Assembly: GCA_947034885.2 (NCBI GenBank)
Contig: OX344753.2
Span: forward strand, 27,482,347-27,546,346
From: Thuidium tamariscinum
Taxonomy: Eukaryota > Streptophyta > Bryopsida > Hypnales > Thuidiaceae
DNA: 64,000 bases
Reading direction: 5' to 3'
Shown here in pieces: positions 1-64,000 of the stretch (positions are counted from its first letter, which is position 1; each line of letters opens with the position of its first letter). Under the pieces are notes generated by a model. That model did no database searches, was not told the origin of the DNA, and saw only the letters and a list, made by a program, of their open reading frames with translations. A program made the position numbers and the translations under genes.

Positions 1-687
1 AACCTTGACACAGTTCATCATTTGTTTGCAGCATGTGAATGTGGATGGACGTGACCTGTACTATCTCATAAGCATGACTAGCAATGTCTCTACTTAATTT
101 TGGATACTTTGAAGTTCATGTGATCCCTGCCACATTCCTCATTTAGAATGTTGTCTTTGAATGTGAAGTTGGATGTAACTTTTTCCTACATGCTATTGAG
201 TGAAGTTGAATAATGGGCAAGCCTTGTTTGAAGCCAATTGTGCGAACTTAAGTTCAGACCCCACAAAAGATGCTCGTGAGAATGTCAAGTTCATGCTCCC
301 TCTTGATATTGAAAGAGGTGAATCCCTTTGTGCTGTGAAGTAGTCCTACACACAGGTCCATCCGAGGAGTGCAAGATTTTACGTTGTTGGGCGAAATCGA
401 GGAACTGCATCTCTAGCGTCCATGCACATTGAATCCTACGGACCATGGATCCACCATGTGAAGGTTGCAATGGAGATGGGATTTGGGTGTTGCACAAAGT
501 GAAGCGTTAGTTTTGGGAGTGAGAACGGATTGATTGGAGGAAGAAGTTAACCCAAGCATTCGGGCATGCATGGTTGACCTCTTGGATGTCTAGCTCCTTG
601 AAGGTCGATCTGGTCTTGCAACCTCTCTTTGGAGGGCATGTTGTCCTCTAATCACATGCTCCATTGTCATGCAATGAGTACGTTTGG

Positions 688-774
688 GGACAAAGTTATC
701 ACTGCTAAAATTTACCTGGAAGTGTGTACCCTAATGCATTCCGAAGCCAAATTTAGCAGTGGGAACTTTGTTCC
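688..774. repeat. Short inverted repeat in gene-free left edge
   Basis: Arms of about 26 bases at 688-713 and 749-774 are near-complementary, with a 35-base loop. The rest of 1-1100 shows only short frames in all directions and no recognisable gene or element. Function unknown. Confidence 0.5.
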
Positions 775-1114
775 CTAACGCATCCATATGACGTGGTTTG
801 TGATATGTCCTCTTTGGCTTCCGACTTTGCCTTTCATGTCGCAAAGTGGATTGCACCAGCATCTGCAGAGGTGATCGACAGAGTAGAGCATCAGTTGTAG
901 GCATTGATGATTTTCTACAACGAAACTTGGCACGCAAAACTGGAAACTAGGGCACATAGTGTTGGACACATGTACAAGGTTCTACAAGCAAGAGGGTGGT
1001 TAGGGTGTAGGATACCATCTTCTATGGTCCGCAACGTTACACATGCGTAGCTGGCATTGTGGACGTTCATGACATCGCAAACCCTCGTGCTCATCTCCAT
1101 TTGTCGCCATTTGC

Positions 1115-1600
1115 CGTTTGCGAGGTAACGGTGGACACGAGGTGAGCCAACTACAGATCACCCCCCAAATGCATCCCTCGATCAAGACTCCAGAAGCAGG
1201 TGCATTGGTAAGTTGTGACCAGCGGCGATGGCTTCCTTCAACGGACGTAGTGCAATGACCGCTTTGGATGTTCACGGACCGAACATTGCATTGTCGTCGA
1301 CCTTGAATGTCGACCACATCATCGATCACCCCTGAATTTGCCCTGACGTCGTTGCTTCCATACAAGAAGGAAATGAGCGGTCGTGAGCGTCGCTGCAGCT
1401 CATTCTCTTCGTGCACGGAGGCACCCGTGTCAAGGCGAATTCAGGGTTCCTAAACGACGCGAACAGCAGCCATCGCCACTGGTCACAACCTATCAGTGCA
1501 CGTGCTTCCATAGTCTTGACTGAGGGATGCGGTCGGTAGATGGTCGACAACTGGCACACCTCATGCCCTCCAGAATCGATGCAGACTTCTTTCGCTTGTC
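1115..1600. repeat. Foldback module 1 (imperfect inverted repeat)
   Basis: Sequence from about 1115 to 1390 is repeated in reverse complement from about 1395 to 1600. Landmarks are the CATCGATCACCCCTGAATTTG block near 1320 and its mirror GGCGAATTCAGGGTTCC near 1434. The arms are diverged, so this is an old foldback. The same module recurs in direct orientation about 1 kb downstream. No coding capacity is recognised; such structures are typical of foldback or long-TIR DNA transposons, which is inference. Confidence 0.6.
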
Positions 1601-1935
1601 CATGCTCCGAAGATCGCTAAACCACGTGCGAGGCAACTCCACGTGAGACATTCGCCATCTGCAAGGTACCTGGACCTCCGACAGGCTAGGTGGTTGCCAA
1701 GAAAATGGAACCCACATGGCCGTCCGACACTCCACCCACATGAATAATCGCAGTCCACTCCAGGAATGGAAGGTGCCGCGTGAAAGCGAGCGTGGATCCG
1801 ATGGGCTGACAACCACTTAGCCTGCCAGAGGCCGAGATACCATACACCTTCGTCGTGTTCGACTGCTGTCATGTTGACGATGCTGCATGCTTGGTTGAAG
1901 ACCAGACCCGATAGTCTCCGTGTGGGAGGGCACGG

Positions 1936-1955
1936 TTCAGAACGCCCGTTCTGAA
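1936..1955. repeat. Dispersed 20-bp palindrome, copy 1
   Basis: This is the isolated leftmost copy of the family with consensus TTCAGAMCGCGCGKTCTGAA. It has one mismatch in the core (GCCC for GCGC). It lies between the two foldback modules. Confidence 0.85.
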
Positions 1956-2094
1956 TCGGACGGAGCCCGTGACCAGCATGTGAGGCCGCTCCGCAGTCGA
2001 CGTCGATGCACCTTCGAAGGTCCCCCTCTGAATCCCACGTTCTCTTTCGTCGAGCGTTCGTCGCCGTCCCTGCAGACCTTCTTCCGGGGGTTCC

Positions 2095-2640
2095 ATTTGA
2101 GCGTCAACGTGCGCCATTTGCAAGGTAATGGTGGACCCGAGATGTGGCAGTTGCCGACCACCCCCCAAATACATCCTTCGATAGAGACTACAGGAGCACG
2201 TGCAGGGAGGAGTTGTGACGACAGGCGATGGCTTACTGCAATTGATGTCTTCCAGTGAATGTTTTGGACGTTCACATCATCGATCGTCCCTGAATATTCC
2301 CGTACGTAGGTGCCTCCGTACGCGAAGAAAGCGAGATGTAGGAGTCGCTACGACCCATTTTCTTCATGTACGGAGGTACCATTGTCACGGAAAATTCAGG
2401 GACGATCAATGACGTGAACGACATTCATGGTCGACGACAACGCAAGATGTTGTCCGTGAATGCCCGAAAGAATCATTGGAATGCATCAATTGAAGAAAGC
2501 CATCGCCTAGCGTCAAAACTACCGATCCCCACACGCGCTTCCGTAGTCTGGACCGAAGGATGAGATCGAAAGATGATCGGCAACTTCCACATTTCACGCC
2601 CTCCATGAACATTGCAGATTTGTTTTGCTTGGTGCATTGG
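2095..2640. repeat. Foldback module 2 (imperfect inverted repeat)
   Basis: A second copy of the foldback module, centred near 2345. The left arm carries CATCGATCGTCCCTGAATATT near 2278 and the right arm carries its mirror AAATTCAGGGACGATCAATG near 2392. Outer parts of the arms match each other and both arms of module 1, for example the blocks near 1160, 1530, 2160 and 2560. The four arms therefore alternate in orientation. No gene is seen inside. Confidence 0.65.
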
Positions 2641-3308
2641 AGCCAGACGTGCCTTCGTGTACCCATGCACACGATTCCAAGGAAGCTCGAGTGGTACGAA
2701 CGGAGTACGAGACACAGGGCGAGCAGGTGGAGCTCTATTCCCTGGAATCATGTGCATGGGCACACCGAGACATGATTGGGATCGGATGTTTTGACAATGT
2801 AGGCCATGCATTTGCTTGTCCTGAAAGGTGAACAACGCGATAAGAAGTGAGTGTGAAGGACAGGGATCAAATCATGCTACAAAGAAAGATGTAATGTTTG
2901 GTGTCGCAATCCGGAAAAATCATGTAAGTAAAATAGGAAGATAGTATATAGAGTAAGCTCAATTTTTCAAAATTTTAGGGTTAGATATGGCGAAAAGAAG
3001 ACAATTAGGGTCTTCTGCCCTTGGGATCCGTTTGAACCGGATTGACCAAGGTGAATTTCCGGTCTATGGGCATAAGTTTCCGGATCCGGATTCCTCAGTA
3101 CCCAAAACGGAACTTTCCGGAAGATGGAACTTGGAAAGACGGATCCGATATTGTCGAAGGCGGATCCGGTATACCTAAAGACGGATCCGAGGCAGTTCCG
3201 GATGGTCGACACCTACGGGTTTACGCCGCCGACCTACGGAAACTAGCGTAACGACCGGGGAACGTCGCACCGTTCCGAGGGGAACTGGGAACGCAGGGTA
3301 CCAACTGG

Positions 3309-3316
3309 TATATAAA
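3309..3316 (+). promoter_or_regulatory. TATA box of element L
   Basis: TATATAAA lies 407 bases inside the element and 175 bases upstream of the gag-like ATG at 3491. The equivalent box in the inverted copy is at 9555-9562 on the minus strand. Position and conservation in both arms suggest the Pol II promoter of the gag-like transcript. Confidence 0.6.
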
Positions 3317-3490
3317 CCCCTCCTCTCCACTTCATTTTTCCTTTTCGATTTGGCAAATCGAGGTACGGCTTGTGTGCAGGTTTTGAAGCGCGTATAGAGA
3401 GAGAAAGAATGGTGAGCAGTAGAGATCGGTTCCGGGTTTAGTTCAGGGTCGGTGCCGACCGCACCGACAAGTTTTGACTCGGGTGGAGAG

Positions 3491-5488
3491 ATGGCGAGTT
3501 CCTCCAATCCGAAACGGGCGGTAGTGACTGCCAAGGCAATTTCGCCAGTCATCCCTTCCGATCCGCAGCATCGGAAGGAGTTAGAGGATGATCTAGTCTT
3601 CCTAGGGTGTCATGGGTTGATCCAACGCCCTTGGAGTGTGAAGAGTGACGAGATGGTACAGGAAATCCTCTCGGGAGTTCCGAATCAGTACGAACTCACA
3701 GTGAGGGGTAGACCGAGTGCCTGGACGCCGGATATCTGGGCGAATGTATACGGTTTTGATAAAACCGGATTAGGTCTAGCTCCCCGGACGGACAAGTTTG
3801 GTGTTAACAAGTTCCGGAATCCGCCCCACCCTAAGGACGGATACTCAGTTCCGGATTGCACGAACGACCGGCATAGACGGATGTTGGAATTCTTGATTCC
3901 CATCCTCTATCCGGAAAAGCCTACCCGTGTCACCGTGACGGTAGCAAACACCATCTTCGGGTGTTTTGAGAAGCGGATAGTCAACTGGGGTATAGTCCTC
4001 CAGTGGGTAGTTAACCGGCTAGCCGAGCATGTGGGACGGGAGAAGACCAGCACTATCAACGGCTATCTCTTCCACCTGTACCACCACAATGATGTGTTGA
4101 GTGGCCCGGAACTCCTCTGCTATGAGACGGGAATTCAGATCCTCAAGTACGGCTTGACGGATGAGTTGGAGAAGGAGCCGGAGGACCCAGACGACGAGCG
4201 GATGGACGAGGACCCGGAAGAGCAGAAGCCGGCCAGCCAGCCGGAACGGAAGTCGGAACGGAAGAAGTCCACCACGCCGGATAAGAGGGGACACCCAGAC
4301 CCGGATCCACCCGAATCGACCTTGGGGAAAAAGAAGCGGAACCACTTCGACACCATCATCCGTCACGCCATGATGGCACACGCGGATAACAACCAGTATG
4401 AGGCGATACTCGAGCAAATTGTCACGAAGCTGGGCGCGGTGAAGATTGAGGACATTCCGGAAATCCTCGACTGTCTTCCGACTCAAGACGTGTTGCGGAA
4501 GAAGGACGAAGAGATCCGGAAGTAGGAGGACAAGGCCCAGAACCAGACGGATCGGACCCGGCAGGCGGAAGATCTGGCCCGGATAGCTGAAGAGGGACGA
4601 CGGAAGGCGGAAGAGGAGCGGAATGGGCTCCAGAGCACGGTGACGTACCTGGAGAGTGATCTCAGTGTCGCCAACGGGAAGATCGTGGAGGCTACCTCCT
4701 TAGTTCGGAACCTGCAGGAGTTGGTGGCCCAGCCGGCAGATACAGTGATCAGGGCGAAACTGTTTTCCGCCCGGCTGATGACGGAAGGGCACGTCACCGG
4801 ATCGAAAGTCATCACCATCTTGGTGGATTACTAGGCCAAGATGGAAGGGGTACTGAAGGAGATGAGGGCCTTAATTGGGACTCTCAATCCGGAGTTGGGG
4901 GAAGGACTGTCGAGCTTGCTCAACCAGCAGGTGTTTACGGACTTCAGCCCCGGAGCGCAAGGACGGATGTCGACGGATCGGAAGCTACTCGGAAACTCGC
5001 CGGTCGTGAAGAACCTCGGCGAGCTCGGATCGGATCCGAATGCGGCCGGACCGTCCAACACACCTACGGATCCGCAAGAGAAGAGGGCATCACCACGGCT
5101 CGACCTCGAGATCCGGATGAAGGCCCTAGCGAATCCGGCCAGGGAGAATCCGGAGAAGTTCGCCCACATGAACGAGCCAGATAGGGTTCCGGGCAAGGAT
5201 CCGCGCAGCAAGACAGTCATCTTGGATGACTCGGACAGGGAAGACAATCCGCCCCTCACCATCCGTAATGAAGTTAGGGAGCAGGGCGGATTTCAAGAAG
5301 TGGAGCATTCGGAGAGCTCCGAGGCGGATTCGGAGGAGACTTCGACAGAAGACAGCGGAACGCCGCCGGTTCCGATTCAAAAGAGGGAGACCCGATCCGC
5401 CACCAAGAAGGCTCTCCCTCCCAAGGCAGCAACGCGGAGAAGTTCAGTTCTGCCCGTGGGCACGACATCGAAGCGGGCGCGTAAGTAG
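3491..5488 (+). pseudogene. Gag-like protein of element L (two in-frame stops)
   Basis: This frame of 666 codons starts at MASSSN (ATG 3491) and ends KRARK-stop. It is interrupted by TAG at 4523-4525, where the inverted copy has Trp, and TAG at 4832-4834, where the copy has Gln. The N-terminal 230 residues are a conserved globular region with TRTDKF-like, KDGYSV and RVTVTVANTIFG motifs and an FHLYHHND block, all shared with the frames of R, A and B. A long charged coiled-coil follows (RQAEDLARI-like heptads), then an acidic/serine stretch and a basic C-terminus that could be a nuclear signal. The N-terminal layout resembles plant retrotransposon gag or 'putative plant transposon protein' domains (inference). 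No zinc knuckle (CX2CX4HX4C) is visible. Nonfunctional as read. Confidence 0.7.
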
Positions 5489-6167
5489 GATAGGTTTGAG
5501 TAGTTAGGTAGGATTTTGAGATTTTGGGACGGAAGTTTCCTGGACGGATTTCCCGGATGTGGGCCCCGATCCGGAACTTTAGGAACAACTCGTCGGACCT
5601 TTCCGGATAATCCGGTTGGGCTCTGATTGGTTGTTTTGGATTTTCTTTGGCCTTGTTGGCATTCCTTTTCTGTTTTTAGGCTTTGACTTTCATTGTGTTT
5701 TTGGGCTTTTAAGGGGCAGGCAAGTTAGTTGGCCTGTCATTCCCTCCTAGTGCATATTCTATTGTATTTTCATTCCCTTCTTTAAATCTGAGCCGGCGGA
5801 TGGACATTCTAGCTCTGACTTGTGTTTGAGTCTCTTTTTGGTGTATTCGTTGAAGTGTTGAGAGGCAAGAGGGAAGGGTGAGGAGGAATCCGGATTCTGA
5901 GGCACTTGAAATCCGAACTGAGTGACCAACTTTCGAGAGCTAGGATCTTGAATCGTGAGTTGAGCGTGGAGCCTTTAATTCACCGGAACGGTGATCCGGT
6001 GTGAGTCCAGGAGTGACGAGGAGGAGGTTCCGGAACCGCAGGGGCGGATCCGTGTGGAGTTAAGCAGCCGCCATAGGAAAGTTCCGTCCATCGGAAGGCC
6101 TGCCAACCACTGAGTCGATCCGAAGAACTAGGAAAATACATCCTTTTGGGTCTAGGGGTTTCTCGAA

Positions 6168-6235
6168 TCTGTCGTTGTAGTAAGGGCAAGTGAAGTAGTC
6201 TTGAGTGACCTACTAACCGGATTGGCCTAGAGCTA
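6168..6235 (+). other. Conserved 3' non-coding block of the gag-only family
   Basis: The block reads TGTCGTTGTAG, then after about 30 bases TTGAGTGACCTACTA, then GCTATCC. Matching blocks in the same order occur on the minus strand of element A (about 19822-19896) and element B (about 22485-22555), although surrounding sequence is diverged. The homology of inverted copy R stops just before this block. A role in RNA packaging, 3'-end formation or priming is possible but unproven. Confidence 0.5.
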
Positions 6236-6722
6236 TCCAGGAAGTTGTGAGGATCCGAATCCGGCCCTAACACAACATCGGATATATTTTGGTGTTTTCA
6301 TGTGTTTTGTTTGAGAGAAGAGAGCGTGAGGTGTACGAGTGGTAAGTCCCTACCCCTCTAAAGATCAAGAGAGGACTCCCTGAGGGTAAAACAGGGGTAT
6401 CAAAAACCAATTATTGAGTGACGGAACCGGATTCCGGATTGAGACGGATCCGGGTGAAGGAGAAATCCGGATCCGAGAAAGGAATCCGGTCATAGTTGAG
6501 AGACGGATTCGGAAAGAAAAGATGGATCTTGAAAAAGAGTCTGGAAGATAAGTTGGTATTCCGGATTAAGAGTAGTAACTTGGGGTGTTTTGATCCGATA
6601 AACCTAGAAACCGGAAAACGCAACTATTAGTAACGTCTGGAATCTCCTGGGACGATATTCCGTGTCATATTATCACGTTTGGGTGTGATAAAGGTGCTTT
6701 CTGCTGGACTGCGCGTACGACA

Positions 6723-9700
6723 ACCCCTAGACCCAAAAGGACGTATTTTCCTAGTTCTTCGGATCGACTCAGTGGTTGGCAGGCCTTCCGATGGACGGAA
6801 CTTTCCTATGGCGGCTGCTTAACTCCGCACGGATCCGCCCCTGCGGTTCCGGAACCTCCTCCTCGTCACTCCTGGACTCACACCGGATCACCGTTCCGGT
6901 GAATTAAAGGCTCCACGCTCAACTCACGATTCAAGATCCTAGCTCTCGAAAGTTGGTCACTCAGTTCGGATTTCAAGTACCTCAGAATCCGGATTCCTCC
7001 TCACCCTTCCCTCTTGCCTCTCAACACTTCAACGAACACACCAAAAAGAGACTCAAACACAAGTCAGAGCTAGAATGTCCATCCGCCGGCTCAGATTTAA
7101 AGAAGGGAATGAAAATACAATAGAATATGCACTAGGAGGGAATGACAGGCCAACTAACTTGCCTGCCCCTTAAAAGCCCAAAAACACAATGAAAGTCAAA
7201 GCCTAAAAACAGAAAAGGAATGCCAACAAGGCCAAAGAAAATCCAAAACAACCAATCAGAGCCCAACCGGATTATCCGGAAAGGTCCGGCGAGTTGTTCC
7301 TAAAGTTCCGGATCGGGGCCCACATCCGGGAAATCCGTCCAGGAAACTTCCGTCCCAAAATCTCAAAATCCTACCTAACTACTCAAACCTATCCTACTTA
7401 CGCGCCCGCTTCGATGTCGTGCCCACGGGCAGAACTGAACTTCTCCGCGTTGCTGCCTTGGGAGGGAGAGCCTTCTTGGTGGCGGATCGGGTCTCCCTCT
7501 TTTGAATCGGAACCGGCGGCGTTCCGCTGTCTTCCGTCGAAGTCTCCTCCGAATCCGCCTCGGAGCTCTCCGAATGCTCCACTTCTTGAAATCCGCCCTG
7601 CTCCCTAACTTCATCACGGATGGTGAGGGGCGGATTGTCTTCTCTGTCCGAGTCATCCAAGATGACTGTCTTGCTACGCGGATCCTTGCCCGGAACCCTG
7701 TTTGGCTCGTTCATGTGGGCGAACTTCTCCGGATTCTCCCTGGCCGGATTCGCTAGGGCCTTCATCCGGATCTCGAGGTCGAGTTGTGGTGATGCCCTCT
7801 TCTCTTGCGGATCCATAGGTGTGTTGGACGGTCCGGCCGCATTCGGATCCGATCCGAGCTCGCCGAGGTTCTTCACGACCGGCGAGTTTTCGAGTAGCTT
7901 CCGATCTGTCGACATCCATCCTTGCGCTCCGGGGCTGAAGTCCGTAAACACCTGCTGGTTGAGCAAGTTCGATAGTCCTTCCCCCAACTCCGAGTTGAGC
8001 GATCCAATTAAGGCCCTCATCTCCTTCAGTAACCTTTCCATCTTGGCCTGGTAATCCACCAAGATGGTGATGACCTTTGATCCGGTGACGTGCCCTTCCG
8101 TCATCAGCCGGGCGGAAAACAGTTTCGCCCTCAACACTGTATCCGCCGGTTGGGCCACCAACTCTTGCAGGTTCCGAACCAAGGAGGTGGCCTCCACGAT
8201 CTTCCTGTTGGCGACACTGAGATCACTCTCCAGGTACGTCACCGTGCTTTGGAGCCCATTCCGCTCCTCTTCCGCCTTCCGTCGTCCCTCTTTAGCTACC
8301 CGGGCCAGATCTTCCGCCTGTCGGGTTCGATCCGTCTGGTTCCGGGCCTTGTCCTCCCACTTCCGGATCTCTTCGTCTTTCTTCCGCAACACCTCTTGAG
8401 TCGGAAGACGGTCGAGGATTTCCGGAATATCCTCGATCTTCACCGCGCCCAGCTTGGTGACGTCCTGCTCGAGTATTGCCTCAATCTGGTTGCTGTCTAC
8501 GTGCGCCATCATGGCGTGACGGATGATGGTGTCGAAGTGGTTCCGCTTCTTCTTCCCCAGGGTGGATCCGGGTGGATCCGGGTCTGGATGTCCCCTCCTA
8601 TCCGGCGTCGTAGACTTCTTCCGTTCCGGCTGACTAGTTGGCTTTTGCTCTTCCGGGTCCTCGTCCATCCGCTCGTCCTCTAGGTCCTCCGGCTCCTTCT
8701 CCAACTCATCCGTCAAGCCGTACTTGAGGATCTGCTCTCCCGTCTCATAGCGGAGGAGTTCTGGGCCACTCAGCACATCATTGTGGTGGTACAGGTGGAA
8801 GAGATAGCCGCTGATAGTGCTGGTCTTCTCCTGTCCCACATGCTCGGCTAGCCGGTTAACTACCCACTGGAGGACTATACCCCAGTTGACTATCCGCTTC
8901 TCAAAACACCCGAAGATGGTGTTTGCTACCGTCACGGTGACACGGGTAGGCTTTTCCGGATAGAGGATGGGAATCAAGAATTCCAACATCCGTCTATGCC
9001 GGTCGTTCGTGCAATCCGGAACTGAGTATCCGTCCTTAGGGTGGGGCGGATTCCGGAACTTGTTAACACCAAACTTGTCCGTCCGGTGAGCTAGACCTAA
9101 TCCGGTTTTATCAAAACCGTATACATTCACCCAGATATCCGGCGTCCAGGCACTCGGTCTACCCCTCACTGTGAGTTCGTACTGATTCGGAACTCCCGAG
9201 AGGATTTCCTGTACCATCTCGTCACTCTTCACACTCCAAGGGTGTTGGATCAACCCATGACACCCTAGGAAGACTAGATCATCCTCTAACTCCTTCCGAT
9301 ACTACGGATCGGAAGGGATGATTGGCGAAATTGCCTTGGCCGTCACTACCGCTCGCTTCGGATTGGAGGAACTCGCCATCTCTCCACCCGAGTCAAAACT
9401 TGTCGGTGCGGTCGGCACCGACCCTGAACTAAACCCGGAACCGATCTCTACTGCTCACCATTCTTTCTCTCTCTATACGCGCTCCAAAACCTGCATACAA
9501 GCCGTACCTCGATTTGCCAAATCGAAAAGGAAAAAATGAAGCGGAGTGGAGGGGTTTATATACCAGTCGGTACCCTGCGTTCCCAGTTCCCCTCGGAACG
9601 GTGCGACGTTCCCCGGCCGTTACGCTAGTTTCCGTAGGTCGGCGACGTAGACTCGTAGGAGCCGACCATCCGGAACTGCATCGGATCCGTCTTTAGGTAT

Positions 9701-9969
9701 ACCGGATCCGTCCTTGACAATATCGGATCCGTCTTTCCAAGTTCCGTCTTCCGGAAAGTTCCGTTCCGGATACTAAGGAATCCGGATCCGGAAACTTATG
9801 CCCATAGACCGGAAATTCTCCTTGGTCAATCCGGTTCAGACGGATCCCAAGGGCAGAAGACTCTAATTGTCTTCTTTTCGCCATATCTAACCCTAAAATT
9901 TTGAAAAATTGATCTTACTCTATATACTATCTTCCTATTTTACTTACATAATATTTCCGGACTGCGACA
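6723..9969 (-). mobile_element. Gag-only element R, inverted and 3'-truncated
   Basis: Read on the minus strand, the copy begins TGTCGCAGTCC at 9969 and follows element L closely through TATA box, gag-like frame and early 3' region. It stops at 6723, lacking about 555 bases including the conserved 3' block and the ...CGACA end. It abuts element L tail to tail. The missing terminus means it could not have inserted there by normal integration in its present form, so a rearrangement is inferred. Confidence 0.75.
7394..9379 (-). pseudogene. Gag-like protein of element R (one in-frame stop)
   Basis: The frame starts at ATG 9379 (MASSSNPKR) and ends at TAG 7394, 662 codons. A single TAG at 9304-9302, 25 codons in, replaces the Gln codon that L has at this place (CAG to TAG). 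Downstream, 636 codons are open. The copy retains the Trp and Gln codons that are stops in L, so neither arm is intact but the two arms have independent breaks. The N-terminal globular domain, coiled-coil middle and basic C-terminus are as in L. There are short indels relative to L in the Lys/Arg-rich segment near residue 260. Confidence 0.7.
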
Positions 9970-9971
9970 GA

Positions 9972-10590
9972 TGCCAGCAGCGATAATAGGGTACGTCTAT
10001 CGGCATTTGTGGAGCTGTGCGTGCAACAAGGACGACGTTCGCGCGGATGCGAACTTGATCGAGTGTAGCATGCAGCGATCGGGCAGGATCCCATGCAAGT
10101 CTTCCATCATCGCCCCCCACTTTGTTGTAGGAGACGTGGAGTTGTCCCGTTCAATGGGTCTGAAGCTCGGCGTCTGGAGTCCAAGCACGGGACGCTCCTC
10201 GGCCATCCCCGACGAGGCGAGCGAGTTCACGTGCATCGGTCCACGTCCGACACCGCACAATCACATCCGAAGAACACTCGTCCGTCGAAGGTAATTGTGC
10301 GGCACCGGACATAGACGACGCACTTGAACTTGCTCGGCCACTCGGGGCCTGGCCGGCGAGTGGTCCGCCAAAGAAGTCGAGACTCCGAGTTTCATACCCA
10401 TAGAACAAGGCAGCCCCACGTTGCAAAATGGAGGGCCATGACGGGAAGACTTGCACAAGGTCCCTCGTTGCGGAGGATGATGGACACGGGCGAGGCGAAT
10501 GTGTTTTGGGTTGCCCGCTGTGCTCCGTGAGAGCCGCGAGATACGTGCCGACGCTAGCATCTCCCATCGTTGCTGCCGGGTTCCACCGGG
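9972..10590. repeat. Foldback module 3
   Basis: An imperfect inverted repeat is centred near 10280. Arms about 9975-10275 and 10285-10590 match in reverse complement, for example CCGCACAATCACATCCGAAG near 10253 against TTCGACGGACGAGTGTTCTTC read in reverse from 10290. It has the same architecture as the modules at 1.1 and 2.1 kb, though I could not align its sequence to them. It directly abuts the 5' end of element R. Confidence 0.6.
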
Positions 10591-12033
10591 AGGCCATCAT
10601 GACGCCGGTTGTCCGTGCGGATACCTTCAAGTTCGCAAGCCAACAAACAGCGACCCGAAATGTGAATCACGGATTGGCTTCCTCGGAGTGCTCTGCAACG
10701 ACCAAAGTAAGACGTGTCTGGGATATGATCTCTACGATGAAGACTATTCGGGTGCGACGCTCATTTCATGTTATTGTCGCTCGAGCACGTGACTGGAATC
10801 GAGGAGGCGAAGGAATGCACTGGTAAGATCTAACGTCCATCAATGTACGGTCCGTGGATCAGGCGAAGAGGTCTACGAGAGGGCAAGGAACAGACTGATG
10901 CAGCTTCCATACAACTACGCACCATGCAGCGGTCAGGATGGGTGTCGCACTCCATTGCATTTTTCATGCGACGGATAATGTTAGAACGACGAGTCCCCAG
11001 TCAAATGTAGATGAAAATGTATGTCAAATTAGTGATGCAAACGAAATGCAATGCAAATCACAATATTGTCATCATAAGTGCATCCACGTTGGAATGGTGA
11101 TGAGGTTGCACGTCCTACTGAACGCTAAGGGGGAAAAACTACTAGCTAAACAAGACAAGGATATAAAGAGTCCACGAGGGGATCCCAGTTTCTTCGCTGA
11201 TGCACGGTCTGCGGTGGTCATGATTACGACAGCCCGAGACCGTGGAAGCGTCAAGGGGTTGAGGCTAGTCATCCTATGTTGAATTTGACGCGAGGAAGGT
11301 TTTTGCCGACATCGTTCGTCGCGACGTCCGTGGACGAGGATACGGCGCGATAGTGGCGACTCCCTCCGCGACGGAGCCCACGGTTCAGAACGCGCGGCCT
11401 AAACCGCCCACGGGCCTACACGAGAGGACATCCACAGATCCCGCGCGAGTCGCTGCACCTACGAGAGTCAACGATCAACTGGCGCTCAGTACCCCTTCTG
11501 AGACGACCCACATATTTCGACGTGCAATAAAAGAACATCCCAGTGGACTCGGAGACGAGAGACTGAAGCCAGCCAGCCATCCACCATCCCATGCAGAAGA
11601 TCCAAAAGGAAGGACGACCGGACGAGGAGGTGCAGAGATAGAGAACAAACTCGAGGAAATCTTCCAATGGACGGGGGATTTCTTCAGAGCTTGCATGGAG
11701 TCCTAGACCGCCTGAGTGGAGGACTCCTGACCGCAACGACGACGTCATCGAGAAGCGTACCTGGGTATTTTTTTACCGTGGGGCCGAATCCCGCATACTG
11801 TGCGCCCAACGGGAGCGATGCACGTCCGCGATGCCGTGGCCGAGTGGTCGTGCTTCAAAGAGGAGCTGACGTCGCGTCGTCCCCGGTGTCCTGAGGGACG
11901 GAGCAGCCTTCGGAGGAGCCCACCCCTTCTGCCATTCGCGTCCGGCGCCGCTTGGAGCGAGCGGCCATCGCGACACCCTCCAACACGCCCCGGTCACCCC
12001 CGACATATATGCGTCGTCGGATCTGCACAAGCA
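10591..12033. other. Intergenic stretch without a convincing gene
   Basis: One plus-strand frame (about 11353-11706) is open and reads as low-complexity charged protein ending in an amphipathic segment. It begins with a palindrome-derived V-Q-N-A-R-P stretch. No family was recognised, and an overlapping minus-strand frame is equally open. I see no RNA gene or transposon end here. Confidence 0.4.
11384..11403. repeat. Dispersed 20-bp palindrome
   Basis: TTCAGAACGCGCGGCCTAAA differs from the consensus at the right-hand end only. On the plus strand it lies in the phase that encodes V-Q-N-A-R-P. Confidence 0.85.
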
Positions 12034-13847
12034 TCACGTTTTCCTCAAGGGATGAGTGACCGCTCTCCTCTTAAAGAAAGGACCGCTCCTGTTCGCATTG
12101 TAACTTCCGACGAAGTCCAAATAGTCCAAGACGAGATCACTGTCCCTCGACCGAGCTAACTTGACTACTCTCATTCCCAGTTTCGTCTGGGTCCAGGGTC
12201 TGTCGAGCCATCCGAAGTAAGGGGGGGTTTCCGATAGGTATTGGGGCACGCTCCGCCCGGATTCCAAGAGGCCCGCCAAGTACGGGCGCAAAGAGCAGTT
12301 GAGGAAACTGTCCGTCGCGCTGCCAATGAAGTTCAGAGGGAATATGGCATTGTGAATGGGGTTGAGGATGGTGCTCTCCGGGCTGGACTCGATGAGCAGG
12401 GTGTTGGTCGCGTTGGCACTGAAAGCGCTTGCGTGGAACCTGGGGTCGCCCCAGACGACCTTGTGCAACACCTTGAGCTGCAGCAGCCCCCCAGGATGGT
12501 CTGGAAAGGCCATCCAGGTGTTCTTCTCGACCTTCTTGTCGACAAACATGTCCGCCGGGTGCGCCGGGCAGCCGAGGAGGGGAAACTCTGGGTACGGCGG
12601 GCACTCGCAGGTCCACCACGCACGCCTCTCCACCAGGGTGGTGCAGTCCTCTATGGTGAGGATGGACATCGTACTGACGTCCCTGTCCCGGAAGAGGAAC
12701 TTCACCACGGGCCTCGCAACATCCCCCGGTAGCCGGGTCCAGATGCCCACAGGGAACCTCTTGGACAGTCCGTTGAGGAAGTGGCGCACCTCGGGTCAAC
12801 AGTACAGGGCGTACTCCCCGAAGACATGACAGCGTGCGGGATCGAAATCCGCCTCAGAAGGCTGCGCGACGGGGGCACGCGGAGCGGGCGGAGCCGGACC
12901 GACGTGCTCGATGTGGCATAAGACCCCCTCCACTTCCAAGAGGACGAAATAACTCATGCGCGGGAGGCAAGGGGAAGGGATCGCTGGGGGTACCGACGGT
13001 GGTGCCTGCACGTCCGAATGCCCCTCTCCTTGAGTAGGGATTTCTAAAACGGGCGAGGCGGAAGAAAAAACTAAGACGCAATTGCGAACCACGGAGACGG
13101 TCCATCATCATATCAAAGGCACGAAGACGCGACACATTGCAAAAGGCGTGCAGTCTAGAGCGCGCGTTCTAAACACATCGCCCGTCATGCGGCGCAAGCC
13201 GGGGACGCATGAAGTTTAGAACGCGCGCCCTGAAACATCCCCCGTCTACGTGGGCATCCTGTCAACACTTACAAACTACGCTGGGAGGAGTATGGGAGGA
13301 CAACAGAGTGCGGGTGGGAGTGGGGAGAGGCATTGTGGCTCACCTTCGTCAGCGCATCCGCCGGAGCCGTGCGGATTGGAGGGGTCGGAGGGGCCTCGCG
13401 TGCATCAATCGACGGAGCGAGCTGCGGTTCCGCTGTAGGGAAGACCCGTGCCGTTTCTTTACTTTCTACTTAGGGAGGCACCGCCTGCAAGGTGGCGAGA
13501 GGGATCGTGGTCCAGGGCCCGTCGACTTCTTCCTCAAACAGGGTCGCGAGCGAGCCATCCAATGCGTGCGGAGGTGCAGTCATCCAAGGTCCCCCGGCGT
13601 CGACCTCCACCGGAGGGGGCGGAACGACATCCGCAGTGACGGGCGTCCGCAAAGCGCTGTCCACTTCCACGTCATGGGGGCTGGGTGGAGCGACGTCCCC
13701 GGATAAGGAGAGCTTTTCGGGGGCTTGGTAGTGTGGGGCTTCGTCGGGGCCGGTCAGGTGGATGGTTGGGATTCTCGTCGGATCGAGCGTGCTAGGGAAG
13801 TGCAACGGGTGTGGATGCGGAGGCTTCACGGGGAGGTTGGTGTCCAT
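12034..13847 (-). pseudogene. FCP1/NIF-like HAD phosphatase-domain gene, decayed
   Basis: Two exons are inferred: 13847-13344 (Pro-rich, disordered) and 13005-12034, joined by a GT-AG intron (13343-13006) that keeps phase 0. The second exon matches the FCP1/NLI-interacting-factor domain in order: a beta strand ending LLEVEGVL where the family has DxDGT/V, then PEVRHFLNGL and VGIWTRLP (family RPGL.EFL and IWTS), then NTLLIESSPES followed by NP (family NTLLIDDSP...NP), then a DSFL...LRPYL tail. Family members are Mg-dependent Ser/Thr phosphatases, many acting on the RNA polymerase II CTD. Both catalytic Asp positions read Glu here, and the DDSP motif reads ESSP, so even without its stops the domain looks catalytically dead. 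TAA at 13472-13470 and TGA at 12798-12796 interrupt it. It could be a downstream part of the larger minus-strand gene at 14.3-28.1 kb rather than a separate gene. Confidence 0.7.
13154..13234. repeat. Two palindromes in the intron of the FCP1-like gene
   Basis: Copies lie at 13154-13173 (TCTAGAGCGCGCGTTCTAAA) and 13215-13234 (TTTAGAACGCGCGCCCTGAA). Both are inside the inferred intron 13343-13006. Confidence 0.8.
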
Positions 13848-14284
13848 CACAGGAGCATTCGGACCTTGGACCGAAAAAGCATACGAGTGTAACTACATTG
13901 TCCAAAAAGAACTGTGAGGACACGACGCAAGGGAAGTGACAACGCCATCGACAATGTAGAGCACACACCACGAAAGCCATGTGCGTCACCAAAGCACGCA
14001 CGGTACAAAACCAAAAAAATCACGTCTCATATATTACAAGAATGCACCATATTTACAAGATGCGAGGTGCACAACAAATCAATCACAACGTCCGCACATG
14101 CCCGGGCCCAATTAACATGTCTCAAAATGGATGCCAGTGACTGAATGCCTAGAAATCCTATGCACAAAAGAAAGAGCCGCTACGACTATGGCTCCCGCGG
14201 CTCTCTAAGACTCGCCGGGACGACCTTCGACCGGCCCGGCGTAACGCCCTCACATAGCGTCCGGGCTAACTGACAAAAAGGGAG
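13848..14284. other. Gap between two minus-strand genes
   Basis: This is 437 bases with only short frames and no recognised element. If the FCP1-like exons belong to the upstream large gene, this would be intron; no clear donor was found. Confidence 0.4.
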
Positions 14285-16621
14285 CTATGTGGAGGGGTTA
14301 CCCACCGCGGGAGTCTGATCCTGCCGCGTCGGAGATCCCACCGTGACCTGCTCCTCTTGCAGCACCTGCGGCTGCTCTTGACCGTGCGGGGCCTACACGA
14401 CAGGAGGTTATTGCTCAGTCAAGTTAGGGAAGGACTCCTCAACACTCCCCCAGGGATCATCAAGGATGAAGGGGACCTCGTCCTCTTGGTGCGGACGAGT
14501 CAGGAGTTCAGGGACATGCACACTAGGAAACTGACTGAGCGCCAGATCATCCACATCAGGATCGGTACTCACCGGAGGCGTCACCGAGATTCTCGTCGCC
14601 ATCTGCTGGAGCCCCAAGGCAGCGGAGGCCGTCGCCGATTCGGAGTTGGTCGTGGACACCCCGGATACGTTCTGGAGCTCACTCACACGGTTGGGACTCG
14701 GAGCGGCAGCCACGGTGACTGTCACGGGCACTACCCCGGGGTTCCTTGCGTGCAGTTCGGACTTCATGTACTCCACCTCCGCGACTTGCTTCTCCAATCT
14801 GGCAAGTAGATCGGTTGCTTGGGCCGCCTTCATCTCCGCATCCTTCCGATCCTGCTCCTCCTTCTCCTTCATACGGGCCTCCCACTTCGCCTCCCGCTCC
14901 GTGTTCTTGGCCCTCTCTACCTCCTCTCTCTTCTCCCTCTCCTTCTCCTTTTCCGCCCACTCCTTCTCCCACTACTCCCTCTCCTTGTCGAATTTAGCCT
15001 GCTGGCTCTTCTCGTACTTTTTGCGAGCGGCTTCCATCTGCCTCTCGAACGCCTCCATCAAGGCGTCCTGCACTTCAGGCTTGATGTCGGGCTTCTCGTC
15101 GACCTCGGAAGCCCCCGAAGACAAGCGCACCCCCCCGCTCGCAGCAGGCTGCGACCGTGCTCCGACATCCGGCTTCAAGTCGGAGCTCTCGCCGGCGTTC
15201 ACGTCCGCACCCCCCGAGGACGACGCTCCCCGTGACACAGCATAAACCGCCTTCCTGGCTTCTTCTCTCATCTTCATCTTCGCCTCCAGTTCGGCGTCGT
15301 CGAGGTCATCGAGGTCGATGATGTTCTTCGACTCCTGGTCCATCCGATACTTCGTGCTCATCTCCTGGTGGTGATCGATGTAGGCTTGCTCTGCCGCGGT
15401 CGGAGTCGGCAGTTCTGAGGCGAGAGTGTCGACTCCGACCTGCGCCATCACGTGCACTTTGAGTCTCTCCAGCGATGACGATCCGAGACGCTTGGCCTTC
15501 ATGTCCGCCACCATTCGGCAATACCTCTCGACCCTCTTCTTAAATGGCAGATCGTTCGCCTCCGAGGCAGAATCAAGCAGCCCGACCCTCACATTGTCCA
15601 GCTCGAGCAGCTGGCTCTCGGAGAATGCCTTCTTCATGAAGTCGAGGTCCAGCTGCATATCCTCGATTTTAATTCTGGCCCGAGCGGTCTCCGAGCCAAC
15701 CGTCGGGTCAGGTTCGACCTGGCTGACCAGGGGAGGGCTCCGCGACGGAGGACGAGGGGGGGGCATCGCCGCGGAGTCTGCTTTAGAGCGCGCGGCCTGA
15801 ACCCCGTCCGCCACTTGGAGTGGGAGGTGAGACTGCGGTTCAGGGCGCGCGGTCTGAACCACAGGCGACGTGGAAGTCGACAGGGCCGGCTCGCTCCCGG
15901 ATGCACGACACGCGGACCGAATCCCCTGGACCTGGGGCGAGAGGACGGCCGTCGAAGTCGCGAAGAGGATCCTCGCGGTCGCGTCTGCCGGAGGGGATGC
16001 GCCTGCACTCGGAGACCCTGACACCGGATCAGACCGCGCGCCCCGAACCGAAAGCACAGGAGACAGAGGAGAGTCTTCCATGTGCAAATCAGACCGCGCG
16101 GCCTGATTCTGCCCTCTCGACGGTGACGGCGGTGGGTGCGTCACGGAGAAGAGGTCGGCGGCGTCCACGAATTTGGACGTCCGTCCTTTGGGCTCACCAA
16201 GGTGCACGGGCGAATGCTCGTCATCTTCGGATTTGGCCTTGTCGGAACGTTCATCCGAGTTCCCCGACTCCTCTCTGTCGTCGTCCACCGCGGGGTTCGA
16301 CGCGCCCACATCCATCAGGTCCTCACCCTCCAATGCAGCGTCCCTCTCTTCCTCATCGTCGTCATTGTCCTCGTCCTCGCTCTCGGACTCGAACTCAGAC
16401 TCCGGTCGAACCGCCGCCGTCAATCCCTCGGCCGTCACAGGCACGCTCTCTCCTCTGCGGAGCTGGTCGGGAGCCATGCCCTCGTAGTTGTACCTGAGGG
16501 CGGGTGGACCGTGGACCAGTACGTCCGGCCACATCTTGGCTCCCCGTCGGTTGTGCACCGAATGCCGATGCAGGCTGTTCGCCGTGTTGGAGATGAACGC
16601 CACGGAGCTCCGGCACAACAT
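14285..16621 (-). pseudogene. ParB-like gene, exon 3 (acidic and coiled-coil tail)
   Basis: This long exon opens MLCRSSVAFIS at 16621. It continues with NSLHRHSVHNRRGAKMWPDV, then a strongly acidic tract (E/D-rich, about 16400-16250), then a Pro/Ser-rich linker carrying five palindrome-derived V-Q-x-A-R-S/P-E peptides. After these come a helical region and a highly charged coiled-coil (KEKEREKREEVERAK-type). TAG 14974-14972, TAA 14410-14408 and TAG 14395-14393 break the frame; TAG 14287-14285 is the proposed natural end. The acidic, linker and coiled-coil layout suggests a nuclear scaffold or regulator (inference). Confidence 0.6.
15782..16107. repeat. Five palindromes inside exon 3, all in one reading phase
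   Basis: Copies are at 15782-15801, 15839-15858, about 15904-15923 (degenerate), 16028-16047 and 16088-16107. Spacings 57, 189 and 60 between the clear copies are multiples of three. On the coding (minus) strand they read VQAARSK, VQTARPE, IRSACRA, VRGARSD and NQAARSD. The insertions therefore kept the exon open. Confidence 0.8.
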
Positions 16622-16683
16622 CTAGAAACCACGAGTGCAAATCAGTCCGTGTTCACATTTTGATCAACGGAAGAGGAATTCAC

Positions 16684-18093
16684 CAATCTGCAGAGATCGA
16701 AACTCATCGCGCAGGCCGAGACTGCCTTCGCTCCTGCGAAGACGAGCATGACAATCCCTTGGTCCCTGCAGAACTTGTCGATGAAGCGCAAGTAGACCTC
16801 GTATCGCAGCTCCTTCATCGACTAGATTTGCGGGAAATCGTGACGGCACGTCTCCCGCTGCCTGAACATGGGAACCTTCGTCTCCAAGATCGCGTCCTCC
16901 TCGGCCGACAGTGGTGGAACCACTCTGTTCCTATCCACGAGATGGGAGTTGTAGAAGGAAATCTCGGATCGCTGTAGGTATTCCACAGTCACGGTGTCCT
17001 TCAAGGCGTAGGTGGGCTCCCCCTTCGCACATCTATACTCGGCACTACGGCGGAGACGGTGATGAGGAAAGAATGCTTTCACTATGTGATCCACCGCGGG
17101 AGCCCTCTCCGCGCCGTAAATGATCATCCAAGTGTGCACGCGTTTGGACATGTAACCCTCGGACACCTTCTTCACTTGCTCCAAGATGATGTTGGAGCCG
17201 TAGGTGACCTCCGTTTTGTCGATCTTCGGAAACAGGCGCAAGTCCATGATTCCCACCTCGCAGTACTGGAGGAGCGCGGCACCCTTCTTCACGCTGAACC
17301 ACCCCTCAGGGAGCTTCCTGGACAGTTGCGGGTGGAAGATCGACTTCGGACGGAGCCACGCGCAGACTGAGGCGGACGCACACCTACTCACGACGTGGAA
17401 TCGCCTCGCGTTGGCTGCCACGCACTCATATAGCACGACGAGCGCCGGGCTAGGATTGTTATCCTTGCTGACTCCCGATTTGCACTCCTGCTTCAGGTAC
17501 TCCTCCCCCACACGCTCCATGACCGCCATGTGAAAGCCATGTATGCACAGGGCCGCCTTCAGTTCCTTCCATCAGGCGGGATCGAGTTCGCCGGACTCGT
17601 TGAAGACTCCCTTCACCGCGGGCACGTTCTGCCCAGCCACCTGTGCCAAGATGTCGACGACGAGCTTGGTCTTGTGCTTCTTCCGCGTGGTCCACATGGC
17701 GATGGCCAGGGCCGAGCACCAGAGCGTCGGCCTCTTCATGTAGATCTTCGGAGGGACTTGCATCATCTTGCTCGCAACCTCCCCCACGGCCAAGTCGTCC
17801 AACCCGCACAGGGTCCGCATCTGGTTCTTGTTGAAGGGCGGCAGCTTCGTCGCCTTGGAATTGCCCGCCTCGGTATCCAACTCGTTGTACATGCAGCCGT
17901 GGTCGATGTTGTACAAGGTGCCCGACTCGTGCTTTTCGAAGAGCTCCTTCTAGAGGGCCCAAGTCTCATCGGAGGCCATGATGACCCTGCGCTCCTCCAA
18001 TTTGTCGAAGTCCTTAATTGTCGTCTTCGCTCCGCTAGGGGTTTGCGAAGTCCCGGTCGACTCGAAGCTCTCCTCGCACTTGGCCTTGAATTC
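16684..18093 (-). pseudogene. ParB-like gene, exon 2
   Basis: The exon has 470 codons, from acceptor ...TTTCACAG (exon start 18093, EFKAKCEESF) to donor GTGAAT at 16683. It is interrupted by TAG 17952-17950, TGA 17574-17572 and TAG 16824-16822; the flanking frame is continuous across all three. It looks globular, with motifs LWCSALAIAMWTTRKKHKTK, VVDILAQVAGQ, RVHTWMIIYGAERAPA and, close to the end, IVMLVFAGAKAVSACAMSFD. The last resembles a nucleotide- or SAM-binding strand-Gly-loop-helix, but no family could be fixed. The 62-bp intron that follows is flanked by coding sequence that joins smoothly (CRL then MLCRSSVAFIS). Confidence 0.55.
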
Positions 18094-18126
18094 CTGTGAA
18101 ACGATGGAGACACATCAGAGACCATG

Positions 18127-18495
18127 TTCAGAGCGCGCGCCCTAATCCATGTCCGATCAGGAAAACAGCACACAAGACCACAGTACACCCTCGTCTCCCT
18201 CCATGGAGGACCAGTCGCGTCCAACGAACCCTGTCCCAGATTCAAGAGGCAAGGCTACAAGGTAACCCACATCAGAACGCGCGGTCTGAAGTGTCTCGGG
18301 CACTAATTCTACGACTGCAGGAATCGAACAAGTCCTTCACATCACAATCAAGATGCACGTCGGAGAATCCAGACCGCGCGGTCGGATTCGACCCCGACTA
18401 ATAGCGACGACCTCGCGGAGATGAGCAAACGAAATCCGAGGCCTGGACTTCGTCTCCTGTGATAGGGTGGGGCAGATCAGACCGCACGGTCTGAA
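18127..18495. repeat. Four palindromes in intron 1 of the ParB-like gene
   Basis: Copies are at 18127-18146, 18271-18290, 18368-18387 and 18476-18495, all within the 421-base intron 18514-18094. Palindromes thus make up about a fifth of this intron. The copy at 18271 (ATCAGAACGCGCGGTCTGAA) is closest to consensus. Confidence 0.85.
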
Positions 18496-18514
18496 CTGGA
18501 AAGTAAGATCATAC

Positions 18515-19353
18515 CTCATAGGAATGGAAATCTTCGCCCTAACTCGTCTGCCTCGTGTTCTTCCTGAACTGCATCGGCCGGCCGGTGCTTTCCCAGATCT
18601 CCCTGCAATGTTTGATCGTGGCAGGCACCGAAGATAGAAACGGAGCGAGCACGTTCCCTGAGTTGCACATCGAGGACAGGGTGTGTAGGTGGTGCGACTT
18701 GTCCAACCAGACGATCTCGCATGTCCACTTCTGCAGCCGGGCTTTGACGGACTCGTCGTCAACCGTCGTCTCCCCCGACAGGATCTCTGACGCGACCTTC
18801 CACGTGTGCTGGCCGTTGATGATTTTGAACTTCCCGACCGTCGTGCACTCCTTCCAATCCTTCGGTCGCGTGGCCATGTCGGGCATCACGGTCAGGATCT
18901 GCTTCGTGTAGTTCACGAGCACCATCCGCTTCAGGACGTAGAGGACGCCCTCCGTCTCCAGGGGCCTCACAATAATCCCGGAACTCGACTCCACGTTCGT
19001 CATTTCATTCACGTCCAGCTCGAAGTACTTGCCGCGCCCGAAAATGTACATGTAGGACGATAGTTCCTTGAACGCCTTGTTCGCGTTGGCCTGCGCCTTC
19101 AGCCGACCCTTGGTATTCACATCCGCGCTTCTCTTGGAGTTCGATTTGAAGTCGATCTCAACGGTTATCTTATCCGGGATGGAGGACGGGTCCAATGGGA
19201 TCATATCTGGGTTGTCCGTCCATTCGTCGTTCACCTTCTTCACGGCCACTAAGTGCGCCTCGACCTCGCTCATCTCCAAGGGCTCCGTGCACGCTTCGTG
19301 CGTGGAAGAACTCGGAGCCGCCGGAGCACCGTGGCTGGAGGAGCTTGGCGTAG
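18515..19353 (-). pseudogene. ParB-like gene, exon 1 downstream part with NGQH motif
   Basis: Coding resumes at 19353 immediately inside the GGTTC duplication, as ...NPTPSSSSHGAPAAP, in the same frame as 27066. The segment has a predicted alpha/beta region: VEIDFKSNSKRSADV, then GIIVRPLETEGVLYVLKRMV, then KIINGQHTWKVASEIL near 18835-18790, then KWTCEIVWLDKSHHLHTLSSMCN. The NGQHTxxxA motif followed by a hydrophobic strand and an Asn-containing helix is what suggests a ParB/Srx-like fold (resemblance by eye only). TAG at 18541-18539 interrupts eight codons before the donor GTATGA at 18514. Confidence 0.6.
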
Positions 19354-21976
19354 GGTTCTGTCGTAGCACAGGAAAGTCAAGTTTGTTCTCTAAAACCGGA
19401 ATTGGCCTTAAAGTGACTCGTTTATCGTTCCCACAGAGATTTGGTTGCCAGATGACTAATATTCGGAAATCGGGATAAGGATTACCACAAAAACACCCAA
19501 GCACACTAAGCTAAGCTTGTCTAAACTTACTCTAAAACTCCTACAGACTCCCTATCTTACACACTTTACAAAATCAGAACCGGAACAGAGAGTGGGTGTT
19601 AAGTCCAGCTCTTTTACATCCTAAGGTACTTTCCGGTTTTTTCCATTAACCAGTATCCGGAATCGGATTTTAACCTCTAAACAAGAGGGATCTGCGTATT
19701 GTGATTAAGGAAGGAAGCTTACAACCTACCCTCTGCGTTTTAGAGTGTCAAGAGTGCCACTTAAGTAAAGAAACCAACAGAACACATCAACCCTTTTCAA
19801 CCTAATTTCCCTCACAACTAAACCGGATAGCTATCTGGCCTAGCAGGTCACGCAAGGAAACTTCAGTCAACATCTAACTTAAACTACAACGACGGCCTAC
19901 TAGATTAGTCTAAATTCTGGGCAGAATCCGGGACGGGTGGAATGAGAAGCCGTCACCTTCCCTTCATAATTCCGGTTACCAAAGAACCTGTCAACCGCTT
20001 GAACTGGAGTGATCTGGAATTATCCAAGACTATGACTCCAAGTGACTGGGACTGTCTTCAGGCACCGGAAACCAGGAACTGATCGCACTGAGGGATCAAG
20101 AATCCACCATCACACACAGATTACACTTACATTTCCAAGAATCCGGATAAACCCAGCATCCGGGTACACTCTCGCCCTACCTATTTCTGCAATTCTACAG
20201 AATATACCCCAACAAGATCACCCACTGGAATACACGCCGCCACCTTAATGTGAATCAGAAGAGCTGATTTGAATTGCACAATGCTAGGAAAACAAGGTAT
20301 GAAAATGCACCCTTAAAGAACTAAAAACAAACACCTAAATACTTTACAATCCGAGGGAAACTACAGCCCAAGGAAATCGAAGCTAACCACAAGGGAATGA
20401 TACCTGTCATTCGCCTTATCCTTCTCCTCCGTTGACTTCTATTGAAAGCCAAAAACTGCCGAAAAAAGTGGATCTCAGATCCGAAAAATCCGGATTCAGT
20501 TGAGTCCAAACTACCTACTCACCTAAAAGCCACTAGGAAAACGCTTTCTACCAAAAACTTAGGTTTTCAGCCTCCTAACTACTACTATACCTAACCCTGA
20601 ATCTACTTTCTTGGCCACTTCGCTGGAGTCTCTCCCGACTTGGCGGCGCCCTTTCGTACTGGCTGTTTCCGGGCAGAACCGGAAGTTTTCTTGCACTTCT
20701 TCGCCTGAGTGGACTTGGCCTTCAGTTGGGCCTTGGTCTTACGTGTCATAGCCAACTTGGCATCCGGATCAGAGTCCGGTTCTGACTCCTCTCCTCCTGA
20801 TCCAGAGGATTCTTCATCTTCTTCCTCGGATTCGTCTTCCTCTTCTTCTTCCTCTTCCTTGATCTTGACCGGAACTGCCTTCTTCTTCTGGCTATCGGTT
20901 AACTTGCTCTTGGATGGGGAAGGTTTGGGGGATACTGTGGGTTTCTTGCTCTGTGGAGTTCCCACACTCCCTTCCCAATGTTGTGATTGGCTCTTGGTCA
21001 AGGAAACCAGTGTCTCCCCCGTTCCGGATTCCAGTATGATGGCCGATTTGGGAGGTGTGCTCATAACCACATCCTCAGAGGGCTCTCCGGTTTTGTCCTT
21101 CGTCACCGGAGTTGCTGGCTTCCCTTTTGGCAAGGGTGGCTTAGAGGGTGTCACCTCTGTCACTTTCTCCTTTTCCGGTTTGGTTTCCGGTCGGACGGGC
21201 GGACTGACCTCTCCCATGACTTCCCTCATCTGCCCCAACAACCTCTCCATCTTTACGTTGAAGGAAACTAGGACATTGATCACCTTATCTCCTAGTTTCC
21301 CTATCCCTTCTAAGACCTTCTCATCAAAGAGTTTGGCCTTGTTCAAAACCTCTGCCGGAACGCTAATGAATTCTTTAATCCGGTCAAGGGTCTCTACAAA
21401 CTCAGCTGAGAACTTCCGGTTCCGCTCATTTTCCTACTTTTGCTCACTCAGCTCCGCCTTAAGGGAGAGCAGTTCCTCCATCATCTCCTAATGCTTAGCC
21501 TTTCCGGATTTCCCCTCAGCATCATCTATCAGGTTCCTGAGTTGCTCTATACATTCACTCCCCGGAATGTCTCCCAACATCTCGCATACCCTTTTCAAGG
21601 TCTCTCTTTCTCGCTCATAACTCTCATGAACTTTCATGAGCTCCCTTATGATAGACCCTAACGGGTCGTTGTTCCAGACAGGGTCCTTCTCCTTTCCCCA
21701 TTCTACCTTGACCCCTGCCTTGCTATCCTTTTTCGGTTCCAATTTCCCGATTAACCCGGAAGGTTTGCCCTCTCTCTCATCTTCCTCTCTCTCATCATCT
21801 GAATCCGACTTCATCCCATGGGCTAACTTCACCTCTCTCACCGTATACTCCTGTCTTTCAGTTTCCCTCATGCAATCTTGTGAATGATAGAGGTGGTAGA
21901 GAAAGGGAGAAATACTAGAGGGTTTAGTCTTGCCGACCCCCTTGCACAGCTTTACAACATAATCTCTCAAGGCTAT

Positions 21977-24900
21977 TGTCGTAGCACAGGAAAGCACAAT
22001 TCCTTCTCTAAGGCTTTAGAATGCACTAAATTAGCCTTAAAGTGACTCGTATATCGTTCCCAAGAGATTTGGTCGAAAGTTGACGAAAGACCGGAATACG
22101 TTAGTGGTTATCACAACAAAACCCAAGCAAAAGACTGATCCGGTCTGGGTCTCCAACGTTCCTAAGATTTCCTTGGACCTGATTACCAGATCAATCCTTT
22201 ATCCTTCCAAACTAAGTCTATCTATCTATACCTGTATGTTCACCACCTTGATGCTTACGCTTACTAGATATGGGACTAAAGACCGGATACTAGTAGCTGG
22301 TCCAATCCCTAGTATAGTAACCAAGTGTAAGTTTTACCTCGATAACAAGAGGGATCTGCTTGTTTGGGCGTTTAGGAAGGAAGCTTACTCCTACCCTTCA
22401 AGTTTTAAAGTGTCAGAAGTTCCACTTATAAGTAACAAGAAACTACTACTGCAAACAGACCGGAATACCTCACAACTGGACCGGGACTAATCCGACCCAG
22501 CAGGTCACGCAAGCACTCCTGCCTAATCCTAACAAAGGCTACAACGACGGAATAACCAGTTAGTCTAATCCCTGGTAGAATAAGGGCGGTAGCTTATGCA
22601 AGAGAGCTGAATTTCCTCACTTAGTCCTTCTTTCTTCTACAGAGACCGGATCACCATTCAGTTGGCATTTGGCCGGACGCTCCCGATCTCAAACCCAGAC
22701 TCTACAAGTGTCTATCTCTATCAAATACTCCCTAGACCTGTTCCAAAAAGCACTGTGGGATCCTGCACAAATTCCCTATCAAAACCGAATTCACTTTAAG
22801 TCCAGAGACCGGATAAACTGAACATCCGGGCACACACTTATCCACACAAGGTTGCAATCCTAACCATCACCATAAGACTTTGACAAGGTCCCATGCACAC
22901 AGTCCACTTCAGAGTGAATCAGAAAGGTTCTGACTTGTATTTGCAACACAAAAACTTGTGAAAGTAAGATAATATAATGCGCGCCCGGATTCAATTACGA
23001 ACCGGGTTTAAATACTAAACTGCAAGAAAACCTAAAAGTGCAAATGGAATCAACACCAGCCGCCAAGAATGCCACCTCACATTCCTCTACAACTTGGGTA
23101 GGTTGACTTCCACAAAACTACAAAAATACCAACAAAATAGGATCACAGATCCTACATATCTGGATCCGGTCTAAGTTCAAAAGTTCCTAACCTAAATATA
23201 ACTTGGTTTAGCCGCCTTCCTATCTACCTGTAATTAATGCCCCCTATTTCCTCGCCTTCTTGAGAGGCGACGCACCTTTCCGGGCTGGCTGCTTCTTCGG
23301 AGACCGGTACATCTTGATGGGCTTGGGTTTCGGTTTGGTCTTACCCCGCGCCCTGGCCCTGGTCTTCGTGGTCTCTGCCAATGCCTGGTCCGCATCTGAG
23401 TACTGTTCCGACTCATCACCGGAGTCGGTCTCTTCCTCCGAGTCCTCATCTTCCTCATCTGACTCCTCTTCCTCTTCATCCCGGGCCTTCCGCTTCACCT
23501 TGGATGTCTCCGCGGTCTTCTTCTTGAATCCGGTGATGGGCGGGTGGTGCACTATCTTGCTTTGCGGGGTCTACTCTCCCACTTTCTCCGCAGTCCGGGC
23601 TGGTCCCTGGCTTGGTGACCCGGATCCAGATCCGGTCTTCAGTATAGAGCGGACCTGCACTGTTGCCTTCGCTTCCCCTCCGGTCTTTGGTTGTGTGATG
23701 ACCGTGGGTGATGACTTGCTTGGAGAATCATCCAACAAGGTGATGAACTTGGTCTTCTCCCTTGGTGGTGTAGTTCCCCGGATTATCTCCCTCAACACAA
23801 TCGGCTCGGGTTCCGGCTCCTTGGTCTTCTCGGGTTGAGAAACCCTAGGCTCTTCAATCCGGGCCGGTGGGACAGGTTCCTCCTCCACTGTTTCGGTCCT
23901 GGTTCCCTCTTCCTTCGCTGGTTCAGATATGCCGGTTTCTACCTCGACAGCTGGTGGTGGTGGCTGATCCTTCGGTTGCTCCTCCTCCATCTTTGGCTCT
24001 TCCGGTCCTGAGACCGGAGCAGAACTAGCTTGGACCTCCGTGACTACTGACCGCCACTTCTCCAACGCTGCCTCCATTTTCTTGTTGTAGGCCACCAGAG
24101 CTGTAAGCATTTGAGGACCCACCATCTTGCCTGCTTCCAAGACCTTCCTGTCGAAAAGCATGGCTTTGTTGACGACTTCACCCGGATGCTTGATGAACTC
24201 TCGGATCTCTCCGAGTGTGTTCCGGGCCTGCGTGGTGAGGCGTCTCTCTTCATCCAGCTCCTCCTGAGTGTGATGGAGCTCCCTCCTCAGGGCTGAGACC
24301 TGATTTGTTAGCCGGAGTACCTCCTCTCTGTCCCGACTATCATGAGCCTCCTGAATCAATTCTCCCAACACCTCCATGATCTTGGAGGGGGGAATAGAGC
24401 CTAAGGCTTGGCTTATGGCCCGCAATAACCCTCTCTCCTCTAGGTGGTGCTTTCTGAAATCTTCCAGGTCTCGCAGGATCCTTAGCAAGGGATCCTGTTC
24501 CCAGACCGGATCTAACCTCTGGGCTTCCCCGGCTACTACAGGGGTTTCTAGAGGTGGATCCTCTCTTCCTACCTCTGGAACCTCATCTACCTCCTGTGTG
24601 CCTCCTTGATGCCCCTCTTGACTCTCATCCTCGGAGTCCTCCTCATCCTGGTCATTTTCAGCTTCCGGGTCTGCAATCTCATACTCTATCAATGCAGCCC
24701 CTACCTCGTAAGCTTCCATTTCCTTCTCTCTCAAGAGGTCTAACGAATGATACAGATGAAACAGGAATGGTGAAATGGGAGAGGGTTTAGATTTCCCAAT
24801 TCCTTTCACCATTCGGTCCATCCGGTCCCTCATAACTAACCCCCAATCTATCTTCCTGTCTCCCGACGGTGCACCAAAGATAGTGTTGGCTACAGTGACC

Positions 24901-25890
24901 GTAATCCTACTAGGTCTATCCGGGTTCAAGATCGCCATCATGAACTGCAGTAGCCTCTTGTGTCTAGCAGACACACACTCTGCTACTGTAAAGCCGTCCT
25001 TCGGGTTGGTGGGCCTGCGGAATTTCCCCTGGTGGAATTTGTCCGTCCGGGTGCCCGTCGCATCTCCTCCTTGCTCGAAGGCGTACACTTTGCGCCACAT
25101 CGCTGCACTCCACTCCTTTGGCAGCGCCCGGACTGTCCCTTTCCACTCGTTGGTCTGGCCGGCCAGTAGCTCCTCCACCATCGCCTCATCCTTCAGGTTC
25201 CAGGGATGAGCCATGAACCCCTCACAACCCATCTGCCTGAGGTCTTCCTCCAGCTCCCTCTTGTCTTGTGCGTCAGTTGGCACGACCGGATTCACATTCC
25301 GGAAGGCTAGAATCCTTCCTTCCTGCACCTCTTCTGCCATCTCTTACTTGACGCCTACACAATCTAGGCGCGGTCCAACTTAACTAAACCTCCCGCGCTC
25401 AAGAACCTGTCGGCTAGCGTAGTGCTACTCGCTCAACTATGTACCAGACCGGATTGACAGTTTATCTATCCCTTCTTTTTGTCTGTAGACCGAATACTCT
25501 ATCTCTGGCCGGAAATCCTTTCTCGAACTACGTGCAAGAAAGTGGCAGGACCTGGCCCTGCTTCCCTGGTCTTATACTTTTTCCCCCGGCATTAATTACT
25601 GACCGTTAGGTTTAAACTAGTCTGGTCACGTGGGAGAGATCCCGACGATCTCTAGACTCGGTAGCCACTCATTACCTATCCGGTCTCGGTCGCTAGGTGG
25701 GCGGAATCCGGGATTTCATACGCTGTCCCTTAACGTAGTTCCTGGTTTACGGTCTAGGGTTTTCCGGTTTCCGGTCTTGGTCCCAATTATGTGTAAAAAC
25801 TAAGAAAACAACAAAAAAATGGGGATTGAACAGATCCTTCTTCCCGTATTTTGCTTAAGAACCTGCTTAGGTGAATTCTAGGTTGCCACA
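21977..25890 (-). mobile_element. Gag-only LTR-like element B, nested in A
   Basis: The unit is 3914 bp, beginning TGTCGTAGCACAGGAAAG at 21977 (3' end) and finishing GGTTGCCACA at 25890 (5' end TGTGGCAACC), with a perfect GCTAT duplication at 21972-21976 and 25891-25895. It lies within the gag-like frame of A, so it is the youngest of the three layers host gene, A, B. A TATA-like TATAAG lies near 25571 on the minus strand, about 230 bases upstream of its gag ATG. The conserved 3' block is at about 22485-22555. A close relative begins at 63537. Confidence 0.85.
23244..25340 (-). pseudogene. Gag-like protein of element B (one in-frame stop)
   Basis: ATG 25340 (MAEEVQEGR) to TAG 23244 gives 699 codons with a single TAG at 23573-23571. 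Element A has a GTPQSK motif at the same place, so reading clearly continues. The N-terminal 230 residues hold GTRTDKFHQGKFR, KDGFTVAEC, RITVTVANTIFGAPSGDRKIDWG and PFLFHLYHSLD. A coiled-coil (LRRELHHTQEELDEERR) is followed by a Pro/Glu-rich region and an acidic E/D/S stretch, then a basic tail KARK-stop. It is the best-preserved gag-like frame in the window. No protease, RT or zinc knuckle is present. Confidence 0.75.
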
Positions 25891-27065
25891 GCTATACCCC
25901 AGTCTATCTTCCTGTCCCCGCTTAGTGCTCCAAAGATGGTATTCCCCAAGGTGAGAGTCATCTGGTTTCCCCTATCCGGACTGAGAATTGGCACCATAAA
26001 TTCTAACACCCTCCTTTCTCTCGCGTTCTTACAATCACTTACAGTGTACCCATCCTTGTTGTGAGGTGCTGCCCGAAACTTACCCACCATGAACTTGTCA
26101 GTCCGTGTGGCTCCTCCTTCTCCTTCCTTGGCGAAACCATACACTTCCCTCCAGATTCCCGTCATCCATTTGTCCGGAAGTGCCCTAATCGTCTTCTTCC
26201 ACTCGTTCGACTGTGGATGCAGCAACTCACGCACCATTACCTCGTCCTTGAAGCCCCATGGCCGATCGACCAAGCCAACGCAGCCCATTTGGCTAAGGTC
26301 CTCCAACAGGTCCGCTCGCTCATCAACATCCTCTGGAATAACCGGAACTACACTTCTCAACGAAACCTTGGTGGTGACCTCCTCCTCTGCCTCGCTCCCA
26401 GACATGGCTCCTACTTGTGAAACTCCCACAACTCTCGGAAAATCCCCAAAAGCCTTACACACCCAACTAACTCGCTCGGGTACTTTCGTTGTAACCGGAA
26501 ATCAGGAAACTAGCCTAAGCAACAGTAGAGCGCGCGTACAACTCCAAACCTAAGAGCTCCATAGGCAAACATAAGAATGAGGTCTGGAACTCCAAATGAC
26601 GACCTAAAAAGACTTCTCCCGGGTTTACCCCCTCCCTCACTTTTGGCCGCTGGGAACGGAGTTCCCGACATTCTGACCGTTAAAATCCTGTGGTCCTGGG
26701 CCTCTCACGAGACTGACCGTTGGGTGGTACTTTCCCCAACTCCCGGTACGACTCCTATCGGATTAAAACATGGTCTAGTCTGTTCCCGATAGATTTAGTA
26801 TGAATTTAAGTACCCCTGGTGTCAGGATCCCACCTAGTTTCTAATTTTCTTAATCCGGGTAGACTTTCCGGTTCCGGTTCCGGTAAGAGGACAATCTTTT
26901 TCTTAACACTATTATCCCCTTACCATTTCCCGACATTCCGGTTTTCCTCACTTCTACTATGATTTAGGATATGGACTAGAAAATCAAAAATAAATACGAC
27001 AAATCGAAAAAATTAAAAGGTATTTTATACTACTTAACCTAAAGAAGGATTTTAGGGTTGTGACA

Positions 27066-28128
27066 GGTTCGCCTCTTGGGACGTGGAGCGCCGCGCGACT
27101 TCAGCCGCTCGAATGGACGGGCTTAAGGGTCCCTGCACAGCCTCGTCAGGGACAAGATCTCGCCTCTGCTTTCGCCATCGCTCCGCTTCCGCGGCGTCAT
27201 CCTCGCTCTGTACCGCGCCAGGCTCGGACTCAACCTTCCGCTTCGTCGCCAACTTCTTCGGGCGCGCGTTCGGTGCGGTACGGGAGGATGGACCGGCCGC
27301 TGCGGTCGACGCCGGAGTGGCGATGATCGGCTCAGCTGCGGCACGAGGAGGGGGTGTGGCCGCGGCCGTCGGTGCTGCTGTGCTCCGAGTTGGTTCGGGT
27401 GCGGCAATTCTCGTGGCGGGCCGCGCGGTGGATCGTGGCGCGGATCGGGGGGCGGCTCGCGAGGTGGCACCCTCCACGGCGGACTGTGGAGCAGCGTGGC
27501 TTCGAGTTTTCACCGTCGGCGTCGACCCGCTCCCCTTCTTAGCCTTCTTGTTGTTGTTGCCGCCCTTGTCTTCCATTTCTCCCTTCTCGGCCTATGAATC
27601 ACACCCCGATTTCAGTCTTGACGCATGAAGGGTGTTTGCGTCCGACATGAAGGTCTGGATGACCTTCCCGGTCTCCACAAACCTACCGGACTATGCATCA
27701 CACCTCATCTAGACGTCGCGCATCAGGTACTGGTAGGCGGTCGGGACGTTCTCTAAATTCTCTACCATCCTACACGTGCAGAACATCATCTCGTCCTCGA
27801 CACGGATGACGATGACCCCGACTTCGTTATTAATGGAATTGGCCACGTCCAAAAGGATGGCCTCACGCATCACGTAAACGTTGATGAGAATCACGTTGTT
27901 CAGCGTTTTCCACCGTGTCCCGTCCGAAGACGTGAACCCTATTTCAAGACCGAAGGTGGGCGACCCCATCGCGTGACTCAACTTCGCAATCCACAGTCCC
28001 CTCCTCGCGGATATCCGCATCAGGAATTTGTCCTCGAGATGCGGTTTCCAGTTCTTGTGGATCCTGGTTGGCGAGATTTCTTCTAGGTAGCCCCGCAAAG
28101 TGGGGTTGTTTTCGACAAACTCCCCCAT
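27066..28128 (-). pseudogene. ParB-like gene, exon 1 upstream part
   Basis: The frame opens at ATG 28128 (MGEFVENN) and runs to the element A insertion point. A globular segment of about 140 residues comes first (motifs GFTSSDGTRWKTL, GVIVIRVEDEMMFC). A short segment with TAG at 27711, 27693 and 27594 follows. From 27576 the sequence is low in complexity, starting MEDKGGNNNKKAKKG with many Ala-Pro-Arg repeats and a basic RPKKLATKRK patch that could be a nuclear signal. An intact 505-base frame from 27576 might be mistaken for a separate gene, but it shares the frame of the upstream part. High GC marks the Ala/Pro region. Confidence 0.6.
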
Positions 28129-28154
28129 CTGATAGTCCACAAGAAGTCGAACAA

Positions 28155-28689
28155 ATTAGACCGCGCGGTCTGAACTACCAGAGGCATGCATTGCAGAATA
28201 GGCAATGGAGAATCGCACGATATATTCAGACCGCGCGGACTAGTTTGTGACATCGGCCGTAGGGACGCTTACGATTCGTTCTCTTTTGGGTCGACGCCGA
28301 TCTAGTCGATTCTGCTCTTCACCATGTGTGCCCCATCCCATCAATTCGTTCGTACGTCTCGACGGACGGCCAAGTGGCCTTCCGTGTGAACCTACAAGTT
28401 CTAGGGCAACTGATGCTCCTCGCTAACGTACCCTCTTTCAGGCGGTTTAGACCGCGCGGTCTGAACCTCGAGGTCGATCTGGGTCGCGAGTTCCAACTGT
28501 GTTGGGAACTCCTTATTTGATTATCAGTTTTCTTCACACGGCGAGGTCTGAATTTTGAACAAGGTCTCATGGTCATTTAGTTCAGACCGCGCGGTCTGAA
28601 CTGCATGGTCTTTGCGCATTTCAACGATGGATTGTTCTCATGGTCCTCAACATGGCACTGACCCAGAGCTACAGACCGCGTGGTCTGAA
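28155..28689. repeat. Palindrome cluster upstream of the ParB-like gene
   Basis: Copies are at 28155-28174, 28225-28244, 28446-28465, 28581-28600 and 28670-28689. The copy at 28581 is a perfect 20-bp palindrome, TTCAGACCGCGCGGTCTGAA. They lie just 5' of the open frame starting at 28128, where the promoter or upstream introns would be. Confidence 0.9.
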
Positions 28690-28780
28690 GCCCCGGGACT
28701 TTTTATTTCAGTCGAATCAAGATCATCGTGTGTCCATTTTTTAATATTACTATTTTTACCCTCGTTGTCTCTGCATTTGG

Positions 28781-29390
28781 TTCAGAACGCGCGTTCTGAT
28801 CCTCATGTTCATTTCAGAAATTTTTATCATTTATGAGGAATGCTCTAAGCATTTGTAGCGGAGGATTGGTTCAGAACGCGCGGTCTGAAGCTCTGGGTCT
28901 TTGCATATCTATGGAGTCACGGCTTCTATCTGCGGTCTTGTTTCTTCTGATAATTTTGTCTCTGTTGGCATTGGTTCTATCGGCATTGGCTTCAGAACGC
29001 GCGTTCCGATCCGCATATTCATTTCTAAAATTTTTAACATTTATGATGAATCCTCAAGCATTTGTAGTGGAGGATTGGTTCAGAACGCGCGGTCTGAAGC
29101 TCTAGGTCTTTGCATTTCTATGGAGTCACGGCTTCTGTCTGCGGTCATGTTTCGTTTGATAATTTCGTCTCTGTTGGCATTGGTTCTATCGGCATTGGCT
29201 TCAGAACGCGCGTTCTGATCCTCATATTCATTTCAAGGATTTCAGCATTTTAGAACGCACTGAGTATTTATAAAGGAAAATGGTTCAGAACGCGCGGTCT
29301 GAACTTCAGAGTCATTTGCGGGACTCTAATCCGCCAATGAATCCGGTTCTCTCGGCTAGCTGCGGAATGGTTTAGAACGCGCGGTCTAAT
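28781..29390. repeat. Tandem 209-bp units, each carrying two palindromes
   Basis: Palindromes at 28781, 28870, 28991, 29079, 29200 and 29284 recur with a period of 209-210 bases, and the sequence between them is repeated with few changes. A seventh copy is at 29371. Within each unit one palindrome has a GCGTTC right half and the other GCGGTC. Short plus-strand frames here are repeats of the same unit, not genes. Confidence 0.9.
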
Positions 29391-29483
29391 CCGTGAATCA
29401 ACCTGCTGCGATCTACCATGGCTGTGCGGTTATAGGGAACTATTGTTGCGACAGGCGTGCAATACTACTGCAGTGCACATTCT

Positions 29484-29880
29484 GAAACAAACACGCTGAG
29501 AGAGCAGACCTAGAATCTGGAAGCTACTCAATTCCGCATTTGCATAACAAATGCAATCTACGGACGAAAACCTATGAAACAAACACGCGGAGAGAGCAGA
29601 CCTAGAATCTGGAAGCTACTCAATTCCGCATTTGCATAACAAATGCAATCCACGGACGGAAACCTATGAAACAAACACGTTGAGAGAGCAGACCTAGAAT
29701 CTGGAAGCTACTCAATTCCGCATTTGCATAACAAATGCAATCAACGGACGGAAACCTGTGAAACAAACACGCGGAGAGAGCAGACCTAGAATCTGGAAGC
29801 TATCCAATTCCGCATTTGCATAATTAATGCAATCAACGGACGGAAACCTATGAAACAAACATGCGGAGAGAAATGGAACT
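29484..29880. repeat. Tandem array of 92-bp units
   Basis: The ACACGCGGAGAGAGCAG motif recurs at 29491, 29583, 29675, 29767 and, degraded, 29859, a strict 92-base period. Each unit contains a small palindrome GCATTTGCATAACAAATGC. About four units are nearly identical. No palindromes of the 20-bp family lie inside. Confidence 0.9.
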
Positions 29881-30450
29881 ACACAATCTCCGAACACTGA
29901 ACCACCATCATGCTAGGCAACTCACATTTCAAACACAAGCAGTAGAAATTGCAAACCCTGATAGAACGGATACAACATCGAGACACAAAGCACAATCCCG
30001 CTCGCCAACTCCCCCAATAACTCAAACGGAACCCTGAAACTGCATTGAACAATTGAAGCTGCAATGAAGAACGAACTTACCTCACAGTTGAATCGGAGTG
30101 GCGCAATGGATTCGGCAATCCAGTCGCCCACACGACGCAGCGCGGCAGCGGGAGAAAACGGCGCTCACATCGACTCCCTCGCGCACGCGTACAACAAACC
30201 AAACCGCGAAATACAGAAAACGTCGACGCCTCAAGAGACTCCCCTAGGCACGCTCACAATCAGCAAAATGAGCAAACACAACAAACACTAAGAAGCGCAC
30301 ACCGCAAGGAGAGAGAAAACGAAGGAGGGCGACTACGATTTCTCGCAATGCAGCAGGGAGACAGCGCGCGGAGAGAGGAAGAGGAAAACAGAAAACCTGG
30401 AAATGAGCGTTGGACCCCGACCCCACGCAGATGACGACCACCCGATGCCA
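29881..30450. other. Unassigned stretch before the AT-rich block
   Basis: Moderately GC-rich sequence with short frames on both strands, none recognised. A purine-rich AGAGAGAAAACGAAGGAGG tract lies near 30310. No element ends are seen. Confidence 0.4.
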
Positions 30451-30490
30451 GCAGGTTCGGCACGGCCCTCTAGGTTCGGGCCGAACCTGC
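30451..30490. repeat. Nested GC-rich palindromes
   Basis: GCAGGTTCGG at 30451-30460 is mirrored by CCGAACCTGC at 30481-30490, and a compact palindrome GGTTCGGGCCGAACC lies at 30473-30487. This is a different sequence from the TTCAGA family. It sits near the transition to AT-rich DNA and could be the terminus of an element. Confidence 0.6.
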
Positions 30491-30860
30491 ACGTCGTGGG
30501 AAAAAAATCGAACCTCCGCCGGAGCTACAGTGGCCGCTCAAGCCTGTCCCGAAGCTGGTCACCGTTACCAGCCTTTTACTTTTACTTTTTGAGAACGTTC
30601 CAAGATGGTGAAGCATTGTAATTTGACATTCATCCATATTAAAACACTTTCCAGTCATATTCAGACACTTTCTCATGCAAATTTGGTAACTTCATCCATA
30701 TCTTTAACAGATTTGGAAAATGTCAGGCAAAAAAATACTATTTGAAATGGTGGAATGTGGCCACTCGGTGCCGCGAAAGAAAAAGGCTGCTCGTGATCCC
30801 CCAATCTGGAAGACTCTTGTCGAAAATGGAGGATGTCTGGAAAATCATCAATAACGGCTA

Positions 30861-31432
30861 CTCCCTCCGTCCCAAAATGATCTTCATGTTGGCGCTAATT
30901 TGTTGGCCCAAAATGATCTTGTTGCCTTTTCCAATATGAAAATTAGTCGGATTCGGATTTTAATTCTTCTCTAAGACTAGCTAATTAAACTTCAAGCAAT
31001 AATTTCCCTTCCATTTATAAAACCATCAATCAAAAGACAAAAAAAATCACTGAAGGGGTTTATCAACACTTTTTGTTCGTATTTCTTGCATCTCTTTCAG
31101 TGTTGCCGACTTGAAGGAGGTCAACCTTTCGTAGTTGGAACAAAGGTTCACACATGGTCATAGGCCTATATTAATCACCCACAAAATAAAAACCTCAAAT
31201 TCAAAATTCAAGTGCCTACTCTTGCTTTTTGAAAATGCCTCCAAAATTCTACTTTTCTGTACTAGAGAATTACACTTTGGAAAAGGCTTTTGAAACTCAG
31301 AGTTTCAAAGTTAATAACTTAAAGAGTGAACCAAACTTTGCTTACAAATCCAAAGGGGACTTTAAAATGTTATTTTTGGCATTAATCCATAATATTTTGT
31401 TTGATAGGAAAATCATTTTGGGACAGAGGTAG
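30861..31432. mobile_element. Stowaway-like (Tc1/mariner) MITE, 572 bp
   Basis: The left end CTCCCTCCGTCCCAAAATGA and right end (reverse complement) CTACCTCTGTCCCAAAATGA form a TIR of about 20 bases. TA flanks both sides (30859-30860 and 31433-31434). CTCCCTCCGT plus TA duplication is the classical Stowaway signature of plants. The interior is AT-rich and has no transposase. Confidence 0.85.
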
Positions 31433-31434
31433 TA

Positions 31435-32833
31435 TTTGGCATACAATTCTAGAGCTGTGATACAAATGACAATTGCATACTAGTGTTATTTACAAATTCA
31501 TTTGCTTTGCGTAAAGTTAGACACACCGTTGCTATCACCTATTTTTTCCACAAATTTGGAAACTCAGGAAGTAGTAGTTACTAAAAATTCCTCCACAATT
31601 CAAATTAAAGAAAATGACTTCCACATGTTCAGTATTGTTGATTAGATTGGGTTTGAAATGAAGGTCTCTTCAGACGGTAACGTAGAAATGTTCAACACAT
31701 TTGCCTTAAATCCCTTATAAATTTCTACTATTAGAAAACTAGTGAAATTGAAAATGGAAATGAAACCAACACAAGTGTCTTCATTGGAATCAACATGAGA
31801 TTGAATGATTGCATTTTGTAAAATACAATTAGGATTGTTGATGACAATCACAATTCTAATCCATCATCCCTTCGTTTTGGGATTTCCAAGATTTGATGGT
31901 GTTCATATAATTATAGAGGCTGATTGCACAAAACACCTAGCAGTTTCGTTGCATTCACGTTTTGGAGCACTAGAGCTTTTCATGTAGGAATCCAATGCCA
32001 AAAAAAAAATTATTTCTAACCCTCAAGCGCCGGCAGCGCCATTTCCTGGCGTTTGCACGAATTTGCTACAGTGTACAGGGAGATTGCTAGCAATTTTTCA
32101 TCCATTTCTCATTGCTTGACCTTTCACAAAGGATTACGAGGAGTACCTAATTCATTTTGCAATCATGTGAGTATTTCTCTTCACATGAATTAGAAATTAC
32201 AGGAAAAAACGGATCACAAAAAATGCTATTTTCAGTGTACTTTGGGAAATTTTGTTCCTTTCTCTAAATCTCAAATTTCTCCAGAAAAATGATATTTTTG
32301 GAGTTTGATTCCAACTAATAAAGTGAAGGTTATCTATTCTAATTTCTTCTCCAATTGGAATTCTGAAAAAGAAACATAATTTCAATATTTTATTGCAATT
32401 TGAACTTCATATGTACTTTCAAAGTCTTCTAGATTGTAATTATAGAATGACACGGAAATTGAGTTTACACCATGATGTTTGCCACTAAACTTTCCACACT
32501 TAGTGAAATTCTCAGATTTTTTGAGATAATTTTCTATTTGATATGATTTTTCTTCCTTTTTTCTTCAAAAATTCTCAGAAAAATCAATTTTCGTCAAAAA
32601 AAATCTAAATTTTTTGGGAAGTATAGAAGACCTGTAGCTTCATCTCTGAAAAATAAATATAAATTTTTTTATACAAATAGAGTCCCTAAAAAGGAGCAAA
32701 CAGAGTGTTGGACACAAGGGCTAAAAACTGTGGGTATAGGCCCGGCATTTAGGGGCTAAAGATCATGACAAAAATTGAGTTTCTTATTTTTTGAAAATTT
32801 TAAAAATCATTTCATATAAAAAAGTTGATTTTG
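31435..32833. other. AT-rich stretch with nothing recognised
   Basis: Sequence rich in A and T runs, with only short frames. One fragment near 32750 (ATTTAGGGGCTAAAG) resembles the ends of the neighbouring TTAA-flanked element. Confidence 0.4.
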
Positions 32834-32837
32834 TTAA

Positions 32838-33670
32838 CCCCTAAGTGCTCAAGTGACCATTTTACGGTCGTTGTCCAACTTCGGGCAACATTTTCGGGAA
32901 AAAAAAGAATTTCAAATTTTTTTTTCCAAAATTTCAAAATATTGGATTGTGTTTCAACATTTGCATTCAAAACTAAGATCTATACAATCAAACAAAAGTT
33001 ATAGCAAAAAAAAGAAAAATAGCACAAAATGTCTAAAATTACTTAGTGTTGAAGAACTTACTATTTGGGGGAAGTTTCGATGCTCTCATTCATAAATATT
33101 TTTTATTTTCTGACAAATCAATAAAAAACACAATTTTGACCAATGATAAAATATTTCAAATCCTAAAAATAGAAATTGTATGTTCTGTGAATTTTGGAAG
33201 TTATATCTTCGATACTCATTTGAAGAGAATCTATAAATAGTTTCTTAATTTTGATCATATGAATTCTTTCTAATGTCTGTGCTTTACATTACCTTCTTTG
33301 ATGCTAACTTCAAAAAATTTGTAAAGCTTATATTTTATAATACATTCGTATTTTTTCTTAATCCCTTGGGGTTTGGAGGTTGAATATTTTTCATTTTTTT
33401 ATAAATCAATAAAAATACATAAATTTTATGACCGAAAAAAAAATTTCAAATCTTGAAAATAGAAATTGTATTTCTGGTGGAATTTTGAAGTTATATTTTC
33501 AAAATTCATTTAAACATAATCTATAAATATTTTTTAGATTTCGACTATATGGATACTTTCTACTTCTTGTGCCTTACATTATCTTCTTTGATACGAACTT
33601 CCAAAAAGTTGTAACGCTTATATTTTATAACACATTCGTGTTTTGTCCTAACCCCTTGGGCTTTTAGGGG
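32838..33670. mobile_element. piggyBac-like non-autonomous element, 833 bp
   Basis: TTAA at 32834-32837 and 33671-33674 flank a unit beginning CCCCTAAG and ending (reverse complement) CCCCTAAAAG. The terminal repeat is short. The right part contains a tandem duplication: the block about 33250-33380 is repeated at about 33540-33670. No ORF is seen. TTAA duplication with CCC-starting ends suits the piggyBac superfamily; because the TIR is so short the call is tentative. Confidence 0.45.
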
Positions 33671-33925
33671 TTAATGTCCCACACTTTGACACACTAGGGC
33701 TTTTAGTACTATTGAGCGGTTAGAATTCATTTTTTGTAGCCGACATTTCTATGGTATCTTCTCTTAATAGGTATACATCTTCTTAGCAAAGGAAACTTAA
33801 AAATGCATTATTTCATGTCCTCCACATTCATGCAAATAGGCCTTCTCTGCGCGTGCAATTCCAATCATTAGAAATGGTTTTCAACTCATTTTTGTAGTCA
33901 AATTGCATCACCAAAAAGTCTTTCC

Positions 33926-34654
33926 GGGTCGTTGCAAGAAACACTTACCGGTTTTGGCTCAAAATGGCTCAAAATCAATGAGTCCTGTGAGTCCTATGAC
34001 CCTTTGAAATAAATTTTTTTTAAATTGAAAAAAATATGGATAATTTGAAGAGCAATGAGAATATTATATCTCTTGAAATGCAGACCTAAGAATTTTTTTC
34101 TCTAAATGTTATAGACAATGGAAAATACAATGAAAATAGCTCTTTTTTCACTAATTTGGTAAAAATAGTAAAAAAATTCAAAAAATGAAAATGAAAAATC
34201 CATTTTTTCTTCAAGTAAAGGTCTTTCTTTTCCAACAAATTTCATCTTTGGAAAAAATAAATTCTATTCTCTACACTTGCGCAAAGTCAGCCACTTTGAC
34301 GACATGTGGAGGTTGAACAATATAGTTTTTTCAAAAAATCTCTTTGTGGTCTTGTGTAACTTTAGGTGAGGTCCTTGCATGCCAATTTTCAGCTCAAAAT
34401 TTGCATTTTTGGGTCAAAAATAGGACTAAAAACCCCCGAAATGGCCAACGTAGACAGCCAATCGGGGGCACTTTAAAAATAGTAAACTAATTTTTTAAAA
34501 ACTAAAAAAATTACACAACATATAAAACTTTTTTGTTCACCTTCATTCCAAATTTCAAGTTGATAGGGAAAACAATGCAAAAGTTATGAACAAAAAACTA
34601 CCTGTTGGAGGTCAAGGGGACAAAAAATAGGACAAGTGTTTCTTGCAATCACCC
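33926..34654. mobile_element. MITE with GTTGCAAGAAACACTT terminal repeats
   Basis: The left end GGGTCGTTGCAAGAAACACT and the right end (reverse complement) GGGTGATTGCAAGAAACACT match over about 21 bases. TTCC flanks both sides (33922-33925 and 34655-34658), a possible 4-bp duplication. The unit is 729 bp and non-coding. The superfamily is not determined. Confidence 0.6.
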
Positions 34655-34658
34655 TTCC

Positions 34659-36721
34659 ACATGGCCAATTCTTACTTTTGATGGAAATCTTTGTATTCAA
34701 TGTACACAGTTTCATTTAATGCTGTAGGTTTGGAGTTGAATTATTATTTCAAAACGAAATTATGGTGTTTCAAAATTAGCCTGACTTCTTATATGCAATT
34801 ATGTTAGGTTAGCCTATTAACACCGTGATTGAGTTATGACTATCTTGGAATCAATTACAAAAGAGGTATGTATTTTTTAAAGGTGTACAACTTGTTTCTT
34901 CCGTCAAAACCAAGTGGAATAATTGTAATTTTCCAATCAAAATAATTGTCAATTTCATGAATCTTTGATGTTAGTAGTGAGCCTTGAAATTACTAAAGTA
35001 ACCACCTATGGAATTCAGACATTAACTATCCCTCAACAATCTAAAACCGCCAAATCAAGTACTAAATATTCACTATGAATAGAGTCAATGATACGTTATC
35101 CAGTGATCATTGATTTCTCTGACTTCATAATATGAAGTAAATAGATTCAAAGATTATTCTAGATGAAATGTGGGCCAAAAGTAGGTGACACAATTAGGCT
35201 AGTGTACTAATGGAATTGGATAGCAAATGGTAATAGACTGTTCTTACTACCTTAATGGTCCAATGAATGCCGCTATTTAATTGTCATGTACAAAATTAAT
35301 TCATTTATTTATTGTAGTAAGAGATTGTCCAAATCATGTACGTTCTACTATCCCTTGATTCATACTAGTTGTACCTTCACAGTTGCTAGTATGTGAGCAT
35401 AGAAGTGGGAGTTCATGAACCTCAAAGATGATGCGCATATAGTATAATTATTAGATGCTTATAATATAGGAACCTTCTATATAAATGAGAGTGTTTTTTT
35501 AATGTAGGCAGTACCTAATATATTATAGGTATTTTTACTATGACCACCTTCAAAGGTGGAAGTATATGTACTTATGTACACATTAGAAGCTCACATGCTT
35601 GCATGTCCATGCTCACACACAAGCATTGTGGGTTGTACCTTAATGTATTCAAATAGTGTTGTTCCGCGATTCCACTGAAATCGCATTTATATTTTACATG
35701 AAAGTCGATTGGAGTAGTACTCTATTGTGCTCATTTCCACAAAATAATATTGTGAGGTAACACTAATTTTTTGTTTATACTACTAAGACAAGTTTGTGTA
35801 CGAGGTAAGTGGACTACCTTTAGTACAATTATTGTCTTCCTTCAATTGGAATGGTAATAAAAGAACACCTTCATTATGAAGACAATTGAAAGAAATCTTG
35901 GTATTTTTAGTTGTATTTTGTATAATTATTTTTGAGAACTTTTAAGTTACGAGATCATTCAACCCCAAAAAATGTACATTGCCAATGATTTCACCTTCCA
36001 ATAGAATATGCCTTGGACGTGAAATATTTCTTTCAGTAGGAAAAGGAAAAGAAAGGGTAGAGTTTTCAAAATAGGTGTTCTGACATATAGTTTCTCTCGA
36101 ATAGAAAACCGTCCAATGGAGAACTACATCTTTGGAATTCTACCTCTGCCAATTATACAAAGTGATTACCAAATCAAAGCTTATTTTTTATGAATGGCTA
36201 CAATGCATTCTAGAATCATTTTGATGAATGATTACTAACATTTTTATACCAAATAGGATTATTAAATTTCTAATTCATCTTTCTTCAAGCTATAAGTCTA
36301 TTAAGAAGACATTTCTCCATCCTTTTCTTTCAACTTCTTCAAAATGAGGTGCTCAATGTTTTCTTCATCTGAAAACAAGAAGTCCCACAAATGTATGAAT
36401 ATGACAAGGCAAGCTGTGCCTTACAGATATCCATTCTGAATTAGTGAATGCAAAAAATAGGAGTATCTTTAAAATAGTAATATTCACAATGAGTATGAAT
36501 TTCAATTATAGCAATAGGTAATTACTTCCTAGTTGTACTAGAAAAATATTTCGACATGCAATATGAAAGAGAATCGTAGTTGAATTAGCCATTCATTGCA
36601 AATGTCTGTAGTCGTTAAAGTTCACTTCCAAGCAATTTTATTAGATCAAGAGTATTCCACTACTTCATTAAAATTCAAATTAATATAGTCTTCAGAGCAT
36701 TGCAGAATTGTACAAATTTGA
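34659..36721. other. AT-rich stretch with nothing recognised
   Basis: Two kilobases of AT-rich DNA with short frames only. No terminal repeats, RNA gene or domain were seen. Confidence 0.4.
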
Positions 36722-37050
36722 AAATACTATATTGTTCACCCTCCACATGTCGTCAAAGTGGCTGACTTTGCGCAAGTGTGGAGAATAGAATTTATTTTTT
36801 CCAAAGATTAAATTTGTTGGAAAAGAAAGACCTTGACTTAGAGAATAAATGGATGTCTCATTCTCATTTTCTGAATTTCCTTACTATTTTTACGAAATTA
36901 GTAAAAAAGAGCTCTTTTCATTGTATTTTCCATTCTCTATCAATAATGAAATTGACCATATTTACGAAACAATTTTCTTAGTTTTGAATTTCACGAGACA
37001 TAATATAGGCAGTGCTCTTCAAATTATCCATATTTTTTTCCATTTCGAGG
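36722..37050 (-). repeat. Inverted partial copy of the 33.9-kb MITE interior
   Basis: About 330 bases match 34018-34330 in reverse complement. The landmark CTCCACATGTCGTCAAAGTG near 36741 corresponds to CACTTTGACGACATGTGGAG near 34293. Frames here on the plus strand are by-products of this repeat. Confidence 0.75.
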
Positions 37051-38529
37051 AAGAATTCTTCTCATTACAAAGACTGAGATTCTCGATCACGTGTATGCAT
37101 ATAGTTTGAACAATTAGATGCATTCCTAATTCCAACATGCCTGATGATTTGCAATTTCTCTTTGTATTGCAAGAGATTATGGTTCAAGAAATTTTACCTA
37201 ATCAGTCATTTGCTTCTCTACAAATTCTTTTGGAATTGAAAGATCAAAAAATGTAAATGAAATCATAAAGTGAATGAAAATATAATGTTACTTTCAAGAC
37301 ATTAGTAGTAGACAATGACTTCTCTCTAGCCAACAATGATGGTTTTCCACGATCATGCCACTTCACTAAAAATACTTAAAAAGAAGGATTGTTGATGGGT
37401 TCTAAGTTGTCTAGAGGAAGACACTTCCCGTTGTTTAATAACTTACGTGCGGCGAAATATAGGATACATTGAAATAATCTTAGGTAAAATTTATAAGACA
37501 TTTACATATAAAATACAGGACATTAAAAAGGCAAAGTGTTTCAAAAATAAAATAGGGATGATAATATGGCTGATTGTTCCGCTTTATGATAAAATAGGGG
37601 CTCTTTTAATGTTGCCAAGTAATGATTACAAGTAATTGATAGCCCCCCTAAAAATACCCCACCGCCGCATGTAGGTCCCCCAAATATACAAGAAGTGTCC
37701 TCCCCGGGGTATTTGCTTTGTTCCCTCTCATGAAATCTGGCATTTTAGAATGTGAGGTTCAATCATAGAAACTCCAAATCAAAGTATAGTGCGGTCACTA
37801 ATGGCCATTGATAGAGTTGTATACTAGGAATGAAGGTCTTCCTCAATGCTCAGTTTTCTCATTAGGTCAACTCAATCATATACAAACAAATTATGGAATT
37901 CTGGAAGTGAAGTAAATCCTAAGTAATTGCTTCACTTGCCATCATGGTATTCCTATGGCAAAAGTCAGTTCTAACTGAAGGAGCTCTTTTCGCAGAAGAT
38001 GCCTAGAAGGATAGCCAATGGCTGAAGTTGAAGAATTTCCTGCAGCAATGAACACCAAAACTTTGTAACTTGCTTAGTGAGCCGCAGTTTCGGTGTCCTT
38101 GGAAGCATGAACTTCTCAATTTTCAAATTATTGTTAACTACAATTATGTACATAAATTTGAATGAAAGCCCCATCTATTCATAGATCAGTTGAATTTGTA
38201 CTTTGCATTGCACGCAGAGGCAAGAGGGTTGTGGTTGTTGATGAAGTCCAGACCACTTGTAGTTTGAGATGGGCTTGCACAAGTTCTGGTGCTCGTAAAA
38301 TGGAATCCATGCACTGCAAAGAAACAGGGCTAAAAATGACTCCAAAGAATGACTGCTTGTCCGGTTTTACTAGAAAATGACTGTTGATTCTGTAATTGCA
38401 CCAAATTTGCACTATCCAATGGTTAAAGTCATTTTTCATTGAAAAATGACATTCACAATACAAGGGGGAATAAGAGGTATCTAATATGGATGCCAAAGTC
38501 ATGAACAACTACTTGGTGTTATGAACTAT
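37051..38529. other. AT-rich stretch with one C/G-run landmark
   Basis: No gene recognised. ATAGCCCCCCTAAAAATACC near 37640 is mirrored at 42140-42172 by GGTATTTTTTGGGGGGCTAT. They could be ends of one 4.5-kb element or of two separate insertions; no target duplication was found. Confidence 0.35.
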
Positions 38530-39300
38530 GACTACGCATCACTATTCCACGACTCCAAAATGACTTGAATGACTCCAAAAAGCCAAATTCAGATTTTCTT
38601 ATACAGAGGACGGGCAGGGCAGTTTCTTGACATGGGCTTTAGTCATTCTTGCGTGACTATAATGCAACTGCACATCACTAGTGCGTGACTCGCAAATGAC
38701 TTAAGTGTCTTTTTTAAAGCCAAGTAAAGATTTTCTATATATGAAATGGATAGGGCAATTTGCTGACGTAGACTTCTGTCATTCTTATGTGACTACAATG
38801 CAACCGCACATCACTACTACGTGACTCCAAAATGACCTAAGTGTCCCTTTTAAAGCAAAGTGAGTATGTTCTATATAAAAAATGGATAGGGCAATTTGAT
38901 GACGTGGACTTTAGTCATTTTTGTGCGACTACAATGTGACTGCACATCACTTCTACGTGACTCCAAAATGATTCAAGTGTCATATTTAATACCAAGTGAA
39001 TCGTTTCTATATAAAAGTGTCTTTTGTAAAGCTAAGTGAAGATTTTCTATATAAAGATGGATAGGACAATTTGCTAATGTGAACTTCAGTCATTCTCGTG
39101 TGTGTGACTATAATGCAATTGCACATCATTGCTACGTGATTCCAAAATGACTTAAATATTCCTTTTATAGCTAAATCAAGATTTTTATATAGAAAATATG
39201 GATAAGACAATTTGTTGATATGGACTTCAGTCGCCCTTGTGTTAGTGCAATGCAACTACACATGGCTACTACGTGACTTGAAAATGACTTAAATACTTTT
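38530..39300. repeat. Degenerate tandem array of about 140-bp units
   Basis: The phrase ATGGATAGGGCAATTTG recurs near 38606, 38746, 38881, 39056 and 39198. Between these the units share a GTGACT..AAAATGACTT motif. Units vary from about 135 to 175 bases. The short-motif repetition resembles the subterminal repeats of CACTA transposons. Confidence 0.75.
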
Positions 39301-41099
39301 AAAATGTGCTTAATGCTAAAATGCACTAAAAAAGTACAATGATTCTTGCAATGATCCTTTGGGATTTTTCAACACTCATACTCTAATATCCTTTTTAAGC
39401 TAATAAATTATCTTACTAGATAAGCAACTCCCATATTATATGGCTCTAATTAGAATCATTTATAATGCATTTTAGTCTAATTTTAAGGAACATAATTAGT
39501 TTAAATGTAGAAAATTCTTGAAGCCCTTTTAACAAAGAATCCAAAATTGTAATTACATATATAAAACTAATATTCTTTGAAGACAATAATAGCATTAAGA
39601 AAATTAATTATATGAATTTTTTTAATACACATATTATAGAACAAGATACCCAATATTTTTCATTTAAAAAATTAATTAATTTTAATTAGAAAAAATTAAA
39701 TATATAAAAGTTTTAAAACTATGCATAAATGTTTTAATTCTTCATATACATTGTGATTTTTTCTTAAAATCGAACACAACCTAAAATTTTCTATGCTTAA
39801 TTCTTATAATTTTTTATTCTCCAAAGTCTTTGTATAATTTGATATATTTACAAAATCCATCTTTTGAGAATCTAAGTTCTTTTATTGCCAATGCCCCTTA
39901 TGTATAATACAAGAATAATGTACGATGGGTTATCTTTAATTCTTTTCAATTTTGTAGTCCTAGTTTATTTCTTAGGAGGATAAATCTATAGAAATTTTGT
40001 ATATCATATGCAATAAAGTGATTTTTGACCCCTTATTAATTTTTTAATAAACTATAAAAATTCAACCAATAATTTTGATCTTTGATTGATAATGACTATA
40101 TTAGATTTCTATTGTCAAAAATTTCACTTCAAATAATATATAATATGACTTTTAAGATAGATTGAAAAATGAATTGAAATGAGTCATGATGATGTGTGTT
40201 TTAATTGAAACAGTTATAGAAAATACAATTTCGTAACCATGGCATCAATATTTAAGAAATGAGGGGTCCAAAATCTTTATAGAGCTTTGGCTCACAATAT
40301 AAATACATAAAGTGCCTACCCCCCTTGAGGTTTATCTTTTTCATTTCTTTTTAAAATAATTTTCTTAATAAAATACTCTTCTTTCTACTTTTTTTTCTTC
40401 AAATGATGCATTGTTAGTGGCCTTTGTCTTTGATGTTGTATAATATTTTCTTTCTAAAAGTCCAATTCTATGATTTGCTAAAATTCCTATTGACATGCCA
40501 CCAATACTTCTAGAAATGTGTGCCACTATTGTTGCACTAGTTTTGAACACTTTAGGGGCTTCAATAAACATACACTAAAGTATTTAGGAAGAAAACAAGA
40601 GCAATTGTTAAGTCCCATTTTTCCTTAACGCAAATGACAACATCACCACTCGAGGGTTATATTATTGAATGACTTTGTGTGACTACCAAACGACTTCCTA
40701 TGACTGCCAAACGACTACTTAGAAGTTTGATTTGGACTAATGCACAACTACTCTACTACTACATACCTACGCTATTACTACTCTAGAGCCTTAGTTAACC
40801 CTAAACCCTTTCCAAATTGTTTAGCAAATTTGTCTATAACTTTTGATTTGAAGCTCAAAATCTGAAATGGATTTTTGGAGATTAAAATGAAAATGATTTT
40901 TCAAATTTCAGTAGTTCAAAGTTCATTGAAAAAAGTGAATGTACTATGCCTCAATGAGGTTTGAAATATTATTTGTAATATAATTTTTGCGTTTTTTATA
41001 TATCCCACAAGTTTTGTCTTGCCAACTACTATCCTACTTCTATAAAAGGCTTGTCCTTTGTTCTGTTCATACTCACACACTAAGTGGCAATAAATAAGC
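39301..41099. other. Very AT-rich stretch, no gene seen
   Basis: A/T runs dominate 39.4-40.2 kb. A GACTACCAAACGACTT-type motif reappears at 40680-40725, related to the flanking arrays. Confidence 0.4.
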
Positions 41100-41215
41100 C
41101 TTGGTATATGGTGTATGGTGTGTGGCATTTGGTGAATTGTGTTTGGCATATGGTATATTGTGTAAGGTGCATTGTGTATTGCATATTTATTGTGTACGGT
41201 GTATAATTGTGAAAT
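41100..41215. repeat. TGGTRTAT-type degenerate simple repeat
   Basis: Alternating TGGTATATGG, TGTATGGTG and TGTGTGGCAT words make a low-complexity microsatellite-like tract of about 115 bases. The minus-strand frame over it is an artefact of the repeat. Confidence 0.7.
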
Positions 41216-41339
41216 TTTGAGTGTATTCATATATGATTGTGGAATGACTATTGCTCATATAATTGTTAATACATTTTTCTTGCACACATTGCTACAAATA
41301 AAAAATAACTTTCAACATCCTTAAAGAGTGATTTGAACC

Positions 41340-41972
41340 CTAACTCTACATTACTGAGAAATCACTATGAAATGACTTGCTATGTGGCAGTCCATCTTAA
41401 CATTCATCACAACTTCTGAATGACTACAAAATGACTTCATAGTGACTTACATGTGACTCTGACGTGGTTGTGCATGTTAGCAGTACTTAAACTATATTAT
41501 AACTACAAAATGACTGCATGATAACTTCATAATGACTTACACATGACTTTGACGTCAGCAACCTACATACAATATTACAACTGCAAAATGACTATATAAT
41601 GACTTCACAATGACTTACATGTGACTCTCACGTGGATGTCCACGTCAACAATGCTTGGACTATATCACGACTACAAAATGACTGCACAATTGGTTGATGT
41701 GGACATCTATGTTAGCAAAATTTCTTTAAAAATGGGCAGCTGCCCAATCTTTTCTAAAAATTTGCTTATCCACCTCATCGTCCATGTAGACCCCCTCATC
41801 CATTTTCCATCCAAGTCTAAAATGGATGGTGATAATAAGGTTGCAGTCATTTAAAGAATGACTTGTCCCCAATGACTCCAGAGCCTCGAGTCGCGACGCA
41901 GTCATTTTTGTCCGGAATGATTGGTTTACAGTCATAGATCGCAGTCACTTATACCCCTCCTTTTTTGTAGTG
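41340..41972. repeat. Subterminal-type repeats ending in a CACTA-like terminus
   Basis: GACTACAAAATGACT and CTTACATGTGACTCTGACGTGG recur at about 85-base intervals from 41340 to 41700. The region ends TTTTTTGTAGTG at 41961-41972, whose reverse complement CACTACAAAAAA is a typical CACTA transposon end. No matching left terminus was found. Together with the related array at 38.5 kb this may be one non-autonomous CACTA element. Confidence 0.5.
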
Positions 41973-43813
41973 ATGCTAGCTCCGAAGTTTTGTATTTTCG
42001 AGTTGATACACAAGAATTTACGTGTCCTTAAATGGCAGTGTTCACAAGATTGTCTTCAAAGGAGCTCACAACCTTGAAATACAAACCAAACCCTTACCAC
42101 AATCTCGGGTGGGTCAGTCTTTGTATGTTTTATACCCCCCCGTGTGGCAAGGGGGTATTTTTTGGGGGGCTATTTACTTTGAAGGCTTGAATAAATGGTC
42201 CCCTATATTTACATAATTTGTGAAAATGTCCTATATTATGGCACCCTATACTTACTTATATAATGTAGGTGAAAGTATTTTTTCTAGGATATTTTCTTTA
42301 TAAGGGAAAAAAGTGAATCAAAGAGAAAGTTAAAAGCAAGAAGGTTAGAGAGAAGATTAAGGAAATTTGAATGAAAAGTTAGAATGTTTATTGGGCTCAA
42401 TATTTTTTTCCGTTATCACACTCTTTTTTTGTATTTAAAATTTAGTCAAGTGAACTAGTGCGACAATTTTACCACTTGCAATACACAAGAATCCAAAAAT
42501 TGAATGTACCAGCTATACAAACATTGTGTACCAACTTTATACACTAACTACTTTGTATATCTAGCTATGCAAATATTGTGTACCACCTTTATACTTTGAC
42601 TACTTTGTACAACCGGCTCTAAATAAAATTGACCCTACTAAATACAATTTCCAATATCCTAATTTCTAGTCTTTAAATTATATGTAAAATTTTGTAATAC
42701 TTGAGATTTTTTAGCTACCTATTTTACTTATAATGCAACCTTGACTTTGAAAGTCCCCTACTTTATTTGTAAATCCTTTATAAATTTTACCTTGAAACAA
42801 TTAAACCTATACTACATTATGCCGCACGTGGTTTGTAAAATGCGGGAAGTGACCCACCCTTACCACGATAGCTATCGATTCGGTCTCCATCTCTGTAGTC
42901 ACAGTGCACGTTCAATGTGCTTCATCAGCTGGAAGAGCCTGCGGAGTCACTCAGTCCCTTGCGTGAGCCCCTTCAAGGAGAATCATGTGAACTTTGCCAC
43001 TCAAGAACTTGTAATTTATCGCGTCAGTGTCAATTTGCATACAGAACTCGGGAGCGAGAATTCCGTGAGCACCTAAACGAGTGAACTTACTCGTCGATTA
43101 GATCTCGTCTTACACAACAAGAGGACCTTCACCTGCAGCCACGACCCTCTTGCTTGTGCAATGCAAAACTCATAGCCAGTCATTGAACAGAAGGGGGCTC
43201 CATTCAAGATCATAGAGCAAGAAATGAAAACTTGAAGTTTGAGAAGTTGACGATGTCAAAGACACTCGAATTGCTTGACAAATTATGAAGGTATGGTGTC
43301 CGAAGTCACAAAAAAAAAGCTTCATCGTACGCAAGGTATTTTTTAAATGGAGTGTGACGTCGTGTAAAGTCTACAATAATTCAACGGCAACCTAACCAAA
43401 TCTTCAAACTTGAGTTCTCTTCACAAAGGTGGAGCCAATGTTCACATGGAACACCACTGAATTTAAATAGTCCACACTTACAGACCTACCTCAATCTCTT
43501 CGAGTCAACTTGTGCTCCGTGACTGGTCCATCGCCACATCAGAGTCTTTTAATTCAAAAATAGTTTTCAAGTGCATTTTTACGCATATCTTGGGATCCAG
43601 CATACGTGATCACTATTTGTAATTGAAATGGAGGGTACCTCATATCTTCAAGAAAACCTTTGGATGTGATAACATCATGGTAGTTACCCAATATGTAATC
43701 CAGACAGACATGACAGGCACTGTTCTTGAATGACCTTCCTTTTGCCATCAATGAACTTCGGTCTGTAGTAGTGCCAACAGGTTTCAAGTGTCAAATTCCT
43801 AGCTAGAGCCGAT
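41973..43813. other. Mixed stretch with no recognised gene
   Basis: It contains the mirrored GGGGGGCTAT landmark (42140-42172) and AT-rich DNA. A more balanced section at 42.8-43.8 kb could hold remnants of the BTB gene's neighbours. A plus-strand frame at 42741-43076 is unrecognised. Confidence 0.35.
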
Positions 43814-44519
43814 TCATAGTAGAACATATCCGAGTCTCCTTTCTACCCAGTACTTCACTGAGGCCTTGAAAATTTCCCCAAAATGCTTATCAATGGCGGC
43901 TCGAAAAGGTGGCATCTGGTCACTATAAGAAACTCATGTTTTAGATGACGGATTGTAGGTGACATCTAATGTAGTAACTTGTGTTTTCATGTCAGCAATG
44001 ATGTCCGCCATAACATCAAGATGTTATGGCGGACATCATTGTTGACATAAAAACACAAGTTACTACATTAGATGTCACCTACAATCCATCATCTAAAACA
44101 TGAATTTCTTATAGTGGGTACTCAAGGACAACCTTGTGGATGTTAGAGAAACGCAGATCTGCCAATGAGAGCGCTAAATCTATCATCTGCAGCGAACTTG
44201 CGACTATATCCTCGTCCACTTTCTTTGTTGTATAGAGCAAATTAAAGTAGGAACAATTGTAGAGCTTTGACAGAGATGTCAGATGCTCCTTGATGTCGCG
44301 CTTCAACATAGTTTTGAAGATAGGTGACACACACGCCAACACACTTCTGTATGCTTTCACAAAGCCGCCGTTGGCATTGAGCGTGATGTCTGCAAATACA
44401 CCTTCCTCCAACATCTTGAGTGTGAAATCACAGTAATTTCACTTTGGATTTGTTGTTGTTGACTCGTCTGGTGTGAGCAACTCTGCAGTGTCAACATTTG
44501 CCAATTGCACAAACTCCAT
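43814..44519 (-). pseudogene. BTB/POZ-domain gene fragment interrupted by a MITE
   Basis: The frame starts at ATG 44519 (MEFVQLANVD), crosses a TGA at 44441-44439 and enters a BTB domain: LEEGVFADITL, then KAYRSVLACVSPIFKTML and IKEH, then a KVDEDIVAS strand-helix segment. BTB domains mediate dimerisation and, in plants, often recruit CUL3 ubiquitin ligases. At 44117 a 196-bp MITE interrupts it. After removing the MITE and one GGT the frame continues 34 codons (QMPPFRAAIDKHF...) to TGA 43816-43814. The family usually reads L.AHR.VLA.SPVF, so His is Tyr here. The downstream part is lost or unrecognised. Confidence 0.7.
43921..44116. mobile_element. 196-bp CACTA-type foldback MITE
   Basis: The element is almost entirely a hairpin: CACTATAAGAAACTCATG at the left is mirrored to CATGAATTTCTTATAGTG at the right, arms of about 95 bases meeting near 44018 with nearly no loop. 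The 3-bp duplication GGT flanks it (43918-43920 and 44117-44119). CACTA ends plus a 3-bp duplication fit the CACTA (En/Spm) superfamily. Arms differ at few positions, so it is fairly young. Confidence 0.9.
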
Positions 44520-47339
44520 AACTCAAACTAACTGCTGATAATCGTACCACCACCACAAATTAATTAGGTGCACATACAAAACAAACACTTGAAGTTTCCA
44601 AAGCATTCACAAGTAATTATTCACTCAATGAAGTTTCAAGGGAATTTAGGGGACACAATTGAAATTTCGATAGCACTCATGAATATTCATCTAAAGTATA
44701 TATATGCAATTGAATTATTGAATTATTGAGTACTTAGTTAAGTCTTGATGAATTTCATGATGATGCATCTTTTTTGCAATAAGGGAGTACTGTTTACTAC
44801 AATTATAACAGAATGTATGGTTTGGAGAAGTATTCTATTTGTAGTACTGACATATAATTGCGTTCAAGCTTCTCGAAGTTCTCTTTCTAATGTTTCTTTC
44901 AATTTATTTGGTACTACTAGTAGCGAAATTTGTATGATTATTGGATCCATTTGTACATCTTGAAAGTAGCATGTATGGATACATACTAACATGATTTTCC
45001 AAAATTACAACCAAATGAATCCTAAGGCTTCATGTCACACCAAATATTTCAAATTGATTTGTTGTAATTAACATTTTAGAGTTGAATGTGTATACCATCG
45101 AGCGAGCTTCATTGTAGATTTTGAATATCAAGGTCATGTCAATGTAACCAATTGATTTCCATGAGGCAGTTCCATGATTTCAGTGGCACAAGACAGTTCA
45201 TATGCAATTTTCAATAATCACAGTATTGATCGTCAAATCTTATGATCACTAGAAGAAAATCACATTTTTTATGAGAAGTCTCCAAACATGGAGGGATGTT
45301 CGAATTTACATCAAGCATGTCTATTATGCATATCTAGGAAAATCCATCCCGATTGACAAGCGAAAGAAACAAGAAAATATGAAAAAGAGTGCCCTATTTT
45401 GAGAGCAGCATCCTAGAAAACATGGGCCACGAAGCTGTCAAAAGTGCGCAATTTGGCAGCCACGTGAGTGCCACACAGGCAAGTAGTTCCACATGGGATT
45501 TTTATTCACCTTAATAAAATTTGAATTTTGTTTTAAGCAATGTCAACATACTAGGTGTCTAGAAAAATTGCATACGGTTTTGAGCAACATGAACTTAGAC
45601 ATGTAGAAATTTTGTAAAACATCAATTGGTTTATGCCACATAGCAAGCAAGGTCGGTGCAAATTAATGAACTAGTAATTAATTATTTTTTTCAATATTAA
45701 TAAATAAATTATTTCATAATTCATTATTTCATTATTAATTATTTAATCATTATGAATGAATTTATTATTAGTTGTTCAGTTCATTAATAATGAAATATTT
45801 ATTATTTAATTTATTATGATTGAATTGATTTTGTTGTTTCGTTCATTATTAAGTCATTATTAAATTTTTAGCTCATTTTTAATGAATTACTCATTATTTA
45901 GAAGTATCATCTACTTGATTTATTATGTATTTGTAAGAATGAAGTTGAAAGAGGTCGTATTTATATCTAAAGTAGGGGATTATAAAAGCGACCGTTTACC
46001 ACATGATTTGCATTTCGGGGAAGCTGAACCCCTGAAAACCATTTTTAATAAATTTTCGTGGTGAGGAAAATGGAATTGGCATCTAATCCGATTCGTTTCA
46101 TATTATTTGGACCTTCATGGAATGAGTTATGAATATTTGGAGTTGAAAACACGATGGATTCTAAAAGCGACCCCCTCTTGAATTGTACACTTTTGGTACA
46201 TGTTACAGGCAAAATGTACCTGATCACTTTCAGAGACAGGGTTGCAATTATAGCCCCCTACTTTACAGTTCGCCGTTCTAGAAACAAAAGAGAAGGGATA
46301 ACTAGAATGAAGAAACTGAACTCCTAAAATTATTTTAGGTCGCTCACTATGAATGGAATTTTGTTTTCTCCTTTGAAATGTTCAGGCTATATCAAAAAAA
46401 TCTTTTTTTCTAATGCCCAGCAGTTTCCAAAAACTTTGACTACATGCTGAACCCCTAAAGCACCGCAACAATGTTTCCACCAAAACTGCTCCAAAACTCT
46501 CATTTCGAGGACAACTACCCAATTTCAGAAAAAACAACATTTTTTGATACATGTAACCATAGGATCTCTTAGTGCACTAGTTTGGAAAGATGTAGAAAAA
46601 ATTTCAGAGATTTCCACCATGTAGATTGCAAGATATTAGTGTTTGAAGTTACAAAAATCAATTTTTTTCCACTGCGAAAATTTGGGCAGCTGCACTTCAA
46701 AAGGCCACATTTGTATGAAGAAATGTCCAAAATGGTTGCAACTCTTTAGACTTATTCTACGATTCAAGTTGGCTACATGCTTGAAAATTTTCATATCATT
46801 TGGAATTGTACAACATGTACAACAAAATAGTAAGAAGAAAGAAGTACATAATGATTCAAAATACAGAAATGGTAAAACTTTATTTATTGAATTGAAAAAT
46901 GCCCATCCCAATGGTTCAAATGTTGTAATAAACAATCTACACCCAATGTTTATATTTTTTTTCAGAAATTATATTGAAAATTGAGTAAAACAGAGGACTT
47001 CAAAGTTTATTCTAGAGAAGAGAATCCATAACTACTCGCAAACTAAAATCCTTCATAACTTTTGGCTCATTAATTCAAATGGAATGATTCAAAGCTGTAC
47101 ATGTATATAAATCTATAAAATAAATTAAAAAAATTTATTTCCAAAAAAAGTGATTTTTTCTAATGTGCCCAAACTGCCCGAATTGAGAAACAAACAACGT
47201 TTTATGTGATAACTTTTCAACCATGTAGGCAAAAGTCACGGAATTTGTTGGACTTTCAAGACACTCCTCGTCCACACCTTCTATTAAATTTTGGTTCCAA
47301 AATATGGAAATCTCTAGCCACACGTACCTGCCCAAAATC
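44520..47339. other. AT-rich, gene-poor stretch
   Basis: No gene recognised. 45660-45890 is an ATTAAT/ATTATT low-complexity tract. Phrases such as AACCCCTAAAG near 46450 and GAACCCCTGAAAACC near 46028 echo the ends of the TTAA-type elements. Confidence 0.4.
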
Positions 47340-47377
47340 GCTATGTTGCCAAAAAAGGCATGTTGGTCCTTTAGGGG
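47340..47377 (-). mobile_element. Single end of a piggyBac-like element
   Basis: Read on the minus strand, TTAA (47378-47381) is followed by CCCCTAAAGGACCAACATGC. This closely resembles the CCCTTTAAGGACTGGT end at 55537. No partner terminus was found to the left, so the element is probably degraded. Confidence 0.45.
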
Positions 47378-47381
47378 TTAA

Positions 47382-49592
47382 ATAATTCTTGTATGATATG
47401 TAGATTGTGTTTAACCAAGCAATCCGGGCAAACTAATTGAAATAAATTTTTTGATAAACTTTAATTTACTGTTTTTTCTTTGAATTTATCCACACAAGGA
47501 AATGTTTTCAGAATCATTCTATTTTGATGAATGAAATGAAAGTGATGAGTTATTTTTTGCGTGGTTCTCGATTTTGTACTTTGAAGTTCTTTATTCGAGT
47601 CAAGCTTTCAATGTACCTTCAAGAAATGTTTGTTCTTTGATTCAGATAGTTTATTAAAACAATAGACCCATTGGAATAGAGTTTTTGAAAATTTCGTTAT
47701 GATAAATACATTCTTGAAAATGTATTATTTTGAATCATTCTCTATTTCTTTCTATTTACAATTTTTTTCTGCAATACTGCAGTAGGGAGTAGAAATGAAG
47801 ATTAGAAATTATAGAGAAATAGGGAGTAGAAATTAGAACCTAGTGAGCAGTGAATCTAGACAAACAAAGTATCCAATGAAAATATGAACGAAATGAAGAA
47901 ACTAAGAACCTTACTAGTTACCTTCACTTGAAACGTACGGTGTAAAGAAGATATTAAGAAAAGTAACTTTTTACAAAGTCAGAAATACTACTGTGAAAAG
48001 ATTCACATATCCGAGTGTGTACATTTCTGTTGCTAAAAAGTGGCTTTTGCTTAGCTTATCAATCTTTGTTCCCTTTCCAAAGAAGAGAAAGAAATTAGTA
48101 CCATCTTTTCGGCATAAGTAATGTAGAGTGCCATAATGTAGGCAATTTTTAGAAAATTTATAATTGTTGGGTCCTTTTTATTTCTTCATGGGAAGTAAAT
48201 GAACTCCAAGTAATTGCCCCCTTGCCTCAGGGTAGGTACCCAAATATGCAGAGAGTGTTGCACCCGAGTAATTGTCCTTGTACTCCTAAAGATCGACTTA
48301 CATATTTCTATGATTGCAATTGTGGTATTAAGTAACGCATGATCATTGACATTGAATTATGTGTAGGCATCGAGCACAATGTGCATATAGTTTGAGCACT
48401 AGTGCAGATCTAATTTTCAGGCCTTTCCATCAGGAACGTCAAATTCAGTAAGTAGGTACAATTGCATGATTTTGGCATGTCCATTTGAGGAAGACATTAA
48501 TCCTATGAAATATAAATTTGTAGTGGCTCTAGCCATATAAGTTGTTGTTCTTTCATGTATAACCTTTTGCTATCTTTCAACGTATTGTACAATAATTATA
48601 GGAAAAGGTTCTTTAGACATCTTTGCTTAATATTTGGTGCTCTTACTAGGTGTGCCGACTCTTGAAGTCATGTGGTCTTCACTTACTTGTGTCCTATGAT
48701 GTTGTAGCCACCTAAAGAGTGTTTTGAGACTGTTGGTTAATCCTTAAGTGCATACGCATCCAAAAAGTGGATGTGCCTCAGTAGGTCATCCTTGATTTCA
48801 ACTTCAAATATACCCGCTTTTGGAATTTGACTTTGACAAGGAAAATGAAGCTCGACAATTTTTGTTTCAATTTCAACTTGAAATTGTGGAGAAGTTGAGA
48901 AATTGAAGAAGTTATTGCAACTGCAAGCTCTATGTGCTAAAATCCAAAAAGGACAAGTTGTTGTGTTTTTGATTCATTTTTTTTTCTTTTCAATGGAATG
49001 TTCTACTTGAATGCCAAAATGAACTTGTTCATTTATATCTTCATTAATGATATATTTAAGAATAATGTAGTTGATATAATTATTTTCTATCCCTAACTTT
49101 GAAAAATGACAATAATTTGTAGTTTTCAACCACAATTTTGAAAACATTTCAGTGAATAGGAAGTACGATTTCCTATTAGTAAGAAACATCAAATTCTTAT
49201 ACCTCAGTCTATTGAATGAACTATGAAATGTGGTTTGATAGGCTTATGTTACTTCAAGTCTTTGTTGTGGTTGTTTGGGGTTTTAAAAAAGGAATAATCT
49301 ATTGAAAATTTTGTAGTAAGACTAATGTTCATTGTTACTTGTAGCTCGCGACAAAATGTCTCAAAATTTAGATCATTTAATGTATTTTTACTTATAATTT
49401 TCTATAATTTGCAACCCAAATGATGGCAATTACAATTGTTTCCAAAATCAATTGAAATATCTCCATGGTTTCACATTCTCCATTGTTTGAAGTCATGAGA
49501 ATATAAGATCAGAATTTGAAGGCCATCTAAAAGGCTCAATTCACCTAGGACATGATGTTTGACTACATGGCAATGGATGTTTTCGTTTAAGG
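47382..49592. other. AT-rich stretch, nothing recognised
   Basis: Short frames only. A block near 48230 (GTAGGTACCCAAATATGCAG) resembles 37673 (GTAGGTCCCCCAAATATACA), so a diverged repeat may be present. Confidence 0.35.
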
Positions 49593-50226
49593 GTGAATGA
49601 TGTCAAGTTGGATGAGAGTCGGCGGTGGGACCCCGTTCGTTTTCCTAGGTTACCGTTGAAGCCGTCAATGACTTTTCTTCGTCGGAACCCTAGAGCGCAC
49701 GCCATTTCTCAGCCCTTCTCTGAATTCTTAGTTTTAGTGTCGTCCTTGGTCCAGAGGCCGGTTTTCTTTGCTAGGTTCGTTGAGAAGAACGTGTCAGCGG
49801 AGACAGCAAGTGCACGGGAGGAAGAGAGTTGCGATCTGCAATGGCTGCGTTTGCGGTGGAGTATTTTTTCGTCGCCGGCCGCAGCGGTACCTTTCTGATT
49901 GCTTGCTGTCGTACTGCATTGCTTCAGCGAGTGTTTGCATGTTGTGCGCTTGGCTTAGACGTCGGTTAGTGATTTTCATTTTTGATGAAGTGGTGTTCTC
50001 AGCGTCGACCTACCGTAAGCCTAGGAAATTCCCTGCGGCTTGTATTCCGGTTTCTGAAGTTTGTGGGCTGAAAGGTCGGTTGTCGTATTCCGAGTGGTAC
50101 GGTGAGGTGTTGGAATGGGAGAGAAGTATGTTTGATTTGTATACCTCCTCGCTTTGGGTTCCATTACATGAGCATGTCACGGTTGAGGGAACACTGTACA
50201 GTTGCATTACGAGGTCAGTTGTATAA
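49593..50226 (+). CDS. Hypothetical frames at the edge of the AT-rich block
   Basis: Two overlapping open frames lie here: 49593-49898 (MNDVKLDESRR) and one ending at 50226. The second has a well-composed C-terminal part (CGLKGRLSYSEWYGEVLEWE, LWVPLHEHVTVEG). GC content rises sharply at this point, as in other coding parts of the window. No family was recognised, and the frame shift between the two could be an intron. Either may be chance. Confidence 0.25.
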
Positions 50227-50500
50227 TGTGACAAAAGCATTTGGTTGAACGTTTCGGTAGGTTCATTTCGGATTGGTGGACGAGGGTGACGATGGAGTGA
50301 GTTTTTTAGAAACCCTGGATCGACTGTGCTCCGTAGACGTCTTGTCGGAGCGTACCTCGCATGCTTGGATGAGATGTAGGCCCACTAGGGATTCTGGAAG
50401 TGAAGACGATCGACGAAGAGCGATCCTTCGTGTTCAATCCACAGTTGATGAGTTCGGCCGAATTGGTAAAATCCCCATGTCTTAGTGAACATGCCATTTC

Positions 50501-50943
50501 GTTGATTCCACAGTTTAGGACGCGCGGTCTGAACCGTCTGCGCTTTCCCGGGAGAGTCCACTCGGAAATTCGGTTTCCGTGGAGCGTGCCTTTTCGGATA
50601 CGAAGTAGGTCACAGCGAACGAGAATTCAGCATTGAGGACTGCATGTAGGTTCGTTGAGTGCATGTGGCACTCTTACACGGTCACTTCATCAGTTCAGGG
50701 CGCGTGGTCTGAACCTTGTATGATTCCACAGTTCAGGACGCGCGGTCTGAACCGTGTGCGCTTTCCCGGGAGAGAGTCCCCTCGAAAATTCGGTTTTCGC
50801 GGAGCCTGTCTTTTTGGATATGAATTCAGTCACAGTGAACAAGAATTCAGCATCGAGGATTGCATGTAGGTTCGCTGAGTTCAGCTGGCACTCTTACACG
50901 GTGTCACTTCATCAGTTCAGGGCGCTCGGTCTGAACCTTGTAG
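50501..50943. repeat. Tandem pair of about 220-bp units bounded by palindromes
   Basis: Unit 1 spans about 50501-50720 and unit 2 about 50721-50943, near-identical apart from small indels. Palindromes sit at 50514 and 50694 in unit 1 and at 50732 and 50917 in unit 2, close to both ends of each unit. The arrangement parallels the 209-bp units at 28.8 kb. Confidence 0.9.
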
Positions 50944-51117
50944 GGCACTATCAAGAAATAGCGCGTCGGAGCATCCAAATTTCGCCATTGCTCGAGTTCC
51001 TTTGTACAAGTCAGACGACGCAAATAGAGCAAGCGGCGGACAATCCCGGAGCCGTGCTCTTGAGAATGTGGAGCGCCGACCTGAGAAGGACAAGTGCATG
51101 TTCTGTGTTGTCCGCAG

Positions 51118-51137
51118 TTTAGAACGCGCGGTCTGAA
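51118..51137. repeat. Dispersed 20-bp palindrome
   Basis: TTTAGAACGCGCGGTCTGAA, one base from the common form, about 180 bases after the tandem pair. Confidence 0.85.
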
Positions 51138-54066
51138 CTGTGTCGACAAGCCTAGAAATGTAGTCTCGACGTCGAGTTGCACGACTTCGGACAGTTGATG
51201 AACAAATGGCTCTGCGATGTTTCGTCATCACATGTCTCGTTGCAAAAAAGAAAGATTACATATTCCAAAAAGAAACCAGTACTCCGGTCTACTAGTCCGT
51301 TACATTTCCCCTGTCGGACAGGGACTTACTAGGTAATCTGTTCTCCAATATCTGAGCTACAGTTCCTTTGCCACCGGGCCGATCAGTGGAGTCCTTATAC
51401 CCGAAATACTTTGCATCCCCGCGTCGTGGGCAGTTCACAATTTCCGACGTTTGGAAAGGCGTGACTTTCGCTTCAGATTTGCCAAGTCCAATTTCGTGTC
51501 GTTGAGTCTCCCACGGATCTCTTCAAATATATCACCGTCCACTGCCAAGTGCACGGGCTCTACTTTCGGAAATTCCGTGGCTTGGTCGTCGTCTTGGAAG
51601 AGAACACGACCATCTAGTTAAAATATTCTGAATGAGCAGGATTTGAGGGTTTTGACTTCTGAAGAATCTAGTGGTTTCTACAGTGATAATCCCATGACAA
51701 TTTCCGAAGTTCGAGGGACATTTTCTGAATATAATGATTTCGTACGGTTCTTGAAGACCACGGCCATTTTCAGTTTAGGCTGCGCGTTCTAAAGTACATA
51801 GCATTCGTTATTTCTAGACCTCGGAAGTTGACATCAGAGATCTATACTATTTCTGAGACATGCTCAATTACAGTGCACCCAAGCTGCGTTTTCAACAACA
51901 ATCGTGTACTGCATTTGTCTAAATTCGACGACATAGTATGCGGCTAGTGATTGTTGGCACACCTCGATGAGTCGTAGAAGCAAGCATCCATTTGTGGTCG
52001 ACGACAGCTTCTCGACGTCGTCGAATTTCTCCATAAGCGCCCTACAGGCATACCCTCTACGTTAGAAGCCTGGACCCTACGAGAACGTTGACAAGAGAGA
52101 GGACTGTGACTTTCCTACATTTCATGCACACGCACTTGGGTTGCACCTTCGAAGAATCACCTGAGGTTTTTGCAGTCATTGTTGTGGCGAACCTGCACGT
52201 AATCCTCCATCTCCGCCCATGTCTGGCGAATGGCCTCATCAAAATGAGCACCCCATTCCACAGCATCTTTGTCCTGAAGCGCGCACATAACTCGACCTGC
52301 AACATCGACAATATCAGGATAAAGACAATCTCCTCGAGGACAGCAAAAGTTCGAGGAGAATCAGGTTTGGAAGGCGATTGACGATGTGAGACTCACCCAT
52401 CTTACAGACTTGAAATTCTTCCTTGGATGCGGCGCATTTTGAGTAATGAGCGAAGCAATACAGCTTGTAGCCTTCCCAGAAATCGCCGTCCCTGAATGAA
52501 AAGAGCAGCATTTAGTTGTCCTCGAAATGCGCACATTCCTGGTTAGTATGACAATGGTGATGATGCGATCATTCCTAAAACGTCTCTTCTAATAAGCGGG
52601 ACGAATAACTCTACGGAAATGGAAGGCAAGACGCGAATGCGCAACCCGAATTGTTCGCTGTCCAACATAGTCCTCACAGCGTCCGAGCACGTCTTGAAAT
52701 GTGTTTCCGCCATTAGGTCGTGGTTCAACTGCAGTTGCCCGTTCCTGCCATGGACACGAACATCAGTACGACCAGCAATGTCGGAAGTACTCTACTTTGA
52801 AGACTGCCAGGAATATGATCCTGCACAATTACGAGAAGCTACACTGAAGCGCAAAGGCACTGTGATTTTCCCTACGACTCGCGAGAAGCTTGTATTTCTC
52901 TAATTTGGAGATGCAACGTCGGTCATCCGCAACTTGGCAAACCTACGTCGATCATGACGGCAATGGAACAGCATTTCACATTACTCGAAGCGCACCCTGC
53001 TAAAGATGTACTCGACAGACTTCTGGAACCTCAACAAGAAATGCAATGAAGCAAGGATTCGTGACGATGCACCTCCTTCGCGAATCGTGGCGCGGCATCT
53101 TCTGTCAAATGAGCCGCAACGGTCGCCAGCGATCAAATGTGATGTTCGGGAGAACGAGGAGCGCTCCTTGGAGCTCGAAGTTTGTTTCCGTCTTCCCTCA
53201 CTCTAGGTACTGTTCGCCCTCTCGATGGACACCGAGGCTTCCTGCAAATCCTGTGCCGCAACCTTTCCTTTTCCCTACCATTCACTCAACGAAGTATGCG
53301 GGAGATGAAATAATGATAGAGATGATGCCACATCCGATGTCACCAGTGTCGCACAAGTGTTGCCAGAAACAAAGCCGCCAGTCACACAAATCTGTCTCGG
53401 AAATTGAGCTACTTGTGGGGAAGCGCACTTTTTCCCTTTTTTACGTGTCCGACTGTTACTCTGATGGAACTTCTTGTTAGTAGTTCACTGTTTCGCGAAC
53501 TGAATATTTTAACGTCGGTGGGTGACGATGGTGCCGGTGTCTCCAGTGGGTGATTGTGTCGTCGTCCTGGTGCTTGTTTGTTCATTAATTTCCTGAACAA
53601 ACCAACGATTTCAAAAGTATGAAATCAGGAATCGGGGTGAGTAATCATTTCCTCGTAAGCACGAGTCCCATTCATAAGTCTACTAGCAAAAGATTCCCTG
53701 GAGACGCGACAGAGTGATCAAATGGAATCATCTGAAGTTTCAATAGTGAAGTTGGTGCACCTCTTTCCAATTTGATTCGGAAATGACTTATGGTTGTCAT
53801 TTCGTGACTGAATACAAGGAATTGGTATCAGCATTGAACTGCTGCTCTCCAAGATATTGATCAACTTCGACTTATAGCATTGCTGCATTTCGTACAGCCA
53901 TAGATCGCGTGCCTCTTCAAGTATCTGAAGTGAGCAATGCAATTGGAGTCGCGGGAATCCTTGAGAAGCAGGTATTCAGAAATTGGCACACTCGTGGGTT
54001 CATGGTTTACTCTGTCGATGCACTTTGCTCTAGGATTTCTCGGGAGTCCATGAATCAATGATACAG
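51138..54066. other. Unassigned mixed-composition stretch
   Basis: Several minus-strand frames (52057-52311, 52314-52511, 52543-52728) have plausible composition, including a CVCMKC motif near 52120 and a YKLYCFAHYSKCAAS stretch near 52450. They may be remnant exons of one decayed minus-strand gene. I could not connect them or name a family. Confidence 0.3.
51774..51793. repeat. Diverged 20-bp palindrome
   Basis: TTTAGGCTGCGCGTTCTAAA keeps the dyad layout with several changes, an old copy of the family. Confidence 0.65.
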
Positions 54067-54134
54067 TTCAGACCATACGGTCTGAAGTGCATCGGTGTGG
54101 TTCGAAGGATCCACTTCAGACCGCGCGGTCTGAA
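54067..54134. repeat. Palindrome pair in a 48-base direct repeat
   Basis: TTCAGACCATACGGTCTGAA (54067-54086) and the perfect TTCAGACCGCGCGGTCTGAA (54115-54134) are each followed by GTGCAKCGGTGT. The first copy has lost both core CG dinucleotides (CATA for CGCG) while staying palindromic. Confidence 0.9.
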
Positions 54135-54336
54135 GTGCAGCGGTGTCTCGCCAGGCGGTAGTCTCACCAAGCTGTAGTCTCGACAGGCGGCTAGGTTTCT
54201 GTGCCTTGTCTCGTAGGGAGGTTACCGATTTCGCGGGTATTTATATGCTCCTCACCCACCATGTTTGCACTTCTGTTTCTCTGCATGGTCTTTGTGAGTG
54301 CGAGCATTTCTTCTTTTCGTCTATCAGTTGCACAAC

Positions 54337-54831
54337 ATGGGTTCAATGAGGGAAGTGGTTCTGAGTGACGCCATTGTGGCCCTGGTTGTCCGCGGACTTT
54401 GTTGCAAGTCTGACAACCCATGGGTGCGTTTCGAGGAGCTGGCGAATCGGGGCGCAATGCTGCGTTTGTTTTCCTGTCTCGCAGCCGTTTGTCGTACGAC
54501 CTGGAAGGTTGTGTAGGTGACACCTGAATTTGTAGCCCTCCGGTTGGCCGAATTCGACGTGTGAGTCACCGCTGTGGAGCTCTCTCTATCGACGAAGGAG
54601 AGTTTGATTCTGCACGAGTTTGACAAGAACTTGGATTTACTGAGTAGATCATGGGCACTTGGAGTTGAAGTGCCGTTGAGGCTGCGGACCAGCCCCCTTG
54701 GTGATCTCGCTGTCGCTGAGCTGCAGGAGCTACGACAAATTCTACTTGGCGGCTGGCAGCACGAAATCAACGTCAAGGCTGCTGGGCAGGCCCTGTCCCC
54801 CACAGTTTGGGTGACACCCGCCATGCGTTGA
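54337..54831 (+). pseudogene. Unidentified helical protein gene with two in-frame stops
   Basis: From ATG 54337 (MGSMREVVLSDAIVALVV) the frame runs to a stop at 54831, broken by TAG 54514-54516 and TGA 54562-54564. Reading before, between and after the stops is protein-like and rich in Leu, Ala and Glu, for example FEELANRGAMLRLFSCLAAVC and LAVAELQELRQILLGGW. It is probably all alpha-helical. No family was recognised. A small intron covering the stops is an alternative to decay. Confidence 0.4.
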
Positions 54832-55052
54832 GGTGAATGCTTCGCTTCCATGGCCTGGTTTCTGAATTGCTTTCATCCTCAGTTGTCTTCTTTGTTGAGC
54901 ATTTCTACTTGCAGTCTAGCTGACTTTGTTTTGTTATGTTGCTGACCATGACGAAACCTGAAGGTCTGTTGAATACCTTCCGATTGAATATGGAAGGACT
55001 GCACACACGGACGGGAGACTTTCGCGTAGTTACGGACACTTCAATGTTGGAG

Positions 55053-55072
55053 TTCAGAACGCGCATTCTGAA
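55053..55072. repeat. Dispersed 20-bp palindrome, last copy
   Basis: TTCAGAACGCGCATTCTGAA differs from a perfect palindrome by one G-to-A change in the core. Confidence 0.85.
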
Positions 55073-55536
55073 ATGGAAATGAGACCTTAATAAAACTTGC
55101 AACTTTTTGTTGGTGAGAGACGAGTGGAAATGTGCACGTCTTCATTGTTTGTTTGTGGACGTTGAAAACATTTTCCGTGACTGATGCTTGGAATGTTTGT
55201 GACTATGTTTTCACCAACAATGCTGCGAAATTGCCATTTCTAACACTAGTGCCAATTCTTTTTAAGACACAGTTTTGACTCATGGATCCGTAGGATCTTG
55301 TAGTCAGATAGGTGGTTTGATCGGAATAAATTGATTCAAAGCTTCACATGTCTATAAACCTAAAGAACCAATTTCAAATTTCACTTTGAAGTCGAGTTAT
55401 GAAAATTGTTGGGCCGGAAAGTTACTCCTCGAGCACACATTGTATCCAAATTTCAAAGAAGCAGAACTCCATCCGTAGTGAGCTGCCAAGAAAAAGGATA
55501 ATCTCAGAAAATGCCGTTCAGGGCTTTAGGGGTTAA

Positions 55537-57064
55537 CCCTTTAAGGACTGGTTGATTTGGGGTTCGGCCGTAGTTCTTCAAGAAAGTGAATTCTGTGGCC
55601 ACTCTATGGATGTAATCTTAGATCAAATTGTATAAAGTGTTGCCGTAAGGAAGATTCCTCAACCTAACACTAAATCAAACTCATCCAACGGTACAAATCG
55701 TTTAAAATAAAGTACAATGTCCATAAATTAACCTTTTCAGGGCTACATTTGAATTTTGGAGAAGGGGAACATCTTTTAATAATTTTCAGTACATTTTTCA
55801 CAGGAGGCAAGTGGAATAGCTTAACATTCAGAGGCTACCTTGCAGTGGATGGAATGATGTGGAATATTTTGCATCATTCCATCCAAAATCAGTAGTTACA
55901 GATTTCAAATGTAATTCGCGGACAGTTTGTGAGCACCTGCCTACAAATCTGAAATTGGGGAAGTTAACGCCGGTGTAGGTGACCCGCCTGTTCATGGTAT
56001 CAGTTTATGGATCTTAGTACATGCCGTAGCTGGGGACTCGGTGGGTGTGGCTGGGAAGTAGGTGGGTGAATTTTTAATTTTCTCTTCTCTTCCATTCAGT
56101 TCGGAAGTGGAACTGCGTGGCCTGATAATTAGATCAGCCAAGCGGGCGGGGTGTGGCTGGAAGTGGGTGGGTTTTTTATTTTTATTTTTCCCTCCAGATT
56201 AGATCAGATAGTGAGTATTCAAGCGAGGTACTCACTTTAGGAATTGAAAAAACGAAACAGGATACTTAGGAGGCCGAGATTTAATGTGCTCATGTAAGGG
56301 CACAAATTTAATTGGAGGATCACAATTTTTTTGGGCGGGCAGCTCGTCAGAGCCTTCCACCTTCATTCTCGCAGACCCAAAATGAAAAGAAGGAAGATTT
56401 TCAGGGATGGAACTCGGGAAGAAGGAAAGGCAAAGCCACCACTGCCTACAGAACGTTATGAGGCATCTAACCAAAGTCGTTTCATATTTTTTGAAGATTT
56501 TTGAAATGAATTACAAATTTCTGAAGTTCACAGAAAATGGTCATATGTGGTCATCAAAAGCAATACCCTTCTAAAATGTGCAGATTTGGTACATTGAAGA
56601 AAGCAAAATGTACCTTGAGTTCACATCATGTTTGCTTGTAGAGCCTGGTTGGAATTTCAGACTTTGTTTCCCTTAATCCTCAAAAATCAATGACTGCAAT
56701 GACCCTTTAGAATTTGCGCTACATAAATTTCAATGCATAAGTTTACTTTGGGCATTCAGGAGATTACAAAGCAACACTTATGCCTTGTCAAGACATGAAG
56801 ATCCAAAAAATTCTCACGAATTGGTTGATATTTTTTGAATTTTTTTTTAACACTTCCCATTTTAGGGTCCACGCCATTTGAGTTTGCAACCCCATAGCTA
56901 ATGCATTAATGCTCCAATTTTCTTGAAATTGGTCTTCTTTGAAGCACATGAAGACACTCTGAATGCGTTACTCTTTGAGATTTTTGTGATCAAATGTATT
57001 TGGACCAATATTAGACCGAGAGTGCAGAAATAAACCAAACAGTCGTCGACCGGTCCTTAAAGGG
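55537..57064. mobile_element. piggyBac-like non-autonomous element, 1528 bp
   Basis: TTAA duplications at 55533-55536 and 57065-57068 flank matching terminal repeats: left CCCTTTAAGGACTGGTTGAT, right (reverse complement) CCCTTTAAGGACCGGTCGAC, about 19 bases with two transitions. TTAA targeting with CCC-starting ends is diagnostic of piggyBac. The interior is AT-rich and lacks a transposase; a small minus-strand frame at 56232-56474 is unrecognised. Confidence 0.85.
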
Positions 57065-57068
57065 TTAA

Positions 57069-57677
57069 GAACCCGCATGCCTGCTAGGAATGGAGACCTT
57101 AATGAACTGAATTCGATCGATGGCCTCATTACCTTCAGTTTGTGCAGACGTTGAAATAAAAAGATTCATTTAGGTTAATTCAGTGAGTTCCCAATCCTAT
57201 TAACAAGTCAACATCATATGAATATTTATTTTTTCATTCAACTATGACTATGCATTTCTTACGAAGCCATACTTTTCTCATACTTATCACGTGTTTTTTT
57301 TTCAAGGATTGAAAGTCATGAATAGGAAATTACCACAGAATTCTACATGATAATTCGAAAGTGATTCATTAATGCTCCGAGAAAGTTGAATTCACTTCAC
57401 CTAGACGGATCATCCAATATTCTTTCTCGTCATACCTCCTTCACTCTTCATGATCGAATCGGTTGTATGTCTTGCTCATTCTCGACTGTACTTGCTAGTA
57501 GGATCTCAAGTGCGCTTCCAAGTCAAAGTACTTCTTCGGATGGCTTCCACGAGCGAGTCTGACGGAGACGAGGTTGGTCGTTCAACCTTGCACCCTCTAA
57601 CGGATTTCGATTTCTGAATTCTACGTTCGCTTCTCCGGCCATGTCTTCATGACCATGCTATATGCAAGCGTCTGCAG
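57069..57677. other. Upstream region of the transposase gene
   Basis: No gene or terminal repeat recognised. The open frame continues 5' of 57678 back to a TGA at 57615 without an ATG, so an upstream exon or a start within this stretch is possible. A CTGCAG acceptor-like site precedes 57678. Confidence 0.35.
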
Positions 57678-60600
57678 GGATTTGTGGAATGTGAAGAGGA
57701 GGACGTTGAATTGGATCATGCTTCGGAGGCCGACGTCGACATGAGCCCCATCCTAGACTGTGAGGGGATCGCCCCCGACGGGTGGTCTGGCAAGGCCCTC
57801 CTCGCAAGGAACGAAGATGGTTCCGATTTTGCGGACGTCATCATAATCACTGCTAATCCTAACGCTTGTGTGGATGGGCGAAGTCGCTTGGGCAAAAACG
57901 AGGTCGGCATTGTGGTGTTGGAGGTGCACAGTGGAGACCCCAGCATCGGAGACACATGCTTGCGTTGGCCCACACGCCGAATCTTTTATCATGGTGACAC
58001 CGGTCTCGTCAGTGTCTACGATCATGCTCTCAAACGACGCGCTCTTGATGAAGAGCTGGAGCGCTCTCGAAAGACAGCGGGCAAACGTAAATACCGATTT
58101 GAGAAGAGGACTCGCGCCGCCACTACGGAAGATAGCAAATCCAAGAAGATATCATGGGAATCTGTCGCTCGTGTTTTCGAACAACGGTGCTGCGAGCATG
58201 GGTGCACTCGTAAAATCGCTCCTCCTGTCATTCGTTCACTCCGCACGGAATTGCACCTGCAAACACATCAAGTAAAGACGACGAAGCTATTGGAAGTGCA
58301 CAGGTCCATGCACAAAAGAGCGCAAGGATCCAAGGATGTCGTCACCGTGGAAGGCGTAGACATGTGTCCACAGGCTTGGAGGATCGTTCACGATGTCTCC
58401 ATGCGCACGTTCCAGAGATATAAAGCAAAAGCGAAGGCGGAGGTCAGAGGTGCTCCGCACGGCAACTTCAATAGAACAAAGACGAGGTCCGCCACCGCGC
58501 AGGCCATTCAAACATTGCATGGCTTGATGGAAGCCAAGGCGGACCACATGCCACACTTGACACGTACTTTGCCCACCGGCGAGAAAGTAGGTCTCAAGGT
58601 TTTGCCCGCTGGAACCCAATGGAACCATCTGCGGGCGACTGTGAATGAGGTAAAAGTCACACCTTCATTAGTGCCCTCGTCTCACCAGGGCGGCAGCCAC
58701 ATGTTTACCCTGCCTGCACAAATCCTTGGAGCTCATAGGAATCGCCTCGAAGGAGATCGTTTAGGCACCTTCATGTCAACTCTTCTAGAAACGAATTCAT
58801 TCAAGTTCAAAATAAACATACTGAGATGGTTGCGGTGAAGTCATCCCCTCGCTCACCGACAAGTGGAAATATTACAATTCTTTATTATTTGCAAGTAATT
58901 TCTCTCTCAAATTCTGATTTCAATTTCGCAACCAAAGGCCCCAGAAGAGCGAGGACAAGGATCAAGGTGAATTACATCGATACAAGTATTTAGGTTAACG
59001 ATATGCTTTTTCTCCTCCCCCCTGAATTTAGTCATTGTGGCCAAGGTAGGGGGGCTGTCGACGTCGACTGTAGAGATGACAAAAGGAAAATAAAGCACAA
59101 CAATTGCATCAGTGATGGCTTTCATGATCATCACATTGGATGACGAGGACGTTCACATTGTACAAGTCATGTGAACACTTTACATAGTAGGCATTCACGT
59201 TGAGCACGTGATCATGTTGACAGCACGTCGCACGGAGTATGTGCATTGCACCTAATTTTTGAATTTCGTAACGAATTTCATCGTCATCCAAACTACCGCT
59301 TGCTAGAACGACGTCGTTGAAGAATGGTACATGGTCTTCAACATTGCCTCACTGTCTCGAAAATGAGGCCTCTTGAAGTGCGACTTCATTTTTAGGAATC
59401 TAGCAAGGCACCAAATTCAGTGGTTGTCTTTGCACATCTAAGTTCTAACGTCGATCCCAATCATTCGTCTTCTCTGTAATCGATTCCATGCATTCCATTT
59501 TATAATCATGGAGTGCCCACATGCCAATACTCGTACGAGCAATGAAATATTTGGAATCCTTGGAAGAACGCATGTCACCGAACCAGGGCTGACCATGTTT
59601 CTTGTTCTATGTAGGCCAACGAGAAACTGGGATTGTTGCCCCTCTCGCAATCCAGCTTCAGTAAAATTCGAATGAAACACTTTTTTGATTACGTCATTAA
59701 AGGACGAGGAGATTCGTTTGCAAGATGCAACATTTGCGACAACTTGAAGCAATTGCGTGCTTCGTACGCACCGGGGTCCGAGGACTTTCGACGAATCCAA
59801 GCTCGTTTCGAGAAACACTTATTCCTCCAAGAAGCCTGCCGACATGCGTATTATCGCAGCAGATGGTTATCAACGATGCGACCCACTCAGCTCCTGTCCA
59901 TCATGCACGACAAAATGGATCACTCCAAAACCGCATGTCCAGCACTAGCGAGGAAGACAAAGGCATTGGATGGGTTCATGAAGTTGCCAGTGAAAGTGAC
60001 CGCCATGTTTGCACACGGGCACGGGGATGGCAAGTACGCTCACTACAGTTTGGACGTCTTCCCCGTCGACAGCAACTTCACGGTGGGCTCGATAGCGAAG
60101 TTGTTGTGAGATGTGGAAGCCCGGCCCGCGAAATCATCTCAATCCCTTTTCCAAGGGAGCGGGCGCACGGCGCTGTATCGTGCATTGCTGCAGGGGAGCG
60201 AGATTTGTGTCGAATCTTTGGGAGATGCTCCGTCGCCCGCGATCGAGGCTCTCCCGTTGCCACCGGTCCTACACATTCAAATGAACAACTTCTGGAGGGA
60301 GAACAAAAATAGGTACCTCTTCTGTTTTTGGTCCCTCCTCGTGGCAAAGAGGATTGTGAAAGAGGTCGTGGTATCCTTCATGATCGTCGGACATACACAC
60401 GATGACATCGACGCGTCTTTCGGGTGGTGGAGCATGGAACTCCGTGAACATGACCATCCGACCCTGCCCTTCCTGATGCAGTCGTACATGGACATGGAAG
60501 AAGCTCCATTCATCCCACACCTCATAGAAGAAGTGCCCGACTTCAAAGCCTACGTCAGACCTTACATCGGGATGAACAAGAAGCAATTGGTGGGCCACTC

Positions 60601-61501
60601 TAATGGAAGGCAATACAAATTCTTCATGGACGACAACGGGTGGCCCATCATGCAATACAAATTGGCATGCACGGACATTCCATGGTTGCCCACAGAAGGA
60701 GTCAGGCTGTGGAAAGAAGATGCGGAGCACAAGCCCGACCTTCCTCCCGGTGATCCGCTCAGCGTCAAACCCTTGAAAATGGCAAAGGAATCCGACATCC
60801 TACGCGGGCTGGATGGATACATCCAACATTGGACAAACATAGCACAAGAAGATGGGACGGCGGAATATAAAGCACGCATGTCGTACTTGGTCACGTATTG
60901 GACCGCCGTAAGAAATGCCTTGCGTGACCGAGGCGAACTGGACCCCCCCCACTCCGACAAATTGAAGGAGGGATTTTGGCCCCAAACAAGGCAACTAGGG
61001 GATTTCATGACGGACTTCATGCAAGACGGGCGAACGCGTGAGGAACTCGAGGAAGAAGACCCCTACATCGGTATCCTCGAAGGGAGGCCACTATGGACGT
61101 ACAACGTGGTCACCGATCTTCGCGCAGGCTTCTACGTTTTTGTCAGACCGGCACAGGGTCATGTAGAGCCCGTGTGGCTCGGACGAGCGGTGGAAAATCC
61201 GCAGTTCGATCCTGGAGAAAGCCACTTTCGAGAGGTCTTGCTGCAATGGCACCTACCCTGCGGAACATCAAAGGACATGCAATGACTGTACGCAGGGTGG
61301 GATACAAAGTCCAATTTCAGATGGAAGGTCGACAAGCAGGCCTCCCAAAACGACTACGTTTCGACGGATAGCATCATGGCATCATGGAAATCACATAAAA
61401 ATGAAGGAGCCTCTTTTGTTGCTCCTCGACAACAAATTAAATTTGCCGTGAATAATTTACGCCGAATCGCAGAGGAAGAACAACAAGCTCCATTACCATG
61501 A
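57678..61501 (+). pseudogene. DUF7869-type transposase gene, two exons, two in-frame TGAs
   Basis: Exon 1 (57678-58649) and exon 2 (59615-61501) are joined by a 965-bp GT-AG intron (GTAAAA...TATGTAG) in phase 0. Exon 1 ends in the region typical of this family: a QRCCEHGC cluster, then CPQAWRIVHDVSMRTFQRY and a GAPHGN motif. Exon 2 carries LPLSQSSFSKI, FARCNIC, MHDKMDHSK (first catalytic Asp region), then QMNNFWRENKN where the family usually has DN...ENKN, then VGHTHDDIDASF. The layout matches eukaryotic DUF7869 (RNase H-like integrase/transposase-derived) proteins by recall. Breaks are TGA 60107-60109 and TGA 61283-61285; reading is protein-like across both. One catalytic Asp is replaced by Asn near 60284. 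No flanking terminal inverted repeats were found. The 5' start is uncertain. Confidence 0.7.
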
Positions 61502-62490
61502 ATCTCCCCAAGTGGGCGCTTTTTCGAATACCATCGACAAGTGTGCTCTATTTCGGGAAAGGGGGTCTCCTCAACGTTGCGTACCAAAACACAGTAGCAC
61601 ACAGTCATCGTTCATTCAAATGGATAGCCCGTCTATAGTATGTTCTTTTTTGTGAAAACTTTTCTAGTAGACGTAGTCTTGCAAATATGGACAACCAAGT
61701 TCCTCAACTCATTTTGTACCAACTCCCGACCTTCATGTGCAAAGAAATACTATGTTTTCAACTTCATGTTCTTCAATTTCTGGGAGCAAATGGAGAAACC
61801 GCACTTCACTTAAAAGAACCGAAACACAAAACCGGCAAAGCCAAGCGATAGCATAGAGAATCAACAACCATAAAAAAAATAGGTTCTGAAGAGAAACGAA
61901 CCCAAGAAACAAAGACTAGGGTCTTGGCTACTCTAATAAACTTGGTCACCATATCGATCTAAGGGCCAACATCGAGGACTGAAGCCAACATTTGACAGAA
62001 CTCTCCCAGAGAGAAGCCGCTTGATGAAGTCGAGATGTAGTTGCTTCGCAGGTGTTTTCAACAGTTATTCGTGAACGTTCTTTCCATTCAATAGAACCTC
62101 AGTCTCTTCGATCCGGTACTCCTTGACCGCACCCTCGCCAACGACTCGAGAGAGAAACGCCCGCATTTCCATCCGTGACGACATCTCCGTCAACTGCACC
62201 CTCTGCCATTCATTGGAGGGAGGGGACTAGCCGACAAGGCCCCCCTTCCACTTGTGGTCCTTCTCAGAATTCGATGGGCCACATTCAAGAGTATCTACCA
62301 ATTGTCATTGCTTGCATGTGCCAGCCTAGGCAGGTGGGACAACTTCTCATTTCAGTCAATGTAGACGGGCTGCACTTCTGGAAGCGACCAAGTTCTACAA
62401 TGCTCACCACTTCAACAAAAGCAAGGAGATAAAGGTACGGCATGCAACATCTTCCCCAACCTCTGCGCCTCCATTCAAAAGTGCCAAAAT
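61502..62490. other. Gene-free stretch downstream of the transposase
   Basis: Only short frames. No terminal repeat that pairs with the 5' side of the transposase gene was seen. Confidence 0.35.
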
Positions 62491-62600
62491 CATGGAATAT
62501 CGCAAAGTGGCACATGGAATACCGCAAAGTGGCACATGGAATACAACAAACTGGCGCATGGAATAAAAAAAATGGCACATGGAATATCGCCATTTTAACG
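62491..62600. repeat. 22-bp minisatellite
   Basis: CATGGAATAYCGCAAAGTGG-type units recur about five times in register (CATGGAATA at roughly 22-base steps), decaying toward the right end. Confidence 0.85.
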
Positions 62601-63002
62601 AAATTGACCATTACTCAAGACTGAATGTCTTAGTTTCACTTTGTCAGTGTCAACTAAGAAATCCGGGACCATTCCAACAAGTAACTCTTGCCCTAGAAGC
62701 TTCTCAATTGTTAATTGTTGTACAATTGGATCATGGCTTCTTAGACGAGGGGCAATAAACATGGCAAACTCTCTAGCCAAAGCAGTGGTCACACGACTAA
62801 CTGTGCGATCAGTTAAAGGTGCAGATTGTAAACCTGAATTTTCAGTAGATGCAATGATAGTAGAATCCTCTAATTCCTGTAGAGCTGCCTTTCTCGTTCT
62901 ACACCGACGAACCCTTTCCCTAGTATCAACCTTTCGCTTCTCAATGTAACTCAATCTGTAGTGCTCTCGGCATTCCTCACCAGTTCCCTCACTTCGATCC
63001 AT
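62595..63002 (-). CDS. Unidentified charged ORF
   Basis: ATG 63002 (MDRSEGTGEECREHY) to stop 62595, 136 codons. An open extension continues 5' to about 63119 without an ATG. It has a basic patch (RERVRRCRTRKAALQELE) followed by an alpha-helical region with LTDRTVSRVTTALAREF and ends near the minisatellite. It could be the C-terminal exon of a larger gene or of a transposon. The basic-plus-helix look hints at DNA binding, but no family fits. Confidence 0.35.
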   Translation of the reverse strand: MDRSEGTGEECREHYRLSYIEKRKVDTRERVRRCRTRKAALQELEDSTIIASTENSGLQSAPLTDRTVSRVTTALAREFAMFIAPRLRSHDPIVQQLTIEKLLGQELLVGMVPDFLVDTDKVKLRHSVLSNGQFR

Positions 63003-63536
63003 ACTGCAAACTACCAAGACCTTTCTAGCTACACTGGAAAAGTATTCACATGTCCAAGATTGCACCCAAGCCCTAAACTCTAAAGTCCTTTGAACTTGGA
63101 AAAACTGCCACCCTTCCAAACCCTATAGAATGCAAAGAATACCTGCTTCAACCAAAACTTCACCTACACATGAATGTATTGTGGTTGTACTTAGTACCCT
63201 GAAGTTGTTGACAAAGTTTTGCCTGAAGGTTGAAGATGAATAAGATGCAATACCCTAAGCTCAGACAATCGCAAGTGATGGCTGTCGCTCCTCCGGCTTT
63301 TGTTGAAGCTTGAAACTACAAGCACACAGAACAAGTAGTCAGATATGCTGAAGTTGTAATTGACCTAGCTATAGCAGCCGCCTCTACTTTAGTTTGAAAG
63401 CAACACCAAACACCTCTTAAAATGTGCACAGTATACTTAGGAGGCCTTCTATTTCTCCAAAATAGGTACTAAGAGAAGAAAAACGACAAGCATGCCAAAA
63501 ACTGTTTTGGTGTACACTAACCCCTAAATCACTTGC
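63003..63536. other. Stretch before the terminal element
   Basis: Nothing recognised except a possible 5' part of the preceding frame. The last five bases before the element (CTTGC, 63532-63536) would be the predicted target duplication. Confidence 0.4.
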
Positions 63537-64000
63537 TGTCGTAGCACAGGAAAGCACAATTCCTTCTCTAAGGCGTTAGAATGTACTAAATTAGCCTTAA
63601 AGTGACTCGTGTATCGTTCCCAAAGGATTTGGTCGAAAGTTGATGAAAGACCAGAATACGTTAGTGGTTATCACAACAAAACCCAAGCAAAAGACTGATC
63701 CGATCTGGGTCTCAAAGGTTCCTAAGATTTCCTTGGACCTGATTACCAGATCAATCCTTTATCAAAACTAAATCTATCTATTTATACCAGTATGTTTACC
63801 ACCTTTACGCTTACCCTTACTAGATATGGGACTAAAGACCGGATACTAGTAGTTGGTCCAGTCCCTAGTATAGTAACCAAATGTAAGTTTTACCTCGATA
63901 ACAAGAGGGATCTGCTTGTTTGGGCGTTTAGGAAGGAAGCTTACTCCTACCCTTCAAGTTTTAAAGTGTCAGAAGTTCCACTTATAAGTAAAAAGAAACT
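63537..64000 (-). mobile_element. 3' end of another B-family gag-only element
   Basis: TGTCGTAGCACAGGAAAG at 63537 opens a stretch that matches element B (21977-22440) almost base for base, with scattered substitutions and small indels, up to the window edge. Orientation is the same as A and B. The rest of the element lies beyond 64000. Its closeness to B indicates that this subfamily moved comparatively recently. Confidence 0.9.

Follow-up and report, generated by a model that had tools for sequence, protein, structure and literature searches.

Almost all of the window (64,000 bp of Thuidium tamariscinum contig OX344753.2) belongs to a single copy of a giant DNA transposon with terminal inverted repeats (TIRs), which occupies positions 1 to 62611 as judged from a common right end, the left TIR, and matches to sister copies. 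This copy begins 4,032 bp to the left of the window's first base (base 2969 of the fetched stretch L027), ends at 62611, and measures 66,643 bp. Five sister copies, located via stretches fetched around recurring spacings of the 20-bp palindrome described below, were compared with it (C5 at 13.6 Mb; C4 at 15.1, 2.2, and 17.9 Mb; C3 at 26.4 Mb), and the long alignments extend over tens of kilobases, mostly at 95 to 99% identity. The right end is sharp: the window copy (at 62611) and two further stretches, L010 and L015, share the terminal sequence ...GAAATTGACCAT, beyond which their flanks differ. Alignment of copy ends gave the right TIR, ATGGTCAATTTCGTTAAAATGGCGATATTCC (62581 to 62611, read on the minus strand); the left TIR, found in L027 and L030, is AAGGGCAATTTCGTTAAAATGGCGATATTCC. 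TIRs of ∼31 bp are present at both ends in the pairs L030/L010, L027/window, and L051/L052, and a script search for short TIRs confined to the window found none. Subterminal 22-bp tandem repeats that lack the palindrome adjoin the right TIR at 62491 to 62590. A cleaner copy of the giant spans C5:13606721-13661457 (54,737 bp) and has a 4-bp target site duplication (TSD), CTTT, on both sides; the flanks of the window copy (GAAC/TACT) include no matching TSD, and those of the C4 17.9-Mb copy (17857060-17913081) agree only inexactly, as ACAT two bases off. TIR-like matches (up to 3 mismatches) number 2,084 on the plus strand and 2,103 on the minus strand genome-wide, against 0 for the control; this total of 4,187 counts the ends of giants along with those of the miniature inverted-repeat elements (MITEs) described below.

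Near its right end the giant encodes a DUF7869 protein, a putative DDE-type transposase with a C-terminal BAH-like domain (59642 to 61495, plus strand; ∼618 codons colinear with the homolog P0002 at 75.9% identity in tblastn). The structure model of P0002 resembles integrase and DDE cores, its Pfam match is to DUF7869 only, and the BAH-like domain corresponds to its residues ∼485 to 599 and may serve to read chromatin when targets are chosen. A search of papers found no mention of DUF7869. This domain of unknown function, present in many proteins, is probably the core of a transposase.

The second coding region, gene 1, is large, multi-exon, and on the minus strand. It comprises a 5' coding part at 27397 to 28128 (homologous by tblastn to residues 1 to 244 of P0124, a homolog from another data set), an intron at 18097 to 18513 (donor GAG|GTATGA, acceptor TTTCACAG|GAATTC; the alignment with P0124 ends at 18512, near the intron edge), an exon at 14411 to 16621 with one in-frame stop, and an open reading frame at 12037 to 12795 with a match to NLI-interacting-factor (NIF) phosphatase-like proteins (PF03031, E = 5.3e-8). 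One gene 1 exon has at least 40 matches in the genome (40 of 40 scored, from 44 candidates, with one element contributing two), of which at least 25, the window's own included, reach at least 95% identity over 796 to 842 of 842 bp. Among 7,991 candidates scored, none proved homologous to the 549-amino-acid exon at E ≤ 0.001, the gene 1 profile matched nothing in the PDB, and the structure model (pLDDT of 40) was too poor for use. A search for gene 1 relatives in viral contigs gave 60 stretches that fit the pattern, of which 0 were confirmed, and Pfam scans covering part of the giant revealed no virus gene. By eye, the gene 1 peptide KIINGQHTWKA resembles ParB/DGQHR sequences, but Pfam gave this resemblance no support and it was set aside.

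Two segments of the window are later insertions into the giant. The first, at 2902 to 9969, is a fold-back insertion identified by sister-copy comparison, with 3.26-kb arms that are 95.9% identical; at this place the C5 and C4 17.9-Mb copies carry a different 2.9-kb stretch with palindromes. The second, at 19359 to 27065, has TG...CA ends and a 4- to 5-bp overlap at the empty site in the sister-copy alignment, and its place is empty in all five sister copies. A unit inside it (21977 to 25890) recurs at other places within sister copies. The AT-rich block at 30600 to 49500 (30 to 38% G+C in most 2-kb steps) is the giant's own part, as its composition and the sister copies show, and is free of palindromes; divergence between copies is 1.2 to 2.2% here versus 2.6 to 4.4% in the GC-rich parts. 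The transition/transversion ratio is higher in the GC-rich parts of the giant, as expected from the decay of methylated cytosines. A stretch within the block (33497 to 35477) is missing from the C5, C4 15.1-Mb, and C4 17.9-Mb copies and is probably another later insertion.

The palindrome that recurs across this element is real and nonrandom. At up to 3 mismatches there are 29 sites in the window versus 0 in 100 dinucleotide shuffles, and the assembly-wide scan found 2,443 sites in the 363-Mb genome versus 11 for a reversed control; 328 genome sites lie within 1 mismatch of the perfect palindrome form (control, 0). These counts rule out a chance origin. Near-perfect 20-bp palindromes (at least 9 of 10 pairs) number 14 in the window, and 12 of them belong to this family. 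Of the 34 positions originally listed, 28 hold within 3 mismatches and six are weaker: copies 13154, 16028, 28225, and 51774 have 4 mismatches each, 18127 has 5, and the weakest, 15904, is very degenerate (best register 15902, 6 mismatches). One position shifts from 50917 to 50916, and a further copy at 28533, with 3 mismatches, had been overlooked. The reported avoidance of the two insertions (2902 to 9969 and 19359 to 27065) and of the AT-rich block is borne out for palindromes with up to 5 mismatches; the 6-mismatch near-matches, one at 36065 and one at 57010, are both probably chance. The palindrome matched no tRNA or Rfam RNA family, a plasmid search found nothing, and a pattern scan of viral contigs returned a single match, TTCAGAGCGCGCGCTCTGAA on a 27-kb contig, probably by chance. 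Judged from their listings, the papers searched with sequence pieces and topic words gave no description of the palindrome, and the sequence-piece matches look unrelated.

Within the giant, the copies cluster in introns and in front of genes. Copy 1936 (1936 to 1955) lies in a stretch of ∼449 bp, and three copies (11384, 13154, and 13215) follow at 11384 to 13234. Five lie in the gene 1 exon at 15782 to 16107 (15782, 15839, the degenerate 15904, 16028, and 16088), where they have a single shared, QxARSE-like reading frame, although the weak copy 15904 no longer reads so. Four (18127, 18271, 18368, and 18476) fall in the gene 1 intron at 18127 to 18495. The densest cluster, 13 copies at 28155 to 29390 (28155, 28225, 28446, 28533, 28581, 28670, 28781, 28870, 28991, 29079, 29200, 29284, and 29371), lies immediately before the first matched gene 1 codon, in what is either the promoter or a 5' intron of that gene, and part of it consists of tandem 209-bp units that hold two palindromes each. 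A further group at 50514 to 51793 (50514, 50694, 50732, 50916, 51118, and 51774) includes a 220-bp tandem repeat, and the last three copies (54067, 54115, and 55053) occupy 54067 to 55072, the first two of them upstream of a TATA-like TATTTATATGC recognized by eye. At up to 4 mismatches, neither the leftmost 4 kb of the giant (L027 and L030) nor the stretches from the right end (L010 and L015) yielded a palindrome, so recognition of the ends does not depend on it.

The same palindrome is carried by MITEs of ∼310 bp that have the TIR of the giant and 4-bp TSDs and that satisfy the usual description of the class (short, with TIR and TSD, high copy). In these the palindrome typically occupies three stations: one 42 bp from an end, one at ∼146 bp, close to the middle, and one 53 bp from the opposite end. 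Shorter MITEs deviate from this layout or retain only one or two palindromes. Lengths range from 161 to 313 bp in the set chosen by palindrome and from 182 to 312 bp in the set chosen by TIR, and an exact 4-bp TSD flanks 10 of 12 of the former and 8 of 8 of the latter (7 independent TSDs, as two of the eight share flanks). Among these eight, taken from listed TIR pairs, two of the ATGGCC/ATGGCG type carry three palindromes each (up to 5 mismatches), and six are without palindrome. The latter form a second subfamily (L053 to L055 and L058 to L060; 6 of 6 examined lack the palindrome) of the ATGGTC type, with tandem GTGCCATTTTGACATATTCC-like repeats and a TIR resembling the right end of the giant. 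That TIR-sharing MITEs can lack the palindrome shows that mobility does not depend on it.

Membership was classified for 24 perfect sites out of the 2,443 (4 loci plus 20 picked, non-randomly, from 50 sites listed, the five giant copies being excluded), and 23 of them are in MITEs or relatives of the giant: 12 have both TIRs, 4 match MITEs with one TIR, 7 match giants or diverged relatives, and one (L036) is unassigned. For these 23, the copies are thus explained as parts of one longer repeat family. The original prediction described a dispersed element, too short for a TIR element, that concentrates in gene-like DNA; the motif, its abundance, its small size, and its avoidance of the two insertions all stand, but it is not a stand-alone element, and the "gene-like" DNA around it is itself a giant repeated transposon. 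The palindrome is probably a motif of one TIR transposon lineage, not a separate mobile unit.

Inheritance among the giants is nearly complete. Of 35 places (the 34 listed positions and 28533), the numbers covered and kept in the five sister copies are 34/34, 31/29, 26/26, 34/32, and 26/24, and every shortfall is a pair of adjacent palindromes fused by a deletion of the interval between them (50694/50732 in C4 17.9; 54067/54115 in C4 15.1 and C3 26.4). Copy 1936 is the exception to shared placing and is covered in no sister copy. The ∼449-bp stretch around it (about 1595 to 2042) is missing from the C5 and C4 17.9-Mb copies and is bordered by a 7-bp direct repeat, TCTTTCG, with no TIR seen by script, so that an insertion in the window and a deletion in the sisters are both possible. 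The five young copies differ about equally in palindromes (156/3020) and flanks (437/7550), with no significant difference when base context is compared, and there is no clear excess of identity in three close relatives (palindromes versus flanks: L048, 117/120 versus 515/546; L039, 115/120 versus 491/508; L037, 38/40 versus 609/628). Two diverged relatives do show excess conservation, with palindromes 105/120 identical versus flanks 310/435 in L046 and 42/51 versus 105/173 in L043. A third, L050, runs in the reverse direction (26/40 versus 440/561) because one of its two palindrome copies has been lost.

The membership of the examined sites, their fixed places, their inheritance in copies, and the higher conservation in two diverged relatives form the observed basis for our preferred reading, to which we assign a probability of roughly 0.6: within the giant and MITE lineage the palindrome serves as an internal cis-acting motif, a regulatory site read by a protein. 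The lineage would comprise ∼55-kb giants, with ∼31-bp TIRs, the DUF7869 DDE-type transposase, and the large multi-exon gene 1, together with ∼310-bp miniature derivatives. From these patterns we infer the binding, the protein, and the effect: a protein working as a dimer or in pairs, of element or host origin, would bind the palindrome as DNA at each half-site (TTCAGAMC-GCG) and would control expression of the element, assembly of its ends, or both. By eye, the two half-sites show a similar range of variants; this likeness, together with the persistence of the motif in MITEs, makes a DNA site read by a dimer the simplest account. Regulation is suggested by where the motif lies in the giant, before a gene and within introns; the MITE stations point either to a role near the ends or to derivation from a relative that had palindromes close to its ends. 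Counting against this reading are the palindrome-free MITE subfamily, the lack of palindromes in the end stretches of the giant, the ordinary divergence of the motif among young copies and three close relatives, the loss in L050, the behavior of copy 1936, and the missing or inexact TSDs of the window and C4 17.9-Mb copies.

We also considered that the palindrome is only a recombination-prone sequence, spread by tandem duplication and gene conversion with no bound protein. The several copies within the 209- and 220-bp tandem repeats, the palindrome-to-neighbor deletions in three sister copies, and the lack of excess conservation in the young copies and three close relatives all fit such a history, but it sits poorly with the excess conservation in L046 and L043 and with the typical stations in MITEs. 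A further point against it is the homolog P0124, whose open reading frame enters SDRAV-stop, a palindrome-like peptide, after the same splice donor, in the same intron; by our own arithmetic a chance match of this peptide would be of the order of 1e-6. P0127 has no palindrome-like peptide within the part of the intron that its ORF covers, and the peptide is absent from the other 126 proteins checked, with P0125 too short to tell. On balance we consider the recombination account unlikely.

A role in RNA, in which an 8-bp hairpin in the element's introns or untranslated regions serves processing, silencing, or dimerization, draws on the many giant copies that lie in an intron, in an exon, or upstream of a gene. 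Wobble-type mismatches favor the coding strand by 14 versus 7 in the gene 1 part and by 8 versus 0 at 50514 to 51774 (strand assigned by eye), but these counts are not independent because they include tandem copies. Non-wobble changes make up 31 of 60 mismatched pairs in copies with an assigned strand, and MITEs retain the palindrome despite having no gene; an RNA function is a distinctly improbable account. That the palindrome is a small, independently mobile unit, like bacterial REP/RPE units or the GC clusters of yeast mitochondria, is highly implausible: copies do lie inside an ORF in one stop-free frame, and 1936 is present in the window and gone with ∼449 bp from two sisters (by insertion or deletion), but 23 of the 24 outside sites are in TIR elements or giant relatives, and, copy 1936 aside, the five sisters show no lone 20-bp gain or loss, only pair deletions and the 449-bp stretch.

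Returning to the protein-read regulatory site, a bolder form of that reading, which we offer tentatively, is that a self-encoded protein reads the 20-bp operator in the introns and promoters of the giant and at the MITE stations, joining both in one regulatory circuit; the giants, of ∼55 kb, would then form a new group of plant TIR transposons whose genes include a DUF7869-BAH transposase and, as its partner, a gene with several domains. The operator-like motif common to the giant and its MITEs is directly testable.

Short, binding-site-like motifs near the ends and in an element's own control regions are familiar from the TnpA sites of En/Spm and the internal repeats of P elements; the palindrome is a candidate site that differs in lying at MITE stations and in not being found at the giant's ends. 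The miniature elements resemble plant MITEs in size (∼310 bp), TIR, TSD, high copy number, and the absence of an open gene, as expected at such a size, and differ in their three long palindromes at typical places and in the TIR link to a giant partner. CACTA elements have CACTA ends and 2- to 3-bp TSDs, and hAT elements have 8-bp TSDs. Mutator TSDs are given as 7 to 12 bp in PMC10741241. With ends of ATGG or AAGG and a 4-bp TSD, the present elements were not assigned to CACTA, hAT, or Mutator. By description, a close comparison is with Sola, for which the same source reports a 4-bp TSD, TIRs of 11 to 1124 bp, a DDD-type transposase, occurrence in a moss, and sizes mostly of 2 to 9 kb, some over 15 kb (PMC10741241); the giant shares the 4-bp TSD, a TIR length within that range, and a putative DDE-like core, but at ∼55 kb, with further genes, it is far beyond the quoted sizes. 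As a multi-gene DNA element of tens of kilobases it recalls the KDZ elements of up to 30.3 kb in Ectocarpus (PMC12477816) and Teratorn, of 41 to 182 kb with 18-bp TIRs (PMC6431247), but it has a DUF7869 protein in place of a KDZ or piggyBac transposase and a plant-like host.

Two observations concern the distribution of these elements in the genome. One and the same MITE, with identical flanks, occurs at two places 389 kb apart, as L055 (C2:470143-470469) and L059 (C2:858707-859033), probably through a segmental duplication. Contig C11 (17.5 Mb) holds all 10 of the gene 1 exon matches listed below 90% identity (67 to 89%) and could be a low-recombination or sex chromosome.
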